Source: Vogesella urethralis
Lineage (GTDB): Bacteria > Pseudomonadota > Gammaproteobacteria > Burkholderiales > Chromobacteriaceae
Assembly (NCBI RefSeq): GCF_007644045.2
Contig: NZ_VMDW02000087.1
Coordinates: 124,001-188,000 of the forward strand
Length of the DNA: 64,000 bases
Direction of reading: 5' to 3'
In this document: positions 1 to 64,000 of the stretch, in pieces
Layout of the letters: each line of letters starts with the position of its first letter
Numbering within the stretch: position 1 is the first letter of the stretch
The notes under the pieces: model-generated
What the model was told of the DNA's origin: nothing
Seen by the model: the letters and a program-made list of their open reading frames with translations, nothing else
Database searches by the model: none
Translations under genes and position numbers: made by a program

Positions 1-708
1 GTACAGCGCAATCTGCTCGGCGTGTTCGCGCTGGTGGCGCAGCGTGCTGCGCAGGTCGGCCTCGCGCTGTTGCTGCTGCACGTTCAACCGCGTCAGTTCA
101 TTGCCGATCCAGTGCGTCAGCAGCGCACCGAACAGCGCGTAACCCAGCGCAAACCACAGCAGGTAGCCGGGCACCACCAGTTGGCCGTCGCCCCACGGCA
201 GCGTCAGGTTGCTGGACAGCTGCCACAGGATGAACACGAACGACAGCAGCTTGGCCACCGCCGACACCAGCGAGCGCAACAGGTCGATGCTGTCGGTCAC
301 CAGCAGGTTCACGTCTTCGGCAATGCGCTGGTCGGGGTTGTCCGGCTCGCCGTGCAGGCCCAGGCGGTAAAAGGCGCGCTCGGCCAGCCAGGCGTCTACC
401 AGCTGGCGCGTCATCGCTTCGCGCCAGCGCAGGATCAGCAGCTTGCGCACCCAGTCAAGCGCCACCGCCACCACCACGGCGGCGCTGATCAGCAGGCAGT
501 AACGGCCCAGCAGCGGGTAGATGCGCGGTGTATCCAGCGCGCCCAGCGCGTCGTAGAAGTCCTTGTTCCAGAAATTGAGCCAGACATTCATCTGCACCAG
601 GATCAGGCCCATGCCGAGGATGGCCAGCAACAGCAGCCAGGCCAGCCAGTTGTGGCGCGAGCGCCAGTACGGGGCGGCCAGTTGCCAGAATTGACGCAGG
701 GTATTCAA
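1..708 (-). CDS. SbmA/YddA-type ABC transporter permease (partial; 3' end beyond window)
   Basis: The minus-strand frame stays open from base 708 to the window edge, giving about 236 residues with no stop. It reads as the membrane domain of the SbmA/BacA-YddA family: an N-terminal hydrophobic segment around residues 20-40, then the stretch QMNVWLNFWNKDFYDAL, typical of this family, then further membrane segments. The ATPase domain expected in YddA-type proteins would lie outside the window. The start is TTG, overlapping the TGA of the upstream peptidase gene, with GGAGA seven bases before it, so translation is coupled. In E. coli yddA and in fusD of Pectobacterium such a transporter sits with a TonB receptor and an M16 protease. 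I infer uptake of a peptide or cofactor released in the periplasm. Confidence 0.8.
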   Translation of the reverse strand, partial: MNTLRQFWQLAAPYWRSRHNWLAWLLLLAILGMGLILVQMNVWLNFWNKDFYDALGALDTPRIYPLLGRYCLLISAAVVVAVALDWVRKLLILRWREAMTRQLVDAWLAERAFYRLGLHGEPDNPDQRIAEDVNLLVTDSIDLLRSLVSAVAKLLSFVFILWQLSSNLTLPWGDGQLVVPGYLLWFALGYALFGALLTHWIGNELTRLNVQQQQREADLRSTLRHQREHAEQIALY

Positions 709-3515
709 GGTTGGGTCTCCATCAGTTTGGGGTCGGGCAGGGTCAGCAACAGGGCCAGGTTGCGGTCCAGCTGCAGCCCGCTGGCCAGCGCGCGCACGCT
801 GGCCGCGTCCAGCGTGGCGGCCAGGTCGGCGCTACGGCTCAGGTAACGGGTGTCGCCGTCGTGGCGGATGCTCAGTTGCAGGCGGTTGAAGCGGCTGTCG
901 TCGTCCGCCTGGCGGGCGGCGGCTTGTTGCCGGCCATACTCCAGCGCCGTTTGCAGATTGGCGTCGTCCAGCACCGCTGCCGGCTGCGCCAGGATGGCGC
1001 GTACGCGCAGCAGCAGCTCGTCCAGCCGTGCCGGGTCGGTACTGAACTGCCATTCGCTTTCCAGACGGTCGGTATCGGGGTTGAGCTTCAGGCTGAACTG
1101 CACGCTGTACACGCCGGCCGCTTCTTCGCGCAGCGAACGGCGCATGGCGGCGTGCAGCGCCCGCCCCAGCGTGGCCACCTGCAGCGCACGCTCGCCCTGC
1201 CACGCCATCGGCACGCTGCCGTAGGCCTGCACCCGCGCTACCGGTTCGCGCGCGATGGCGTGCCGGCTTTCAAAAAAGCCCGGCCGCGGCAACAGCGCGC
1301 TGGCGGTGACGGCGTTTGCGCGGCGCGGTATCGGCGCCAGGTAACGGTTGGCCGCGGCCAGCACGTCGGCCTCGCGGGCGTCGCCGCTGAGGTAGTGGGT
1401 AACCGGGCGCGCCACCAGCTGCTGCCACAGCGCCAGCAAGGCAGCCGGGGTCTGGCGGCGCAGCTCGGCCGGGGTCGGTGCCTGGTCGGCGGCGGTCAGC
1501 GGGTAGCGCAGCTTGCCCAGCGCGGCGTAGGCCTGGCTGGCGGCGCTGCTGTCGCGGCCCAGGCTGTTTTGCTGCAGGCGCAGCAGCGCCGGGTCGATGC
1601 CGGCGTGCAACTGGCGCGTCTGGTAGTAGTGCCACAACGTGGCCAGCTTGTCGGCGGGAACGCTGGCGCTTTGCGTCAGGCGCTGGGTGGTTTGCGCTTG
1701 CGACAGCCCCAGGCTCTGGTGTTGCTCCCAGCGGCGCAGCTGGGCGGCTTGCCAGCCGGCCGGGCCGCTGGCGGCGGCCAACTGGGCGGCCAGTTGCCAC
1801 TGCCAGCCAGTCGCGCCCGGCAGCCGGTAGCCGGCGCCCGATTCCGCCACGTAGCGCAGCTTGCCGTCCTGGTTGGCGCGGTACTGCCACACCAGGCGGT
1901 CGCCGTTGGCCAACTGCCACATCGCCACTTGCTGCGCCTCGTCGCGCCACAGCAGCGTGCTGCTGGCGGCCGGCAGCGCCGGCGGCAGTTCGGGCAGCGG
2001 CACGGGGGCCGGCACCGGCGGCTGCGGTACGGCGGGCAAGGGTTTGGCGGCAATATCAGCCTGCAGTGCCAGCACCTGCTGCGGCGTCGGCAGCGGTACC
2101 GGCTTCAGGCCGGGCGCCAGCATGAACAGCAGGCGGTCGGGGCTTTGCAGCCAGCCGCGCAGGTGGGCGATGACGTCTTCGTTGCGGATGCCGGCCACAA
2201 TGGCTTCCGCCATCGGCCCTTTCTGCGCCGGGTCTTGCAGCACGCGTTCGTCGGCGATGGCGTTTTGCAGCTCTTGCAACCATTTTTGTGCGTCCCAGCC
2301 GGCACTGCTGCGCGGCGTGCGACGTGCCACCGCCAGCAAGTCTTCACGCAGCGCGGTGAGCTTGGCCTCGTCCGGCGCTTGCGCCAGCAGCAGGTGCTGC
2401 AGCTGCAGCAGGTACTGCATGCCGGCGCGGTGCGCGTTGGGCTCTACCGTGGCGGCAAAGCCCAGCGTAAAGGTGGTACCGCCGATAAAGCCTTTGCGCG
2501 CCACCACGCTGCGCACACCGCTTGGCCGCAGCGGCTGGTAACGCACCAGCTCCTGCTTCAGCAGTTTTTCGGCCAGGTTGTCCAGCAGGCGGACGCGGAA
2601 GCCGGCGCTGTCCTGCGCCAGGTCGCTGCGGCTGCGCAGCACCCAGCCTACCTGGCTACTGCGGTTGTCGGCGTCTTGCAGGCGGCCGGTACGCAAGGTG
2701 TTGCCCAGCACCGGGTTGCGGTCGGCACGCTGCGGCAGTACCGCCGCCGGCCGCTCGGCAAACCAGTGGCGGATGCGCGCTTCCACCTGGGCGGCATCGA
2801 CAGCGCCCACCACCAGCAGCGCCATATTGTTGGGCTGGTACCAGCGCTGGTAAAAGCGCTGCAGGCTGGCCGCCGGCTGGGTGCGGATGCTGCGCTCGGT
2901 GCCGATGGTTGGCCGCAACGGCTGCAGGCCGCCCTCGCGCAGCAGCAGGCGGCGCTGCTGCTCCATGCGTTCGCGCGCGCTGAGCTTGCCGCGCCACTCT
3001 TCCAGCACCACGCGGCGCTCCTGCGCCAGGCTAGTGTCGCGGATCAGGGCGTGGCCGGCGATCTGCGACAGCAGGAACAGGCCTTGGTCCCATTGCGCCA
3101 GCTGCGCCTTGCCGGACAGGTTGAGCATGTACAGCGTGCGCTCGGAATTGGTCACCGCGTTGTACTGCACGCCGGGGCGCCAGCCCATGGCGGTCATGCG
3201 CCGCGCAATGCCTTCCGGCACGTCGCGGCTTTCGTGGAACATCATGTGCTCCACCAAATGCGCCACGCCGGACTGCTGTTCGTCTTCTTCCAGCGAGCCG
3301 GCGTGCACCAGCAGCTGGATGCCCAGCGTGTCGGCCGGTTTGCTGGCCGGCACGATGAAATAGCGCAGGCCATTGGGTAGGGTGCCGCGCTGGATGGCCG
3401 GGTCCCAGCGGAACGGCTCCACCGTCGCGGGGGCTGCATGGGCCGGCAACATGGCCGCCATGCCACAGGCGGCCAGCAGGCAAAGCCGGCGCGCCAGAGT
3501 AACAAGATGCTTCAC
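705..3515 (-). CDS. Periplasmic M16 zinc peptidase, PqqL/FusC-like
   Basis: A 936-residue M16-family metallopeptidase, close to the usual length of PqqL and FusC. It starts at GTG with GAGG six bases upstream; a longer frame exists but its first residues look non-coding. Residues 1-27 form a signal peptide ending in AHA, so the enzyme acts in the periplasm. The inverted zinc motif HLVEH is at about residues 86-90, followed by a conserved ERRVVLEEW segment carrying the third ligand; a second, inactive M16 half makes up the C-terminus. It lies 49 bases after the TonB receptor gene and overlaps the ABC transporter gene. By analogy to FusC it probably degrades a protein imported by the receptor. 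The substrate is unknown. Confidence 0.9.
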   Translation of the reverse strand: MKHLVTLARRLCLLAACGMAAMLPAHAAPATVEPFRWDPAIQRGTLPNGLRYFIVPASKPADTLGIQLLVHAGSLEEDEQQSGVAHLVEHMMFHESRDVPEGIARRMTAMGWRPGVQYNAVTNSERTLYMLNLSGKAQLAQWDQGLFLLSQIAGHALIRDTSLAQERRVVLEEWRGKLSARERMEQQRRLLLREGGLQPLRPTIGTERSIRTQPAASLQRFYQRWYQPNNMALLVVGAVDAAQVEARIRHWFAERPAAVLPQRADRNPVLGNTLRTGRLQDADNRSSQVGWVLRSRSDLAQDSAGFRVRLLDNLAEKLLKQELVRYQPLRPSGVRSVVARKGFIGGTTFTLGFAATVEPNAHRAGMQYLLQLQHLLLAQAPDEAKLTALREDLLAVARRTPRSSAGWDAQKWLQELQNAIADERVLQDPAQKGPMAEAIVAGIRNEDVIAHLRGWLQSPDRLLFMLAPGLKPVPLPTPQQVLALQADIAAKPLPAVPQPPVPAPVPLPELPPALPAASSTLLWRDEAQQVAMWQLANGDRLVWQYRANQDGKLRYVAESGAGYRLPGATGWQWQLAAQLAAASGPAGWQAAQLRRWEQHQSLGLSQAQTTQRLTQSASVPADKLATLWHYYQTRQLHAGIDPALLRLQQNSLGRDSSAASQAYAALGKLRYPLTAADQAPTPAELRRQTPAALLALWQQLVARPVTHYLSGDAREADVLAAANRYLAPIPRRANAVTASALLPRPGFFESRHAIAREPVARVQAYGSVPMAWQGERALQVATLGRALHAAMRRSLREEAAGVYSVQFSLKLNPDTDRLESEWQFSTDPARLDELLLRVRAILAQPAAVLDDANLQTALEYGRQQAAARQADDDSRFNRLQLSIRHDGDTRYLSRSADLAATLDAASVRALASGLQLDRNLALLLTLPDPKLMETQP

Positions 3516-3564
3516 GAAAAACCTCGGACAGGAACGGGGGCGGCTAGCGCCGCCCCACTGGGGG

Positions 3565-6396
3565 TCAGAACTGGTAGCCCAGCTCCAGGGTGAAAGTACG
3601 GCCACGCTCGTAGGTGGCGTAGCTGTCGCTGACGCTGAGCATGTTCTTGCGGTTGGTGACGTTCTCGATGCTGAGTTTCACCTGAGCGCGCTGGCTGCCG
3701 CTGATGCGCGGGTTCCATGCGATGACGGTATCCAGCGTCAGCGAACGCGGCAGCGCGGTCTTGCGCCATACGTCCACGGTGCTGCCTTCATAGGTGGTGG
3801 TACCGTCCTGCAGCATCTGCTGGTAGCCATCGCGGATGCGCAGCAGGTTGCTGATGCTGAGGCTGTACGCCGGCAGCGAGGTGATGGCGCCCAGGCGCAG
3901 CGTCCACGGCCGGTTGTAGTTATCGGCCGGCATATCGCTGTAGCGGATGAACTGGCCGTCGTACTGGATGATCTCGTCGGCGGCCTTGTCGCTGCTGTAG
4001 GTGTCGGCGTAGCTGGAATAGTTGCTCTTCACGTCGCTGTTGTTGAACGCCAGCCAGAAGCTGGTGCGGCTATTGCCCAGTCGCCACGGGCTGCGGCCGG
4101 TCCAGCTGAGCGTGAAGTCGCGGGTCTGGCTGCTGCCCTGGTTGGTGAACACATAGCACTGGCTGGACGCGCAGTCGCTCTGCCCGGTGACCAGGCGCTT
4201 GACGATCTGCTGCTTGCCGTCGCGACGGGTCAGCCGCACGTCGAACGGGCCACCGGCCCAGTCCGGTTCCCAGCTGATGCCTAGCGTGGCTTCATCGTCG
4301 TACGGGCTGTCGATGTCGGACAGGCGGTTGGTGGTTTTGGACTGTACCGGGCTGCTCCACACCAGCGAGCTGGTGGTGCGGGTTTGCGTGTACTGCAGGG
4401 TGTGGATCTGGTCCTGCAGCGCGTAGGCCAGCAGCGAGCGGCCGTAGTAACGGTTGGCGCCGGCGTTCAGCGACAGGCCGGGCGCGGCCTGCCAGGTCAG
4501 GCTGCTGCGCGGCGCCAGGTTGAGGTCGCGCGTCAGCGTGTCGTGGTCGGCACGCAGGCCCAGGCGCAGCTGCCAGTCTTGCCAGCGCATCTGGTCGTCG
4601 ATGTAGGCGGCGCTGCTCAGCGCTTCCATCTCGGCACCGCCGGCCTGGTAGGTAATGAGGCGGCGGAAGTACTGGCCGCGCCCCTGCGCCAGGGTGGCGG
4701 TGGCCGAGCAACCCTCGGTATCCACGCTGCCGTCGGCATACTGGCACGACGCCATGGCGCCGCTGGTAGGCAGGTTGGCCGGCGTCAGCCAGTAGCGGGT
4801 GGTGCTCAGGCGTTCGTACTCGGCAGTCTGGTGCTTGAGGTCGATACCGGTGCCGATCTTGTGCGACAGTGCGCCATCACCGGCCAGGTCGAACGACGCG
4901 GCCAACTTGTAGTTGACGGTGCGCAGTGTCTGGTCCACGTCGCCCCACGCCCCTTCCAGGCTGGTGGGGTTGCTTTCGCTGGCATCGCCCCAGTTCTTGG
5001 CGGTAGACCAGCGCCAGGCGCGGTAGTAGTCCACATCGCTGCGGCGCGACTGTTCGTTCTGCATCAGCGACAGCTGCTGGTTCAGCGTGACCTTGCCCAG
5101 CTCGGATACCAGCCGCCCCGACAGCGCGGTACCGCCGCTGCGGATCTGGTAATCGCTGTCTTTGGCGTCGGCGATGAAATAGCCGTTCTCCGACGGCGCG
5201 TAGCTGAAGGTGATGTCGCCGCTGTGCGGGCTGTCTTTGGGCGACCAGTCGGCCTTGATGGCCAGCGAGTCCATGCGCCGGGTCTGGGTCACTTCCTGGC
5301 TGAGCACATTGCTGCTGTTGTCGCTGCTGAAGCGTTTGAGCGGAATCTCCGATTCACGCCGTACCGCCGACACCACCACGCCCCAGTCTTCGCTCGGGCG
5401 GGCTTCCACATTGGCCTTGTACGTCCACTTGCGGTAACGCGGCTGGTTGTCGGCGTCGGACGACTTTTCAAACGCGCTCTGGCGGCGCGGGTCGATGATC
5501 TGCTCGCTCCACGCCGACGAGGTGTAGCCAATGCTGACGCTGCCGCCCAGCGTCTTGCGCGCGCGGCACAGCTCGGCTTCCACCACGCCGCCGGTGAAGC
5601 GGCCGTACTCGGCCGGCACGTTGTTGTCCAGCACGCGGGCATTGCACAGCTGGCTGCTGTCGTAGGCCAGCGCCTGCGCCTGGCCGGGGATGTATTCCGG
5701 GTTGGTGGTGACGATCTTGTTACCCGGGTCCAGGTCGTTGGCGATGGACAGGCCGTCTACCAGCATCTCGTTCTGGTACGGTTTGGCGCCGTGGATGCTG
5801 ATTTCGGCCGGGCTGATTTCGCCGCCGGTGGCCGACGACAGCTGCGCTTCGTCAAACTGGATATTGGGATTGATGCGCAGCTGGCTGGTGAGGTCGCCGT
5901 TGGCCGCCGGCAGCAGCTGCAGCATTTGCTGGTCCAGTTTTTCCGGCGTGCGCAGCAGCGGTGCGGTGACCACCACCGGCGCCAGCGTGGCCGGCTCGCC
6001 CTCGGCCGTACTGGCCGGGCGCAGCACCAGCTGGTAACGCTGGCCGGCTACCGGCTCGGCGCGGTAAGGCGTGGCCGCCAGCAAACGGGCAAACCCCTCG
6101 GCCACGGTGAACTGGCCGCTCAGCGCCGGGCTTTGCCGGCCGGCCAGCCATTGCGCGTCAAACGCCAGAATCACGCCCACGTCGGCCGCGTAACGCGCCA
6201 GCGTGGTGGCCAGCTGGCCGGCGGGCAGCTGTACCGTATGGCGCGTGGCTGCTGCGGCGGCGGTATCGGCCCAGGCGGGGGCCGGGGCGAGCGCGGCCAG
6301 CACGGTGAGTGCCGACAGGCCAAAGCTGAGCTGGCGCAAGGCCTGGCTTAATGGTGTAAGGCGGGGAAGTGCGTGCGATGCAGTAATGTTCTTCAT
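3565..6396 (-). CDS. TonB-dependent receptor with N-terminal STN signalling domain
   Basis: A 943-residue outer-membrane receptor. A long signal peptide (about 1-43, ending PAWA) precedes an STN domain (about 55-125, with LPAGQLATTLARYAADVG), which links FecA-type receptors to a FecR anti-sigma factor. A plug domain follows (from about residue 140, with SIHGAKPYQNEMLVDG), then a 22-strand-type barrel ending in the aromatic residue F of GYQF. Paired cysteines lie in predicted extracellular loops. The gene follows fecR by 97 bases, a gap that holds a Fur-like site and could carry its own promoter. The M16 peptidase next to it suggests a protein or peptide ligand rather than a simple siderophore; this is inference. 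Confidence 0.92.
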   Translation of the reverse strand: MKNITASHALPRLTPLSQALRQLSFGLSALTVLAALAPAPAWADTAAAAATRHTVQLPAGQLATTLARYAADVGVILAFDAQWLAGRQSPALSGQFTVAEGFARLLAATPYRAEPVAGQRYQLVLRPASTAEGEPATLAPVVVTAPLLRTPEKLDQQMLQLLPAANGDLTSQLRINPNIQFDEAQLSSATGGEISPAEISIHGAKPYQNEMLVDGLSIANDLDPGNKIVTTNPEYIPGQAQALAYDSSQLCNARVLDNNVPAEYGRFTGGVVEAELCRARKTLGGSVSIGYTSSAWSEQIIDPRRQSAFEKSSDADNQPRYRKWTYKANVEARPSEDWGVVVSAVRRESEIPLKRFSSDNSSNVLSQEVTQTRRMDSLAIKADWSPKDSPHSGDITFSYAPSENGYFIADAKDSDYQIRSGGTALSGRLVSELGKVTLNQQLSLMQNEQSRRSDVDYYRAWRWSTAKNWGDASESNPTSLEGAWGDVDQTLRTVNYKLAASFDLAGDGALSHKIGTGIDLKHQTAEYERLSTTRYWLTPANLPTSGAMASCQYADGSVDTEGCSATATLAQGRGQYFRRLITYQAGGAEMEALSSAAYIDDQMRWQDWQLRLGLRADHDTLTRDLNLAPRSSLTWQAAPGLSLNAGANRYYGRSLLAYALQDQIHTLQYTQTRTTSSLVWSSPVQSKTTNRLSDIDSPYDDEATLGISWEPDWAGGPFDVRLTRRDGKQQIVKRLVTGQSDCASSQCYVFTNQGSSQTRDFTLSWTGRSPWRLGNSRTSFWLAFNNSDVKSNYSSYADTYSSDKAADEIIQYDGQFIRYSDMPADNYNRPWTLRLGAITSLPAYSLSISNLLRIRDGYQQMLQDGTTTYEGSTVDVWRKTALPRSLTLDTVIAWNPRISGSQRAQVKLSIENVTNRKNMLSVSDSYATYERGRTFTLELGYQF

Positions 6397-6409
6397 GGGC
6401 TCACCAGCA

Positions 6410-6422
6410 AATGAGAATCAGT
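6410..6422. promoter_or_regulatory. Possible second Fur site before the TonB receptor gene
   Basis: AATGAGAATCAGT resembles the 6-1-6 Fur core AATGATNATCATT with two mismatches. It lies 14 bases upstream of the receptor start, where bound Fur could block a secondary promoter in the fecR-receptor gap. Confidence 0.5.
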
Positions 6423-6493
6423 CGTTATGCTGGTAGGCCGAACGATGGCGGCAAAACAGACACCCCGCTGCCAAAAAAATTTTGCGCCGCGCG

Positions 6494-7438
6494 TCAACGC
6501 AGCGTCAGCAGCGTCCATAACGGGCCACGGCGCACGATCTTCACCGGCAAGGTGGCGGTAATGGCCTGCAGCGAAGCTTGCGGGTTGTCTTCGGAAAACG
6601 CACCGGATACCGGCAAGGCAGCCGCTTGCGGGTCGCACAGCAAGGCGCCGGGATAATGCGGCGCCAACTGCCTGACGACGTCACCCAGGCGGGCATTGAC
6701 CACCACGATGCGGCCGCTGACCCAGTCCGGCGTGGCGGCGTCCGGCGCCTGCGGCAAACGCTGCGCCTCCTCGCCCAGCTCGCCGTGCTCGCCGGCCTGC
6801 AGGATCAAGCCGGCCGCTCCCGACCACGGCTGCAAGCGCACCGCGTGTTGCTGTACCGCCACGCGGGTGCGGTCGGCTGCCAGAGCCACGGTGAAGCGCG
6901 TGCCCAGCGCCGTCACCTGGCCGTGGCGGGTTTCCACCTGCAGCGGCCGATACGGCGTGTGCGGGTCGCTGGCGGTGGTAATGGCCACCTCCCCTTCCAG
7001 CAGCCGGATCAGGCGGCGCTGCTGGTCGTAGCTCACCTGCACCCGCGCCCCGGCACGCAGCACCAGCTGGCTGCCATCGGCCAGCGTCACCCGCTGGCGA
7101 CGGCCGGCGGCAGCATGAAACGACTGCGGTACCACGCTGTGCTGCAGCCGCAGCCAGCCCTGCCAGCCCGCGCCCAGACAGCCCAGCAGCAGCACGCACT
7201 GGCGCAGCGTACGCCGCCGCCCCTGCCGCTGCTGCAACAGCTGGCGGCCCAAGCCCGCCGGCAACGGTTGCAGCCGGTCGGTCAGGCTGGCCAGCTGCTG
7301 CCAGGCCTGTTCGTGCAAAGGGTTGGCCGCACGCCATTGCTGCCAGGCGGCACGGTCGCCATCGCTGGCCTCGCCCGCACTGAACAGCACGTGCCATTCG
7401 GCGGCCTGCCGCAAGATAGCCGGGGTCAGTGTCGCCAT
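6494..7438 (-). CDS. fecR: FecR-family anti-sigma factor / sigma regulator
   Basis: A 314-residue FecR protein. Residues about 10-50 form the cytoplasmic N-terminal domain (DUF4880-like, with AWQQWRAANPLHEQAWQQL). One membrane segment lies near 77-95. The periplasmic FecR domain follows (with VTLADGSQLVLRAGARVQV and VTALGTRFTV) and ends in an STN-like segment. It would hold the adjacent sigma factor inactive and release it when the receptor binds its ligand. The ATG is two bases after the fecI stop, so the two are co-translated. A longer in-frame extension on this strand runs through fecI in another frame and is not real. Confidence 0.9.
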   Translation of the reverse strand: MATLTPAILRQAAEWHVLFSAGEASDGDRAAWQQWRAANPLHEQAWQQLASLTDRLQPLPAGLGRQLLQQRQGRRRTLRQCVLLLGCLGAGWQGWLRLQHSVVPQSFHAAAGRRQRVTLADGSQLVLRAGARVQVSYDQQRRLIRLLEGEVAITTASDPHTPYRPLQVETRHGQVTALGTRFTVALAADRTRVAVQQHAVRLQPWSGAAGLILQAGEHGELGEEAQRLPQAPDAATPDWVSGRIVVVNARLGDVVRQLAPHYPGALLCDPQAAALPVSGAFSEDNPQASLQAITATLPVKIVRRGPLWTLLTLR

Positions 7439-7440
7439 GT

Positions 7441-7977
7441 TCAGTCCTGCGCCAGCTGGTAGGTCAGGCAATGGGTCAGCGCCTTCACCATGTAGTTCTT
7501 GACGCTGCTGACCGACACCCCCAGCGTGCGGGCAATGTCGGGGTAGCTCATGCCGTCCAGCTGCGCCAGCAGAAAGGCCTGCTTGGGGCGGCTGCCCAGC
7601 CCGTCCAGCATGGCATCCACCTGCAGCAGCGTTTCGATCACCAGCGCTTGCTGCTCCGGCGACGGCGCTTGTGGTTCCGGCTGGCTGGCCAGCACCTCCA
7701 GGTAGGCGCGCTCCAGGTCCTGGCGGCGAAACAGGTCTATCATCAGCCCGCGCGCGATGGTCACCAGAAACGGCCGCGGGGAATGCAGCGGCGCCAGCAA
7801 CTGCTTGTGCAGCACGCGTACGAAGGTATCGTGCGCCAGGTCGGCCGCGTGGTCCTGGCTGGGGCCCAGCTTGCCGCGCAACCAGCCCTCCAGCCAGCCG
7901 TGATGCGCCCGGTACAGGGCATCGACGCTGGCGAGGTCTTGCTGGGCAAGGCGTGGCGGTGGCAAGGCGTGGGGCAT
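7441..7977 (-). CDS. fecI: FecI-type ECF RNA polymerase sigma factor
   Basis: A 178-residue extracytoplasmic-function sigma factor. Region 2 includes DLAHDTFVRVLH (about 46-57) and SPRPFLVTIARGLMIDLFRR, the FecI signature. Region 4 at about 115-170 contains the helix-turn-helix MSYPDIARTLGVSVSSVKNY. It is the first gene of the iron-import operon and has a Fur box just upstream. It should direct transcription of the receptor, peptidase and transporter genes when the receptor is occupied. Confidence 0.92.
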   Translation of the reverse strand: MPHALPPPRLAQQDLASVDALYRAHHGWLEGWLRGKLGPSQDHAADLAHDTFVRVLHKQLLAPLHSPRPFLVTIARGLMIDLFRRQDLERAYLEVLASQPEPQAPSPEQQALVIETLLQVDAMLDGLGSRPKQAFLLAQLDGMSYPDIARTLGVSVSSVKNYMVKALTHCLTYQLAQD

Positions 7978-8000
7978 GGCGGCGCAAGCAATTAAATAAC

Positions 8001-8013
8001 AATGATTATCATT
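8001..8013. promoter_or_regulatory. Fur box upstream of fecI
   Basis: AATGATTATCATT is a perfect 6-1-6 inverted repeat matching the core of the Fur consensus. It lies 23 bases upstream of the fecI ATG, so iron-loaded Fur should repress the operon. Confidence 0.85.
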
Positions 8014-8221
8014 TGGCAGCTTGCCGATTTTGTCAATCGCGTGACTAATCCCGCGCTAACACACCACTCTGCCCCCATGCCAAGCACAGCGCCACGATGC
8101 GAACAATACGGCAGCCCGGCGCAGATTATTGCTACGGCACAGCGCTGTTACGACGTTGGCAAGCATCTCCTGTCAGGTTGCGTGTCTTGTTGATTCGTCG
8201 CAAAAAAACCGCCACGCCCAC

Positions 8222-8237
8222 TAGACTGACCAGTCTA
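8222..8237. promoter_or_regulatory. TetR/NemR operator upstream of nemR
   Basis: TAGACTGACCAGTCTA is a perfect 16-base palindrome ending 11 bases before the nemR start. A close relative lies before the nitroreductase gene, so this is very likely the autoregulatory site. Confidence 0.8.
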
Positions 8238-8248
8238 TTTACCCTATC

Positions 8249-8866
8249 ATGCACCCCATGGCACGAGAACGACTGCACACCGACACCCGCGAACACATCC
8301 TGGCCACCGGCGAGGCGCTGATTCATGGCCGCAGCTTTACCGCGATGGGCCTGACCGAACTGCTGAACGAAGCCGGGGTACCGAAGGGGTCGTTTTACCA
8401 TTACTTCAAGTCGAAGGAAGACTTCGGCGTGGCCATGCTGACCCGCTATTTTGCGGTGTACCGCGAGCGTGTCGGCCTGCTGCTGGCCGATGACAGCATC
8501 GGCGATGGCCGGGCCCGGCTGCTGGCCTACTTCCGGCAATGGCTGGACAACCACGCCCGCTGCGAGGCGCACAGCTGCCTGGCGGTAAAACTGGCGGCCG
8601 AGGTGTCCGACCTGTCCGAGCCGATGCGGCTAGCGCTGCACGAAGGCATGGACGCCATCGTGCACAGGTTGGCCGCGTGCATTCGCGCCGGTCAGGCCGA
8701 CGGCAGCATCAAGCCGCAGCTGCCGCCGGACGAAACCGCCTACGCGCTGTACAGCCTGTGGCTGGGCGCCGCGCTGATGCAGAAAACGCAGCACAGCCTG
8801 CTGCCGCTGCAGGCCGCGATGATCCATACCGAAGGCCAGCTGGCGCCCTGCCGCCCGGCAGCCTGA
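8249..8866 (+). CDS. nemR: NemR-like TetR-family repressor
   Basis: A 205-residue TetR regulator with an N-terminal helix-turn-helix (about 28-57, GLTELLNEAGVPKGSFYHYF). The C-terminal ligand domain contains HSCLAVKLAAEVSDLSE, very like the segment around the redox- and electrophile-sensing Cys106 of E. coli NemR; here the cysteines are at about 105 and 110. It stands directly upstream of a nitroreductase and nemA, the classical NemR targets. A second ATG nine bases further in is an alternative start; neither has a clear ribosome site. Confidence 0.85.
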   Translation: MHPMARERLHTDTREHILATGEALIHGRSFTAMGLTELLNEAGVPKGSFYHYFKSKEDFGVAMLTRYFAVYRERVGLLLADDSIGDGRARLLAYFRQWLDNHARCEAHSCLAVKLAAEVSDLSEPMRLALHEGMDAIVHRLAACIRAGQADGSIKPQLPPDETAYALYSLWLGAALMQKTQHSLLPLQAAMIHTEGQLAPCRPAA

Positions 8867-8875
8867 TAGACACAC

Positions 8876-8905
8876 ACCGTTTGCCCACGCGCAGGCGGTT
8901 TTTTT
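8876..8905 (+). terminator. Probable terminator after nemR
   Basis: An imperfect stem (CCGTTTGC against GCAGGCGG) is followed by seven T residues. It separates nemR from the nitroreductase gene, which has its own operator. Confidence 0.55.
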
Positions 8906-8916
8906 GAAGCACAATC

Positions 8917-8931
8917 TAGACGACTGGTCTA
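8917..8931. promoter_or_regulatory. TetR/NemR operator upstream of the nitroreductase gene
   Basis: TAGACGACTGGTCTA has the same arms (TAGAC...GTCTA) as the site before nemR and lies 24 bases before the nitroreductase start. It should put the nitroreductase-nemA-DJ-1 genes under NemR control. Confidence 0.75.
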
Positions 8932-8955
8932 ATAACTTATTCTTTGGAGCTTGTG

Positions 8956-9696
8956 ATGAACCACGCGATTGAACAGATGCAGCAACACCGCAGTATCCGC
9001 AGCTACCAGGACAAACCCGTACCGGCCGATGTACTGGACGCGGTGCTGCGCGCCGCCTGGCATGGCCCCACCTCCATCAACGGCCAACAGGTGTCGCTGG
9101 TGGTGGTACAGGATGCCGCCCGCCGTGCGCGCATTGCCGAGATCGCCGGCGGCCAACCGTGGATTGCGCAGGCGCCGGTGTTCATCGCCGTGGTAGCCGA
9201 CTTCTACAAGACCCGCCTGGGCGTAGCCGCCGCCGGTAGCGAGCAGGTCATCCACGACAGCGTGGAAGGCTTTGCCGTGGCCGCCGTGGACGCCGGCATC
9301 ACCCTGGGCAACCTGATGACCGCCGCTCGCGCCGCCGGCCTGGGTGTGGTGCCGATTGGCGGCATCCGCCGCGACCCGGCCGCCATGATCGCGCTGCTGG
9401 GCCTGCCCGAGCTCACCTTCCCGCTGGCCGGCGTGGTGCTGGGTTACAGCGCCGACGACAGCGCCGTGAAGCCGCGCCTGCCGCTGGCGACGTTTGCCCA
9501 TAACGAGCGCTACGACGCTGCCGCCCTGCCCGGCCACATCGCCGCCTACGACCAGACCCTGCAACAGCACTGGCAAAACCTGGGCCGCGCCGACGGCGAG
9601 CCGTGGAGCCAGAGCATTGCCCGCTATTACCAGCAAGTGTATTTCCCGCAAGTGGCCCCGGTAGCACGCGCCCAGGGCTTTGGATTCGACCGCTAA
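8956..9696 (+). CDS. nfsA: NfsA/Frp-type oxygen-insensitive NADPH nitroreductase
   Basis: A 246-residue flavin nitroreductase of the NfsA/Frp branch. The N-terminal RSIRSYQDKPV and the following GPTSINGQQVSLVVV form FMN contacts; GLGVVPIGGIR is typical of NfsA. It would reduce nitro compounds, quinones and similar electrophiles with NADPH in the cytosol. The start is the ATG at 8956, with GGAG six bases before it; an upstream in-frame start is less likely. It is 21 bases ahead of nemA and shares its operator. Confidence 0.88.
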   Translation: MNHAIEQMQQHRSIRSYQDKPVPADVLDAVLRAAWHGPTSINGQQVSLVVVQDAARRARIAEIAGGQPWIAQAPVFIAVVADFYKTRLGVAAAGSEQVIHDSVEGFAVAAVDAGITLGNLMTAARAAGLGVVPIGGIRRDPAAMIALLGLPELTFPLAGVVLGYSADDSAVKPRLPLATFAHNERYDAAALPGHIAAYDQTLQQHWQNLGRADGEPWSQSIARYYQQVYFPQVAPVARAQGFGFDR

Positions 9697-9717
9697 ACCG
9701 CAAGCAAAGGACACCTC

Positions 9718-10818
9718 ATGCAAGCCGATAAACTGCTGACCCCCGTGCGCCTGGGCGCCGTTACCCTGAACAACCGCGTGCTGATGGCACCGCTGACCCG
9801 CCTGCGCAATACCGAGCCGGGCGACGTGCCCACCGAGCTGGCCATCGCGTACTACCGCCAGCGCGCCGGTGCCGGCCTGATCATCAACGAAGGCACCCAT
9901 ATTTCCCCCACCGCCAAGGGCTACGCCGGCGCGCCGGGCATCTACAGCGAAGCGCAGATCCAGATGTGGCAGCGCGTGAACGACGCCGTGCACGCCGAAG
10001 GCGGCAAAATCGCCATCCAGCTGTGGCACACCGGCCGCATCTCGCACACCAGCCTGCAGCCGGGCGGCGAAGCCCCGGTGGCGCCATCCGCTATTGCGGC
10101 CAACAGCAACACCAATATCCGTGACGAAAACGGCCAGCTGGTGCGCGCCCCGGTATCCACCCCGCGCGCGCTGGAAACCGCCGAAATCGCCGACCTGATC
10201 GAAGACTACCGCCGCGCCACCGATAACGCGCGCCGCGCCGGCTTCGACCTGGTGGAAATCCACGGCGCCCACGGCTACCTGCTGGACCAGTTCCTGTCGC
10301 CGGCGGCCAACCAGCGTACCGACCAGTACGGCGGCAGCGTGGAAAACCGCGCCCGCATCGTGCTGGAAGTGCTGGACGCGGTGATCGCCGAATGGGACGC
10401 CGACCACGTCGGCATCCGCCTGTCGCCGCTGGGCGTGTTCAACGGCCTGTCGGAAACCGACCAGCAAGAGATGGCGCTGTACCTGATCGGCGAAATCGCC
10501 AAGCGCAACATCGCCTTCCTGCACCTGTCGGAGCCGGACTGGGCCGGCGGCCCGGCCTGGAGCGACGACTTCCGCCAGCGCGTGCGTGCCGTTTACCCCG
10601 GCACCATCGTGGCAGCCGGTGGCTACACGCTGGAAAAAGCCGAAAAGCTGATCGGCGCCGGCCTGATCGACGCCGTGGCCTTCGGCCGCAGCTTCATCGC
10701 CAACCCCGACCTGCCGGCACGCCTGGCCGCCGGTGCGCCGCTGAACCCGCCGCGCCCGGAAACCTTCTACGGCGGTGGCGCCGAGGGTTACACCGACTAC
10801 CCGGCCCTGGGCCAGTAA
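9718..10818 (+). CDS. nemA: Old yellow enzyme, N-ethylmaleimide reductase
   Basis: A 366-residue FMN-dependent ene reductase of the NemA branch. MAPLTRLRN near the N-terminus, [11 protein letters not shown], the substrate-binding [16 protein letters not shown] and [10 protein letters not shown] are all family signatures; a C-terminal [12 protein letters not shown] binds FMN phosphate. It reduces activated C=C bonds such as in maleimides, quinones and nitrate esters. Its place after nemR and a nitroreductase matches the E. coli NemR regulon. Confidence 0.93.
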
Positions 10819-10868
10819 GCCCCCGCCCGGCGCTGGCTTGCCGGCAGCGGGCGCATAACGATGACCTT

Positions 10869-10894
10869 GCCTGCGGCCAACGTTGGCCGCAGGC
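10869..10894. repeat. 26-base perfect palindrome built on GCGGCCAAC
   Basis: The left arm GCCTGCGGCCAAC and its exact complement meet at CG. It is one of two almost identical palindromes in the nemA-DJ-1 gap and carries the dispersed GCGGCCAAC word on both strands. It could form a strong hairpin in RNA but has no T run. Confidence 0.85.
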
Positions 10895-11036
10895 CCGGCT
10901 GCAGACTCAGTTCTTACCAAAGTCTTGCCGGCCCCGGCAAAGCCGGGCCGCTTCCGGTCAGGATAGGCATCCGCAGCCTTGCTGTTTACACCACCCACCC
11001 TGTATGCACGGCAAACAGAGTGGGGCATTCCTCTCT

Positions 11037-11062
11037 GCCTGCGGCCAAGGTTGGCCGCAGGC
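11037..11062. repeat. 26-base near-perfect palindrome built on GCGGCCAA
   Basis: The arms GCCTGCGGCCAA and TTGGCCGCAGGC flank a central GG, giving the 12-base word AAGGTTGGCCGC on the plus strand. It lies 18 bases before the DJ-1-family start and 142 bases from the first palindrome. Sequence between the two shows no gene. Confidence 0.85.
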
Positions 11063-11080
11063 CACCACGAGACACACACC

Positions 11081-11761
11081 ATGAAACACGTTCTGTTTGT
11101 GCTGACCAGCCACGACCAGCTGGGCGATACCGGCCACAAGACCGGCTTCTGGGTAGAAGAATTTGCTGCCCCCTACTACGCGCTGGCCGACGCCGGCGTC
11201 GCCATCACCCTGGCCTCGCCGCAAGGCGGCCAGCCGCCGATCGACCCGAAAAGCGCCGACCCGGCGTTTGCCACCCCGGCTACCCAGCGCTTTGACGCCG
11301 ACAGCGCACTGCAAGCCCGCCTGGCCGACACCCTGCCGCTGGCCAGCGTCAACGCCGCCGACTACGACGCCGTGTTCTACCCCGGCGGCCACGGCCCGCT
11401 GTGGGACCTGGTGGACAACGCCGCTTCGCTGCGCCTGATCGCCGACACCGTGGCCGCCGGCAAACCGCTGGCCGCCGTGTGCCACGCCAGCGCCGCGCTG
11501 GTAAACGCGCAAGCGGCCGACGGCACGCCGCTGGTGGCCGGCAAGCAAGTGACCGGCTTCAGCAATAGCGAAGAAGACGCAGTGCAGCTCACCGCCATCG
11601 TGCCGCTGCTGGTGGAAGACGCGCTGCAAGCCAAGGGCGGCCTGTACCGCAAGGGCGCCGACTGGGCCCCGTTCGTGGTGGAAGACGGCCTGCTGATCAC
11701 CGGCCAGAACCCGGCCTCGTCCGAAGCCGTGGCGCACGCGCTGCTGGCGCGCCTGGCGTAA
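11081..11761 (+). CDS. DJ-1/PfpI-family protein (type 1 glutamine amidotransferase-like)
   Basis: A 226-residue DJ-1/PfpI protein. The nucleophile elbow is AAVCHASAAL (Cys at about 135) and the conserved acidic residue is in FWVEEFAAPYY. Such proteins include glyoxalase III/Hsp31-like enzymes and carbonyl-stress proteins. Its position after nemA supports a role in detoxifying reactive carbonyls, though the exact substrate is not visible. It may be expressed from its own promoter, since 262 bases with two palindromes separate it from nemA. Confidence 0.85.
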   Translation: MKHVLFVLTSHDQLGDTGHKTGFWVEEFAAPYYALADAGVAITLASPQGGQPPIDPKSADPAFATPATQRFDADSALQARLADTLPLASVNAADYDAVFYPGGHGPLWDLVDNAASLRLIADTVAAGKPLAAVCHASAALVNAQAADGTPLVAGKQVTGFSNSEEDAVQLTAIVPLLVEDALQAKGGLYRKGADWAPFVVEDGLLITGQNPASSEAVAHALLARLA

Positions 11762-11783
11762 GCCCTCTGCCGCACGCCCCAAC

Positions 11784-11820
11784 AAAAACCGCCCCGGCAG
11801 TGCTGCCGGGGCGGTTTTTT
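11784..11820. terminator. Bidirectional rho-independent terminator
   Basis: A perfect 12-base GC stem (CCGCCCCGGCAG / CTGCCGGGGCGG) with TG between its arms, A-rich before and TTTTTT after. It ends the DJ-1 gene and the convergent phosphodiesterase gene. Confidence 0.9.
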
Positions 11821-11840
11821 ACATCAGAACACCACTGCGC

Positions 11841-12605
11841 CTACAGCGCCAGACGCAGGCCCGGCTCGGCGTAACGCAGACGTTGGCCCAGGTTCACCCG
11901 CTCGCCCACTTCGCGCTGGATTTCGGCCTCGCAGCCGGGCTTGAGGTGGGTCACCACCACCTGCATGTGGCCGTCATCCACCGCGTGCAGCAGCCGCGCC
12001 AGGTCGTCCGGCACCACGTGGCCGGCCAGGCGGGCGATGCGTGCCAGCGATTGCGGGAACGCGCACTCGATCAGCATCTGCCGCAGCGGGCCCAGTGCCT
12101 TGACTGCGGCGATGTAATCGTCGGTTACCGCGGTATCGCCGCTGATCAGCGTGCGCCCCTGCGGGCCGTCCACCACATAGCCCACCGCCGGTACCGCGTG
12201 TACCGCCATGAACGGGGTGATGGTCAGGCCGTCCACCTGCAGGCTGCCGTCCAGCGCGGCGTAGTCCAGCGTGGGTGGGCCGCCGGGCGGCAGCTTGTGA
12301 AAATCGGGCCACAGCACGTCGTTGAAGATGTGGTCTTGCACTGCGGCCAACGTTGGCGGCAGGCCATGGATGATGAAGGGGTCGTTGCGGCGGCCGAATA
12401 CCGCGTCGGCCAGAAACGCCAGCGAGCACACGTGGTCGAGGTGGCCATGCGTCAGCAGCACATGGTCGATGTCGGCCATGGTGTGGCTATCGAGTGCCGC
12501 CAGGCCGGTGCCGGCGTCGATCAGCACACGGCTGCCCAGCCGCAAACAGGTTGTGTCGGTACCGCCTGCCAGCCCGCCGCTGGCGCCCAGTATGGTCAGA
12601 TGCAT
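11841..12605 (-). CDS. Class II 3',5'-cyclic-nucleotide phosphodiesterase (metallo-beta-lactamase fold)
   Basis: A 254-residue protein of the class II cyclic-nucleotide phosphodiesterase family (yeast PDE1-like). THGHLDH at about residues 52-58 is the metal motif; other ligands lie in the SGDTAVTD and VVTHLKPG segments; IECAFP matches the IExxFP signature of the class. It probably hydrolyses cAMP in the cytosol. It is 33 bases downstream of an adenylate cyclase gene on the same strand, so synthesis and breakdown may be made together. Codons near 12350 carry an imperfect GCGGCCAAC palindrome. Confidence 0.85.
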   Translation of the reverse strand: MHLTILGASGGLAGGTDTTCLRLGSRVLIDAGTGLAALDSHTMADIDHVLLTHGHLDHVCSLAFLADAVFGRRNDPFIIHGLPPTLAAVQDHIFNDVLWPDFHKLPPGGPPTLDYAALDGSLQVDGLTITPFMAVHAVPAVGYVVDGPQGRTLISGDTAVTDDYIAAVKALGPLRQMLIECAFPQSLARIARLAGHVVPDDLARLLHAVDDGHMQVVVTHLKPGCEAEIQREVGERVNLGQRLRYAEPGLRLAL

Positions 12606-12638
12606 GATGAAACCGGTCTCTTCTTTCTGCTGCTTGCG

Positions 12639-14837
12639 CTATTTTTCTGTCTGTTCGAACACGCCGTCCCAGTGCTCGGGCGGCTGTTGCACGTAATGGT
12701 GCAGCCTGGCGGCGTAGGTCTGGTACAGGCCATCTTCCGGGCTGGTGTCGCATAGCGGCACCAGCAGGCGCGCGGCCTCGGCAAACTCGCCGGCGCGGTA
12801 GGCGGCCAGCACCGCCTGCCAGGCCGGCAGTTGCGCCAGCGCGGCGTGGCCGGCGCCGAGCGGTTGCCATACCGGCACCGCCTGCTGCTTGCCCTTGGCG
12901 CGGATCAGGTCCACTTCGCGCCAGGCGATGTCCGGGCAGGCCTGGCGGCAACCGTCACCACACAATATCGGCACGCCGTACTGTTTTGTGAGGCCTTCCA
13001 GCCGCGCTGCCAGGTTGACGGCGTCGCCCATCACCGTATAGGCGCGGCGGAAGTCGGAACCCATATTGCCCACGGTCATGTCGCCGCTGTTGATGCCGAC
13101 GCCGATGGCCAGCGCCGGCCAGCCACGGCGGGCAAAGGCCGCGTTCAGCGCCCCCATGCCATCCTGCATCGCCAGTGCCGCCTGTACCGCGTTGGCCGCG
13201 TGGCTGGCGTCCGGCAGCGGCGCGCCCCAGAACGCCATGATGGCGTCGCCGATGTATTTGTCGATGGTGCCGCCGGTCTGCTGCACGAAGACGGTTTGCG
13301 CCGACAGGTAGCGGTTCATCAGTTGCGCCAGCTCGGCGGCAGGCAGGCCTTCGGACAAGCGGGTGAAGTTGCGTACGTCGGAAAACAGTACCGTCATCTC
13401 GCGGTGTTCACCCTGCATCTGCGACAGGAAGGCCTGTGGGTCGTCGCCCATCTTGCGCACCAGCTCCGGCGGCACGTAGCTGCCAAAAGCGGAGGTAATC
13501 TGCTGCCGGCGCCGCGCCTCGCTGATATAGCCCCAGCTGGCGTTCAGCAGGTAGAGCAAGGCCACCACCAGCATCGACGCCGCTACCTGCAAGATGTAGC
13601 GCTGCGTCTGCCACGCGTATAGGCTGGCGCCGGCAATGGCGGCCAACAGCAACCCGGTCAGCAGCGCGCCGCGCAAGGGCTGCATCACCGGTAGCAGGAA
13701 GGTCAGTAGCAGGCCCAGCCCCAGTACCAGCAGGCACTCCGGCAGCCAGGTGGCCGGGTGTTGCGGCAGGCGGCCTTCCAGCGCGGCAGCCACCATATTG
13801 GCGTGGATTTCCACCCCGGGGTACACCGCGTCCAGCGGGGTGGAACGCAAGTCCATCAGCCCTGGCGCCGTGGAGCCCAGCAGCACGGCCTTGCCAGCCA
13901 GCGCGGCCACCGGCAGCTTGCGCTGCAGTACGTCGGCAGCCGACACGTAGGCAAACGCGCCGCGCCCGCCCAGGTACGGCACGGTAACGCCACCCTGGAT
14001 ATCCAGCGGAATGCGCATGCTGCCCACGCTCAGCGCGTCCAGCTGGCCGGCGTCGTCGAACTCGGGCAGCAGCGGCATGTCGCCCTGCAGCCGGCGCAGC
14101 ATGGCAATAGACAGCGAGTCGTACAGCTGGTCACCGTGGCGGATCAGCGCCGGCACGCGGCGGCTGACACCATCCACATCCGGCATGGCATTGAAGTGGG
14201 CCGACCAGCCGGCGGCGCGCTGCAGCACCGGCAGGTTGGCCGCATAGCCCAAGCCGGCTGGCGGGTAGATGCCGGCCAGCAGCGAGCTGTCGAACACCGG
14301 CTCCGGCAGCTGGCCGCTACGCCGGGTAGCACCGGCAGCGGTATCGAAGTAGTAGCCCAGCACCACCGGCGCCTTGCCTACGGCTGCGGCCAGCTTGTCG
14401 TCCTCGCGGGCGGTAGCCAGCAAACCGGCCAGCTCGGGGGCCAGCGCCGGGTGGCGGCTGGCCAGCGCTTGCAGGCCGGGTAGCACCGGGTTGGCCGCCT
14501 GCTCGGCAAACACCACGTCAAAGCCGATGACGCTGACTTGGTAATGATTGGCCAGCGTGGACACCAGCTCGGCCACCAGCGGGCGCGGCCACGGCCAGTG
14601 GCCCAGCTGCTGCAGGCTGGCTTCGTCGATATCGATGATCGCTACCTTGGCATTGGGCGGCGCATGGCGATCGATGGTCAGCGCCAGACGGCCATCGTGC
14701 CACCAGCGGTCCAGCTGGGCCACGCCCGGCACCGGCCACAGGCCGGCGACCATGCCACACAGCAGGAGGGTAATGGCAAGACTGGCCAGCTGACGCCACG
14801 GCCAGCGCGCCGGGCGCAACAGGGCGGAGAAATGCAT
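12639..14837 (-). CDS. CHASE2-domain class III adenylate/guanylate cyclase
   Basis: A 732-residue membrane cyclase. An N-terminal membrane segment (about 18-38) is followed by a periplasmic CHASE2 sensor domain (about 45-330, with AIIDIDEASLQQLGHWPWPR). Three membrane segments follow (about 345-425), then a class III catalytic domain (about 450-640). The metal-binding aspartates are visible in VLFSDVRNFT and YIGDAIMAFWG, and the transition-state segment in GDAVNLAARLEG. It likely makes cAMP in response to an extracytoplasmic signal. It is 16 bases after the HD-GYP gene and precedes a cyclic-nucleotide phosphodiesterase. cGMP as product cannot be excluded from sequence alone. Confidence 0.9.
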   Translation of the reverse strand: MHFSALLRPARWPWRQLASLAITLLLCGMVAGLWPVPGVAQLDRWWHDGRLALTIDRHAPPNAKVAIIDIDEASLQQLGHWPWPRPLVAELVSTLANHYQVSVIGFDVVFAEQAANPVLPGLQALASRHPALAPELAGLLATAREDDKLAAAVGKAPVVLGYYFDTAAGATRRSGQLPEPVFDSSLLAGIYPPAGLGYAANLPVLQRAAGWSAHFNAMPDVDGVSRRVPALIRHGDQLYDSLSIAMLRRLQGDMPLLPEFDDAGQLDALSVGSMRIPLDIQGGVTVPYLGGRGAFAYVSAADVLQRKLPVAALAGKAVLLGSTAPGLMDLRSTPLDAVYPGVEIHANMVAAALEGRLPQHPATWLPECLLVLGLGLLLTFLLPVMQPLRGALLTGLLLAAIAGASLYAWQTQRYILQVAASMLVVALLYLLNASWGYISEARRRQQITSAFGSYVPPELVRKMGDDPQAFLSQMQGEHREMTVLFSDVRNFTRLSEGLPAAELAQLMNRYLSAQTVFVQQTGGTIDKYIGDAIMAFWGAPLPDASHAANAVQAALAMQDGMGALNAAFARRGWPALAIGVGINSGDMTVGNMGSDFRRAYTVMGDAVNLAARLEGLTKQYGVPILCGDGCRQACPDIAWREVDLIRAKGKQQAVPVWQPLGAGHAALAQLPAWQAVLAAYRAGEFAEAARLLVPLCDTSPEDGLYQTYAARLHHYVQQPPEHWDGVFEQTEK

Positions 14838-14852
14838 GCAGGCCGGCCCCCG

Positions 14853-16379
14853 TCAGTCGCAGTCGATCTGGGTCGGCGCCAGGAACTGCCGCGCGTAATC
14901 CAGATACACCTTGCCGTCTTTGAACACGCTGTACAGCGCCGGGTCCAGATGGCCGTTGGCGACGAAGTTGTCCATGATGGACAGCGCCTGCGACAACGGC
15001 ATCGGCTGCTTGTACGGGCGGTCGGCGGCGGTTAGCGACTCGAAAATATCGGCAATGGCCATGATGCGCGCACCAACCGGCATCTGGTCGCCACGCAGGC
15101 CGCGCGGGTAGCCTTTGCCATCCATGCGCTCGTGGTGGCCGCCGGCCAGCTCCGGCACATTGCGCAGGTGCTTGGGCCAAGGGATGGATTCCAGCATGTT
15201 GATGGTGTGCACGATGTGGCGCTTGATCTCTTCGCGCTCCGCCTCGGTCAGGGTACCGGCGCGGATGGTCAGCGCCTCCAGTTCGTCGGGCAGGATGCAG
15301 GGCTGCGGCTGGCCGTCGGCGTCCAGCCAGCGGTATTGCGCGGCGATGTCGCGCACGCGGGCCAGGTCGTCGTCGCTCACACGCTCGGCGCCACGGTTCA
15401 TCTGCGCCAGAAAGGCCTTGTCGTCGTTGACGCGGGCGTGCACGGCGGCACGGGCCTCGGCCCCCTCGGCCGCCAGCAGCCAGTCCTTGCGCGCCAGCTC
15501 CATGCGCAGGTGTACCTGCTCGATGCGGTCGCAGATGTTTTCCAGCTTGCGCGCTTTTTCCATGATGTGCGGCGGCGTCACCAGCTTGCCGCAATCGTGC
15601 AGCAGGCCGGCAATGCGCAGCGCGTACAGGTTTTCGTTATCCAGCCCGTTATCGCGGGCAAAACGGGCGTCTTCCGCCGCCTTGTGCGCGATCATCATGG
15701 TGAGCTCGGGCACACGCTGGCAATGGCCGCCGGAATGGCTGGACTTGGCCTCCAGCGCATTGTTCATCATGCGGATCAGCGACTCGAACAGGTCTTCCAG
15801 CTGCAGCACCAGACGGCGGTTGGTGTACGCGGTAGCAGCCATCGACGCCAGCGCAGCCAGCAGCGATTCGAGGTCGGGGCTGAACGGCACGATGTTGCCG
15901 TCGCCGTCACGGGCGTTGATCAGCTGCAGCACGCCAACGGTACGGCCGCTGTGCACCATGCGCGCCGAGAGGAAAGACAGCGACTTGTAACCGGTGCGGC
16001 TATCAAACGCCTTCACGCCGCGAAAATCGTAATTGCTGTCGGTGTAGGCGTTGGCCACATTGATGGTGTCGCCGGTGTGCGCACAGTAGGTAGCCAGCGT
16101 GCCCAGGTTGGGGCTGCCATCCGGCTGGTACAGCGGAATCTTGGCAAACATGCCGGCGCCTTCCACCTCCTGCTTGCCGGCCAGCCGCACGTTGAGCTTT
16201 TCGTTGTACACCACCAGGAATTCCAAGTACTGGTCATCCTCATCCACGATGTACAGGCTGCCAGCCTCGGCGCAGGAGAACTCCAGCGCACAACTCAGTA
16301 TCTGGTCGAGCAACCTTTCAATGCGGCGCTCTGCCGAAAGGGCGGTGGCGATGTAGACGAGTTTGTCCTGGATATCCAC
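14853..16379 (-). CDS. GAF and HD-GYP domain protein, probable c-di-GMP phosphodiesterase
   Basis: A 508-residue cytosolic protein. A GAF domain occupies about 15-170 (EFSCAEAGSLYIVDEDD). The HD-GYP domain spans about 205-490: first histidine in HSGGHCQRVPE, the HD pair in GLLHDCGKL, and GGHHERMDGKGYP carrying the GYP motif. An extra helical insert of about 90 residues sits between the HD and GYP parts. It should degrade c-di-GMP under control of a small molecule bound by GAF. It is the first gene of a minus-strand set that continues with adenylate cyclase and cyclic-nucleotide phosphodiesterase genes. Confidence 0.9.
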   Translation of the reverse strand: MDIQDKLVYIATALSAERRIERLLDQILSCALEFSCAEAGSLYIVDEDDQYLEFLVVYNEKLNVRLAGKQEVEGAGMFAKIPLYQPDGSPNLGTLATYCAHTGDTINVANAYTDSNYDFRGVKAFDSRTGYKSLSFLSARMVHSGRTVGVLQLINARDGDGNIVPFSPDLESLLAALASMAATAYTNRRLVLQLEDLFESLIRMMNNALEAKSSHSGGHCQRVPELTMMIAHKAAEDARFARDNGLDNENLYALRIAGLLHDCGKLVTPPHIMEKARKLENICDRIEQVHLRMELARKDWLLAAEGAEARAAVHARVNDDKAFLAQMNRGAERVSDDDLARVRDIAAQYRWLDADGQPQPCILPDELEALTIRAGTLTEAEREEIKRHIVHTINMLESIPWPKHLRNVPELAGGHHERMDGKGYPRGLRGDQMPVGARIMAIADIFESLTAADRPYKQPMPLSQALSIMDNFVANGHLDPALYSVFKDGKVYLDYARQFLAPTQIDCD

Positions 16380-16707
16380 GGGTATACCTTAATTGTCACG
16401 ACAGGCAGCCGCCGGTATCACGGCAGCTGCGGGGTTGGGAACAGCCTGGGCAGGCAGCGTCGGCCCTGCTTACCAAGCAGTTTGCATTATCGCTCACAGT
16501 GGCCGAATCGCCATGCAGCTTTATCGAAATGGCAGCCGGATGACGACAAGCCTGCCACACCAGACATCACCGCTTGATGACAGCCTGCCGGCGACACCAA
16601 CGGATTCGCCGGCAAAACCGCCACAAACCCTGCCGCCGCATCACCTTTTTTTGACGGCCACGATTGACAAGCTACGCCAGCGTCCTAGAATCACCCGAAA
16701 ACAAAAA
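16380..16707. other. Intergenic region between the HD-GYP gene and glpK
   Basis: About 330 bases without a convincing gene. It must hold the divergent promoters of the HD-GYP operon and glpK. Sequence becomes A-rich towards glpK. No terminator, RNA gene or repeat is evident apart from the GlpR-type site described separately. Confidence 0.5.
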
Positions 16708-16724
16708 CAACATTTTACGAACAT
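16708..16724 (-). promoter_or_regulatory. Probable GlpR operator before glpK
   Basis: On the minus strand this reads ATGTTCGTAAAATGTTG, which matches the site before glpD (19319-19335) in all but the three central bases. ATGTTCG is also the half-site of the E. coli GlpR operator. It lies about 55 bases before the glpK start. Confidence 0.65.
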
Positions 16725-16778
16725 CAATCAAACAAAAAGATACAGACAACACAGGCGCCCGCGCCCAAGGAGAGCTTC

Positions 16779-18281
<1,503 letters not shown>

Positions 18282-18299
18282 GCGCCCGCCAGCCTGTTT

Positions 18300-18322
18300 G
18301 CGGCCAACCTGAGCTTGGCCGC
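18300..18322. repeat. Inverted repeat GCGGCCAA-(7)-TTGGCCGC between glpK and glpF
   Basis: Two exact eight-base arms of the dispersed word face each other across seven bases, 18 bases after the glpK stop. It could form a hairpin, but no T run follows, so a role as terminator is doubtful. Confidence 0.8.
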
Positions 18323-18401
18323 GCGCTCCCTTTATACCGACCTGCCCCGCGCCCGCTTGCATGGTGGCGCGGGTGGTCCCCCCTTTTGCAAGGAACGAGT
18401 C

Positions 18402-19106
18402 ATGAACCCCTTATTCGGTGAATTCATCGGTACCGCCCTGCTGGTGTTGCTGGGCAACGGCGTGGTCGCCAACGTCATCCTCAAGAACACCAAGGGCCAC
18501 AACAGCGGCCTGATCGTCATCGCCTTCGGCTGGGCGATGGCAGTGTTTGTCGGCGTATTCAGCGTGGCCGCCATCAGCGGCGCCCACCTGAACCCGGCGG
18601 TGACCGTGGCGCTGGCGGTAGCCGGCAAGTTTGCCTGGGCCGACGCGCCGGGCTACATCCTGGCGCAGATGCTGGGCGGCATGGCCGGCGCGCTGCTGAT
18701 GTGGCTGGTATACCGCGACCACTTCGACCACACCGACTGCGCCGACACCAAGCTGGCGGTGTTCTGCACCGGCCCGGCCATCCGCAGCACCACCGGCAAC
18801 CTGCTGTCGGAAGTGCTGGCCACCTTCGTACTGGTGTTTGCCATCCTCAGCATGGTGTCGCCCAAGATTTCGCTGGGCGCGATGGACGCGCTGCCGGTGG
18901 CGCTGCTGGTACTGGGCATCGGCGTCTCGCTGGGCGGTACCACCGGCTACGCGATGAGCCCGGCCCGCGACCTGGCGCCACGCATCATGCACGCGCTGCT
19001 GCCGATCAAGGGCAAGCGCGACAGCGACTGGTCCTACAGCTGGGTACCGGTAGTGGGCTCGCTGCTGGGCGCTACGCTGGCCGCCGTCGCGCACGGTATC
19101 GCCTGA
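18402..19106 (+). CDS. glpF: Glycerol uptake facilitator (aquaglyceroporin)
   Basis: A 234-residue MIP-family channel with six membrane segments. The first pore motif is normal (SGAHLNPAVTVAL, NPA at about 65-67). The second reads YAMSPARDLAPR, so the usual Asn of NPARD is Ser. The following arginine that forms the selectivity filter is kept. The start is the ATG with AAGGA eight bases before it; a longer in-frame extension upstream is unlikely. It moves glycerol into the cell for GlpK, encoded just upstream. Confidence 0.94.
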   Translation: MNPLFGEFIGTALLVLLGNGVVANVILKNTKGHNSGLIVIAFGWAMAVFVGVFSVAAISGAHLNPAVTVALAVAGKFAWADAPGYILAQMLGGMAGALLMWLVYRDHFDHTDCADTKLAVFCTGPAIRSTTGNLLSEVLATFVLVFAILSMVSPKISLGAMDALPVALLVLGIGVSLGGTTGYAMSPARDLAPRIMHALLPIKGKRDSDWSYSWVPVVGSLLGATLAAVAHGIA

Positions 19107-19131
19107 TCGCCTGCCCAGGCGCCATCTGCAC

Positions 19132-19163
19132 GCCGCTCACCCGCAACGGGGAGCGGCTTTTTT
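19132..19163 (+). terminator. Rho-independent terminator after glpF
   Basis: A seven-base stem (GCCGCTC / GAGCGGC) around a 12-base loop is followed by TTTTTT, 26 bases after the glpF stop. Confidence 0.8.
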
Positions 19164-19276
19164 ACGCCTGTGTCTGGCCACGCCCCTGCCACACCAGCAT
19201 GCAGCACGACACGGATCGCCGATCGGGCCCCGTAGTCGGAGTGCAACGCAGCCGCTTGCATGCCCTGTCAGACGGC

Positions 19277-19335
19277 ATGTTCGTTCAAATCACACATCAA
19301 ACATTTTTCAAACATTTAATGTTCGTTTTATGTTG
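19277..19335 (+). promoter_or_regulatory. Probable GlpR operators before glpD
   Basis: ATGTTCGTTTTATGTTG at 19319-19335 matches the glpK-proximal site, and a partial copy starting ATGTTCGTTCAAAT lies at 19277. The DNA here is AT-rich compared with its surroundings, as expected for a promoter. GlpR is encoded 1.2 kb beyond glpD. Confidence 0.6.
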
Positions 19336-19419
19336 CTTTGTTGTCGCAGTTTCACTATCTTCTACACTGAAATCAATCAGGCGGCCGCATGCGGCCAACG
19401 TGACACAAAGGACAGAACG

Positions 19420-20943
19420 GTGGAACAGTACGACTTGCTGGTGATCGGTGGCGGCATCAACGGCGCGGGCATTGCCCGCGATGCGGCAGGGCGCGGGCTG
19501 CGCGTGCTGCTGTGCGAGAAGGACGACCTGGCGGCGCATACCTCGTCGGCCAGTACCAAGCTGATCCACGGCGGCCTGCGCTATCTGGAGTATTACGAGT
19601 TCGGTCTGGTACGCAAGGCGCTGCAAGAACGCGAAGTGCTGCTGGACGCCGCGCCGCACATCATGTGGCCACTGCGCTTCGTGATGCCGCACGACGCCGC
19701 CCAGCGCCCGGCGTGGCTGATCCGCTGCGGCCTGTTTTTGTACGACCACCTGGCGCGCCGCCGCCGCTTGCCGGGTAGCGAACGCATCCAGCTGGGCAGC
19801 CACGTCGCGGGCAAGCCATTACAGGCCAGCTACCGCCAGGGTTTTGTGTATTCCGATGGCTGGGTCAACGACGCGCGGCTGGTGGTGCTGAACGCCATCG
19901 ACGCCGCCGAGCGCGGCGCCACCATCCTCACCCGTACCGCCTGTGTGGCGGCCAGCCGTCACGGCGACGGCTGGCAAGCCACGCTGCAAGGCGCCGACGG
20001 CAAGCAGGCCACCGTACACGCCCGTGCCGTGGTAAACGCTGCCGGCCCGTGGGTGCAACAACTACTGGGAGGCGTCATCCAGGCGCCGGCCAGCAAAGCC
20101 ATCCGCCTGGTGAAAGGCAGCCACATCATCGTCAAGCGCCTGTTCGAGCACCCGTACGCCTACATCTTCCAGAACCCGGACAAGCGCATCATCTTTGCCA
20201 TTCCGTACGAGCAGGACTTCACGCTGATCGGCACCACCGACGTGGAATACCACGGCGACGCCGCACAAGTGGCCATCGATAGCGACGAAGTGGCGTACCT
20301 GTGCCAGATGGGCAACCGCTACTTCACCCAGCAAATCACCCCGGCCGACGTGGTGGCCACCTACTCCGGCGTGCGCCCGCTGCTGGACGACGACGCGGCC
20401 AACGCCAGCGGTGTGACCCGCGACTACGCACTTGAGCTGGATACCGACGGCGCGCCGCTGCTGTCGGTATTCGGCGGCAAGATCACCACCTACCGCAAGC
20501 TGGCCGAGCAGGTGGTGGACCAGCTGGCGCCGCTGCTGGGCAATACGCGGCCAACGTGGACTGCCGGCAAGGCACTGCCGGGCGGCGACCTGCCCGCTGG
20601 CGATTTCGACGCCTTCGTGGCGCGCCTGCAAGCCGACAAGCCGTGGCTGCCGGCCGCGCTAGCACAACGCCTGGCCCGCGCCTACGGTAGCCGCGTACAT
20701 ACCGTGCTGGGCGCGGCCGTATCGCTGGCGGACCTGGGCGAAGCCATCCAGCCCGGCCTGTACGAAGCGGAACTGCGTTACCTGGTAGAAGAAGAATGGG
20801 CCACCTGCGCCGACGACATCCTGTGGCGCCGCAGCAAGCTGCGCCTGCACCTGCCAGCCGGCGCCGACGCGGCGGTAGACGCCTGGCTGGCGCGCTACCG
20901 CGGCCATGCTGCGGTACAAGACAGCAGCCTGACCGCCGCCTAA
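19420..20943 (+). CDS. glpD: Aerobic glycerol-3-phosphate dehydrogenase
   Basis: A 507-residue membrane-associated FAD enzyme that oxidises glycerol 3-phosphate to dihydroxyacetone phosphate and passes electrons to quinone. The FAD motif IGGGINGAGIARDAAGRG is at about 8-25, followed by HTSSASTKLIHGGLRYLEYYEF. I chose the GTG start because AAGGA lies seven bases before it and the FAD fold starts at once; the longer frame begins in AT-rich promoter DNA. The stop overlaps the stop of the convergent dehydrogenase gene by four bases (CTAA). Confidence 0.95.
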   Translation: MEQYDLLVIGGGINGAGIARDAAGRGLRVLLCEKDDLAAHTSSASTKLIHGGLRYLEYYEFGLVRKALQEREVLLDAAPHIMWPLRFVMPHDAAQRPAWLIRCGLFLYDHLARRRRLPGSERIQLGSHVAGKPLQASYRQGFVYSDGWVNDARLVVLNAIDAAERGATILTRTACVAASRHGDGWQATLQGADGKQATVHARAVVNAAGPWVQQLLGGVIQAPASKAIRLVKGSHIIVKRLFEHPYAYIFQNPDKRIIFAIPYEQDFTLIGTTDVEYHGDAAQVAIDSDEVAYLCQMGNRYFTQQITPADVVATYSGVRPLLDDDAANASGVTRDYALELDTDGAPLLSVFGGKITTYRKLAEQVVDQLAPLLGNTRPTWTAGKALPGGDLPAGDFDAFVARLQADKPWLPAALAQRLARAYGSRVHTVLGAAVSLADLGEAIQPGLYEAELRYLVEEEWATCADDILWRRSKLRLHLPAGADAAVDAWLARYRGHAAVQDSSLTAA

Positions 20944-21749
20944 ACGCTCTCCCCTAGCGCCGGCACCCTGCCGGCAAACATGCGTGCCACCAGCCGCGTG
21001 GCCTGGCGCCGGGTCAGCCAGCGCGGCAATTGCGCCAGCAGATAGTTGGCTGCACCGGGCACCCGGTAGTGGCGGCCGCTGTCCAGCGCCTGCAAGGCCG
21101 AGGCTACCACCGACGCCGGCGTAGAGGCCGCCATGCCGGACACATCGGCGCCAGCCACGTCGGCAAACGCGGTGGCGGTATTGCCAGGGCACAGGCCCAG
21201 CACGCGTACGCCGCTGTCGGCGTACTCCGCCGCCAGCGCTTCGCTCAGGTGCAAGACATAGGCTTTGCTGGCGCCGTACACGGCGATGTACGGCAAGGGC
21301 TGGAAGGCAGCGGTAGACGCCACATTGATGACGGCGCCGCAGCCACGCGCACGCATGGCCGGCAGGTAGTACCGGCACAGCTCGGTCAGCGCCAGCACGT
21401 TCAGCATCAGCATCTGCTGGTAAACGGCGGCGTCCTGCGCCTGGAAATGGCTCCACTTGCCGAAACCGGCGTTATTCACCAGCAGGTCTACCTGCCAGCC
21501 GGCCTCGTCGATGCGGCGGCACACATCGGGCACCGCGCCCGGCTGCGCCAGGTCGGCCGGCAGCACCAGCACCTGGCTGCCGTAATGGCTGTGTAGCTGG
21601 GCGGCCAGCTGTTGCAGTTCGGGCTGGCGGCGGGCAGTGAGGATGAGGCGGCAACCGCGGGCGGCCAACTGTTCGGCAAAGTGGCGGCCGATGCCGGAAG
21701 AGGCGCCGCTGATCAGCGCGGTCATGCGGGAATAAGGCAAAGCAGTCAT
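20940..21749 (-). CDS. Short-chain dehydrogenase/reductase
   Basis: A 269-residue classical SDR. The cofactor motif is SGASSGIGRHFAEQLAARG and the catalytic residues are Ser in VASTAAF and Tyr-Lys in YGASKAYVL. The substrate is not evident; relatives act on ketones, steroids or acyl chains. It lies directly behind a MerR-type promoter with the merR gene upstream, so its expression probably responds to whatever that regulator senses. An alternative start is the ATG at 21725, eight codons in. Confidence 0.85.
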   Translation of the reverse strand: MTALPYSRMTALISGASSGIGRHFAEQLAARGCRLILTARRQPELQQLAAQLHSHYGSQVLVLPADLAQPGAVPDVCRRIDEAGWQVDLLVNNAGFGKWSHFQAQDAAVYQQMLMLNVLALTELCRYYLPAMRARGCGAVINVASTAAFQPLPYIAVYGASKAYVLHLSEALAAEYADSGVRVLGLCPGNTATAFADVAGADVSGMAASTPASVVASALQALDSGRHYRVPGAANYLLAQLPRWLTRRQATRLVARMFAGRVPALGESV

Positions 21750-21784
21750 GGTGCGGGGTCCTGAAAACCATCGGACCCCCAGCC

Positions 21785-21812
21785 TAAAGCTTGCCCCTAG
21801 GGGCAAGGTCAA
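21785..21812 (-). promoter_or_regulatory. MerR-type promoter with operator for the SDR gene
   Basis: Reading the minus strand, TTGACC (-35) is followed by the 16-base palindrome TTGCCCCTAGGGGCAA and then a -10-like TAGGCT, with a spacer of 19-20 bases. Long spacers occupied by a dyad are the hallmark of MerR-activated promoters. The -35 overlaps the merR stop codon. Confidence 0.8.
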
Positions 21813-22183
21813 GCGTTGGCGGCTGTTTCGCGCTGATACAGCGCCACCAGTTCGGTTTCCAGCGCGTCCAGCGTCTGCTGCAGCGCCTGCAACCGCTGGA
21901 TCTCGGCGTCGAACTGCTGCCGTTTGGCGGCGATCAGCGTCTGCGCCACCGGCAGCGGAAAACGGCCGCTGGCAGCTTTTTGCGCGGCCAGGTCTTTCAG
22001 TTCGGCCAGCGTGAACCCCACTCGCTGTGCGCGGCGGATCATGCCCACCAGGTGCACGTCCAGCGGGCCGTAAACGCGGTAGCTGCCGCGGCGCTGCGGC
22101 TCGGGCAACAGGCCCTCGGCCTCGTAGTGGCGAATGGCTTTGCGGGTGGCGCCGGTCAGTGCGGCCAACTTGCCGATCAGCAT
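21809..22183 (-). CDS. MerR-family transcriptional regulator
   Basis: A 124-residue MerR regulator: winged helix at about 1-70 (IGKLAALTGATRKAIRHYEAEGLL) and a coiled-coil dimerisation helix at about 80-118. It lacks a cysteine-rich C-terminal metal loop, so a metal sensor of the CueR or ZntR kind is unlikely. The start ATG shares a base with the glpR stop, so it is translationally coupled to glpR. Its likely target is the SDR promoter immediately downstream. Confidence 0.88.
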   Translation of the reverse strand: MLIGKLAALTGATRKAIRHYEAEGLLPEPQRRGSYRVYGPLDVHLVGMIRRAQRVGFTLAELKDLAAQKAASGRFPLPVAQTLIAAKRQQFDAEIQRLQALQQTLDALETELVALYQRETAANA

Positions 22184-22947
22184 CAGCCGGCCACCACCAG
22201 CCGGGTCTGGCCCTTGTCCAGCACCGCCTGCAGCTCGGCGCTGACCGGCTGGTCGGTAAACAGCGCGTCCAGCTGCGACACGTGGCCCAGCTCCACCAGC
22301 GCCGGGCGCTCGAACTTGGAATGGTCGGCCACCAGCCACACCTGGCGCGACTGCTGCATGATGGCCTGGCTGGTCAGCACTTCGCGGTAATCGTAATCGC
22401 GCAGCACGCCGTCGGCCTCGATACAGGAAATGCCGATGATGCCGTAGTCCACCTTGAACTGGCGGATGAACTGCACGGTGGCTTCGCCGGTCAGGCCGCG
22501 ATCGCGCTTGCGCAGCGCGCCACCGGCCACCAGCACCTCGCAGTCGGGGTAATCGCACATCAGGTTGGCGATGTGGAAGTTGTTGGTGATCACGCGCAGG
22601 CCACGGTGCTGCGACAGCGCGCGCGCCACTTCTTCGGTGGTGGTGCCCAGGTTGATGAACAGCGAGGCGTTGTCGGGGATCTCGGCCGCCACGGCGCGGG
22701 CGATGCGGCGCTTTTCTTCGGCCATCAGCACCTGGCGGGCGTCGTAGGCCACGTTTTCCACGCTGGACAGCACGCTGGCGCCACCGTGGTAGCGCTGCAG
22801 CAGCTGGTTATCGGCCAGCAGCGTGATGTCGCGGCGGATGGTCTGATGGGTAACCTGGAAGTGGGCGGCCATCTTTTCCACCGCAACGTAGCCTTCGCGG
22901 TTTACCCAGGCAAGCAGGTCTTTCTGGCGTTGATTGAGGATCAGCAT
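22183..22947 (-). CDS. glpR: DeoR-family repressor of glycerol genes
   Basis: A 254-residue DeoR-family repressor. The N-terminal helix-turn-helix includes HFQVTHQTIRRDITLLADNQLLQRYHGGA (about 27-56), the family signature. The C-terminal sugar-phosphate domain has LFINLGTTTEEVARAL and contains the GISCIEADGVLRDYDYREV stretch common in GlpR. Close linkage to glpKFD and the shared ATGTTCGT sites make glycerol 3-phosphate-responsive repression the best inference. Confidence 0.88.
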   Translation of the reverse strand: MLILNQRQKDLLAWVNREGYVAVEKMAAHFQVTHQTIRRDITLLADNQLLQRYHGGASVLSSVENVAYDARQVLMAEEKRRIARAVAAEIPDNASLFINLGTTTEEVARALSQHRGLRVITNNFHIANLMCDYPDCEVLVAGGALRKRDRGLTGEATVQFIRQFKVDYGIIGISCIEADGVLRDYDYREVLTSQAIMQQSRQVWLVADHSKFERPALVELGHVSQLDALFTDQPVSAELQAVLDKGQTRLVVAG

Positions 22948-23114
22948 ACCGGCGTTCAGGGTGACGGGAGGCCTTCATTGTAACCGAGCACGCCCGTGGC
23001 CGGCGCAGGCAACACCGCCGGCGTGGCGCGCGGCCCACCCTGCCCGATCGCCCCGTGGGCACCGGCGCGGCTTTTGCGCATAATGGCCTGTCACCGTTGC
23101 TGTTGTCCGCCACC

Positions 23115-24029
23115 ATGCCCCATCCGTCCCGCATCGTCTTCATCCTGCACGGCCGTCACTGCCCGCAGGGCCTGCCGGAACCCCTGCTGGCACCGCTGCG
23201 TGCCGATTTCGACGTGGACGTGCTGCTCACCAGCAGCGCCGACAGCGCTACCCGTTATGCCCGTGATGCCGCGCTGTCCGGCGCGCGCTGGGTGGTGGCC
23301 GTCGGCGGCGATGGCACCGTGCACGAGGTGGTGAACGGCCTGATGAGCGTGCCGGAAGCCGCCCGCCAGCAGTTGGCGCTGGCGGTGTTGCCTACCGGTA
23401 CCGGCAATGATTTCGCCCGCAGCCTGGGCAGTGGCAACAGCGTGCCGGACTTGCTGGCGCTGATGGCGGCCGGCCAGGTACACGCGCTGGACCTGATCCG
23501 CGTCACGCTGGCCGACGGCAGCGTGCGCTGGTGCAACAATATCGGCAGCATCGGCATTACCAGCGACATCGTGCGCCGCGTCAAGGCCATGCCGGCGCGG
23601 CTGCCGGCCAGCCTGGCGTTTTACAGCGCCGTCACCACCGCACTGTTGCGCTGGCAACCGCAAGCCATGCAGCTGACGCTGGACGGCCAGCGCATCGATG
23701 GCCGCTTTACCTGCGTGTCGGCGGCCAACGGGCGTTTCTTCGGCAGCGGGCTGGGCATTGCCCCCGAGGCGCGGCTGGACGACGGCCTGATGGAAGTGGT
23801 GCTGATCGACAACGCCGGCAGCCTGGACTTCATCCGCCTGCTACCGCAGCTGCGCCAGGCGCGCCCGCTAGCCGACCCGCGCGTGCGCTACCTGCGCGGC
23901 CGCGTGCTGACGGTAGAGGGCGACGCGGCACGCTGCCCGCTGGAGCTGGACGGCGAGCTGGCCGGCCACGCGCCGGTGCGCTTCGAGCTGGTACCGGCCG
24001 CGCTGCGCTGCCTGCGCCGCCTGCCCTGA
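23115..24029 (+). CDS. Diacylglycerol kinase-family lipid kinase (YegS-like)
   Basis: A 304-residue DAGK-catalytic-domain protein of the YegS/BmrU type. The nucleotide-binding motif is VAVGGDGTVHEVVNGL (about 61-76), followed by LPTGTGNDFARSL. These enzymes phosphorylate diacylglycerol, phosphatidylglycerol or sphingoid lipids; the substrate cannot be told here. The ATG at 23115 is preferred because conserved sequence starts there. It is divergent from glpR. Confidence 0.87.
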   Translation: MPHPSRIVFILHGRHCPQGLPEPLLAPLRADFDVDVLLTSSADSATRYARDAALSGARWVVAVGGDGTVHEVVNGLMSVPEAARQQLALAVLPTGTGNDFARSLGSGNSVPDLLALMAAGQVHALDLIRVTLADGSVRWCNNIGSIGITSDIVRRVKAMPARLPASLAFYSAVTTALLRWQPQAMQLTLDGQRIDGRFTCVSAANGRFFGSGLGIAPEARLDDGLMEVVLIDNAGSLDFIRLLPQLRQARPLADPRVRYLRGRVLTVEGDAARCPLELDGELAGHAPVRFELVPAALRCLRRLP

Positions 24030-24068
24030 AGCCAACAGCCGCAGCACCACGCCAGCACCGGCCTGCGG

Positions 24069-24074
24069 TATAAT
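24069..24074 (+). promoter_or_regulatory. Possible -10 element of the queC operon
   Basis: TATAAT is a perfect -10 hexamer 78 bases before the queC start. The -35 region is poor. The leader was checked for a preQ1 riboswitch; none was recognised. Confidence 0.45.
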
Positions 24075-24152
24075 GGCAGGTTTTTCGCGCCGGGTGAGAC
24101 CGATCCCGTGTGCGTCTATGCTGAATAACCTCGACTGTATTTCGACGGAACC

Positions 24153-24848
24153 ATGAACAAGACACCCAAAGCCCTCGTCGTCCTTTCCGGCGGCCAGGAC
24201 TCCACTACCTGCCTGTACTGGGCCCTGCGCGAATTCGGCGCGGCCAACGTAGAAGCCGTCACCTTCGATTACGGCCAGCGCCACCGCGTGGAGCTGGACT
24301 GCGCGCGCAAGATCGCCCAGCTGGCCGGCGTGCGCCAGACCGTGCTGCCGATCGACACCTTCGCCGCCATCGGCGGCAACGCGCTGACCGACGACAGCAT
24401 CGCGCCGGAAGAAGGCGCCCGTGACGACGCCGACACCGCGCTGCCCAATACCTTCGTACCGGGCCGCAACCTGGTGTTCCTCAGCTTTGCCGCCGCACTG
24501 GCCTACACCCGCGGCATCGAGCACGTGGTCACCGGCGTGGCGCAAACCGATTATTCCGGCTACCCGGACTGCCGCGAAAACACGCTGAAAGCGCTGGAGC
24601 TGGCGCTGCGCCTGGGCATGGACAGCCGCGTTACCCTGCACGCGCCGCTGATGTTCATGAGCAAGGCCGACACCGTGCGCCTGGCGCAGGACGTGGGCGC
24701 CATGGACGCCATGGCCTGGAGCCACACCTGCTACAACGGCGAAGTGCCGCCCTGCGGCCGCTGCGCCTCGTGCGAGCTGCGCGCCAAGGGCTTTGCCGAG
24801 GCCGGCGTCGCCGACCCGCTGGTGGTACGTACCGGAGGTGCGGCATGA
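24153..24848 (+). CDS. queC: 7-cyano-7-deazaguanine (preQ0) synthase
   Basis: A 231-residue QueC converting 7-carboxy-7-deazaguanine, ammonia and ATP to preQ0 in queuosine synthesis. The ATP motif [12 protein letters not shown] is at about 11-22. The zinc ligands are the four cysteines in [19 protein letters not shown] near residue 200. It overlaps the next gene by four bases (ATGA), so queC, queD and queE form one operon. Confidence 0.97.
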
Positions 24849-25855
24849 ACGGCCGTCACCATCTGCTAGGCGCCGGCTTTGAAGCCGCGCGCACGCTGCC
24901 GGGCATCGGCGAGCACGGCCACAGCTTCCGCGTGCAGCTGCGCACTGCCGCGCTGCCAGACACCCTGCCCGAGCTGCAAGGCGCTCTGCAACAAGCGGTC
25001 GCCCCGTTCCACTACGGCAATATCAGCCAGCACCTGGCCGACGCCAGCGACCTGGCGCTCGCCCGCCACCTGCTGGCCGCCTGCGGCCAAGCCGGCAGCC
25101 TGCACCTGGCCAGCGCGCCGGACCGTGGCGTGCTGCTGGGCGAAGACGGCCGCGAGTACGTGTACTTCGATACCCGTTTCGAAGCCGCGCACCAGCTGCC
25201 ACACGTACCACCAGGCCACAAATGCGGCCGCCTGCACGGCCACGGTTTTGGCGTGCGCATCGTGGCCGACGCGCGCCATGCCTCGCTGAACGACATCCTG
25301 CTGCAGGCCTGGCCGCCGCTGTTTGCGCAGCTGAACCACCGCTACCTGAACGATATCCCCGGCCTGGAAAACCCCACCAGCGAAGTAATGGCAGCCTGGC
25401 TGTACCAGCAGCTGCAGCCGCGTCTGGCCGGCCTGGCCTGGGTGGAGGTGCGCGAAACGCACACCGCCGGCAGCCAGTTTGACGGCCATACCTACCGTAT
25501 CTGGAAAGAGCAGCACTTTGAAAGCGCGGTGCCGTTCGACGCCGCCGGCAACTACACCGGCCACAGCTACCTGATCCGCCTGATGCTGCAAGGCAGTGTC
25601 GACCGCGTGATGGGCTGGGTGCTGGACTTCGGCGACGTGAAAGACCGCTTTAAGCCCATCTACCGCCAGCTGGACCACAACCCGCTGGACAAGCTCAGCG
25701 GCATCCGCGCCGCCGACGCCGGCAGCGTGGCCGAGTGGGTACACGGCGAACTGAAACCGCTGGTACCGGAACTGTCGCGCATCGACCTGATGGAAACCCC
25801 GCACCAAGGCGTGTCGCTGACTTTCCGTGGCGACATGCAGTGGCCGTTGCTGTAA
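24845..25855 (+). CDS. queD: Three-domain 6-carboxytetrahydropterin synthase (QueD) homologue
   Basis: A 336-residue protein, almost three times the length of ordinary QueD (about 120). Three PTPS/QueD-like units follow one another. The first (about 1-98) keeps [11 protein letters not shown]. The second (about 100-222) is canonical: [20 protein letters not shown] has the zinc histidines and catalytic Cys, and [12 protein letters not shown] and ETHT follow. The third (about 224-330) has [15 protein letters not shown] and MET but lacks the Cys segment. The middle unit probably makes 6-carboxytetrahydropterin from dihydroneopterin triphosphate; the outer units may be structural, mimicking the oligomer. 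It sits between queC and queE. Confidence 0.88.
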
Positions 25856-25864
25856 GGGGCAAGC

Positions 25865-26506
25865 ATGGCGAACTACACCGTAAAAGAGATCTTCTACACG
25901 CTGCAAGGCGAAGGTCGCCAGGCCGGCCGCGCGGCGGTTTTCTGCCGCTTCAGCGGCTGTAACCTGTGGAGCGGGCGCGAAGAAGACCGCAGCAAAGCCA
26001 TCTGCCAATTCTGCGATACCGACTTTGTCGGCACCGGCCCCGACGGCGGCAAGTTTGCCACCGCTGCGGAGTTAGCCGCGCGCATTGCCGCCACCTGGCC
26101 TGCGGGCGCCAACGGCGGCCAACCTTATGTGGTGTTTACCGGTGGCGAGCCGCTGCTGCAGCTGGACGAGCCGCTGATCGACGCGCTGCACGCGCTGGGC
26201 TTTGAAGTGGCCGTGGAAACCAACGGCAGCCTGCCGGCGCCGCGCGGCATCGACTGGATCTGCGTCAGCCCCAAAGCCGGCGCCGACTGGGTACAGCGCA
26301 GCGGCCACGAGCTGAAGCTGGTCTACCCGCAACCCACGCTGCTACCAGGCGAGCTGCCAGCCGACCTGCAGTTCGACCACCTGTACCTGCAGCCGATGGA
26401 CAGCCCGCTGCAGCGCCAGAACACGCGTGCGGCCATTGCCTGGTGCATGGCCAACCCGGCGTGGCGGCTGTCGGTACAGACGCACAAGGTGGTCAACATC
26501 CGTTAA
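25865..26506 (+). CDS. queE: 7-carboxy-7-deazaguanine synthase
   Basis: A 213-residue radical-SAM enzyme making 7-carboxy-7-deazaguanine from the QueD product. The cluster-binding cysteines follow the CX14CX2C pattern (Cys of SGCNLW, then CQFC), as reported for Burkholderia-type QueE rather than the common CX3CX2C. LQGEGRQAGRAAVFCRFSGC and VFTGGEPLLQ are further signatures. It is nine bases after queD. Confidence 0.95.
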   Translation: MANYTVKEIFYTLQGEGRQAGRAAVFCRFSGCNLWSGREEDRSKAICQFCDTDFVGTGPDGGKFATAAELAARIAATWPAGANGGQPYVVFTGGEPLLQLDEPLIDALHALGFEVAVETNGSLPAPRGIDWICVSPKAGADWVQRSGHELKLVYPQPTLLPGELPADLQFDHLYLQPMDSPLQRQNTRAAIAWCMANPAWRLSVQTHKVVNIR

Positions 26507-26523
26507 GCCCGCGCATGGCCATG

Positions 26524-26535
26524 GCGGCCAACCTT
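26524..26535 (+). repeat. Intergenic copy of GCGGCCAACCTT
   Basis: One of eight exact copies of this 12-base word in the window. It stands 17 bases after the queE stop, just before the operon terminator. Confidence 0.7.
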
Positions 26536-26545
26536 GCCTGACACC

Positions 26546-26578
26546 AACCCTGTCTGCTACACAGACAGGGTTTTGTTT
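26546..26578 (+). terminator. Rho-independent terminator after queE
   Basis: The stem CCCTGTCTG / CAGACAGGG with loop CTACA is followed by TTTTGTTTT. Confidence 0.9.
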
Positions 26579-26728
26579 TGCCCATCCCGGCCGTCACACA
26601 AGCCACACAAAAAGCCGCTCGATAAATTTTTTGCCGCAGTGTGTAATGGATGGCGATGTGGGCCGACTAAAGCTGGTAACGCGATACATCACGCGTTCCA
26701 CACCCACTATTTACACAGGAGAATCACC

Positions 26729-26986
26729 ATGTCCGCCACTTCCAACACCCTGCTGGTTTCCGCCCTTTCCGCCGCCCTGGCCCTGGCCGCCGTCAGCGCC
26801 CCGGCCGTCGCCGCCGACAAGGAAAAATGCTACGGCATCGCCATGGCCGGCAAGAACGACTGTGCGGCCAACGGCCACAGCTGCGCCGGCCAGTCCAAAG
26901 TGGACAAAGACGGCGCCGAGTGGAAATTCGTGGCCAAGGGCAGCTGCACCAAGATGGGCGGCACCCTGGAACCGATGAAGAAGTAA
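26729..26986 (+). CDS. bufA: Bufferin precursor peptide (BufA1 type, DUF2282)
   Basis: An 85-residue secreted peptide. A clear signal peptide (1-29, ending AVAA) is followed by a short mature part with four cysteines at about 34, 45, 52 and 73, in the contexts [18 protein letters not shown] and GSC. This is the DUF2282/BufA1 pattern. Bufferins are described as RiPPs whose cysteines are modified by an MNIO enzyme and which bind copper in the periplasm. The next three genes are the expected bufB, bufC and a DoxX protein. AGGAG lies seven bases before the ATG. AT-rich leader DNA separates it from queE; no clear promoter hexamers were identified. Confidence 0.88.
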
Positions 26987-27009
26987 GCACACCGGGATTG
27001 TCTGCTTGA

Positions 27010-27033
27010 CGGGGCTACGGCCCCGTTTCCGTT
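27010..27033 (+). terminator. Stem-loop between bufA and bufB, possible attenuator
   Basis: CGGGGC-TACG-GCCCCG forms a six-base GC stem with a UACG tetraloop, a very stable UNCG-type loop, followed by TTTCCGTTT. It lies 20 bases before the bufB start. Partial termination here would make more precursor than enzyme. Confidence 0.7.
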
Positions 27034-27052
27034 TCTGACCGGGACCCCTGCC

Positions 27053-27901
27053 ATGACTGCCTCCCTTCCCGTGTGCGCCGGCATCGGCCTGCGCCACCCG
27101 CATTACCAGCAGGTGCTGGCGCAGCAACCCGCGCTGGGCTGGATAGAGCTGCACAGCGAAAACTTCTTCGAAGGCGGCCAGCCGCTGGCCATGCTGCAGC
27201 AGTTGGCCGCGCGCTACCCGCTGTCACTGCACGGCGTCGGCCTGGGCCTGGGCGCAGCCGCCCGCCCCGACGCCACCCACCTGGCCGCACTGCGCCGCTT
27301 GCTGGACGCCGTACCGGCGGTGGCGGTGTCGGAGCACCTGTCGTTCAACCACGACGCCAGCCAGCGCTTTGCCAACGACCTGCTGCCCATTCCGTATACC
27401 CGCGCCATGCTGGACCGGGTAGCTGCCAACGTGGCCGAAGCGCAGGACGCGCTGCGCCGGCCGCTGCTGATCGAGAACCTGTCCAGCTACCTGGCCTACC
27501 CCGGCAACGACATGCACGAGGGCGAGTTTCTGGCCGAGCTGGTAACGCGTACCGGCTGCGGCCTGCTGCTGGACGTGAACAACCTGTACGTCAACCAGCA
27601 AAACCTGGGCACCGACGTGGATGCCTTCCTGGCCGCGCTGCCGCCGCACGCCATCGGCGAAATCCACCTGGCCGGCTACACCGAGCGCACGTTTGACGAC
27701 GGCAGCACGCTGCTGGTGGATACCCACAGCCGGCCGGTGTACCCGGCGGTATGGCAGCTGTACCGGCAGGTGCTGGCGCGCTTCGGTGCGCGGCCAACCC
27801 TGATCGAGTGGGATATCGACATCCCGCCGCTGGACACGCTGTTGGCCGAAGCCGCCACCGCGCAGGCCATACTCGCTCAGCACACGGAGGCTGCCACATG
27901 A
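27053..27901 (+). CDS. bufB: Multinuclear non-haem iron oxidase (MNIO, DUF692), bufferin maturase
   Basis: A 282-residue DUF692/MNIO enzyme with a TIM-barrel fold. Likely metal ligands lie in ELHSENFFEGG, SLHGVGLGLG, LIENLSSY, LDVNNLYVN, IGEIHLAGY and DTHSRPV, all characteristic of the family that includes MbnB. It is expected to oxidise cysteines of the BufA precursor in the cytosol, using the next gene product as partner. Its stop overlaps the bufC start (ATGA). Chemistry of the product is inferred from the family. Confidence 0.9.
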   Translation: MTASLPVCAGIGLRHPHYQQVLAQQPALGWIELHSENFFEGGQPLAMLQQLAARYPLSLHGVGLGLGAAARPDATHLAALRRLLDAVPAVAVSEHLSFNHDASQRFANDLLPIPYTRAMLDRVAANVAEAQDALRRPLLIENLSSYLAYPGNDMHEGEFLAELVTRTGCGLLLDVNNLYVNQQNLGTDVDAFLAALPPHAIGEIHLAGYTERTFDDGSTLLVDTHSRPVYPAVWQLYRQVLARFGARPTLIEWDIDIPPLDTLLAEAATAQAILAQHTEAAT

Positions 27902-28647
27902 ACGAAACCGCCTGGCAACACGCGCTGCTGGACGCCATCACCACCCCGCAGTGGCAGCCCGACCCGCGCTTTCCCGCCGCCGCGCTGGCGGTGTACCGCA
28001 ATAACTATCGCGTCGGCCTGATGGAGATGCTGGCGCTGGTGTACCCGATCTGCCGCCAGCTGCTGGGCGATGACTTCTTCGAGGCGCTCAGCCGCGAATA
28101 CGTCAAGGCCACGCCGTCGGCCAGTGGCAACCTGCACCGCTACGGCGGCGGCTTTGCCGACTTCGTCGCCACCTTCGAACACACCGCCCACATTGGCTAC
28201 CTGCCGGATGTGGCTCGGCTGGAGTGGGCGTTACACCGTGGTTATTACGCGGCAGATAGCACGCCGCTAGCCCTCGCTACGCTGGCAGCCATCCCGCAGC
28301 TGCAATGGGGTAGTCTGCGCTTTGCCTGCCACCCGGCCTGTGCGGTGCTGGATAGCCGTTGGCCGCTGGCCGACATCCACGCTCATCACCAGCCGGCCAC
28401 CGCCGGCTGTGCGGTAGACCTGGCCACGGCACAGCCGCTGCTGCTGTGGCGTAACGGCGACGGCCTGATGCAGCTGCACGTGCTGGCGCCCGGCCAGGCT
28501 GCCTTCTGCCAGGCGCTGCTGGACGGCGCCACGCTGGATGAAGCCACCAGCGCGGGGTTGGCCGCCACGCCAGATTTCGACCTGCAAGCCGCGCTGCTGC
28601 TGGTACTGCAGCACGGGGTACTATCTGCCATCAAGGAACCATCATGA
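27898..28647 (+). CDS. bufC: DUF2063 partner protein of the MNIO enzyme
   Basis: A 249-residue protein whose first 90 residues form the DUF2063 helical domain (RFPAAALAVYRNNYRVGLMEMLALVYPICRQLLGDDFF). It is the usual partner of DUF692 enzymes, thought to recognise the precursor peptide and present it to the active site. It overlaps bufB and the DoxX gene by four bases each, so stoichiometric expression is likely. Confidence 0.9.
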   Translation: MNETAWQHALLDAITTPQWQPDPRFPAAALAVYRNNYRVGLMEMLALVYPICRQLLGDDFFEALSREYVKATPSASGNLHRYGGGFADFVATFEHTAHIGYLPDVARLEWALHRGYYAADSTPLALATLAAIPQLQWGSLRFACHPACAVLDSRWPLADIHAHHQPATAGCAVDLATAQPLLLWRNGDGLMQLHVLAPGQAAFCQALLDGATLDEATSAGLAATPDFDLQAALLLVLQHGVLSAIKEPS

Positions 28648-29096
28648 ACGCCATCGCTACCCTGCTGCGCCGCAGCCAGCCCGTCACCGCCTGGCTGGAC
28701 ACCTGGCTACAACCCGTCGCCCTACTGGCGCTGCGCCTGTACCTGGCGCGGGTGTTCTTTCTGGCAGGCCTGACCAAAATCCAGGACTGGGATACCACGC
28801 TATTCCTGTTCAGCGAAGAGTACCGCGTGCCACTGCTGTCACCGACGCTGGCGGCGGTACTGGGCACTGCCGGCGAGCTGCTGCTGCCGCCGCTGTTGCT
28901 GCTGGGCCTGGCCGGGCGCTTTGCTGCGCTAGGCCTATTCGTGCTCAACATCATGGCGGTGCTCAGCTACTGGCACGCACTGGACGGCAGCGCGCTGGAA
29001 TTCCACCTGCAGTGGGGGCTGATGTTGCTGTTGTTGCTGGCCACCGGCCCCGGCAAGCTGGCGCTGGACAAGCTGCTGCGCCAGCGTCTGGGCTGA
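28644..29096 (+). CDS. bufD: DoxX-family membrane protein of the bufferin operon
   Basis: A 150-residue DoxX protein with four predicted membrane segments; RLYLARVFFLAGLTKIQDW near residue 30 is the family signature. DoxX proteins commonly end buf operons. A redox or quinone-linked role has been suggested, but nothing in the sequence proves it. The start overlaps the bufC stop. Confidence 0.85.
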   Translation: MNAIATLLRRSQPVTAWLDTWLQPVALLALRLYLARVFFLAGLTKIQDWDTTLFLFSEEYRVPLLSPTLAAVLGTAGELLLPPLLLLGLAGRFAALGLFVLNIMAVLSYWHALDGSALEFHLQWGLMLLLLLATGPGKLALDKLLRQRLG

Positions 29097-29213
29097 ACCC
29101 CGGCGGCCGCGCCCACCAAACATGCCATTTCGATAATTCAGCAGCAACCGTGAAGCAGGGCGGTGGGCGTGGCATAATCGCCGACAGTCTTAAATTACCC
29201 AGTCACCAACATC

Positions 29214-30059
29214 ATGAGCGTCAGCCCCACCCTGGTTCTGCAAGCCCCGCATCTCGATTTTGCCCGTGTGACCGAGCTGGCCATTCTGGCCGGTAGCGAG
29301 CCCGTGACACCTGTAGACGGCATCGCCCGCCTGGCTGCGGCCAACCCCGCACGCCGTGAGCTGGTACTGGAACGTGCCGCCCGCCTGGGCGTGGACGCCA
29401 ACTACGTCGATAGCCAGCGCCGCTTTGCCGATTTCGGCCTGATCGTGTCCGATATGGACTCCACGCTGATCACCATCGAGTGCATCGACGAGATCGCCGA
29501 CATGCAGGGCCTGAAGCCGCAGGTGGCCGCCATCACCGCCCGTTCGATGCGCGGCGAGCTGGACTTCTCGCAATCGCTGCGCGAACGCGTGGCCCTGCTG
29601 GCCGGGCTGCCGGAAAGCGCGCTGGCCCGCGTGTACGAAGAGCGGCTGCAGCTGATGGCCGGCGCCCGCGAGCTGCTGGCTGCCTGCCGCGAGCACAACG
29701 TGAAGTTCATGCTGGTATCCGGCGGTTTTACCTACTTTACCGAACGCCTGAAAGCAGAGCTGGGCCTGGACTACACCTACGCCAACCAGCTGGAGATCGT
29801 GGACGGCAAGCTCACCGGCCGCGTAGTTGGCGACATCGTGGACGCCGCAGCCAAGCGCCGTCTGCTGATCGAAAAACGCAGCGCGCTGGGCCTGGCGCCG
29901 GAACAGGTGATCGCCATGGGCGACGGTGCCAACGACCTGCTGATGCTGGCCGAAGCCGGCGTCGGCGTGGCCACCCACGCCAAGCCGGTGGTGCGCGAGC
30001 AGGCCCGTTACAGCCTCAATGTCAGCGGTCTTGACGGCATCCGCAAGCTGTTCCTGTAA
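29214..30059 (+). CDS. serB: Phosphoserine phosphatase
   Basis: A 281-residue HAD-family enzyme catalysing the last step of serine synthesis. Motif I is IVSDMDSTLI (about 80-89), motif II is LVSGGFTYFTE, and motif IV is GDGANDLLMLAEAG. The N-terminal 75 residues form the ACT-like region usual in longer SerB proteins. It ends two bases before the next gene. Confidence 0.96.
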   Translation: MSVSPTLVLQAPHLDFARVTELAILAGSEPVTPVDGIARLAAANPARRELVLERAARLGVDANYVDSQRRFADFGLIVSDMDSTLITIECIDEIADMQGLKPQVAAITARSMRGELDFSQSLRERVALLAGLPESALARVYEERLQLMAGARELLAACREHNVKFMLVSGGFTYFTERLKAELGLDYTYANQLEIVDGKLTGRVVGDIVDAAAKRRLLIEKRSALGLAPEQVIAMGDGANDLLMLAEAGVGVATHAKPVVREQARYSLNVSGLDGIRKLFL

Positions 30060-30061
30060 CC

Positions 30062-30565
30062 ATGCCGCAGACCCTGCCGTCGCTGGATACCGTCAGTTTC
30101 GACTGCCACCTGCCGCTGGACTACCAGCCGCAGCCCGGCCACGCGCCCCAGGCCTTGCTGACCACGCGGTTGGCGCTGGCCATCCTGGCCGGCCAGGCCG
30201 ATCCGGCTGACGCCGCGCCGGGGCTACAGCGCCTGGAAGCCAAACTCGACCTGGCGCTGGAGCTGGCCTTGCAACAGCATTACCCGCAACACCCGCCGGC
30301 GGTCGCCTGCCGGCTCGGGCTGGAAGCGATCGCCTGGCACCATCCGCTGGCGCTGGCCGTTGGCAGCCAGGGCCAGCTGTCGCTGCAGGTACAAGCGCCG
30401 TCGGCGCTCACCCTGCACTTGCCACTGACCATCCGCCACTGTCTGCCGCAGGCAGACGGCTTTGCCATTGTGGGCGACTGGGGCGCCGCCCTGGGCGAGG
30501 CGCAGGCGGCGTGGGAACGCTGGGTCTTCCGCCGCCACCGTCAAAGTATCGGACGCCAGGCATGA
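30062..30565 (+). CDS. Possible atypical PilZ-domain protein
   Basis: A 167-residue cytosolic protein. I do not recognise it firmly. Its start (VSFDCHLPLDYQPQ), central LQRLEAKLDLALELAL and final WERWVFRRHRQ resemble atypical c-di-GMP-receptor (tPilZ-like) proteins. Its stop overlaps the start of a diguanylate cyclase gene, which supports a c-di-GMP role. It lacks the classical RxxxR and D/NxSxxG pair in clear form, so it may not bind c-di-GMP itself. Confidence 0.5.
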   Translation: MPQTLPSLDTVSFDCHLPLDYQPQPGHAPQALLTTRLALAILAGQADPADAAPGLQRLEAKLDLALELALQQHYPQHPPAVACRLGLEAIAWHHPLALAVGSQGQLSLQVQAPSALTLHLPLTIRHCLPQADGFAIVGDWGAALGEAQAAWERWVFRRHRQSIGRQA

Positions 30566-32436
30566 CGCCCGTCAACCCGCGACAAACCGAACTGGGTGCG
30601 CTGCGCGGTAGCCGGCTGATGCCTATCCTGTCGGCACTGTTCCTGCTGCTGCTATGGTCTGTGGTGGTAGAAACCCTGCACGAACGCGCCGCTTTTACCC
30701 GCAAGCAGATCCAGACCGAACAGCAGCGCTGGCTGCAGCAGGCCGTGCGAGGAATAGATACACGGCTGGAAACGCTGCGCCGGGACATGCTGCTGTACCG
30801 GCAGGACGGCAGTAGCCTGGCGCGAGAGGTGAACAGCCTGTACCCGCTGGAACACGGCCGCTTGTGGCTGGTTGATGCTGACAGCCAGAGCCAGCTGCAC
30901 GGCGACCTGGACAACCTGGCCCCCGTCACCGCCGATAGCGTGCGCCAGCTGTTACAGCAACACCCCGTGGATGGCCGCCTGCTGCTGCTGGACGCCGACA
31001 CCCGACGTGACACCTCGCGGCTGCTGGTGGTGATTCCGCAATGCGAAGCCGACAACTGCCGCAATGCGCTGGTGGGCTTTGTCTCGTTTACCGCCCTGCT
31101 GGACAGCGAGCTGCTGGCCATGGCCCCGCAAGTCTTGCTGAGTGACAGCAGCCAGAACGCGCTGGTCAGCCTGGGCGCAGCGGCAGACCGGCTGGAAGGC
31201 TACCTGAACCAGGGCGTGCTACGCAGTGCTCCAGCCAGTACCGAACTGACAAGCGTGCCACTGACCTTGTCGGTCCAGCTGTCGCCGGTACAGTACGCCG
31301 AGCCCTTCGTGCTGTTTGCCCTGTATCTGACCGCGGCGGCCACGCTGATGAGTGGCGTGTTGCTGGTAATCCTGTTACGGGTTGGCCGCCGGCTGAGCTT
31401 CATCCTGCAACGCAGCGACGAGGTGAACCAGGCCACGCATCTGCTGACGCTGACCAACAACAGCCTGCGCGAGCGACTGCGCAAGCTGATCGAGGAACAG
31501 CGCGACCAGCAAACGCTGATCGACACCGTCCAGGTAGGCGTACTGCTGATCGACGCCGAGCAGAAGATCATCCTGACCGGCAACGAAGCCGCCACCCGGC
31601 TACTGGGCTTTGCCCGCCAGGCGCTGTACCGTCGTTCGCTGGAAAGCCTGTTCACCTCGGCCGAGCAGTACACCCAGCTGCTGTCCTTGCTGCAAGAGCA
31701 ACAGCAATTGAGCGAGCGCGAAGTGGAGCTGAGCACCCGCAGCGGCGAGCGGCTGTGGAGCGTGCTGTCGATGCGCCCGCTGCTGTTTCGCGAACGCAAT
31801 GCCTACGTGCTGAGCTTTGTCGACATCACCGAGCGGCTGCTGCACGCGCAGCGGCTGGAAGAAGAAAAACAGGCCACCGAGCGCGCCCTGTCGCAATTGC
31901 AGTCCACCCAGCACGAGCTGTACCAGCGTGCCACCTGCGACGATCTGACCGGTATTGCCAACCGCCGCCATTTCCTGTCTGGTGCCGGCAAGGCACTGGA
32001 GCTGGCACGGCTGGAGAACCAGTGCTTTGTGGTAGCCGTACTGGACGTGGACCACTTCAAGTCTATTAACGACCGCTACGGTCACGCTGCCGGCGACAGC
32101 GTACTGCAACGGCTGACACAGCACATTGCCGCCACACTACCGCACAGCGCGCTGTTCGGCCGCATGGGCGGCGAGGAGTTCGCCATCGTGCTGCCCGACT
32201 ACAATCTGAACGAAGCACACGCACTGCTGGAAAGCGTACGCCTGAGCCTGGCCGCACTCCCGCTACTGCAGGATGGCGACATGGTGCACATCACCTTCTC
32301 CGCCGGCCTGGCCGAGCGCAAACGTCACGGCGAGCAGCTGTCGGAACTGCTGAAGATCGCCGACCACGCCATGTACCAAGCCAAAAGCGAAGGCCGCAAC
32401 CGCATTCACAGCGCCGCGCCGGCGCAAAACGGTTAA
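30562..32436 (+). CDS. Membrane diguanylate cyclase (Cache-like/PAS/GGDEF)
   Basis: A 624-residue inner-membrane protein. One membrane segment at about 20-38, a periplasmic domain of about 210 residues (Cache-like), a second segment at about 252-278, a coiled coil, a PAS domain (about 310-420) and a C-terminal GGDEF domain (about 455-620). The active site is GRMGGEEFAIVLPD, so it should make c-di-GMP. No RxxD inhibitory site is present five residues upstream. It starts at ATG overlapping the upstream stop. Confidence 0.9.
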   Translation: MTPVNPRQTELGALRGSRLMPILSALFLLLLWSVVVETLHERAAFTRKQIQTEQQRWLQQAVRGIDTRLETLRRDMLLYRQDGSSLAREVNSLYPLEHGRLWLVDADSQSQLHGDLDNLAPVTADSVRQLLQQHPVDGRLLLLDADTRRDTSRLLVVIPQCEADNCRNALVGFVSFTALLDSELLAMAPQVLLSDSSQNALVSLGAAADRLEGYLNQGVLRSAPASTELTSVPLTLSVQLSPVQYAEPFVLFALYLTAAATLMSGVLLVILLRVGRRLSFILQRSDEVNQATHLLTLTNNSLRERLRKLIEEQRDQQTLIDTVQVGVLLIDAEQKIILTGNEAATRLLGFARQALYRRSLESLFTSAEQYTQLLSLLQEQQQLSEREVELSTRSGERLWSVLSMRPLLFRERNAYVLSFVDITERLLHAQRLEEEKQATERALSQLQSTQHELYQRATCDDLTGIANRRHFLSGAGKALELARLENQCFVVAVLDVDHFKSINDRYGHAAGDSVLQRLTQHIAATLPHSALFGRMGGEEFAIVLPDYNLNEAHALLESVRLSLAALPLLQDGDMVHITFSAGLAERKRHGEQLSELLKIADHAMYQAKSEGRNRIHSAAPAQNG

Positions 32437-32469
32437 CGCCGCCGCACAGGCCAGCCGGCGGCACGCCAT

Positions 32470-32499
32470 AAAAAAACCGCCCCGGCAAGCCGGAGCGGT
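32470..32499 (-). terminator. Rho-independent terminator after mpl
   Basis: Read on the minus strand, ACCGCTCCGGC / GCCGGGGCGGT (one mismatch) is followed by TTTTTT. It also lies 33 bases after the convergent diguanylate cyclase. Confidence 0.8.
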
Positions 32500-32520
32500 G
32501 CTGGCAACCAGCAGCAGCAA

Positions 32521-33897
32521 TCAGCCCAGTGCCGCCAGCAGTTTGGCGTGAATGCCGCCAAAGCCGCCGTTACTCATCACCAGTACCTGATCGCCGTCGC
32601 GGGCTTCGGCCACGATGGCTGCCACCAGCGCGTCGATATCGTCAAAGCAGTGCGCCTTGTCGCCCAGCGGCGCCAGCGCCTCGTCCACGCGCCAGCCCAG
32701 GTTGGCCGCACCGTAGCAGAACACCACGTCAGCGTCCTGCAGCGAACCGGGTAGCGCCGCCTTCATGGTGCCCAGCTTCATGGTATTGGAACGCGGCTCC
32801 AGCACCGCCAGGATGCGCGTGCTGCGGCCAACCTTGTGGCGCAGGCCGGCCACCGTGGTGGTGATGGCGGTGGGGTGATGGGCAAAGTCGTCGTACACGG
32901 TGACGCCGCGCACGGTGCCTTTCACTTCCATGCGGCGTTTCACGCTCTTGAAGCGCGACAGCGCGTCGATGGCCACCGCCGGCGTCACCCCCACGTGGCG
33001 TGCCGCGGCAATGGCGGCCACCGCATTAAGGCGGTTGTGCTCGCCTGGCACGTCCCACACCACCCGGCCTTGCAGCTGGCCATCCAGAAGGACATCAAAA
33101 CTGCCGTCGGCGTCCGCCGCGCCAGCTTGCCAGCCACTATCGGTACCGAAGGTTTCCACCGGCGTCCAGCAACCACGGTCCAGTACACGCTGCAGGCTGG
33201 CTTCGCGGCCATTGGCCACCACCAGGCCTTCACCGGGCACGGTACGCACCAGATGGTGGAACTGGGTTTCGATGGCCGCCAGGTCGGCAAAAATGTCGGC
33301 GTGGTCGTATTCCAGGTTGTTCAGCACCGCGGTGCGCGGGCGGTAGTGTACGAATTTGCTGCGCTTGTCGAAGAAAGCCGTGTCGTACTCGTCGGCCTCG
33401 ATCACGAAGAACGGGCTCTGGCTGGCCGCATCCTGCGCCGGCGTGCCCGGCAGGCGCGCCGAAATGCCGAAGTTTTCCGGAATGCCGCCAATCAGGAAGC
33501 CCGGCGCCAGGCCGGCGTCCTGCAGGATCCACGCCAGCATCGAGGTGGTGGTGGTCTTGCCGTGGGTACCGGCTACCGCCAGCACCCATTTGTCGTGCAG
33601 CACGTTCTCGGCCAGCCACTGCGGGCCGGAAATGTACGGCAGGCCACGGTTGAGGATGGCTTCCATCAGCGGCTTGCCGCGCGTGACCACATTGCCCACC
33701 ACGAACACGTCGGCGCCGATATCGGCCTGCTCTGCACCAAAGCCCTGCATCAGCTCGATGCCCATGGCCTCCAGCTGGGTGCTCATCGGCGGGTAGACGT
33801 TGGCGTCGCAACCGGTCACCTTGTGGCCGGCGGCTTTGGCGATGGCGGCGATGCCACCCATGAAGGTGCCGCAAATACCGAGAATGTGGATATGCAT
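32521..33897 (-). CDS. mpl: UDP-N-acetylmuramate:L-Ala-gamma-D-Glu-meso-Dap ligase
   Basis: A 458-residue Mur-ligase family enzyme that reattaches recycled murein tripeptide to UDP-MurNAc. Start HIHILGICGTFMGGIAAIAKAAGH binds UDP; the ATP loop is AGTHGKTTTTSMLAW (about 107-121), and the Mpl-type EYDTAFFDKRSKFVHYRP follows. The ATG is at 33897; a longer frame upstream is not supported. Confidence 0.96.
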   Translation of the reverse strand: MHIHILGICGTFMGGIAAIAKAAGHKVTGCDANVYPPMSTQLEAMGIELMQGFGAEQADIGADVFVVGNVVTRGKPLMEAILNRGLPYISGPQWLAENVLHDKWVLAVAGTHGKTTTTSMLAWILQDAGLAPGFLIGGIPENFGISARLPGTPAQDAASQSPFFVIEADEYDTAFFDKRSKFVHYRPRTAVLNNLEYDHADIFADLAAIETQFHHLVRTVPGEGLVVANGREASLQRVLDRGCWTPVETFGTDSGWQAGAADADGSFDVLLDGQLQGRVVWDVPGEHNRLNAVAAIAAARHVGVTPAVAIDALSRFKSVKRRMEVKGTVRGVTVYDDFAHHPTAITTTVAGLRHKVGRSTRILAVLEPRSNTMKLGTMKAALPGSLQDADVVFCYGAANLGWRVDEALAPLGDKAHCFDDIDALVAAIVAEARDGDQVLVMSNGGFGGIHAKLLAALG

Positions 33898-34011
33898 GAT
33901 GTGCTGCAGACAGAAAACGGGAAAGCGGCAAGGATACCGCAAAGCTCTCGTTAAAACAGGATCGGGAACATGCCTATACTGGCCAGTCACCATGACAAAG
34001 GCCTAAATGCC

Positions 34012-34689
34012 ATGTCCATTCCGCGCCAACTTCTCACCCTGCCCTGGCTGCTGCCGCTGCCTGTACTGGCTACCGGCATCGAGCTGGACTTCATCGGACC
34101 GGAGCTGACAGGCGTTTACCAGGTACACGACGGCAAGGCCCAGGGCGAACTGGTGGTCATGCTACAGCAGCTGGGTAGCCAGGCCGGTATCCAGTGGCGC
34201 TACCGGCTGGCCACGCCGGCACGGGTGGAAGTAACGCTGGGTAGCCAGCAAAACGTTTGCAGCCTGCACCTGCAGAGCCGACGCCAGCGCAGTGACTATC
34301 AGGTCATAGGCATTCTGGGGGAGCACGCCATCGTGGCGTATAGCGGTATGCACGATCGTATCGGTCTGGATGAGCTGGCGCAGCTGCCTGCATCGCAGCG
34401 GCTGGGCTTTGGCAGCGGCTTGAAGTCACTGTTGCAACGGCAGGGGCTGAACGTGATCGAACACCCGTCACTGGCCACCGCCGTGCAGCTGGTCGGCCTG
34501 GGCCGTGCCCGCGTATTGCTGACAACCCAGATCAGCATGTACAGCCTGCAGCCGGCGCCGCTGTTACGCCGCATTGGCACACTGGGCAAGGCCGACAACG
34601 TGCTGGCCTGCTCACGCCAGCTTCCCCCCGGTGTCGCCGCGCGGCTGCGGCAGGCGCTAAGCCGGCTACTGATACCGTTCACCCTGTAA
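34012..34689 (+). CDS. Periplasmic solute-binding-like protein (SBP family 3 fold)
   Basis: A 225-residue exported protein with a signal peptide (about 1-20, ending VLA). The rest has the look of a family-3 solute-binding protein: ELDFIGPELTGVYQ at the start, a hinge-like VAYSGMHDRIGLDELAQLPASQRLGFGSGLKSLLQRQGL and a C-terminal RQALSRLL. No permease gene is adjacent, so it may serve sensing rather than transport. Function unknown. Confidence 0.6.
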   Translation: MSIPRQLLTLPWLLPLPVLATGIELDFIGPELTGVYQVHDGKAQGELVVMLQQLGSQAGIQWRYRLATPARVEVTLGSQQNVCSLHLQSRRQRSDYQVIGILGEHAIVAYSGMHDRIGLDELAQLPASQRLGFGSGLKSLLQRQGLNVIEHPSLATAVQLVGLGRARVLLTTQISMYSLQPAPLLRRIGTLGKADNVLACSRQLPPGVAARLRQALSRLLIPFTL

Positions 34690-34732
34690 AAACACCCCGG
34701 CAGCCTGCCAGGCAGGCTGCCGGGGTGTTGCG
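34686..34732. terminator. Bidirectional terminator
   Basis: A perfect 19-base stem starting AACACCCCGGCAGCC with a minimal loop near 34710, A-rich on the left and TGTT on the right. It separates the solute-binding gene from the convergent antiporter gene. Confidence 0.88.
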
Positions 34733-34760
34733 ATTGCCGCTACCGCGGCGCTGGCGACGA

Positions 34761-36155
34761 TCAGAAGAACAGCCAGGTCTGCAGCACGAACAGCGGCAGC
34801 AGGAACACGATGGACCACGCCATGTAACCGAAGAAGCTCGGCATCTTGATGCCACGCTGCTCGGCGATGGCTTTCACCATGAAGTTGGGCGCGTTACCGA
34901 TATAGGTGTTGGCCCCCATGAACACGGCGCCCATCGAGATGGCCAGCAGCGTCTGCGACAGCGGGCCCATCAACGTGGCGGCATCGCCCGAGGCCAGGTT
35001 GAAGAACACCAGATAGGTGGGCGCGTTATCCAGGAAGCTGGACAGGATGCCGGTCATCCAGAAGTACATCGCGTTCAGCGGCGCACCGTCCGGGCCGGAC
35101 ACCACGCTGACCAGCGGCGCCAGCGCACCGGCTTTACCCGCTTGCAGCACGGCGATCACCGGGCCGATAGTGATGAAGATGCCGGCAAACAGCTTGGCCA
35201 CTTCCAGAATCGGGTCCCAGTTGAACTCGTTGCCAGCGCGTACCTGTGCCGGCGTGATCTTCAGCGAAACAGCAGCAATCAGCAGCAGCAGGCCGTCGCG
35301 TACCAGGTTCTGCAGCGCTACCGGGGTACCCATCACGTCAAAGCTGATACCGGGCTTCCAGAACCCCGACAGCAGCACAGCGCCGATCACCGCCAGCAGC
35401 AGCGGGATATTGCGCAGGCCATACAGCTTGATCGGCGCGTCCGGCGTCTTGTCGCGTGGCAACACGCCTTCCTTGCGGAAGTAATAGCTGTCTACCGCGT
35501 AGAACACCGCCAGCAGCACCAGCACCGACAGCAACACCGGCAGCGCCATCGCCGACACGGTCCAGAAGAAGTCCACGCCTTTCAGGAAGCCCAGGAACAG
35601 CGGCGGGTCGCCCAGCGGCGTCAGGCCGCCGCCGATGTTGGCCACCAGGAAGATGAAGAACACCACCACGTGCACATTGTGCTGACGGTTGTCGTTGGCC
35701 TTGATCAGCGGGCGGATCAGCAGCATGGCGGCACCGGTGGTACCCATCAGCGATGCCAGCACCGTGCCCAACGCCAGCAGGCCGGTATTCAGCGCCGGCG
35801 AACCGTGCAGATTGCCCCACACCAGAATGCCGCCGGACACCGTGTACAGCGCAAACAGCAGCACCACGAACGGGATGAACTCCGCCAGCATGGCGTGCAC
35901 TACCAGCCCGGCACTGGTGCCAAGCCCGAAGGTAGCCGTAAACGGCAACAGGAATAGCAAGGTCCAGCCGGCGGTGATCTTGCCGAAATGGTGGTGCCAG
36001 AAACCGGGGGCGAAAATGGGGAACAGCGCAATCGACAACAGGATACCGGCGAAGGGTAAGCCCCAGGCCAGCGATAGTGTCGCGCCATCGAGGCTGGCGG
36101 CCTGGGCCAGGCCAGGTAGCAGGCCAAGCAACAATGCAGAAGTAAAACGGGTCAT
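34761..36155 (-). CDS. NhaD-like sodium:proton antiporter (citrate-transporter superfamily)
   Basis: A 464-residue inner-membrane transporter with about 12 hydrophobic segments. ANIGGGLTPLGDPPLFLGFLKGVDFFW and the C-terminal SSFLDNAPTYLVFFNLASG are the two duplicated re-entrant signatures of this ion-transporter family. AAGGAG lies six bases before the ATG. Na+/H+ exchange is the usual annotation; a carboxylate substrate is the alternative. Confidence 0.82.
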   Translation of the reverse strand: MTRFTSALLLGLLPGLAQAASLDGATLSLAWGLPFAGILLSIALFPIFAPGFWHHHFGKITAGWTLLFLLPFTATFGLGTSAGLVVHAMLAEFIPFVVLLFALYTVSGGILVWGNLHGSPALNTGLLALGTVLASLMGTTGAAMLLIRPLIKANDNRQHNVHVVVFFIFLVANIGGGLTPLGDPPLFLGFLKGVDFFWTVSAMALPVLLSVLVLLAVFYAVDSYYFRKEGVLPRDKTPDAPIKLYGLRNIPLLLAVIGAVLLSGFWKPGISFDVMGTPVALQNLVRDGLLLLIAAVSLKITPAQVRAGNEFNWDPILEVAKLFAGIFITIGPVIAVLQAGKAGALAPLVSVVSGPDGAPLNAMYFWMTGILSSFLDNAPTYLVFFNLASGDAATLMGPLSQTLLAISMGAVFMGANTYIGNAPNFMVKAIAEQRGIKMPSFFGYMAWSIVFLLPLFVLQTWLFF

Positions 36156-36294
36156 CAGGGCTCCTTGTGCTGGCGGCGTCACAACCGCTCTTTTTTGTAA
36201 CAGAATGTTTTGTGACCGCAGTTTAAACGATTAATTCCGGAATCGGTTTGCCACAAAAGCAAAAATCGTCCCCCCGGCAGCTGGCCGCAGACGC

Positions 36295-36324
36295 AAAAAA
36301 GCCCTTCAGCATAGCAGAAGGGCT
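36295..36324 (-). terminator. Rho-independent terminator after gloA
   Basis: On the minus strand GCCCTTC / GAAGGGC with a nine-base loop is followed by TTTTTT. Confidence 0.85.
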
Positions 36325-36367
36325 GTAGATGACAGCGGCAAGCGCGCCGCCACCGGCACGCCGGCGC

Positions 36368-36757
36368 TTAGCGGGTGCCTTTCTGGATGAACTCGATCTT
36401 GTAACCGTCCGGGTCTTCCACGAAGGCAATCACGGTGGTGCCGTGCTTCATCGGGCCGGCTTCGCGTACCACCTTGCCGCCCTTGGCGCGCACGGCGTCA
36501 CAGGCGGCGTAGGCGTCGGCCACTTCCACCGCCAGGTGGCCGAAGGCGTTGCCCAGGTCGTAGCTGTCGGTGTCCCAGTTATGGGTCAGCTCGATCACGC
36601 TGTTGCTGTCTTCGTCGCCATAACCGACAAAGGCCAGCGTGAAGCGGCCTTCCGGGTAGTCGTGACGGCGCAGCAGGGTCATGCCCAGTACTTCGGTGTA
36701 AAAGGCGATGGAACGGTCGAGCTGGCCGACACGGATCATGGTATGCAGCAGGCGCAT
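36368..36757 (-). CDS. gloA: Lactoylglutathione lyase (glyoxalase I)
   Basis: A 129-residue glyoxalase I converting the methylglyoxal-glutathione hemithioacetal to S-lactoylglutathione. Metal ligands lie in [14 protein letters not shown] (His), VIELTHNWD (Glu), [11 protein letters not shown] (His) and GYKIEFIQ (Glu). GGAGAA precedes the ATG by six bases; a longer frame upstream is not needed. A GCGGCCAACCTT copy lies in its leader. Confidence 0.95.
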
Positions 36758-36773
36758 GGTGTTCTCCGGCAAT

Positions 36774-36785
36774 AAGGTTGGCCGC
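36774..36785 (-). repeat. Intergenic copy of GCGGCCAACCTT before gloA
   Basis: Exact 12-base word on the minus strand, 16 bases before the gloA start codon. Confidence 0.7.
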
Positions 36786-36853
36786 AGCGCGGCAAGAGCA
36801 GGCAGATGGGGACGGGTGGGCAAAGTTAAAGACAAGCGGCCAGAACAGGCTGT

Positions 36854-37567
36854 TCAACCGTAACGGAACAGGCTGTTGCCGTGGGTTTTCAGCCATTGCC
36901 GCGCTGGCTGCCAGCCCGGGTACAGGCGTTCCACTTCGGCCCAGAACGCCGGGGAATGGTTCATGTGGCGCAGGTGCGCCAGCTCGTGGGCGATGACGTA
37001 ATCCAGAACTGCCGGCGGCGCCTGTACCAGGCGCCAGTTCAGCCGGATGATGCCCTGGCTGGTACAACTGCCCCAGCGCGTACGCGCCGACGACAGCGCC
37101 CAGCCGGACAGCGGCCGTGCCGCGCGTTGCTCCCAAGCTTCCAGCCGCGCACAAAAGCGCTGGCGCGCCTCTTTTTGCAGCCAGGCCACCACGGCGGCGG
37201 CCAACCTGGCCGGTTGCTGCAGGCCGGGGCCGGCCAGCTGCAGTACCTCGCCGTCGATACGGGCGCGGTGCCGGCTGGCGTCTTCCACCGCCAGGCGTAG
37301 CGTCTGCCCGGCCAGCATCACCTGGCCACGGCTTTGTTCGCGCTGCGCGTCTTCATACCGCTGCCGCGCCAGGTGACTGGCGATCCAGTCGCGCTTTTGC
37401 GCCAGGATATCCTGCAGTGCGGCCAACGATACCGCCGGCGGCGCGATCATCTCCACCACGCCGTCGCGGATGCGCAGCGCCACGCTCTGGCGAGGGCGGC
37501 GCGTCAGCTGCACCGCCACCACGCCGTCAGGCAGCGCGAGGCTGAGCGGCGCGGGCTTTGCGCTCAT
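36854..37567 (-). CDS. YgjP-like M48/DUF45 metal-dependent hydrolase
   Basis: A 237-residue member of the YgjP (DUF45) family. The zinc motif HELAHLRHMNHS with its downstream histidine is at about 195-206, and RWGSCTSQGIIRLNWRL precedes it as in the family. A peptidase function is assumed but unproved for the family. Its start lies inside the 3' end of plsC (41-base overlap), which implies coupled translation. Confidence 0.85.
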   Translation of the reverse strand: MSAKPAPLSLALPDGVVAVQLTRRPRQSVALRIRDGVVEMIAPPAVSLAALQDILAQKRDWIASHLARQRYEDAQREQSRGQVMLAGQTLRLAVEDASRHRARIDGEVLQLAGPGLQQPARLAAAVVAWLQKEARQRFCARLEAWEQRAARPLSGWALSSARTRWGSCTSQGIIRLNWRLVQAPPAVLDYVIAHELAHLRHMNHSPAFWAEVERLYPGWQPARQWLKTHGNSLFRYG

Positions 37568-38297
37568 CGGGATGGGCAAACGGGCCAACGCCGCCGATCT
37601 CGCGCTGACGCGCTTCGATCCAGGCTTCGGCGGCCTTCATCATCGCCTCGGGGCCGGCGTAATCGGCCGGGAACAGCGCCGGGCCGATCACCACGGTAAT
37701 CTCGCCGGGGTGCTTGAGGAAGGCGTTGCGCGGCCAGAACTCGCCGGCATTGTGCGCCACCGGCACCATCGGCATGTCGAACTGCACCGCCATGCGCGCG
37801 GCGCCCAGCTTGTATTTGCCGGCCAGGCCCGGGCGGATGCGGGTGCCTTCCGGAAACACGCTGATCCAGAAACCATGCTGCTTGCGGTTAAGCCCCTGCT
37901 CCAGCAGGCGGCGGTTGGCGTTGGCACGGTCGGCACGGTTGATGGTGATGGGGTTGGTCAGCGCCAGGCCCCAGCCGAAGAACGGAATCAGCAGCAGCTC
38001 GCGCTTGGCCACGAACACCTGCGACGGAAAGATTTCCTGCAGCGACAGCGTTTCCCAGCCGGACTGGTGCTTGGCACAAATAATGGCCGGCTGGTTCAGG
38101 ATGTTCTCCGCGCCGATCACGCGGTAGCGCAGGCCCACCACGTGCCACAGCAACCAGGTCAGCACCCGCGCCCAGCCCTCGCCCACCAGGTGGCGGCGGC
38201 GGCGCGGCAACGGCGCACACAGGAACAGCACGGCAAAAAACAGCGGGGTAAGAACCAGTACCAGCAGCCAGTAGATCAGGTTGCGAATCAACAGCAT
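37527..38297 (-). CDS. plsC: 1-acyl-sn-glycerol-3-phosphate acyltransferase
   Basis: A 256-residue membrane acyltransferase making phosphatidic acid. An N-terminal membrane segment (about 5-27) precedes the catalytic box, which reads AKHQSGWETLSL: the normal Asp of HX4D is Glu, a variant common in one proteobacterial branch. The substrate motif FPEGTR is intact. It is five bases after gmhB. Confidence 0.92.
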   Translation of the reverse strand: MLLIRNLIYWLLVLVLTPLFFAVLFLCAPLPRRRRHLVGEGWARVLTWLLWHVVGLRYRVIGAENILNQPAIICAKHQSGWETLSLQEIFPSQVFVAKRELLLIPFFGWGLALTNPITINRADRANANRRLLEQGLNRKQHGFWISVFPEGTRIRPGLAGKYKLGAARMAVQFDMPMVPVAHNAGEFWPRNAFLKHPGEITVVIGPALFPADYAGPEAMMKAAEAWIEARQREIGGVGPFAHPDERKARAAQPRAA

Positions 38298-38302
38298 GGG
38301 GC

Positions 38303-38845
38303 TCAGTCTTCCAGATTGATCAGGTAGTCGGCGGCATCGAACAGGTCGTCAAACACCTGGGTGCCCGCCGGCAAACCGCCTTTTTCCAGCGTGCGCAGGC
38401 CCTTGCCGGTACGCACCAGCAACGGCAGGCCACCCACTTCGGCCACTGCCTGCAGGTCGCGCAGGCTGTCGCCTATCATCGGCAGGCCATCGCCACGCAC
38501 ATTGAAGCGTTCCATCACCTCGTGCACCATGCCCGGCTTGGGTTTGCGGCAATCGCATTGATCGTCCGCCACGTGCGGACAGAAAATCACCGCGTCGATG
38601 CGGCCGCCGGCCTGGTTCACCAGGCGGTGCATTTTTTCATGCATGGCGTTCAGCGCGTGCATGTCGAACAGGCCACGGCCGATGCCGCTCTGGTTGGTGG
38701 CCACCACCACGCGCCAGCCGGCTTGCGTGAGGTTGGCAATGGCTTCCAGGCTGCGCGGCAGCGGCTGCCATTCCATGGTGTTCTTGACGAAGTCGTCGCG
38801 ATCCTGGTTGATCACGCCGTCGCGGTCGAGGATGACGAGTTTCAT
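38303..38845 (-). CDS. gmhB: D-glycero-beta-D-manno-heptose-1,7-bisphosphate 7-phosphatase
   Basis: A 180-residue HAD phosphatase of lipopolysaccharide heptose synthesis. Motif I is ILDRDGVINQD at the N-terminus; the zinc cysteines are in FCPHVADDQCDCRKPKPGM; motif IV is MIGDSLRDLQAA-like. It is preceded by a 115-base gap holding a large palindrome. Confidence 0.94.
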   Translation of the reverse strand: MKLVILDRDGVINQDRDDFVKNTMEWQPLPRSLEAIANLTQAGWRVVVATNQSGIGRGLFDMHALNAMHEKMHRLVNQAGGRIDAVIFCPHVADDQCDCRKPKPGMVHEVMERFNVRGDGLPMIGDSLRDLQAVAEVGGLPLLVRTGKGLRTLEKGGLPAGTQVFDDLFDAADYLINLED

Positions 38846-38878
38846 GGTGTCCTTTTAGGCCACGTAAAAAATGCTGGT

Positions 38879-38952
38879 TCGCCACGAAAGCACACAGAAA
38901 ACACGGAAGGCAGCGCGCCGTCTTCTGTGTCTTCCGTGTGTGTCCGTGGCGA
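38879..38952. repeat. 74-base imperfect palindrome between glyS and gmhB
   Basis: Both ends read TTCGCCACG inwards; the arms then continue with GCACACAGAAAACACGGAAG on one side and the similar ACACACGGAAGACACAGAAG on the other (reverse strand), meeting at GCGCGCC. The arms are rich in ACACGGAAG units. It could fold into a long hairpin and resembles dispersed palindromic elements found in other genomes. Confidence 0.8.
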
Positions 38953-38960
38953 AAACGGTC

Positions 38961-41033
38961 TTACTCCGCCAGCAGCGAGATATCCGCTACGCGGTTGAAC
39001 AGCGCGGCCAGGCTGGCCAGCAGCGCAATACGGTTAGCGCGCACGGCCAGGTCGTCGGCCATCACCATCACACCGTCGAAGAACGCATCCACCGGCGCCC
39101 GCAGCGAGGCCAGCTGGGTTAGCGCACCGGCAAAGTCGTGGGCGGCAAACTGTGCTTCCACCGCCGGCGCCAGCGCCTGGATGGCGTCGAACAGCGCACG
39201 CTCGGCGTCTTCGGCAAACAGCGCCGGGTTCACCGTGCCGATGTCGCCTTCGGCTTTCTTCAGGATGTTTTTCACGCGCTTGTTGGCCGCAGCCAGGGTA
39301 GCGGCTTCCGGCAGCGCCTTGAACTGCGCCACGGCGGCCAGCACGGCGCCCACTTCGTTCAGCTGGGTCGGTGCCAGCGCCAGTACGGCGTCGATCTCGT
39401 CGGCCTTGTAGTCGTTGGCCAGGTAGTTCTTCAGGCGTTCCAGCGCAAAAGCGTACACCTCGTCCACCACGCTGGCAGACAGCAGGCCGGCCGGGAAGGC
39501 GGCGGCAGCGTCGGCGATCAGCGCTTTCAGGTCCAGCGGCTGTTCCAGCACCATGCGCAGCACGCCCAGCGCGGCACGACGCAGCGCAAACGGGTCTTTG
39601 TCGCCGGTAGGAATCAGGCCGATGCCCCAGATACCGACGATGGTTTCCAGCTTGTCGGCCAGTGCCACGGCGGTAGCGATCGGGCCTTGCGGCAGGCTGT
39701 CGCCGGCAAAACGCGGGTGGTAGTGGCCTTCGATGGCGTCGGCCACGGCGGCGTCTTCACCGTCCAGGCGCGCATAGTAGCGGCCCATGATGCCTTGCAG
39801 CTCGGGGAACTCGCCGACCATGTCGGACACCAGATCGGCCTTGGCCAGGTACGCCGCGCGGGCGGCCAGCGCGCTATCGGCACCCAGCTTGCCGGCGATG
39901 GCGGCGGCGATGCTCTGCAGGCGCTCGACGCGTTCCAGCTGGCTGCCGATCTTGTTGTGGTAAACCACGTTGGCCAGGCGCGGCAGGCGGCTGTCCAGAC
40001 GCTGCTTCTGGTCTTGCTCGTAGAAGAACTTGGCGTCGGACAGACGGGCGCGCAGCACGCGCTCGTTACCGCCCACGATGTAGCGCGGGTCGTCGGTTTG
40101 CAGGTTGGACACCAGCAGGAAGCGGTTCATCAGCTTGCCGTCGCCATCCAGCAGCGGGAAGTACTTCTGGTTCTGCTGCATGGTCAGGATCAGGCATTCC
40201 TGCGGCACGTTCAGGAATTCGGCTTCAAAGCCGGCTTCCAGCACCACCGGCCATTCCACCAGGCCGGTCACTTCGTCGAACAGCGCATCCGGCGCGGCGA
40301 TGGTGGCGTTCAGGCGAGCAGCGGCTTCAGTCAGCTTGTGGCGAATCAGCTCGCGGCGGGCGGTGAAGCTGGCAATCACCTTGCCTTCTTCGGCCAGGGT
40401 GCGGGCGTAGGCGTCGGCGTTGGCCACGGTCACGTCACCGGCAGACAGGAAGCGATGGCCACGGGTGAGGTTGCGGCTTTGCAGGCCAAGTACCTCGCCG
40501 GCAATCACTTGCTCGCCGTGCAGCATCATCAGGCCGTGTACCGGGCGCACGAACTGTACGTCCAGGCTGCCCCAGCGCATCAGCTTGGGCGCCGGCAGCT
40601 TTTTCAGCGCGGTGGCCACGATGCCGGACAGCACGGCGGCGAGAGCTTCGCCAGCCTTGGTGGATTCGTAGGCAAACACGTCCTGCTTGCCGTCGTGCAC
40701 GATGGTCAGCGCTGCTACGTCCACACCACAGGAGCGGGCAAAGCCGGCCAGGGCCGGCGACGGCTGGCCGTCTTTCATGCCGGCAGATACCGCCGGGCCG
40801 CGACGCACGATGTGCTGGTCGGGCTGGATGGCGGCCACGGCCGGAATCTGCACCGCCAGGCGGCGCGGGCTGGCGTAAACGTTGGCCGCAGTGTCGGCCG
40901 CCACGAACTGCAGTTTTTTCAGTTCGTCGGTAATGGTGTCGGCAAAGCTGTTGGCCAGCTTTTCCAGTGCTTTGGGCGGCAGCTCTTCGGTGAGCAGCTC
41001 GATCAGCAGGGTGGCTTGTTGGGTCATGGTCAT
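38961..41033 (-). CDS. glyS: Glycyl-tRNA synthetase beta subunit
   Basis: A 690-residue beta subunit of the bacterial alpha2beta2 enzyme. It begins LLIELLTEELPPKALEKL, the usual signature; RRGPAVSAGM and the HD-like and anticodon-binding regions follow. The first ATG overlaps the stop of the upstream gene (ATGA); a second ATG two codons later is possible. Confidence 0.97.
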   Translation of the reverse strand: MTMTQQATLLIELLTEELPPKALEKLANSFADTITDELKKLQFVAADTAANVYASPRRLAVQIPAVAAIQPDQHIVRRGPAVSAGMKDGQPSPALAGFARSCGVDVAALTIVHDGKQDVFAYESTKAGEALAAVLSGIVATALKKLPAPKLMRWGSLDVQFVRPVHGLMMLHGEQVIAGEVLGLQSRNLTRGHRFLSAGDVTVANADAYARTLAEEGKVIASFTARRELIRHKLTEAAARLNATIAAPDALFDEVTGLVEWPVVLEAGFEAEFLNVPQECLILTMQQNQKYFPLLDGDGKLMNRFLLVSNLQTDDPRYIVGGNERVLRARLSDAKFFYEQDQKQRLDSRLPRLANVVYHNKIGSQLERVERLQSIAAAIAGKLGADSALAARAAYLAKADLVSDMVGEFPELQGIMGRYYARLDGEDAAVADAIEGHYHPRFAGDSLPQGPIATAVALADKLETIVGIWGIGLIPTGDKDPFALRRAALGVLRMVLEQPLDLKALIADAAAAFPAGLLSASVVDEVYAFALERLKNYLANDYKADEIDAVLALAPTQLNEVGAVLAAVAQFKALPEAATLAAANKRVKNILKKAEGDIGTVNPALFAEDAERALFDAIQALAPAVEAQFAAHDFAGALTQLASLRAPVDAFFDGVMVMADDLAVRANRIALLASLAALFNRVADISLLAE

Positions 41034-41497
41034 TCGATCTTTTCGCTGGGGGCGCTAGGCGCGAGTCGGCACACGATCTTCAGCATGGTTTCGGCAATGG
41101 AGCCCTGCTCCACCGGCACGAAGGCCCAGTTGTAGCGTTGCAGCGGGAACATCTGGGTGTACACATGCTTGCCGCGCGCGGTCCAGTAACTGGTGTTGAT
41201 GAACGCGTACTGCATGTTCTGGCAATCGGCACGGCCTTCCAGGCGGCGTACCTGATAGCTGATGTCCAGGCTTTCCTCGCGTTTCTTCTCGGCGTAGCGC
41301 TCCTGGTTGATGAAGCGGACAAGGCCGTCGTTCACATTGGCAATGCTGTCCAGGTCGAGGGCGAGCTCAAGGGCGTCACCGCTCTGGTACACCTGGAAAT
41401 TGCCTTCCTGACGCGGGGCTTCCTGCTGGCTGGCCAGGTACCAGGTGAGGCCTGCCAGCACGGCAATCAGGGTGAAGAAGGCGACCGCTGTCTTCAT
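41030..41497 (-). CDS. Membrane-anchored protein with surface-adhesin-E-like domain
   Basis: A 155-residue protein with an uncleaved or lipid-free N-terminal membrane anchor (about 4-23). The remainder, with RADCQNMQYAFINTSYW and ending VPVEQGSIAETMLKIVCRL, resembles the surface-adhesin protein E domain, where two cysteines are spaced similarly. It lies between glyQ and glyS, three bases after the first and overlapping the second. Function unknown. Confidence 0.6.
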   Translation of the reverse strand: MKTAVAFFTLIAVLAGLTWYLASQQEAPRQEGNFQVYQSGDALELALDLDSIANVNDGLVRFINQERYAEKKREESLDISYQVRRLEGRADCQNMQYAFINTSYWTARGKHVYTQMFPLQRYNWAFVPVEQGSIAETMLKIVCRLAPSAPSEKIE

Positions 41498-41500
41498 GGC

Positions 41501-42391
41501 TTAGTCTTTTTTCAGCATCGGGAAGCCCAGGGCTTCGCGTGCGTCGTAGTAAGCCTGGGCCACGCCACGGGCCAGGTTGCGGATGCGGCCGATGTAGGCG
41601 GCACGTTCGGTCACCGAAATGGCACCGCGGGCATCCAGCAGGTTGAAGGTGTGGCCGGCCTTCAGGATCATCTCGTAGCCCGGCAGCGGCAGGCCGGCCT
41701 CCAGCAGGCGCTTGGCCTCGCCTTCGTAATCGGCAAACTGCTTGAACAGCAGCTCGACGTTGCTGTGCTCGAAGGCAAAGCGCGACTGCTCCACTTCGTT
41801 CTGGAAGAACACGTCACCGTAGGTGACCGGGGTGCCGTCCGGCAGACGGGTCCAGATCAGTTCGTAGACGTTTTCGATGTCCTGCAGGTACATGGCCAGG
41901 CGTTCCAGACCGTAGGTGATCTCGCCCAGTACCGGTTTGCAATCCAGGCCGCCCACTTGCTGAAAGTAGGTGAACTGGGTCACTTCCATGCCGTTCAGCC
42001 ACACTTCCCAACCCAGGCCCCAGGCGCCCAGCGTCGGGTTTTCCCAGTCGTCTTCCACAAAGCGGATGTCGTGGATGGCCGGGTCGATGCCCAGCTCGCG
42101 CAGCGAACCCAGGTACAGGTCCTGGATATTCGGCGGCGACGGCTTCAGTACCACCTGGAACTGGTGGTGCTGGAACAGGCGGTTCGGGTTTTCACCGTAG
42201 CGGCCATCTTTCGGACGGCGGCTGGGTTGTACGTAGGCAGCGTTCCACGGTTCCGGGCCCAGGGCGCGCAGGAAGGTGGCGGTGTGCGAGGTGCCTGCGC
42301 CCACTTCGGTATCGTAAGGCTGGAGCAAGGCGCAGCCCTGACGGTTCCAGTAGTGCTGCAGGGTAAGGATGATTTCCTGGAAAGTGAGCAT
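41501..42391 (-). CDS. glyQ: Glycyl-tRNA synthetase alpha subunit
   Basis: A 296-residue class II alpha subunit that activates glycine and charges tRNA-Gly with Gly[26 protein letters not shown] is at the N-terminus and [14 protein letters not shown] is further in. The ATG at 42391 matches the family start; upstream frame is not conserved. Confidence 0.97.
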
Positions 42392-42719
42392 GGGCGGAAT
42401 CTGAAAGTTTGAAAAACAAAGCCCGATTCTAACCGTATCGGGGAACACGGGGAAAGCGTGCTGCGGTGCGGAGCCAGCGCGCACTGCCCGCAGCAGCACC
42501 ACAGGCGGGAATCTGCCATCTGCATAAAATGCCACAACCCGCTGCCGACCAGCGTCAAATGCATAGAAATATTGGCATCCGACTCGGCGTTTCACAGAAA
42601 ATCATAAAATAACAATGGGTAAATAAATAAACCCACACAAATAAGGCACGCATGCCCCGGCAAACGGCCAGGCTACCCGCCATGGCCCTGTGCACACGCA
42701 GGAATACAAGGTTCACACC
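42392..42719. other. Divergent intergenic region, glyQ / giant kinase gene
   Basis: About 330 bases with no gene I can support. The half near the kinase gene is AT-rich and holds a small inverted repeat (TGGGT-8-AACCCA-like, about 42614-42633). It must contain two divergent promoters; no confident hexamers or tRNA gene seen. Confidence 0.45.
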
Positions 42720-49663
<6,944 letters not shown>

Positions 49664-49667
<4 letters not shown>

Positions 49668-50608
49668 AGCAACAACAAAAAATCCTGATTGTGGACGATG
49701 TCATCATCAATCTGCATCTGCTGGACGGTCTGCTGAAAGCCGACTACACCGTACTGATGGCCAAAAGCGGCCAGCAGGCGCTACAACTTGCCCGAGAACA
49801 TCTGCCCGATCTGGTGTTGCTGGACGTGGTCATGCCGGAGATGGACGGCTTTGCCGTGTTGCAGGCACTGCGACACGATGCCCGCACCAAGAACATTCCG
49901 GTCATTTTCATTACCGGCCAGGACCGGCCGGAGGACGAAGCGCAGGGTTTGCTGCGCGGCGCGGTGGACTACATTACCAAGCCGCTGAACGAAGTCATCG
50001 TCAAGGCGCGTGTGGCCACCCACCTGAAGCTGGAGCGCCAGCGCCGCATGCTGGAAAGCCTGGCCAATATCGATGGCCTGACCGAGCTGGCCAACCGCCG
50101 CCAGCTCGACCAGGCCTACCACGGCGAGTGGGAACGCGCGCGCCGCAACCAGCTGCCGCTGTCGGTAGCCATCCTGGACGTCGACTGCTTCAAGCAATAC
50201 AACGACCACTGCGGCCACGCCATGGGCGACCGCGTGCTGCAGCAGCTGGCACAAGCCATCGCCAGCAACCTGGGGCGCCCGGGCGACCTGGCCGCCCGCT
50301 ACGGCGGCGAGGAGTTCGTGGTGCTGCTGCCGGCCACCCAGCCGCAAGGGGCGTGGCAATTACTGGAGAGCATGCGCCGCACCGTGGAAGCGATGGGCAT
50401 TCCGCACCCTGCCTCCCAGGTTAGTCCCTTCGTCACCATCAGTGCCGGCGTGGCCAGCCTGCGCGCCGGCATTGCCACCCCCGCGGCCTTGCTGCAGCTG
50501 GCCGACCAGCGTCTGTACCAGGCCAAGCGAGCCGGGCGCAACTGCGTCATTGGCGACTATGGCCTGGCGCCGTGCCACAGCCTGAGCCAGTGTTCTGGCG
50601 AAGGCTGA
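49664..50608 (+). CDS. Response regulator diguanylate cyclase (REC-GGDEF)
   Basis: A 314-residue WspR/PleD-like protein. The receiver domain (about 5-120) has the phospho-acceptor in LVLLDVVMPEMDG and Lys in YITKPL. The GGDEF domain (about 140-300) has an intact ARYGGEEFVVLLPA and an RPGD segment upstream that fits the RxxD inhibitory site. It should make c-di-GMP when phosphorylated. The four-base overlap with the giant kinase gene points to that kinase as its partner. Confidence 0.93.
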
Positions 50609-50681
50609 ACGCGCCCCGCCATTCTCGCCATACCACGCGCCGGGTCAGCGGCCCACCGCCACGACAACCTTGTCGCGACGC

Positions 50682-51308
50682 TTACAGCACCCGGTCGCTG
50701 CGGCGGCGGTACCAGCCGGTAACCGACAGCCGCTGCTGACGCGCCGGCAGCACCTCGTGCCAGAAGCGGTCCGACAGGAACAACACTAGCGTGCCGGCCT
50801 CCGGCACCACATCGATATGGGTCTGGCAGTCCGGGTCCAGATACAGGCGGATCTCGCCGCCCGCGTCCTGCGGCCAACCTTCATTCAGATAGAACACCGT
50901 GGTCAGCGTGCGCGCGTCGTCGTCGCGGAAGCGGTCAAGGTGCTTCTTGTAGAACGCGCCGGTGGGGTACACGGCAAAGTGCGATTCCAGCTCGGCCAGG
51001 CCCAGGTACAGGCCGCGGTTCACCGCGTGCATGATGTCGTCCATCGCCGCGTTATAGGCCTGCACCGCCGGGGCGTCGGCCACCTGGTCCAGCCACAACA
51101 CCGAATCACTGCGGATTTCGGCGCGGCGAGCCTGGCCGGCGGCACGCCCGGTAGCGGCCTCGTGGAAGCGGCCGGCGTCCCATACCGCCAGGCAGGTATC
51201 GCGCAGCTGCTGCACCAGCTCGGCCGGCAGCGCGTGGGGAATCACCACCCAGCCCTTGTCGGCCAGGGTGTCGAGAACGGAATCAAGGTCGAATGGCAGT
51301 GCGCTCAT
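50682..51308 (-). CDS. 2-oxoglutarate/Fe(II)-dependent oxygenase (SM-20/prolyl-hydroxylase like)
   Basis: A 208-residue 2OG-Fe(II) oxygenase. The iron ligands are HxD in FYKKHLDRF (about 125) and a distal His in DRFWHEVLPA; RLSVTGWYR supplies the 2OG-binding arginine. It resembles SM-20/P4H-type prolyl hydroxylases, so a protein substrate is possible. Codons near 50870 carry a GCGGCCAACCTT copy. Confidence 0.85.
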   Translation of the reverse strand: MSALPFDLDSVLDTLADKGWVVIPHALPAELVQQLRDTCLAVWDAGRFHEAATGRAAGQARRAEIRSDSVLWLDQVADAPAVQAYNAAMDDIMHAVNRGLYLGLAELESHFAVYPTGAFYKKHLDRFRDDDARTLTTVFYLNEGWPQDAGGEIRLYLDPDCQTHIDVVPEAGTLVLFLSDRFWHEVLPARQQRLSVTGWYRRRSDRVL

Positions 51309-51377
51309 GGCGGAATCCGGCAAACACATCAAGGCGGGCTTTGTACCACGCCGGCCCGCCGGCGCCAATGCGCCAGA

Positions 51378-51803
51378 TCAAGTTGCGCGGCTTGCCCACC
51401 AGCCATGCAGGCCGCCACCGGCCAGCATGCCCAGCAAGGCCAGCCCCAGTGCCCCGTCGCCGCCGCCCAGCCCGGCCAGCGCAGGTGCCGGGCACACGCC
51501 GCACAGCCCCCAGCCGATACCGAACAGCACACCACCAGCCAGCGTGCGGCGCGTCAACACAAACGGTCGTTGCTGATAGCGGCCACCCAGCCACGGCTGC
51601 GCTCGCCAGCGTGGCCACAGCTGGAACACCAGCAGGTTGATCGCCACCGCCGCCCCCAGTACCAGCAGCAGGCCCAGGTCGCGGAAAGTCAGAAAATCCA
51701 GCACGGTTTCCGGCCGTGCCATGCCGGACACCATCAGGCCGGCGGCAAACAGCCCACCCGCCGCCAAGGTGCACACTGCATCGAGAACCTGCTTGTTCAT
51801 CAT
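51378..51803 (-). CDS. YeeE/YedE-family transporter, second half
   Basis: A 141-residue membrane protein, the second of two half-length YeeE/YedE sulphur-transport units. It keeps GIGWGLCGVCPAPAL, the conserved Cys motif of the family. The start codon overlaps the stop of the first half, so the two are made together and probably assemble into one transporter for thiosulphate or another sulphur compound. Confidence 0.85.
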   Translation of the reverse strand: MMNKQVLDAVCTLAAGGLFAAGLMVSGMARPETVLDFLTFRDLGLLLVLGAAVAINLLVFQLWPRWRAQPWLGGRYQQRPFVLTRRTLAGGVLFGIGWGLCGVCPAPALAGLGGGDGALGLALLGMLAGGGLHGWWASRAT

Positions 51804-52261
51804 CAGCCCCCCGCCTGCATCAGCTGCGCCGTGACGATGGCGCTGGCCAGAAAGGTCAATACCATCACCAGCGAACCAGCCGACAACGATGCCATGCCGC
51901 AAATACCATGACCCGAGGTACACCCCCCGCCCAGGCGGGCCCCGAAACCGGCCAGCACGCCGCCCAGCAATAGCTGCCAGGGCGCTATGGCGGTTGCCGG
52001 CAAGCCCCAACCGGCCAGCGTCAGCAGTGCCCCGCCAGCCAGCATGCCCAGCGCGTACAACAAGCGCCAATGGCGGCTGTCGCGCAACGCAGCTTGCTGG
52101 AAAAAAGACGCACGGCTGACATAGCTCCAGAGGCTGCTGAACACGCTACTGGCGCCGCCCTGGCGGCCGGTGGTGATGAACAGCAGCGCCACGCCGCTGC
52201 CGATCAACGCGCCACCAGCCAGGTAACGGGCAAAACCATTGGGGAAATAGAGGTCGATCAT
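51803..52261 (-). CDS. YeeE/YedE-family transporter, first half
   Basis: A 152-residue membrane protein with about four membrane segments. GFGARLGGGCTSGHGICG is the family's conserved motif with two cysteines. No Shine-Dalgarno sequence precedes the ATG; instead TGCGGCCAACCTTG runs right up to it. The pair resembles PmpA/PmpB-type split transporters. Confidence 0.86.
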   Translation of the reverse strand: MIDLYFPNGFARYLAGGALIGSGVALLFITTGRQGGASSVFSSLWSYVSRASFFQQAALRDSRHWRLLYALGMLAGGALLTLAGWGLPATAIAPWQLLLGGVLAGFGARLGGGCTSGHGICGMASLSAGSLVMVLTFLASAIVTAQLMQAGG

Positions 52262-52262
52262 C

Positions 52263-52274
52263 AAGGTTGGCCGC
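52263..52274 (-). repeat. Copy of GCGGCCAACCTT directly before the YedE start
   Basis: Exact 12-base word on the minus strand, ending one base before the start codon and occupying the place of the ribosome-binding site. Confidence 0.7.
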
Positions 52275-52328
52275 AAGCAAAATGCCACTATACCAAAACC
52301 TTAATTGAATGCACGCCACCAAACCAGG

Positions 52329-53252
52329 CTAGTAGTTTTCTTCCACCATGCCGTGGCGGCCGGCCAACCATTCCAGCACCAGCGGAAAATGGTCGTGCAC
52401 CGCGTCCGGGTGCGTCAGCAGGCTGACATGGTCGTAATCGTGGCGGTAGCCGGTGCGGCGCGCCAGCAGGTGCACGCGCGACAGGTGGGCGCCGCTCTCG
52501 TTGCGAAAATGCTTCACGTCCAGCGGGTTGCCGCGGCACGGGTCGTTTTGCGCTGCCAGGTACAGCGCCGGCGGCAGCATATGACGGCGGGCAGCGGCGG
52601 CGTAATCGAAGCCGTCATCGCTGTCCACCCACGGCCGCACCTTGGCCCAGGCCTTGCTCTGGCGGTGGCTTTTATCGGTTTCGTCGTCGGCGCCCAGGCC
52701 GATGCGTCGCGCCGGCAGGTAGCCCACGCTGCGGCACAGCAGCCGTGCCACACCGTTCCACATCAGGTCCACTTCCAGCAGCTTGTTCAGATTACGCGCC
52801 CGCACGCTGCGCTTGCTGCCGAAGTACACCAGGCTGGCCACCTCGGCTATCAGCTCGGGGCGGTACAGCAAGGCGCTGTTCATGTGCACCCCACCCCAGG
52901 AGTGCGCCATCCAGTGCACGCGCTGGCCACCGCTGAGCTGCCGCGCCAGCGCGTGCAGCGCCGGCAGGTCCTCGCGGATGATTTCGGTCTGGCCGTGGCG
53001 GCTATGGCGGCCGATGCGCGGCGTGCTGCGGCCGCGACCGCGCAAATCGGCCACGTACACGTCGTAGCCCTGGCGCGCCAGCCAGTGCGCCAGCCCCTTG
53101 CCGCTGTCGGAATAAAAAATGCGGCCATTGGCCATCACGCCGTGCACCATCAGCACCGGCTCGCCGTCGCGTTCCGGGTGGCGGATGCGCTTTACATACA
53201 GCGTGTCGTGCGCGGTAACGGGCAAGAACAGGTCTTCTTCGCGGTTTTTCAT
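52329..53252 (-). CDS. Alpha/beta-hydrolase (lipase/esterase-like)
   Basis: A 307-residue alpha/beta hydrolase. The oxyanion region is LMVHGVMANGRIFY, the nucleophile elbow is MAHSWGGVH (Ser), and DYDHVSLL near the end may hold the catalytic His. No signal peptide is present, so it is probably cytosolic. It resembles lipases acting on long acyl chains, perhaps polyhydroxyalkanoate- or lipid-related; substrate unknown. A TTG start 11 codons upstream is possible. Confidence 0.78.
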   Translation of the reverse strand: MKNREEDLFLPVTAHDTLYVKRIRHPERDGEPVLMVHGVMANGRIFYSDSGKGLAHWLARQGYDVYVADLRGRGRSTPRIGRHSRHGQTEIIREDLPALHALARQLSGGQRVHWMAHSWGGVHMNSALLYRPELIAEVASLVYFGSKRSVRARNLNKLLEVDLMWNGVARLLCRSVGYLPARRIGLGADDETDKSHRQSKAWAKVRPWVDSDDGFDYAAAARRHMLPPALYLAAQNDPCRGNPLDVKHFRNESGAHLSRVHLLARRTGYRHDYDHVSLLTHPDAVHDHFPLVLEWLAGRHGMVEENY

Positions 53253-53403
53253 GGCAGATGGCAGCAGGCAGCGTTTATCGAACAAGCGCTTGAATGATCA
53301 ACACCGTCTGCGCTGCCGTCAACCCTGGCGCCACCACAGCGTAGGCTGGTTACCACAGCACAAACCCCGTAGACTGCGCGCTTTACCCCGCAGGCCCGCC
53401 TTC

Positions 53404-54639
53404 ATGTCCTTTACCCACCTGGCGCTTGACCCCGCGCTGCAACGCGCACTGGCCGACGCCGGCTTCGATACCGCCACCCCCATCCAGCAAGCCGCCATTC
53501 CGCCGCTGCTGGCCGGCCACGACGTACTGGCCACCGCCCGCACCGGCGCCGGCAAGACCGCCGCCTACTGCCTGCCGCTGCTGCAACGGCACCTGCAGCC
53601 CGGCGCCCGCCGCTGCACGCTGATCCTGCTGCCAACGCGCGAACTGGCACAGCAGGTGGGCGATACGATATGGCAGCTGTCGGCGCACCTGAAACGGCCG
53701 AAGATCGTGGTGGCTTATGGCGGGGTATCGATCAATCCGCAACTGCTGGCGCTGCGCGGCGGTGCCGACTTCATCGTTGCCACGCCGGGCCGCCTGCTGG
53801 ACCTGATAACCAATAACGCCGTGCCGCTGGGCGATATCGGCACGCTGGTGCTGGACGAAGCCGACCGCCTGCTGGCGCTGGGCTTTGCCGACGAGCTGGG
53901 CCGCATCCTGACCTTGCTGCCGGCACAGCGGCAAACGCTGCTGTTTTCGGCCACCTTTGCGGCCAACGTACAAAAGCTGGCCGCCAGCCTGCTGCGCAAC
54001 CCGCAGCGCATTGCCATTGCAGATGAGGCGGCACCGGCCATCACCCAGCGCGCCATCGACATCAACGCCGCCGACCGCCGCGCGGTGCTGCTGACCCTGC
54101 TGCACAGCGGCGACTGGCCGCAGGCACTGGTATTCGTCAACAGCAAGCACGACGCCGCCGAGCTGGCGCAATGGCTACAGCGCGAAGGCGTCCGCGCCGC
54201 CGCGCTGCACGGCGAACTGGCCCAAGGCCGGCGCGAACGGGTACTGGCCAACCTGAAAGACGGCACCTTGCAAGTGCTGGTAGCCACCGACCTGGCTGCA
54301 CGCGGCATCGATATCACCGCGCTGCCGCTGGTGATCAACGCCGAGCTGCCGCGCTCGCCGCAGGACTACACCCACCGCATCGGCCGCACCGGCCGCGCCG
54401 GGCTGGCCGGCACCGCCATCAGCCTGATCGACGCCGACAGCCGTGCCCACTTCCGCCTGATCGAAAAACGGCTGGGGCTGAAGCTGGCACGCGAACAGCT
54501 GGCCGGCTACCCCGCCACTGATACGCCGGCGCCAAGGTTGGCCGCCGCCGACGACAACGGCGGTATCAAAGGCAAACGGATGAGCAAGAAAGACAAGCTG
54601 CGCGCCGCAGCAGCGGCGGCAAACAGCAGCAAGCCCTAA
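53404..54639 (+). CDS. DEAD-box ATP-dependent RNA helicase (RhlE-like)
   Basis: A 411-residue helicase. Q motif FDTATPIQQAAIP; motif I ARTGAGKTAAY; motif II LDEAD; motif III SAT; motif VI HRIGRTGRAG. The short basic tail ends with KGKRMSKKDKLR, suitable for RNA binding. It likely acts in ribosome assembly or mRNA turnover. Its stop overlaps that of the convergent gene by four bases (CTAA). Confidence 0.93.
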   Translation: MSFTHLALDPALQRALADAGFDTATPIQQAAIPPLLAGHDVLATARTGAGKTAAYCLPLLQRHLQPGARRCTLILLPTRELAQQVGDTIWQLSAHLKRPKIVVAYGGVSINPQLLALRGGADFIVATPGRLLDLITNNAVPLGDIGTLVLDEADRLLALGFADELGRILTLLPAQRQTLLFSATFAANVQKLAASLLRNPQRIAIADEAAPAITQRAIDINAADRRAVLLTLLHSGDWPQALVFVNSKHDAAELAQWLQREGVRAAALHGELAQGRRERVLANLKDGTLQVLVATDLAARGIDITALPLVINAELPRSPQDYTHRIGRTGRAGLAGTAISLIDADSRAHFRLIEKRLGLKLAREQLAGYPATDTPAPRLAAADDNGGIKGKRMSKKDKLRAAAAAANSSKP

Positions 54640-57311
54640 CGCGGTGCGGGGTGGGTGCCGGGCGGCGGTAGCAGATGGCGGATTTCCAGTTGCCGCTCGA
54701 AGCTGTCCACCGCCATCGGCCGCCCGAACAGGAAACCCTGGAAACGGGTGCAACCCCGTTGCAGCAAGCAGGCATGCTGCGCAGCCGTTTCCACCCCCTC
54801 GGCCAGCACTTCCAGCTGCAGGCTGCGTGCCAGCGCCAATACCATGTCCACAATGGCGGCGTCGTTGCCTTCTTCCAGCGCGCCCTGCACGAAAGACTGG
54901 TCCAGCTTCAGTTGATCCAGCGGCAACTGGCGCAGGTAGCTCAGCGACGAATAACCGGTACCGAAATCGTCCAGCGCAAAGCGTACCCCCAACCGGCGTA
55001 GCGCGCGCATCTTGTCGATAGCGTGCAGCATGTCGTCCATCAGCACGCTTTCGGTCAGCTCCAGCAGCAGCTGGCCAGGCGGCGCGCCGGTCTGTGCCAG
55101 GATGGCTTCTACCTGTGCGACGAAACCGGGCTGCCGCAGCTGGCAGACACTGATGTTGACCGACAGCTGCAAACCGGCCGTTTGTGGCTGCGCTGCCCAG
55201 CGCACCAGCTGCCAGCATGCCTGCTCCAGCACCCACTGACCAATGGGTAGGATCAGCCCGCTTTCTTCAGCCAGCGGCAGGAAGGCGTCCGGCTGCAACT
55301 CGCCCAGCGCCGCACTCTGCCAGCGCAGCAAGGCTTCTGCCCCTAGGATGCGGCCGTCGGCCCCCACTTGCGGCTGGTAGTACAGGCGCAACTCGTCGCG
55401 CTGCAGCGCCTGCCGCAGCGCCTTTTCCAGCTTTGCCTGCGCTGCCACGCTGTGCTGCATGGCGGCATCAAAGAAGCACACCGCATTGCGGCCGGCAGCC
55501 TTGGCGCTATAGAGCGCCAGGTCGGCACGCTTCATCAGGTCGTCACTGTGCCGCGGCCCGTCGGCAAACAGCGAAATGCCGATGCTGGGCGTGCAGTGGT
55601 AGTCGTGACCAGCCAGGTCGTACGGCCGGTTCAGCGCCAGGCGCAGGCTTTCCCCCAGCCGTTGTACGCAGGCTGCGGCCTCCTCCACCGTGCTGCCCAG
55701 TGCCGGCAGCAGGATCACGAACTCGTCGCCACCCAGCCGCGCCACGGTGTCGCCATCGGCCACCCCCTCCTGCAAGCGGCCACCCACCTGCTGCAGCAGG
55801 ATGTCTCCCATGTCGTGGCCCAGCGTGTCGTTCAGGGTCTTGAAGTTGTCGAGGTCGATGAACATCAGCCCGCCCTCCTGGCCCGGCTGGCCGTGACGCA
55901 GCGCCAGTTGCAGCCGCTCCAGCAGCAGACGGCGGTTGGGCAGCCGGGTGAGCGGGTCGTAGTAGGCCAGGTCGCGGATTTCCTGCTCCTGCGCCTTGCG
56001 CTGGGTAATGTCGGTCAGCATGGCCACATAGTGGCTGACCTCGCCGCTATCGTCCTGCACGGCGGTGATGGTGAGCCATTCCGGATAAATCTCGCCGCTC
56101 TTGCGACGGTTCCATACCTCGCCGCTCCAGCTGCCGTGCGTCAGCAGGCTGTGCCATAGCAGCTGGTAAAACTCGGGGCCATGGCGGCCGGAACGCAACA
56201 AGGCGGGGGTTTGCCCCACCGCTTCGTCTGCTTGGTAACCGGTAATGTCGCTGAAGGCGCGGTTGACGCGCAGGATGATGCTGCGGGTGTCGGTGACAAA
56301 AATGCCTTCCTGCGATTCGAATGCCGCAGCCGCGATGCGCAAATCCTCCTCGTCGCGGGCGCGGGCACGCGCCAGCCGCTCGAAACGCAGGAAATACAGC
56401 GTGGCCAGGCCCAGTAGCAAGGCCAGCGCCAGCCCCACCACCAGCGCGGTACGGGCAGCTTCGCGGCGCCATGCTGCCAAGGCCTGCGCCTCGTCCAGCA
56501 ACACGGTCAACACGAAGGGGTAGACACGCGAGGCGCGGTAGGCCACCAGCTTGGCCGTACCGTTACGTTGCAGCTCTCGGTAGCTGTCGGCATCGGTCTG
56601 TGCCAGGCGCGACAGCAACAGACGGCTGTGGCCCGGGCTGCCTGCTACCGCCTCGGGGGCGGTACTGAGCAGGCGGCTGCCGTCATAACGCAGCAACTCC
56701 ACCACGCCCTGCTGCGGCGTGATGTGGTTGCCGTAGAAATTGAGGAAGTAATCGGTGTTCTGCGTGGCCAGCACCGTGCGCCAGCGGTCGGACGACAACG
56801 CCACATCCAGCGATACCGGAATGAAGCTGACCCCGGCCAACGCCGCTTTGCCGTGGCGGGCCATGTCGGCAAAATCGCGGCCATGGCTCAGCGCGCCGGT
56901 ACGCAGCACCTCCAGCGGGCCGGTACTTTGCGGCATGAAAACGTCAACCGCCACGGGCACCCCCAGGTTGGCCGGGTTGCTGCTGGCGACAATGCGGCCA
57001 TCCGCCCCCAATACCGCCAGGCTGCGCAAGTACGGCGCCTGCTGCAAGAAAGTTTGCAGCCGATGGCTTTCCGGCTCGGTACTGGCCGCCAGCAGCAGCG
57101 TGCGCTCCACCACATTCAGGCTTTGTGTCAGATGGTCTTCCAGCGCCTGAGCCGTCAATGCGGCCAGGGCAAACTGGCGCGACAGCGCTTCGCTGCGCAA
57201 GCGCCACAACACCGAAGTGGTGGCGACGGCCACGCCCACTACCACCAGCAGAACGGTCAGCAGGAAGGTGGTGCGGTGGCTGGGACGGGTCAGGCTTTGC
57301 ATGCTGGCCAT
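54636..57311 (-). CDS. Membrane GGDEF-EAL protein with Cache and PAS domains
   Basis: An 891-residue c-di-GMP enzyme. Membrane segment at about 17-37; periplasmic dCache domain (about 40-285); second segment near 290-310; PAS (about 330-445); GGDEF (about 455-610) with intact RLGGDEFVILLP; EAL (about 630-880) with GAEALLRW, ELTESVL and ALDDFGTGYSS intact. Both activities are possible; the EAL motif set is complete, so phosphodiesterase activity is likely. It lies 14 bases after a periplasmic binding-protein gene. The ATG at 57311 is taken over a TTG four codons upstream. Confidence 0.92.
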   Translation of the reverse strand: MASMQSLTRPSHRTTFLLTVLLVVVGVAVATTSVLWRLRSEALSRQFALAALTAQALEDHLTQSLNVVERTLLLAASTEPESHRLQTFLQQAPYLRSLAVLGADGRIVASSNPANLGVPVAVDVFMPQSTGPLEVLRTGALSHGRDFADMARHGKAALAGVSFIPVSLDVALSSDRWRTVLATQNTDYFLNFYGNHITPQQGVVELLRYDGSRLLSTAPEAVAGSPGHSRLLLSRLAQTDADSYRELQRNGTAKLVAYRASRVYPFVLTVLLDEAQALAAWRREAARTALVVGLALALLLGLATLYFLRFERLARARARDEEDLRIAAAAFESQEGIFVTDTRSIILRVNRAFSDITGYQADEAVGQTPALLRSGRHGPEFYQLLWHSLLTHGSWSGEVWNRRKSGEIYPEWLTITAVQDDSGEVSHYVAMLTDITQRKAQEQEIRDLAYYDPLTRLPNRRLLLERLQLALRHGQPGQEGGLMFIDLDNFKTLNDTLGHDMGDILLQQVGGRLQEGVADGDTVARLGGDEFVILLPALGSTVEEAAACVQRLGESLRLALNRPYDLAGHDYHCTPSIGISLFADGPRHSDDLMKRADLALYSAKAAGRNAVCFFDAAMQHSVAAQAKLEKALRQALQRDELRLYYQPQVGADGRILGAEALLRWQSAALGELQPDAFLPLAEESGLILPIGQWVLEQACWQLVRWAAQPQTAGLQLSVNISVCQLRQPGFVAQVEAILAQTGAPPGQLLLELTESVLMDDMLHAIDKMRALRRLGVRFALDDFGTGYSSLSYLRQLPLDQLKLDQSFVQGALEEGNDAAIVDMVLALARSLQLEVLAEGVETAAQHACLLQRGCTRFQGFLFGRPMAVDSFERQLEIRHLLPPPGTHPAPR

Positions 57312-57325
57312 GGCAAACGGCAACC

Positions 57326-58108
57326 CTAGCGCTCGGCTATCGGGTCCAGCTTGTGGCGCCGAATGGCCTCGGCCAGAGTACCGTTCTGGCGGGATTCGTC
57401 CATGAAGCGCGATACGCGCTCAAACCAGGCATCGTCGCCTTTCTGCATGGCGTAGGCGTAATGGGTGAGGTGATAGGTGCTGGCGGGCGCCACCAGCCGC
57501 GCCCAGTCGGTGGTCTCCAGCATGCGGCGACTGAACGGGTAGTCGGTCATGAACACGTCGGCGCGGCCGGATTGCACCTCCTGCTCGCGCCCTTGCGGGG
57601 TATCGGTCACCAGCAAGGTGGCCTGCTTCAGCTTGGCGCGCATCACCGGCTCGTGCAGCGTGCCTTTGGCGACGGCCACCACCATGCCGGGCTGGTCGAT
57701 GTCGGCCCAGCGCTGCACGCGGCGATTGCTCTTGGTGGTAATGGCGTAGATGTCGCTGATCAGGTGCGGGCGGGTAAAGCGCAGCTTCTCGCTGCGCTGC
57801 GGGTTGATACCGATGGCGAACATGGCGATGTCGCAACGGTCTTGCTGTACGTCGTCAATCAGGGTGGCAAACGAGCTGTCCACGTACTTCACCGCCACGC
57901 CCAGCGACTTGCCCAAGGCCTGCGACATGTCGATATCGACGCCGCTGAGCTGGCGGGTTTTCGGGTTACGGTAGGAAATGCCGTAGTAGTCGGGCCAGAT
58001 ACACACCCGTAGCTCGCGGCTGGTCTGGATGGTATCGAGATGGCCGGCACTGGCCAGTGGCGGCAGGCAGGCCAGCGCCATGGCCAGCCACAGTCGGGAA
58101 ACGCGCAT
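57326..58108 (-). CDS. Periplasmic amino-acid-type solute-binding protein
   Basis: A 260-residue family-3 binding protein with a signal peptide (about 1-21, ending ASA). LRVCIWPDYYGISYRNPKTRQLSGVDIDMSQALGK and the ADVFMTDYPF segment are typical. No transporter genes adjoin. It is instead followed at once by the GGDEF-EAL gene, so I infer that it delivers a ligand signal to the dCache domain of that protein. Confidence 0.85.
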   Translation of the reverse strand: MRVSRLWLAMALACLPPLASAGHLDTIQTSRELRVCIWPDYYGISYRNPKTRQLSGVDIDMSQALGKSLGVAVKYVDSSFATLIDDVQQDRCDIAMFAIGINPQRSEKLRFTRPHLISDIYAITTKSNRRVQRWADIDQPGMVVAVAKGTLHEPVMRAKLKQATLLVTDTPQGREQEVQSGRADVFMTDYPFSRRMLETTDWARLVAPASTYHLTHYAYAMQKGDDAWFERVSRFMDESRQNGTLAEAIRRHKLDPIAER

Positions 58109-58279
58109 CGGCTGCTCCTGTTGGCTGGGTTGGCCGCTGCTGTCAGGCTAGGCAATACGCTGCGATCTATCAAGCAGAAACCAACCGAAATATACACATA
58201 TCATTAATTAACTCTATCAAATGATAGTGTATCCACACTATTGCCACGCTGTATCAGATCAAGCTTTACCGCCGCGGCC

Positions 58280-59233
58280 TTACTGCCCCCAGCGCGCCTC
58301 GCGCCAGATCGCCATTTCTTCCTTGTCCAGATACGTCCACGCCACCACGCGGCTGATCTTGTTGCCTTGCGCCATGTCCAGCGTCACCACGCGGCGGGCG
58401 TCGCACATTTCCAGCTCGCGCTGCAGGCCGCGCACGTTGGCCGCCTTGGACACCAGCGAGCTGAACCACGCCACCTGGTGGCCGTAGCTGACGCTCTCGC
58501 GCGCCATGGTGGCCAGAAACACCTCTTCGCCGCCGTCGCACCACAGCTCGTGGTGGCGGCCGCCAAAGTTCAGTTCCACATTGCCCATGCGCTGGCCGGT
58601 GAGGTTGGCCACCTTGCGGCGCGCGGCGGCGTCGGCTTCGCTGGCCGAGCCGTGGAACGGCGGGTTGCAGATGGTGAGGTCGAAGCGGTCGTCGCGCTTG
58701 ATGATACCGTCGAAGATGCTGGCAGGCGTGGTCTGCTGGCGCAGCTTCAGCCCGCTCTTGAGCTGCGGGTTGGCGTCCACGATCAGGCGCGCCATGCGCA
58801 GCGCGTCGGCGTCGATGTCGCTGCCGACAAAGCGCCAGCCGTACACGTGGCGGCCGATGATCGGGTAGATGCAGTTAGCGCCCACGCCCACGTCCAGCAC
58901 GGTGGCGCGTTTGGGGATGGTGCCCTGGTTGCTCTTGGCCAGCAGGTCGGCCGCGTGGTGCAGGTAGTCGGCGCGGCCGGGTACCGGCGGGCACAGGTAG
59001 CCGGGCGGAATGTCCCAGTACACCACGCCGTAGTGGTGCATCAGCAGCGCACGGTTCAGCGCTTTTACCGCCGCCGGGTTGTGGAAGTCCACGGTCTCGA
59101 TGCCGTGCTCGTTGTGGCGCACGTACTCGGCCAGCTCGGGGTTGGCCGCAATCAGCGCGGCAAAGTCGTAACGGTCACGGTGCAGGCTGCGAAAGTGCAG
59201 GCCGCTTTTGGGGGCGTCGGAAGAATGGCTCAT
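58280..59233 (-). CDS. rlmF: 23S rRNA (adenine(1618)-N6)-methyltransferase
   Basis: A 317-residue SAM-dependent methyltransferase of the RlmF family. The SAM site is LDVGVGANCIYPIIG and the catalytic motif is ICNPPFHGS. The N-terminal LHPRNRH-like segment reads LHFRSLHRDRYDF here. It should methylate A1618 of 23S rRNA (E. coli numbering). Confidence 0.92.
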   Translation of the reverse strand: MSHSSDAPKSGLHFRSLHRDRYDFAALIAANPELAEYVRHNEHGIETVDFHNPAAVKALNRALLMHHYGVVYWDIPPGYLCPPVPGRADYLHHAADLLAKSNQGTIPKRATVLDVGVGANCIYPIIGRHVYGWRFVGSDIDADALRMARLIVDANPQLKSGLKLRQQTTPASIFDGIIKRDDRFDLTICNPPFHGSASEADAAARRKVANLTGQRMGNVELNFGGRHHELWCDGGEEVFLATMARESVSYGHQVAWFSSLVSKAANVRGLQRELEMCDARRVVTLDMAQGNKISRVVAWTYLDKEEMAIWREARWGQ

Positions 59234-59374
59234 GGCGGATACCGCGAAATCAATCGGCGGATTGTACGTGGTTTGCCGTCATAGGCGAAGGCAGCGAATA
59301 CGCGGCATCGCGTATTCAAGCCGGCACCGGCGCTGCCTACCATGGCGCCATGCTTTCTGAAAACGGAGATTCCC

Positions 59375-60544
59375 ATGCTGGCTGACCTGTGGCGCCTGAT
59401 GGTGGCGCTGTGCGACGTGCGGGCCCTGGCCCGCTTCCTCACCGGCCGCCCGCCGGTGGACGTGGTGTTCATTACCAACCTGCGCGACGAGGCCGAACGG
59501 CAGCGCTTCTTTGGCCGCCGCGTACCGCGCCTGGGCCACGCCAACGGCCCGCGCATCTACCTGCGTGGGGTGGCCGGCCGCGTGCGCGGCATTTTTGTCA
59601 CTGCCGAAGAGATGCTGACCCGCGACGGCCGCCGCCTGGCCAAGGCGCAGTTCATCGCCGCCACCGAGTGGGCCGAGCAACACGGCGCACGCGTTATCCT
59701 GCTGGCGGCGTCCACCAAGCGGCTGTTCGGCCGCGACGGCGCCGAGCTGAAAGCGCGCTTTCCGCACCTGCTGTTCACCATCGGCGACAACGGCACCGCC
59801 AACATGCTGCTGGCCGACGTGTTCCGGGCGCTGCAAACGCACGCCATCGCCCCCGGCCGTGGCCGCGTGCTGGTGATCGGCCCTTACGGCATTCTGGGCT
59901 CGGCCATCCTGCAGCCGCTGCGCGACGCCGGCTACGAGGTGGTGGGCTATGGCGGCAACGCCAGCGCGCTGGCCGAGGTGCAGGCAGAACACGGCATTGC
60001 CGTACACACCCGCATCGCCGACATCGGCCAGGTAGACGCGGTGGTGGCTTGTACCCATAGCCAGTCGGCCAAGCTGCAGGCCGAAGACGTAGCCAGCCTG
60101 AGCCGGCCGGGCCGGCGCCTGGTGGTGGTGGACGTGGCAGAGCCGGCCAACCTGGACATCGAGCAATACGCCCGCTGCCGTACCCGCGTCATCCGCCAGG
60201 ACGCCGGCAACGCCTACTCGGCGCAGCTGCACTACGTGCTGGGCGGGCTATCGTGGCGGCTGCTGATGCTGTCGCGCGGCGTGGTGTTCGGCTGCTTTGG
60301 CGAGGCGCTGGCGCTGCATTACAACATCCACACCCTGGGCGTCAGCTGGCTGGCCGGGCGCGACTGGTTCAAGGTCACTGCGGCCAACCGCCAATGCATC
60401 GACAGCGCCTTCGAGCACATCGGCCTCGGCCTGCCAGCGCCGCGCTGTTTCGGTCAGCCGGTGGCTACCTCGCCTGCCGCCAGCGGCAGCACCACGGCAA
60501 ACACCGCCCCGCGGCCGGGCGTGGAGCGTACCTCCAGCGTGTAA
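59375..60544 (+). CDS. NAD(P)-binding protein related to acyl-ACP reductase / predicted amino-acid dehydrogenases
   Basis: A 389-residue protein. The first 150 residues are specific to this family (VFITNLRDEAERQRFFGRRVPR); a Rossmann fold follows with VLVIGPYGILGSAILQPL at about 168-185. It resembles aldehyde-forming acyl-ACP reductases and COG5322 proteins, but the active Cys is not clear. GGAG lies six bases before the ATG. Its last 30 residues (rich in Ser, Thr and Pro) are encoded antisense to the end of the histidine-kinase gene, an overlap of 91 bases, and look like a run-on tail. Confidence 0.65.
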   Translation: MLADLWRLMVALCDVRALARFLTGRPPVDVVFITNLRDEAERQRFFGRRVPRLGHANGPRIYLRGVAGRVRGIFVTAEEMLTRDGRRLAKAQFIAATEWAEQHGARVILLAASTKRLFGRDGAELKARFPHLLFTIGDNGTANMLLADVFRALQTHAIAPGRGRVLVIGPYGILGSAILQPLRDAGYEVVGYGGNASALAEVQAEHGIAVHTRIADIGQVDAVVACTHSQSAKLQAEDVASLSRPGRRLVVVDVAEPANLDIEQYARCRTRVIRQDAGNAYSAQLHYVLGGLSWRLLMLSRGVVFGCFGEALALHYNIHTLGVSWLAGRDWFKVTAANRQCIDSAFEHIGLGLPAPRCFGQPVATSPAASGSTTANTAPRPGVERTSSV

Positions 60545-62325
60545 CCGGCGGCCTCGCACAGCGAACGGGTGATGTGCAGGCCTAGACCGTGGCCGTCGCC
60601 GCCCTGCCCTTCGCCGCGCTGGAACGGCTGCAGCAGCCGCTGCAGCTGGCCGGCCGCCAGGCCCGGGCCGCTGTCGCGCACCTCGATCACCCGTGCGCCG
60701 GCGCGGTAGCGTACCCCCAGCAGCACACTGCCTGCCGGCGTGTAGCGGATGGCGTTCACCAGCAAGTTATCCAGAATGCGCCCCAGCAGCAGCGGCGCCG
60801 CCGGGTACTGCCAGGCGCTGTCGTGACACACCAGACGCAAGCCCTTGGCCGACGCTGCCGGCGCGTGGCGCTGGCAGGCATCGGCCAGCAACGGCCCCAG
60901 CGGCAGGCTGGCCGGCACCGCCTGCAGTTGGCCGCGCGCCTCGGCAATCAGGCTGCCTAACAGCGCCTCGCTGTAATCCAGCGTGCGGTTAACATGCGCC
61001 AATACCGGCGCCGCCTGCGGCAACGGTGCCAACGCGCCCACCGCCAGCCGCAACGACGCCAGCGGCTGCGACAGGTCGTGGCTGGTGGCGGCAAGCTGCA
61101 GCTGGCTGGCGCGCACCTGTTGTTGCGCGGCGGCGGTGGCGGCCTCGGCCTGCGCCAGCTGCCACGCTTCCTGCTCGTGGCGACGGCGGCTGTCAGCCAC
61201 GCTGCGATGCAGCAGCTGCACCTTGCGCGCCAGCGCCACGGCAAAGCACAAAGCCTCGGCGGCATAGCCCAGCTTGGGCAGCACGAACGGCGACCACGGC
61301 AGCGGCAGGCCGCTGAGCATCAGCCCGAACAGCACGTTGGACAGCAACACGTTCAGCAGCGCACCGGCCAGAAACGGCGCCGCCAGCGGCGAACCGCGCC
61401 GGCCGTAATAAGCGCCGGTGTAGACGATCAACCCCAGGTAAGCCAGCGCCGACAGCAACGGCGGCCACACCCAGTCAGCCTGCAGGTAAGCCACCGCGGC
61501 CAACGGCAGCGAGGCCAGCTGCAACAGATAGGCGTGGTACAAGCGGCGGTGGCTGTACGCCACGCCGAACAGGCTGAGCGCAAACAGCGCTTGCAGCAAC
61601 AGCACTACGCCCATCAGCAACGGTGGCGCCAGCTGGTTCCAGCCGCCGGCCTGCGGCCACAGCCAGGCAAAGGTATAGCCCTCCAGCTGCAACATCATCG
61701 CCATCATCGCCGCCGCCAGTGCCGCGTACAGCGCCAGCGTGCGCTCGCCGGCCAGCAGGTATTGCAGCAACGCAAACACCAGCAGCGCCAGCAATACCCC
61801 CAGTTGCAAGCCGTTCAGCAGGTTGCCGTCGGCCAGGCTGGCCTGCCATTGCCAGCGCGGTTCGATCGCCAGCTGCAGCGGGGTATTGCCGTGGGTGCGA
61901 TAGCGCAGCAACAGGCTGTCGCCAGCCTGCAGCGTGTCGGGCAACGGCAACGCCAGCATGCGCGCCGGCAACGGCCGTGCCGCGTACGAGGCGCCAGCCG
62001 GCAGATTGGCCAGTGCCGTCACCCGGCCGTTGGCCGCGCGGTGCCACAGCTGGACAAAACGCAGGTCCGGCACGCCCAACACCAGCACGCGCTGCGGCCC
62101 GGCCTCGGCCGCGCTAACCGGCCGCCACGCCCAGTCGGCCGCCGCCGTGCGCCACGGTGCCGGCGGCTGCGCTGGCCAGTGGGCCGCTTGCTGCCAGGCC
62201 TGGCTAACGCCCAGTTGGCCGCTGTCGTCCTGCCAGTAACGTGGCTGCGCCCATAGCGGCAGGCACCACAGCAGCACTAGCAACAGGGCGCCGAGGCTGC
62301 CTACAATGCTCCGCGTTGATTTCAT
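60454..62325 (-). CDS. Sensor histidine kinase with 7TM-DISM domain
   Basis: A 623-residue membrane kinase. Signal or first segment at about 8-26, a periplasmic 7TMR-DISM extracellular domain (about 27-165), seven membrane segments (about 170-355), a coiled coil, a HisKA-like domain with SHDLSQPLASL (phospho-His), and HATPase with DNLLVNAIRYTP and GLGLHITRSL. Its response regulator is encoded divergently 15 bases away. Confidence 0.9.
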   Translation of the reverse strand: MKSTRSIVGSLGALLLVLLWCLPLWAQPRYWQDDSGQLGVSQAWQQAAHWPAQPPAPWRTAAADWAWRPVSAAEAGPQRVLVLGVPDLRFVQLWHRAANGRVTALANLPAGASYAARPLPARMLALPLPDTLQAGDSLLLRYRTHGNTPLQLAIEPRWQWQASLADGNLLNGLQLGVLLALLVFALLQYLLAGERTLALYAALAAAMMAMMLQLEGYTFAWLWPQAGGWNQLAPPLLMGVVLLLQALFALSLFGVAYSHRRLYHAYLLQLASLPLAAVAYLQADWVWPPLLSALAYLGLIVYTGAYYGRRGSPLAAPFLAGALLNVLLSNVLFGLMLSGLPLPWSPFVLPKLGYAAEALCFAVALARKVQLLHRSVADSRRRHEQEAWQLAQAEAATAAAQQQVRASQLQLAATSHDLSQPLASLRLAVGALAPLPQAAPVLAHVNRTLDYSEALLGSLIAEARGQLQAVPASLPLGPLLADACQRHAPAASAKGLRLVCHDSAWQYPAAPLLLGRILDNLLVNAIRYTPAGSVLLGVRYRAGARVIEVRDSGPGLAAGQLQRLLQPFQRGEGQGGDGHGLGLHITRSLCEAAGYTLEVRSTPGRGAVFAVVLPLAAGEVATG

Positions 62326-62340
62326 AGAAAACTGTAAAAA

Positions 62341-62952
62341 ATGCGTTCAGACGTGATCATAGCCGACGACCACACCATTTTTCGCGACGGGCTGAAGTTG
62401 TTGCTGGGGATGCAGGCCGAGTACCGGGTGGTGGCCGAGTGCGGGGCGCTGGACGCGCTGCTGCCGCTGGTGCAGCAGCATCAGCCGCAACTGGTGCTGA
62501 TGGATTACAACATGCCCGGCGGCGATGCGCTGGCCACGCTGCACTACCTGCGCCAGCGCTACCCGGCGCTGCGGCTGGTGGTGCTGACCGCCGAACGCGG
62601 CGGCCAACTGCTGGCCCAGGTGCAGCAAGCCGGCGCCGACGGCCTGCTGCTGAAGGAAGGCAGCGCCGCCGACGTGCTGGGCGCGCTACAGCGGGTACTG
62701 GCCGGCCAGCGCGTGATCAGCCCGGCAGCCAGCGCGCTGATGCAGGACAGCCAGGTAGCGCTGACCGCCCGCGAGTACCAGGTGCTGCACCTGATCTGCC
62801 AGGGTTGGCCGCACGCCGACATCGCCGCGCATTTTTCGCTGTCGGTACGCACCGTGGACAAACACCGCGAAAACCTGCAACGCAAACTGGGCGCCAGCAA
62901 CGCGGTGCAGCTGATCAACCGCGCCCGCGAACTGCGCCTGTTCGGCGACTGA
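62341..62952 (+). CDS. NarL/LuxR-family response regulator
   Basis: A 203-residue regulator. The receiver domain has acid pocket IIADDHTIF, phospho-Asp in LVLMDYNMPGG and Lys in LLLKEGSA. The LuxR-type helix-turn-helix lies at about 140-198 (TAREYQVLHLICQGWPHADIAAHF). It pairs with the divergent 7TM-DISM kinase. Confidence 0.93.
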   Translation: MRSDVIIADDHTIFRDGLKLLLGMQAEYRVVAECGALDALLPLVQQHQPQLVLMDYNMPGGDALATLHYLRQRYPALRLVVLTAERGGQLLAQVQQAGADGLLLKEGSAADVLGALQRVLAGQRVISPAASALMQDSQVALTAREYQVLHLICQGWPHADIAAHFSLSVRTVDKHRENLQRKLGASNAVQLINRARELRLFGD

Positions 62953-62964
62953 CGCCGTTTCACC

Positions 62965-63531
62965 TCACCCCGCCTGCCCAGCCTTATCCAGCAGCGGCCA
63001 CGCCGCTACCTGCTGCCGCGCCGCCTGCAGTAACGCCGCGTCCACGCCCGATACCTGGGCCGCCACCGTCAACCCTTCCCCCAGCAAAAACAGCTGCTGC
63101 GCCCGCAGCACCGGCTCGGCCAGCCCGGCATCGGTGCAGCACTGCTGCAGCCAGCTGCGCAGCCGGGCCTTGTGCGCCGCCGCCTGGCGGTGGATGGCGT
63201 CGTCGGCTTGCGGATACTCGGCGGCAGCGTTGATGAACAGGCAGCCGTGGAAATCCGGCTGCGCGAACCACTGTGCCAGGTAGTCCAGGTAGGCCTGAGG
63301 CCGCTGCTGCGGCGGCGTGGCTGCCACAAACGCGTCCAGTGCCGCCATGAAGTGCTCGTCGCGCTGCTGCAGCGTGGCGTCGATCAGCGCTTCCTTGGTG
63401 GCAAAGTAGCGGTACAGCGTTTTTTTGGTGAGGCCGGCGGCGGCGGCCAGCTGGTCGACACCGGTAGCGTGAAAGCCCTGGCGATAAAACAGGCCCAGCG
63501 CGGTGTCCAGCAATTGCGGGTACTTTTTCAT
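62965..63531 (-). CDS. TetR-family transcriptional repressor
   Basis: A 188-residue TetR regulator with helix-turn-helix at about 24-45 (GVDQLAAAAGLTKKTLYRYF) and a C-terminal domain of the TetR_C type containing GCLFINAAAEYP. It is divergent from an HPP-family gene, and a strong inverted repeat lies between them, so it probably represses both itself and that gene. Confidence 0.88.
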   Translation of the reverse strand: MKKYPQLLDTALGLFYRQGFHATGVDQLAAAAGLTKKTLYRYFATKEALIDATLQQRDEHFMAALDAFVAATPPQQRPQAYLDYLAQWFAQPDFHGCLFINAAAEYPQADDAIHRQAAAHKARLRSWLQQCCTDAGLAEPVLRAQQLFLLGEGLTVAAQVSGVDAALLQAARQQVAAWPLLDKAGQAG

Positions 63532-63560
63532 GGCAGCAGTATCCCCCTTGGGCGGGCGCA

Positions 63561-63602
63561 AGTAAACCGATCGGTTGACGCAAGTATACAGATCGGTTTA
63601 CT
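63561..63602. promoter_or_regulatory. TetR operator between tetR and the HPP gene
   Basis: AGTAAACCGATC and its exact complement GATCGGTTTACT are separated by 18 bases. The left arm also forms the 12-base palindrome AACCGATCGGTT. The arrangement fits two adjacent TetR dimer sites covering both promoters. Confidence 0.8.
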
Positions 63603-63633
63603 TTGTAACCACACCACCCCAAGGAGTCTTGCC

Positions 63634-64000
63634 ATGTTTCCATTACGCCTCCCTGCCTCCCGCGCCCCGGCCGCGCCAGACGGCCGTTTTGTGGCCGCCA
63701 GTTTTGCCGGCGCCGCGCTGGCCATCGGCGCCTGCGGCTTGCTTAGCCAGTACAGCGGCAGCCCGTGGTTGATGGCCCCGTTCGGCGCCAGTTGCGTGCT
63801 GGTTTTCGGCCTGCCGGACAGCCCGCTGGCGCAGCCGCGTCATGTGGTGGGCGGGCACTTGCTGGCAGCCCTCAGCGGCCTGCTATGGCTGTGGCTGGCC
63901 GGCCCGGTGTGGTGGAGCGCCGCACTGGCGGTGGCCTTGGCGCTGGCCTTGATGCAACTAGCGCGTGCCGTGCACCCACCCGCCGGCGCCACCCCGCTGG
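63634..64000 (+). CDS. HPP-family membrane protein (partial, continues beyond window)
   Basis: The first 122 residues of an HPP-family protein; the frame is open at the window end. Membrane segments alternate with GSPWLMAPFGASCVLVFG and the HPPAGATPL motif that names the family. Members are implicated in nitrite transport in some organisms; function here is unknown. AAGGAG precedes the ATG by seven bases. Confidence 0.88.
   Translation, partial: MFPLRLPASRAPAAPDGRFVAASFAGAALAIGACGLLSQYSGSPWLMAPFGASCVLVFGLPDSPLAQPRHVVGGHLLAALSGLLWLWLAGPVWWSAALAVALALALMQLARAVHPPAGATPL

Follow-up and report, generated by a model that had tools for sequence, protein, structure and literature searches.

Known uptake words

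DNA uptake sequences (DUS) are known from the Neisseriaceae in eight dialects (AT-, AG-, muc-, king-, king3-, sim-, eik- and wadDUS), and the reader named for them in published papers is ComP, a minor pilin that recognises DUS in Neisseria. Published dating puts DUS after the split between the Neisseriaceae and the Chromobacterium-Vogesella family, and no obvious DUS turned up in the five genomes from Chromobacterium, Laribacter, Lutiella and Pseudogulbenkiania that a 2013 survey examined. The literature that we searched gave no earlier report of an uptake-word system in the Chromobacterium-Vogesella family. The USS of the Pasteurellaceae (AAGTGCGGT and ACAAGCGGT) are also abundant uptake words, frequently found within inverted repeats that serve as terminators.

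We analysed a stretch of 64,000 nucleotides from Vogesella urethralis (the window), in which an initial annotation had proposed that a dispersed word, GCGGCCAAC, with the 12-mer GCGGCCAACCTT as its longer form, behaves like a DNA uptake sequence. Counts, reading frames, intergenic enrichment, pairing, dialects and the ComP-type pilin all favoured this reading, and we consider it likely that the word is a DNA uptake sequence with a ComP-type reader, in the Chromobacterium-Vogesella family. Like DUS, the word occurs thousands of times per genome, in genus dialects that keep a constant core; it also forms inverted pairs and overlapping dyads and comes with an orthologous ComP. It differs from DUS in the family that carries it and at positions +6 to +8, where CTG is invariant in the eight DUS dialects and CCG is found in the dialects described here.

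As first claimed, the word differs from the known dialects: it is distinct from each of the eight DUS dialects, and also from both USS types, with which it was compared. When the TTCGGCCAACCT dialect is written in the DUS orientation (AGGTTGGCCGAA), 9 of its 12 letters are those of AG-simDUS and AG-mucDUS, in register, a resemblance that is no more than suggestive (as good a match arose in 40 of 3,000 letter shuffles). The Vogesella word and the extended Haemophilus USS also have 9 of 12 letters in common, and 22 of 3,000 shuffles do equally well. Of the word-bearing genomes sampled, only those of Vogesella have the GCGG core of the USS and the others have TCGG; the AT-rich segments downstream of the USS are missing from the logo of 392 sites obtained here, and USS bearers belong to a different class of bacteria. 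In 464 kb of the window's genome there were 0 exact copies of Hin-USS and 6 of Apl-USS.

Abundance of the word in the window and its genome

The window contains 61 exact copies of GCGGCCAAC, counting both strands, a larger signal than the "about fifty" first estimated. Dinucleotide shuffles averaged 2.75 (0 of 100 reached 61) and an order-4 Markov model predicted 6.2. In the 4.03-Mb genome of the window (G000), GCGGCCAAC is found 3,461 times and the reversed-word control 86 times, an approximately 40-fold difference that sets the word apart from the level of codon use. The counts for the 12-mer are 504 against 0. The frame, pair and logo counts given below for G000 come from a 464-kb sample with 392 sites, where 38.5 (order 4) or 74.8 (order 5) were Markov-expected. 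Abundance is hence DUS-like: copy numbers run from the hundreds into the thousands and greatly exceed the Markov expectation. In the logo, flanks past about 12 bases are close to background. Among the word-free gaps are a prophage-like stretch and a restriction island, in favour of an uptake word, but a ribosomal-protein operon makes up one of the three largest gaps, which counts against it.

All eight 12-mers that had been reported are exact, and the window holds no further ones. Four lie on the plus strand (26115–26126, 26524–26535, 32824–32835 and 50870–50881) and four on the minus strand (11047–11058, 36774–36785, 52263–52274 and 54534–54545), those at 26524, 36774 and 52263 being intergenic. 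Other exact copies of GCGGCCAAC are found on the plus strand at 1774–1782, 4898–4906, 9149–9157, 10096–10104, 10303–10311, 12343–12351, 13639–13647, 19391–19399, 20395–20403, 20547–20555, 21661–21669, 22161–22169, 23721–23729, 24240–24248, 26864–26872, 27790–27798, 29337–29345, 37197–37205, 37419–37427, 43333–43341, 45427–45435, 46438–46446, 53959–53967, 60380–60388, 61496–61504 and 62600–62608 (19391, 37419 and 60380 intergenic), and on the minus strand at 1347–1355, 2908–2916, 5899–5907, 7322–7330, 8668–8676, 13191–13199, 14235–14243, 14490–14498, 27202–27210, 28358–28366, 28557–28565, 31381–31389, 32701–32709, 39282–39290, 40881–40889, 44796–44804, 49328–49336, 58129–58137 (intergenic), 58436–58444, 59141–59149, 60927–60935, 62029–62037, 62214–62222 and 62804–62812.

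A candidate reader beside pilQ

A ComP-type pilin and a FimT/GspH-like pilin are encoded beside pilQ-aroK-aroB. The best solved structures for the ComP-like family profile were three ComP entries (E 2e-20 to 6e-18), and for the profile of the PilE paralogue PilE ranked first, with no ComP match. Searched singly against solved ComP, the G000 protein gave a short match only (residues 40–76, E 6e-7). Its match to Pfam ComP_DUS (PF16732; 35.8 bits, gathering cut-off 27.3) is not ComP-specific, because PilE-like paralogues score 80.5 and 34.8. The candidate sought as a ComP-type pilin was thus found, and family profile and tree together indicate that it is an orthologue of Neisseria ComP; a predicted structure was of too poor a quality for use.

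All 23 word-positive genomes of the family gave a best ComP match of E ≤1.2e-15, as did 2 of 38 word-negative ones. ComP relatives were found in word-free genomes of Chromobacterium and of the Paludibacterium group (six and one, respectively, in the tree), plus G002 of g2. The presence of ComP fails to predict the word, because word-negative genomes also match and only 4 of 61 family genomes have no match at all. Within Vogesella, the correspondence between dialect and ComP coincides with a species split.

We infer uptake bias and binding of the word by ComP. Displayed on the type IV pilus, ComP would bind the word; retraction of the pilus through PilQ would bring in word-bearing DNA, ComEC would pass one strand inward, and DprA and RecA would recombine it. 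The ComEC and DprA matches are free of stops in G000, where the ComP, FimT, ComEC and DprA frames are all open. We propose that copies pile up in permissive places through biased exchange because word-bearing DNA is preferentially taken up, that head-to-head pairs may have been re-employed as terminators, and that ComP and the word of each genus would have drifted jointly into a dialect.

Alternatively, the uptake word could have the adjoining FimT/GspH-like pilin, or some other protein of the pilus tip, as its reader and ComP as an accessory, which we regard as unlikely. In all 13 Vogesella genomes FimT adjoins ComP, and it is equally divergent (over the matched stretch it is 32–53% identical to its G000 counterpart, against 74–88% for AroB). 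Legionella FimT is reported to bind DNA (PMC8897410; also described in PMC12616744), and the extended Haemophilus USS, which the Vogesella word is near, has the pilin PpdA as its predicted reader. However, against the PpdA-like model NF007800, six of seven FimT-like pilins matched over the N-terminal pilin stretch only and one not at all, with scores far below the cut-off of 158 bits (25.3 for that of G000). Moreover, the FimT frame is short in Vogesella indigofera (144 aa, against 192 aa in G000), and the published DUS reader is the pilin that is orthologous here.

Inverted pairs, intergenic enrichment and strand

The three inverted pairs described in the window are all present. The first (10869–10894) is an intergenic, perfect 26-bp palindrome with 13-nt arms, GCCTGCGGCCAAC/GTTGGCCGCAGGC, in which word copies at 10873–10881 (plus) and 10882–10890 (minus) abut. 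The second (11037–11062) has 12-nt arms spaced by 2 nt and includes the 12-mer at 11047. In the third (18300–18322, intergenic), the word on the plus strand, GCGGCCAA, faces a partner that is one base short, TTGGCCGC, with 8-nt arms 7 nt apart that the 9-nt minimum arm of our inverted-pair scan skips. Close pairs (≤40 nt) in the G000 sample were inverted in 20 cases, 18 of them intergenic, and direct in 2. Whole Vogesella genomes have 81–138 head-to-head pairs each, against 0–2 in the 38 word-negative genomes; the smaller samples of G038 and G057 gave none and one close pair, respectively. T-runs follow the hairpins in G034, a terminator-like arrangement in which termination itself is putative.

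Enrichment between genes was also borne out: 88 of 392 sites in G000 are intergenic against 43.9 expected (twofold), and enrichment ranges from 1.24 to 4.60 across ten genomes. By our own gene calls, 11 of the 61 copies in the window are intergenic.

HIP1 of cyanobacteria, KOPS and Chi are highly iterated short chromosomal words, HIP1 being palindromic and KOPS and Chi polar along the replichore. That the word is such a chromosome-handling motif, or a methylation or regulatory site, seems very improbable. Its GGCC centre and thousands of copies would fit a methylase or an organising protein, but it is non-palindromic, its flank differs among genera, it forms hairpin pairs and it is missing from close genera. 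Polarity was inconsistent too: relative to GC skew, 318 and 362 sites lie on the two strands in five pooled genomes (p 0.10; pieces of about 20 kb), with a slight excess in G000 alone (174 against 218, p 0.03).

Dialects and losses in the family

The word is present in 13 of 13 Vogesella genomes. In the family, 23 of 61 genomes are word-positive, one marginally, and members of 7 of 10 genera over-represent it in genus dialects; in the order outside the family, 0 of 386 sampled genomes had a high word count. Dialects were thus recovered in relatives: TGCGGCCAAC, TTCGGCCAAC and CTCGGCCAAC were found de novo, with CGGCCAAC common to them. At +10, where DUS have A, this base leads in five Vogesella genomes (G000 with 46%, four others with 61–81%) and reaches 68–97% in G037, G038, G045, G048 and G010, while G034 instead has G (90%). 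Counts vary within a genus (868 in G036, 2,348 in G037), and G047, an 84% complete genome, has 294 copies, barely above the highest background of 245.

The word could be a relic, built up under past competence and now unread. This we also rate as very improbable: the word is missing in 9 of 10 g2 genomes, 8 of which retain one or more hairpins built from it, as expected after loss, but in Vogesella it is abundant in every sampled species and the competence frames of G000 are open.

Reading frames and codon use

The 50 genic copies of the window fall in all six frames (same strand 20/9/3, opposite strand 3/3/12), as do those of G000 (same 118/32/10, opposite 50/12/82). Synonymous-codon shuffles, a control made for G000 only, gave means of 19.4/6.5/0.0 and 2.6/1.3/8.9, respectively, and every observed count exceeded the maximum of 50 shuffles. 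Enrichment in this genome is hence not limited to one frame, and the proposal of selection on DNA rather than protein is upheld. TTG is disfavoured as stated (9.2% of Leu codons in the 464 kb, against 80% for CTG). Smaller samples filled five frames in G057, G034, G037 and G038 and three in G048. The word is bound to neither one reading frame nor one strand.

That codon use, base composition or a mobile repeat gave rise to the word is extremely unlikely: Ala-Ala-Asn is the commonest frame (118 of 304 genic copies in G000), but the shuffles and the 86 reversed copies fall far too low, refuting composition and codon use as the cause, the flanks are near background, and a genuine protein repeat, TACGACGCG of Paludibacterium, keeps to one frame in 36 of 37 copies.

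Origin of the word

We tentatively suggest, as a possibility somewhat short of even, that uptake words and a ComP reader predate the split between the Neisseriaceae and the Chromobacterium-Vogesella family. Both families would then have diverged dialects of one ancestral word like AGGNTGNCYGAA; its supposedly invariant CTG core would have become CCG by drift, and the word would have been lost in Chromobacterium, most of g2, g4 and Paludibacterium. If true, the published dating of DUS would be overturned, and the ComP-word pairs would form a natural series from which to decode the reading of DNA by a pilin. A third family with ComP orthologues, and with three or more dialects built on a different core, would provide an evolutionary series of reader-word pairs and open two questions to direct testing: by what means a pilin recognises a DNA word, and how a reader and its genome switch words jointly. 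It would also suggest a practical rule for the genetics of Vogesella and its relatives, which is to include the word in the DNA. At aligned places, the word was retained at 22 of 56 sites and permuted words at 170 of 850, in favour of an uptake word.

A short word is in large excess in Vogesella urethralis

The initial annotation had proposed that a dispersed short word of the window behaves like a DNA uptake sequence. The 9-mer GCGGCCAAC does occur there in 61 copies, against a mean of 2.75 in shuffled sequence (largest of 100 shuffles, 8), and ranks first among the 9-mers of the window by Markov z-score (61 versus 6.2 expected). All eight positions listed for the longer 12-mer GCGGCCAACCTT were exact. 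The Markov ranking was extended to 464 kb of the 4,028,666 bases of this genome (G000), and the word again came first, with 392 copies versus 38.5 (order 4) or 74.8 (order 5) expected. Fixed words were counted genome-wide, yielding 1,716 + 1,745 copies of GCGGCCAAC (44 + 42 for a control in which the letters of the word are reversed) and 259 + 245 of GCGGCCAACCTT (control 0).

Copies lie 1.1 kb apart on average (coefficient of variation 0.92). In the sample the word is missing for longest from a type I restriction island of low GC, from an operon of ribosomal proteins and from a prophage-like stretch, all three named by eye from translations; two of these word-free stretches touch the edge of a sampled piece. 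The sample also contains a REP-like repeat around CTGCACCCATCCTACG, parts of which occur in 8-11 copies and which is unrelated to the word.

Selection acts on the DNA

Using genes called with a simple purpose-made finder, we found 88 of the 392 copies to be intergenic versus 43.9 expected, and the intergenic enrichment ranged from 1.24 to 4.60 among ten genomes counted. The 304 genic copies occupy all six reading frames, and in each frame their number exceeds the maximum of 50 synonymous-codon shuffles, which leave the proteins unchanged. This agrees with the earlier proposal that selection is on DNA and not on protein. The synonymous shuffle was applied to G000; in smaller samples of other genomes six frames were also filled in G060, G049, G053 and G045, five in G057, G034, G037 and G038, and three in G048. 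The word is moreover kept at aligned places in other Vogesella genomes (22/56 versus 170/850 for 400 permuted words, Fisher p 0.0019, from 25 partly non-independent alignments).

We weighed several other origins of the word. Strand counts in G000 alone are uneven (174 versus 218, p 0.03); across five genomes no consistent strand polarity was observed (318 versus 362, p 0.10), and a polar chromosome motif was rejected on these counts. A single-frame protein repeat was rejected too, since its pattern differs: TACGACGCG, over-represented in pieces L109-L113 of a Paludibacterium-group genome (G039), has 36 of 37 copies in one reading frame and is a protein repeat, not an uptake word. A mobile repeat is ruled out by the flanks of the word, which are not conserved, and codon or composition bias by the synonymous-codon shuffles together with the reversed-word genome counts.

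Inverted pairs form intergenic hairpins

Inverted pairs of the word had been reported between genes at 10869, 11037 and 18300. The first two are perfect palindromes, as claimed; the copy at 18300 is paired only with a partner of 8-nt arm. Among close pairs (≤40 nt) in the G000 sample, 20 are inverted versus 2 direct, and 18 of the 20 are intergenic. In G034, a genome of genus g5, 9 of 10 inverted pairs fall between genes, including 5 where convergent genes end, and several are hairpins with T-runs. The G038 sample showed no close inverted pair and the G057 sample one. Counted over whole genomes, head-to-head pairs number 81-138 in Vogesella (97 in G057), 11-72 in the other genomes that carry the word (41 in G038) and 0-2 in those that do not, with 0-2 for the reversed control. 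The word palindromes were absent from a promoter/terminator scan of window positions 10001-19000, the rules of which need a short loop and a T-run, and those of the window hence remain only putative terminators.

A further piece of G000, L027:6800-8113, carries four degenerate 103-nt tandem copies (6800-7201) and, beyond them, a pair of 121-nt copies at a distance of 727 nt. The word forms three inverted pairs in this region, at 7324, 7667 and 8051, where the gene finder calls no gene, and Rfam gave no match in L027:6500-10500.

The word has dialects across the family

Comparison with related genera, which the initial annotation had suggested, was carried out on 61 genomes of the family in ten genera (g1 to g10). 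The degenerate form YKCGGCCAAC has 2,164-3,107 copies in all 13 genomes of Vogesella, whose own form of the word is TGCGGCCAACCTT. It is at or near background, 53-245 copies (reversed controls 23-123), in 38 of the 61 genomes, namely 9/10 of g2, 19/19 of Chromobacterium, 4/4 of g4 and 6/6 of Paludibacterium. The remaining 10, G010 of g2 and all 9 members of g5, g6, g7, g9 and g10, have 294-2,348 copies. The lowest of these, G047 (294; genome 84% complete), is marginal by count alone, yet it has 11 head-to-head pairs. Named reference genomes were taken from the best 80 of 588 stretches in an AroB search, which may not include every relative. Their whole-genome counts with controls are 1170/1178/19/25 for Vogesella indigofera DSM 3303 (G052), 109/136/51/64 for Paludibacterium purpuratum CECT 8976 (G040) and 89/117/35/65 for Chromobacterium haemolyticum DSM 19808 (G016). 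G052, G040 and G016 gave exactly these figures, and on that basis g1 is taken as Vogesella, g8 as Paludibacterium and g3 as Chromobacterium. In a sample of 399 genomes of the order, of which 13 belong to the family, no count above 223 was noticed outside the family.

De novo ranking, on samples of 80-100 kb per genome and 464 kb for G000, revealed the dialects TGCGGCCAAC in Vogesella (five genomes including G000), CTCGGCCAAC in g5 (G034) and TTCGGCCAAC, often followed by CT or GT, in G037 (g6), G038 (g7), G045 (g9), G048 (g10) and G010 (g2). Inspection by eye of the top k-mers showed no word, only tRNA-like or tandem repeats, in 100 kb of Chromobacterium and a further 21 kb from C. haemolyticum, in 60 kb of g4 and in 120 kb of G002 (g2). 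A tandem-type repeat, TCTGGCTCT, tops the ranking in pieces L099-L103 of G017, of the Chromobacterium group.

The ratio of GCGGCCAACCTT to YKCGGCCAAC has two peaks among the Vogesella genomes, at 0.44-0.45 in G049 and G051-G054 and at 0.19-0.20 in the other eight; the former five make up one ComP subclade on a long stem, but the division is also one between species. Eight of the nine word-negative g2 genomes (G001-G008) each hold at least one head-to-head hairpin of the TTCGGCCAAC-type word, GTTGGCCGAAACG(T/A)GTCCGGCCAAC or its reverse complement, for example at G002:C1:2091458-2091482. These hairpins may be remnants of an uptake word that has since disappeared, which would favour loss in g2.

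A ComP-type pilin is the probable reader

Neisseriaceae read their uptake word (DUS) through the minor pilin ComP, and a pilin of this type had been suggested as a check. G000 has 15 prepilin-type matches, among them a ComP-type pilin of 141 aa downstream of pilP-pilQ-aroK-aroB, adjoined by a FimT/GspH-like pilin (pilP, pilQ, aroK, aroB and msbA at this locus were named by eye). The gene order aroB-TPR-ComP-FimT is found in 13/13 Vogesella genomes. Compared with G000, the other 12 genomes show 40-51% identity in ComP and 32-53% in FimT, far under that of AroB (74-88%), and both pilins therefore evolve fast. A homologue of ComP lies near other minor pilins in several other genera. ComP relatives are present in word-negative genomes too, so that the word can be lost while ComP stays.

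A match to PF16732 alone was rejected as proof of ComP because PilE-like pilins also score above the cut-off. With the G000 protein alone, the first structure found was 2nba, the ComP of N. subflava (E 6e-7, residues 40-76 only). A nine-member family profile placed the ComP structures 2nba, 2m3k and 5hz7 first (E 2e-20 to 6e-18, against 2.5e-11 for the next pilin). For the Vogesella PilE paralogue the first structure was PilE (4noa), with no ComP among the matches at E 0.01 or below. The family ComPs share a conserved segment, approximately LLENA.FLERWYxExGxYKxxSxxWPxLP. AlphaFold gave a pLDDT of 60.6 for V. indigofera ComP from the single sequence, too poor a model for use.

In a tree of 77 pilins the family ComPs form one branch (31 rows, 100/99), group with Neisseriaceae ComPs and stand apart from PilE-like paralogues (96/96), on few columns and with several long branches. 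Its input was the 30 best family loci (57 genomes with a match), the 30 best Neisseriaceae loci (60/61 with a match) and pilins from five other loci of G000. Seven of the 84 rows extracted were left out by name: FimT/GspH-like, PilW-like, one other pilin and two second copies of major pilins. Two rows (one of G045, one of L263) were mislabelled paralogue by a text pattern; both sit in the ComP clade. G045 (g9) also carries a tandem pair of ComP-like pilins that both belong to that clade (L142:9651-10639), possibly a duplication of the reader.

The FimT-like frame beside ComP has 144 aa in V. indigofera (L154:12152-12586, -) versus 192 aa in G000. An identification of this pilin as PpdA was rejected, its matches to NF007800, the PpdA model, being confined to the N-terminal stretch and far below cut-off.

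We propose that the Vogesella-Chromobacterium family has a DUS/ComP-type uptake-word system whose core and dialects are its own. That the word serves in uptake is very probable when reading by ComP and by the FimT-like pilin are taken together; ComP itself is a likely reader. By analogy with the Neisseria system, ComP would bind the word and promote uptake of the DNA. Matches to ComEC and DprA are free of internal stops.

The words differ from known uptake sequences

In DUS orientation the words read AGGTTGGCCGAA (G037 and similar), AGGTTGGCCGAG (g5) and AGGTTGGCCGCA (Vogesella). The first equals AG-simDUS / AG-mucDUS at 9/12 letters in register (40/3,000 letter shuffles as good), and the Vogesella word equals the extended USS of Haemophilus at 9/12 (22/3,000), both tests having been chosen after the words had been seen. 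At the level of letters the likeness to DUS and to USS is modest. DUS have an invariant CTG where these words have CCG, and we therefore did not class them with the DUS dialects. In the 464-kb G000 sample each known dialect is rare (0-11 copies).

PMC3630211 describes five genomes without obvious DUS, from Chromobacterium (two), Laribacter, Lutiella and Pseudogulbenkiania, and no ComP found by BLAST in C. violaceum; PMC12616744 names only two families as having such words. Titles and abstract openings, with few subscription journals and no bioRxiv covered, gave no report of this system. The only paper found with both CGGCCAAC and 'uptake sequence' is PMC3868556, where CGGCCAAC lies inside a cloning primer.

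Apart from the word, the window encodes at 42690-49667 (+) a 2,325-aa hybrid signalling protein with Ser/Thr kinase, AAA, GAF, PAS, histidine kinase, receiver and Hpt domains.
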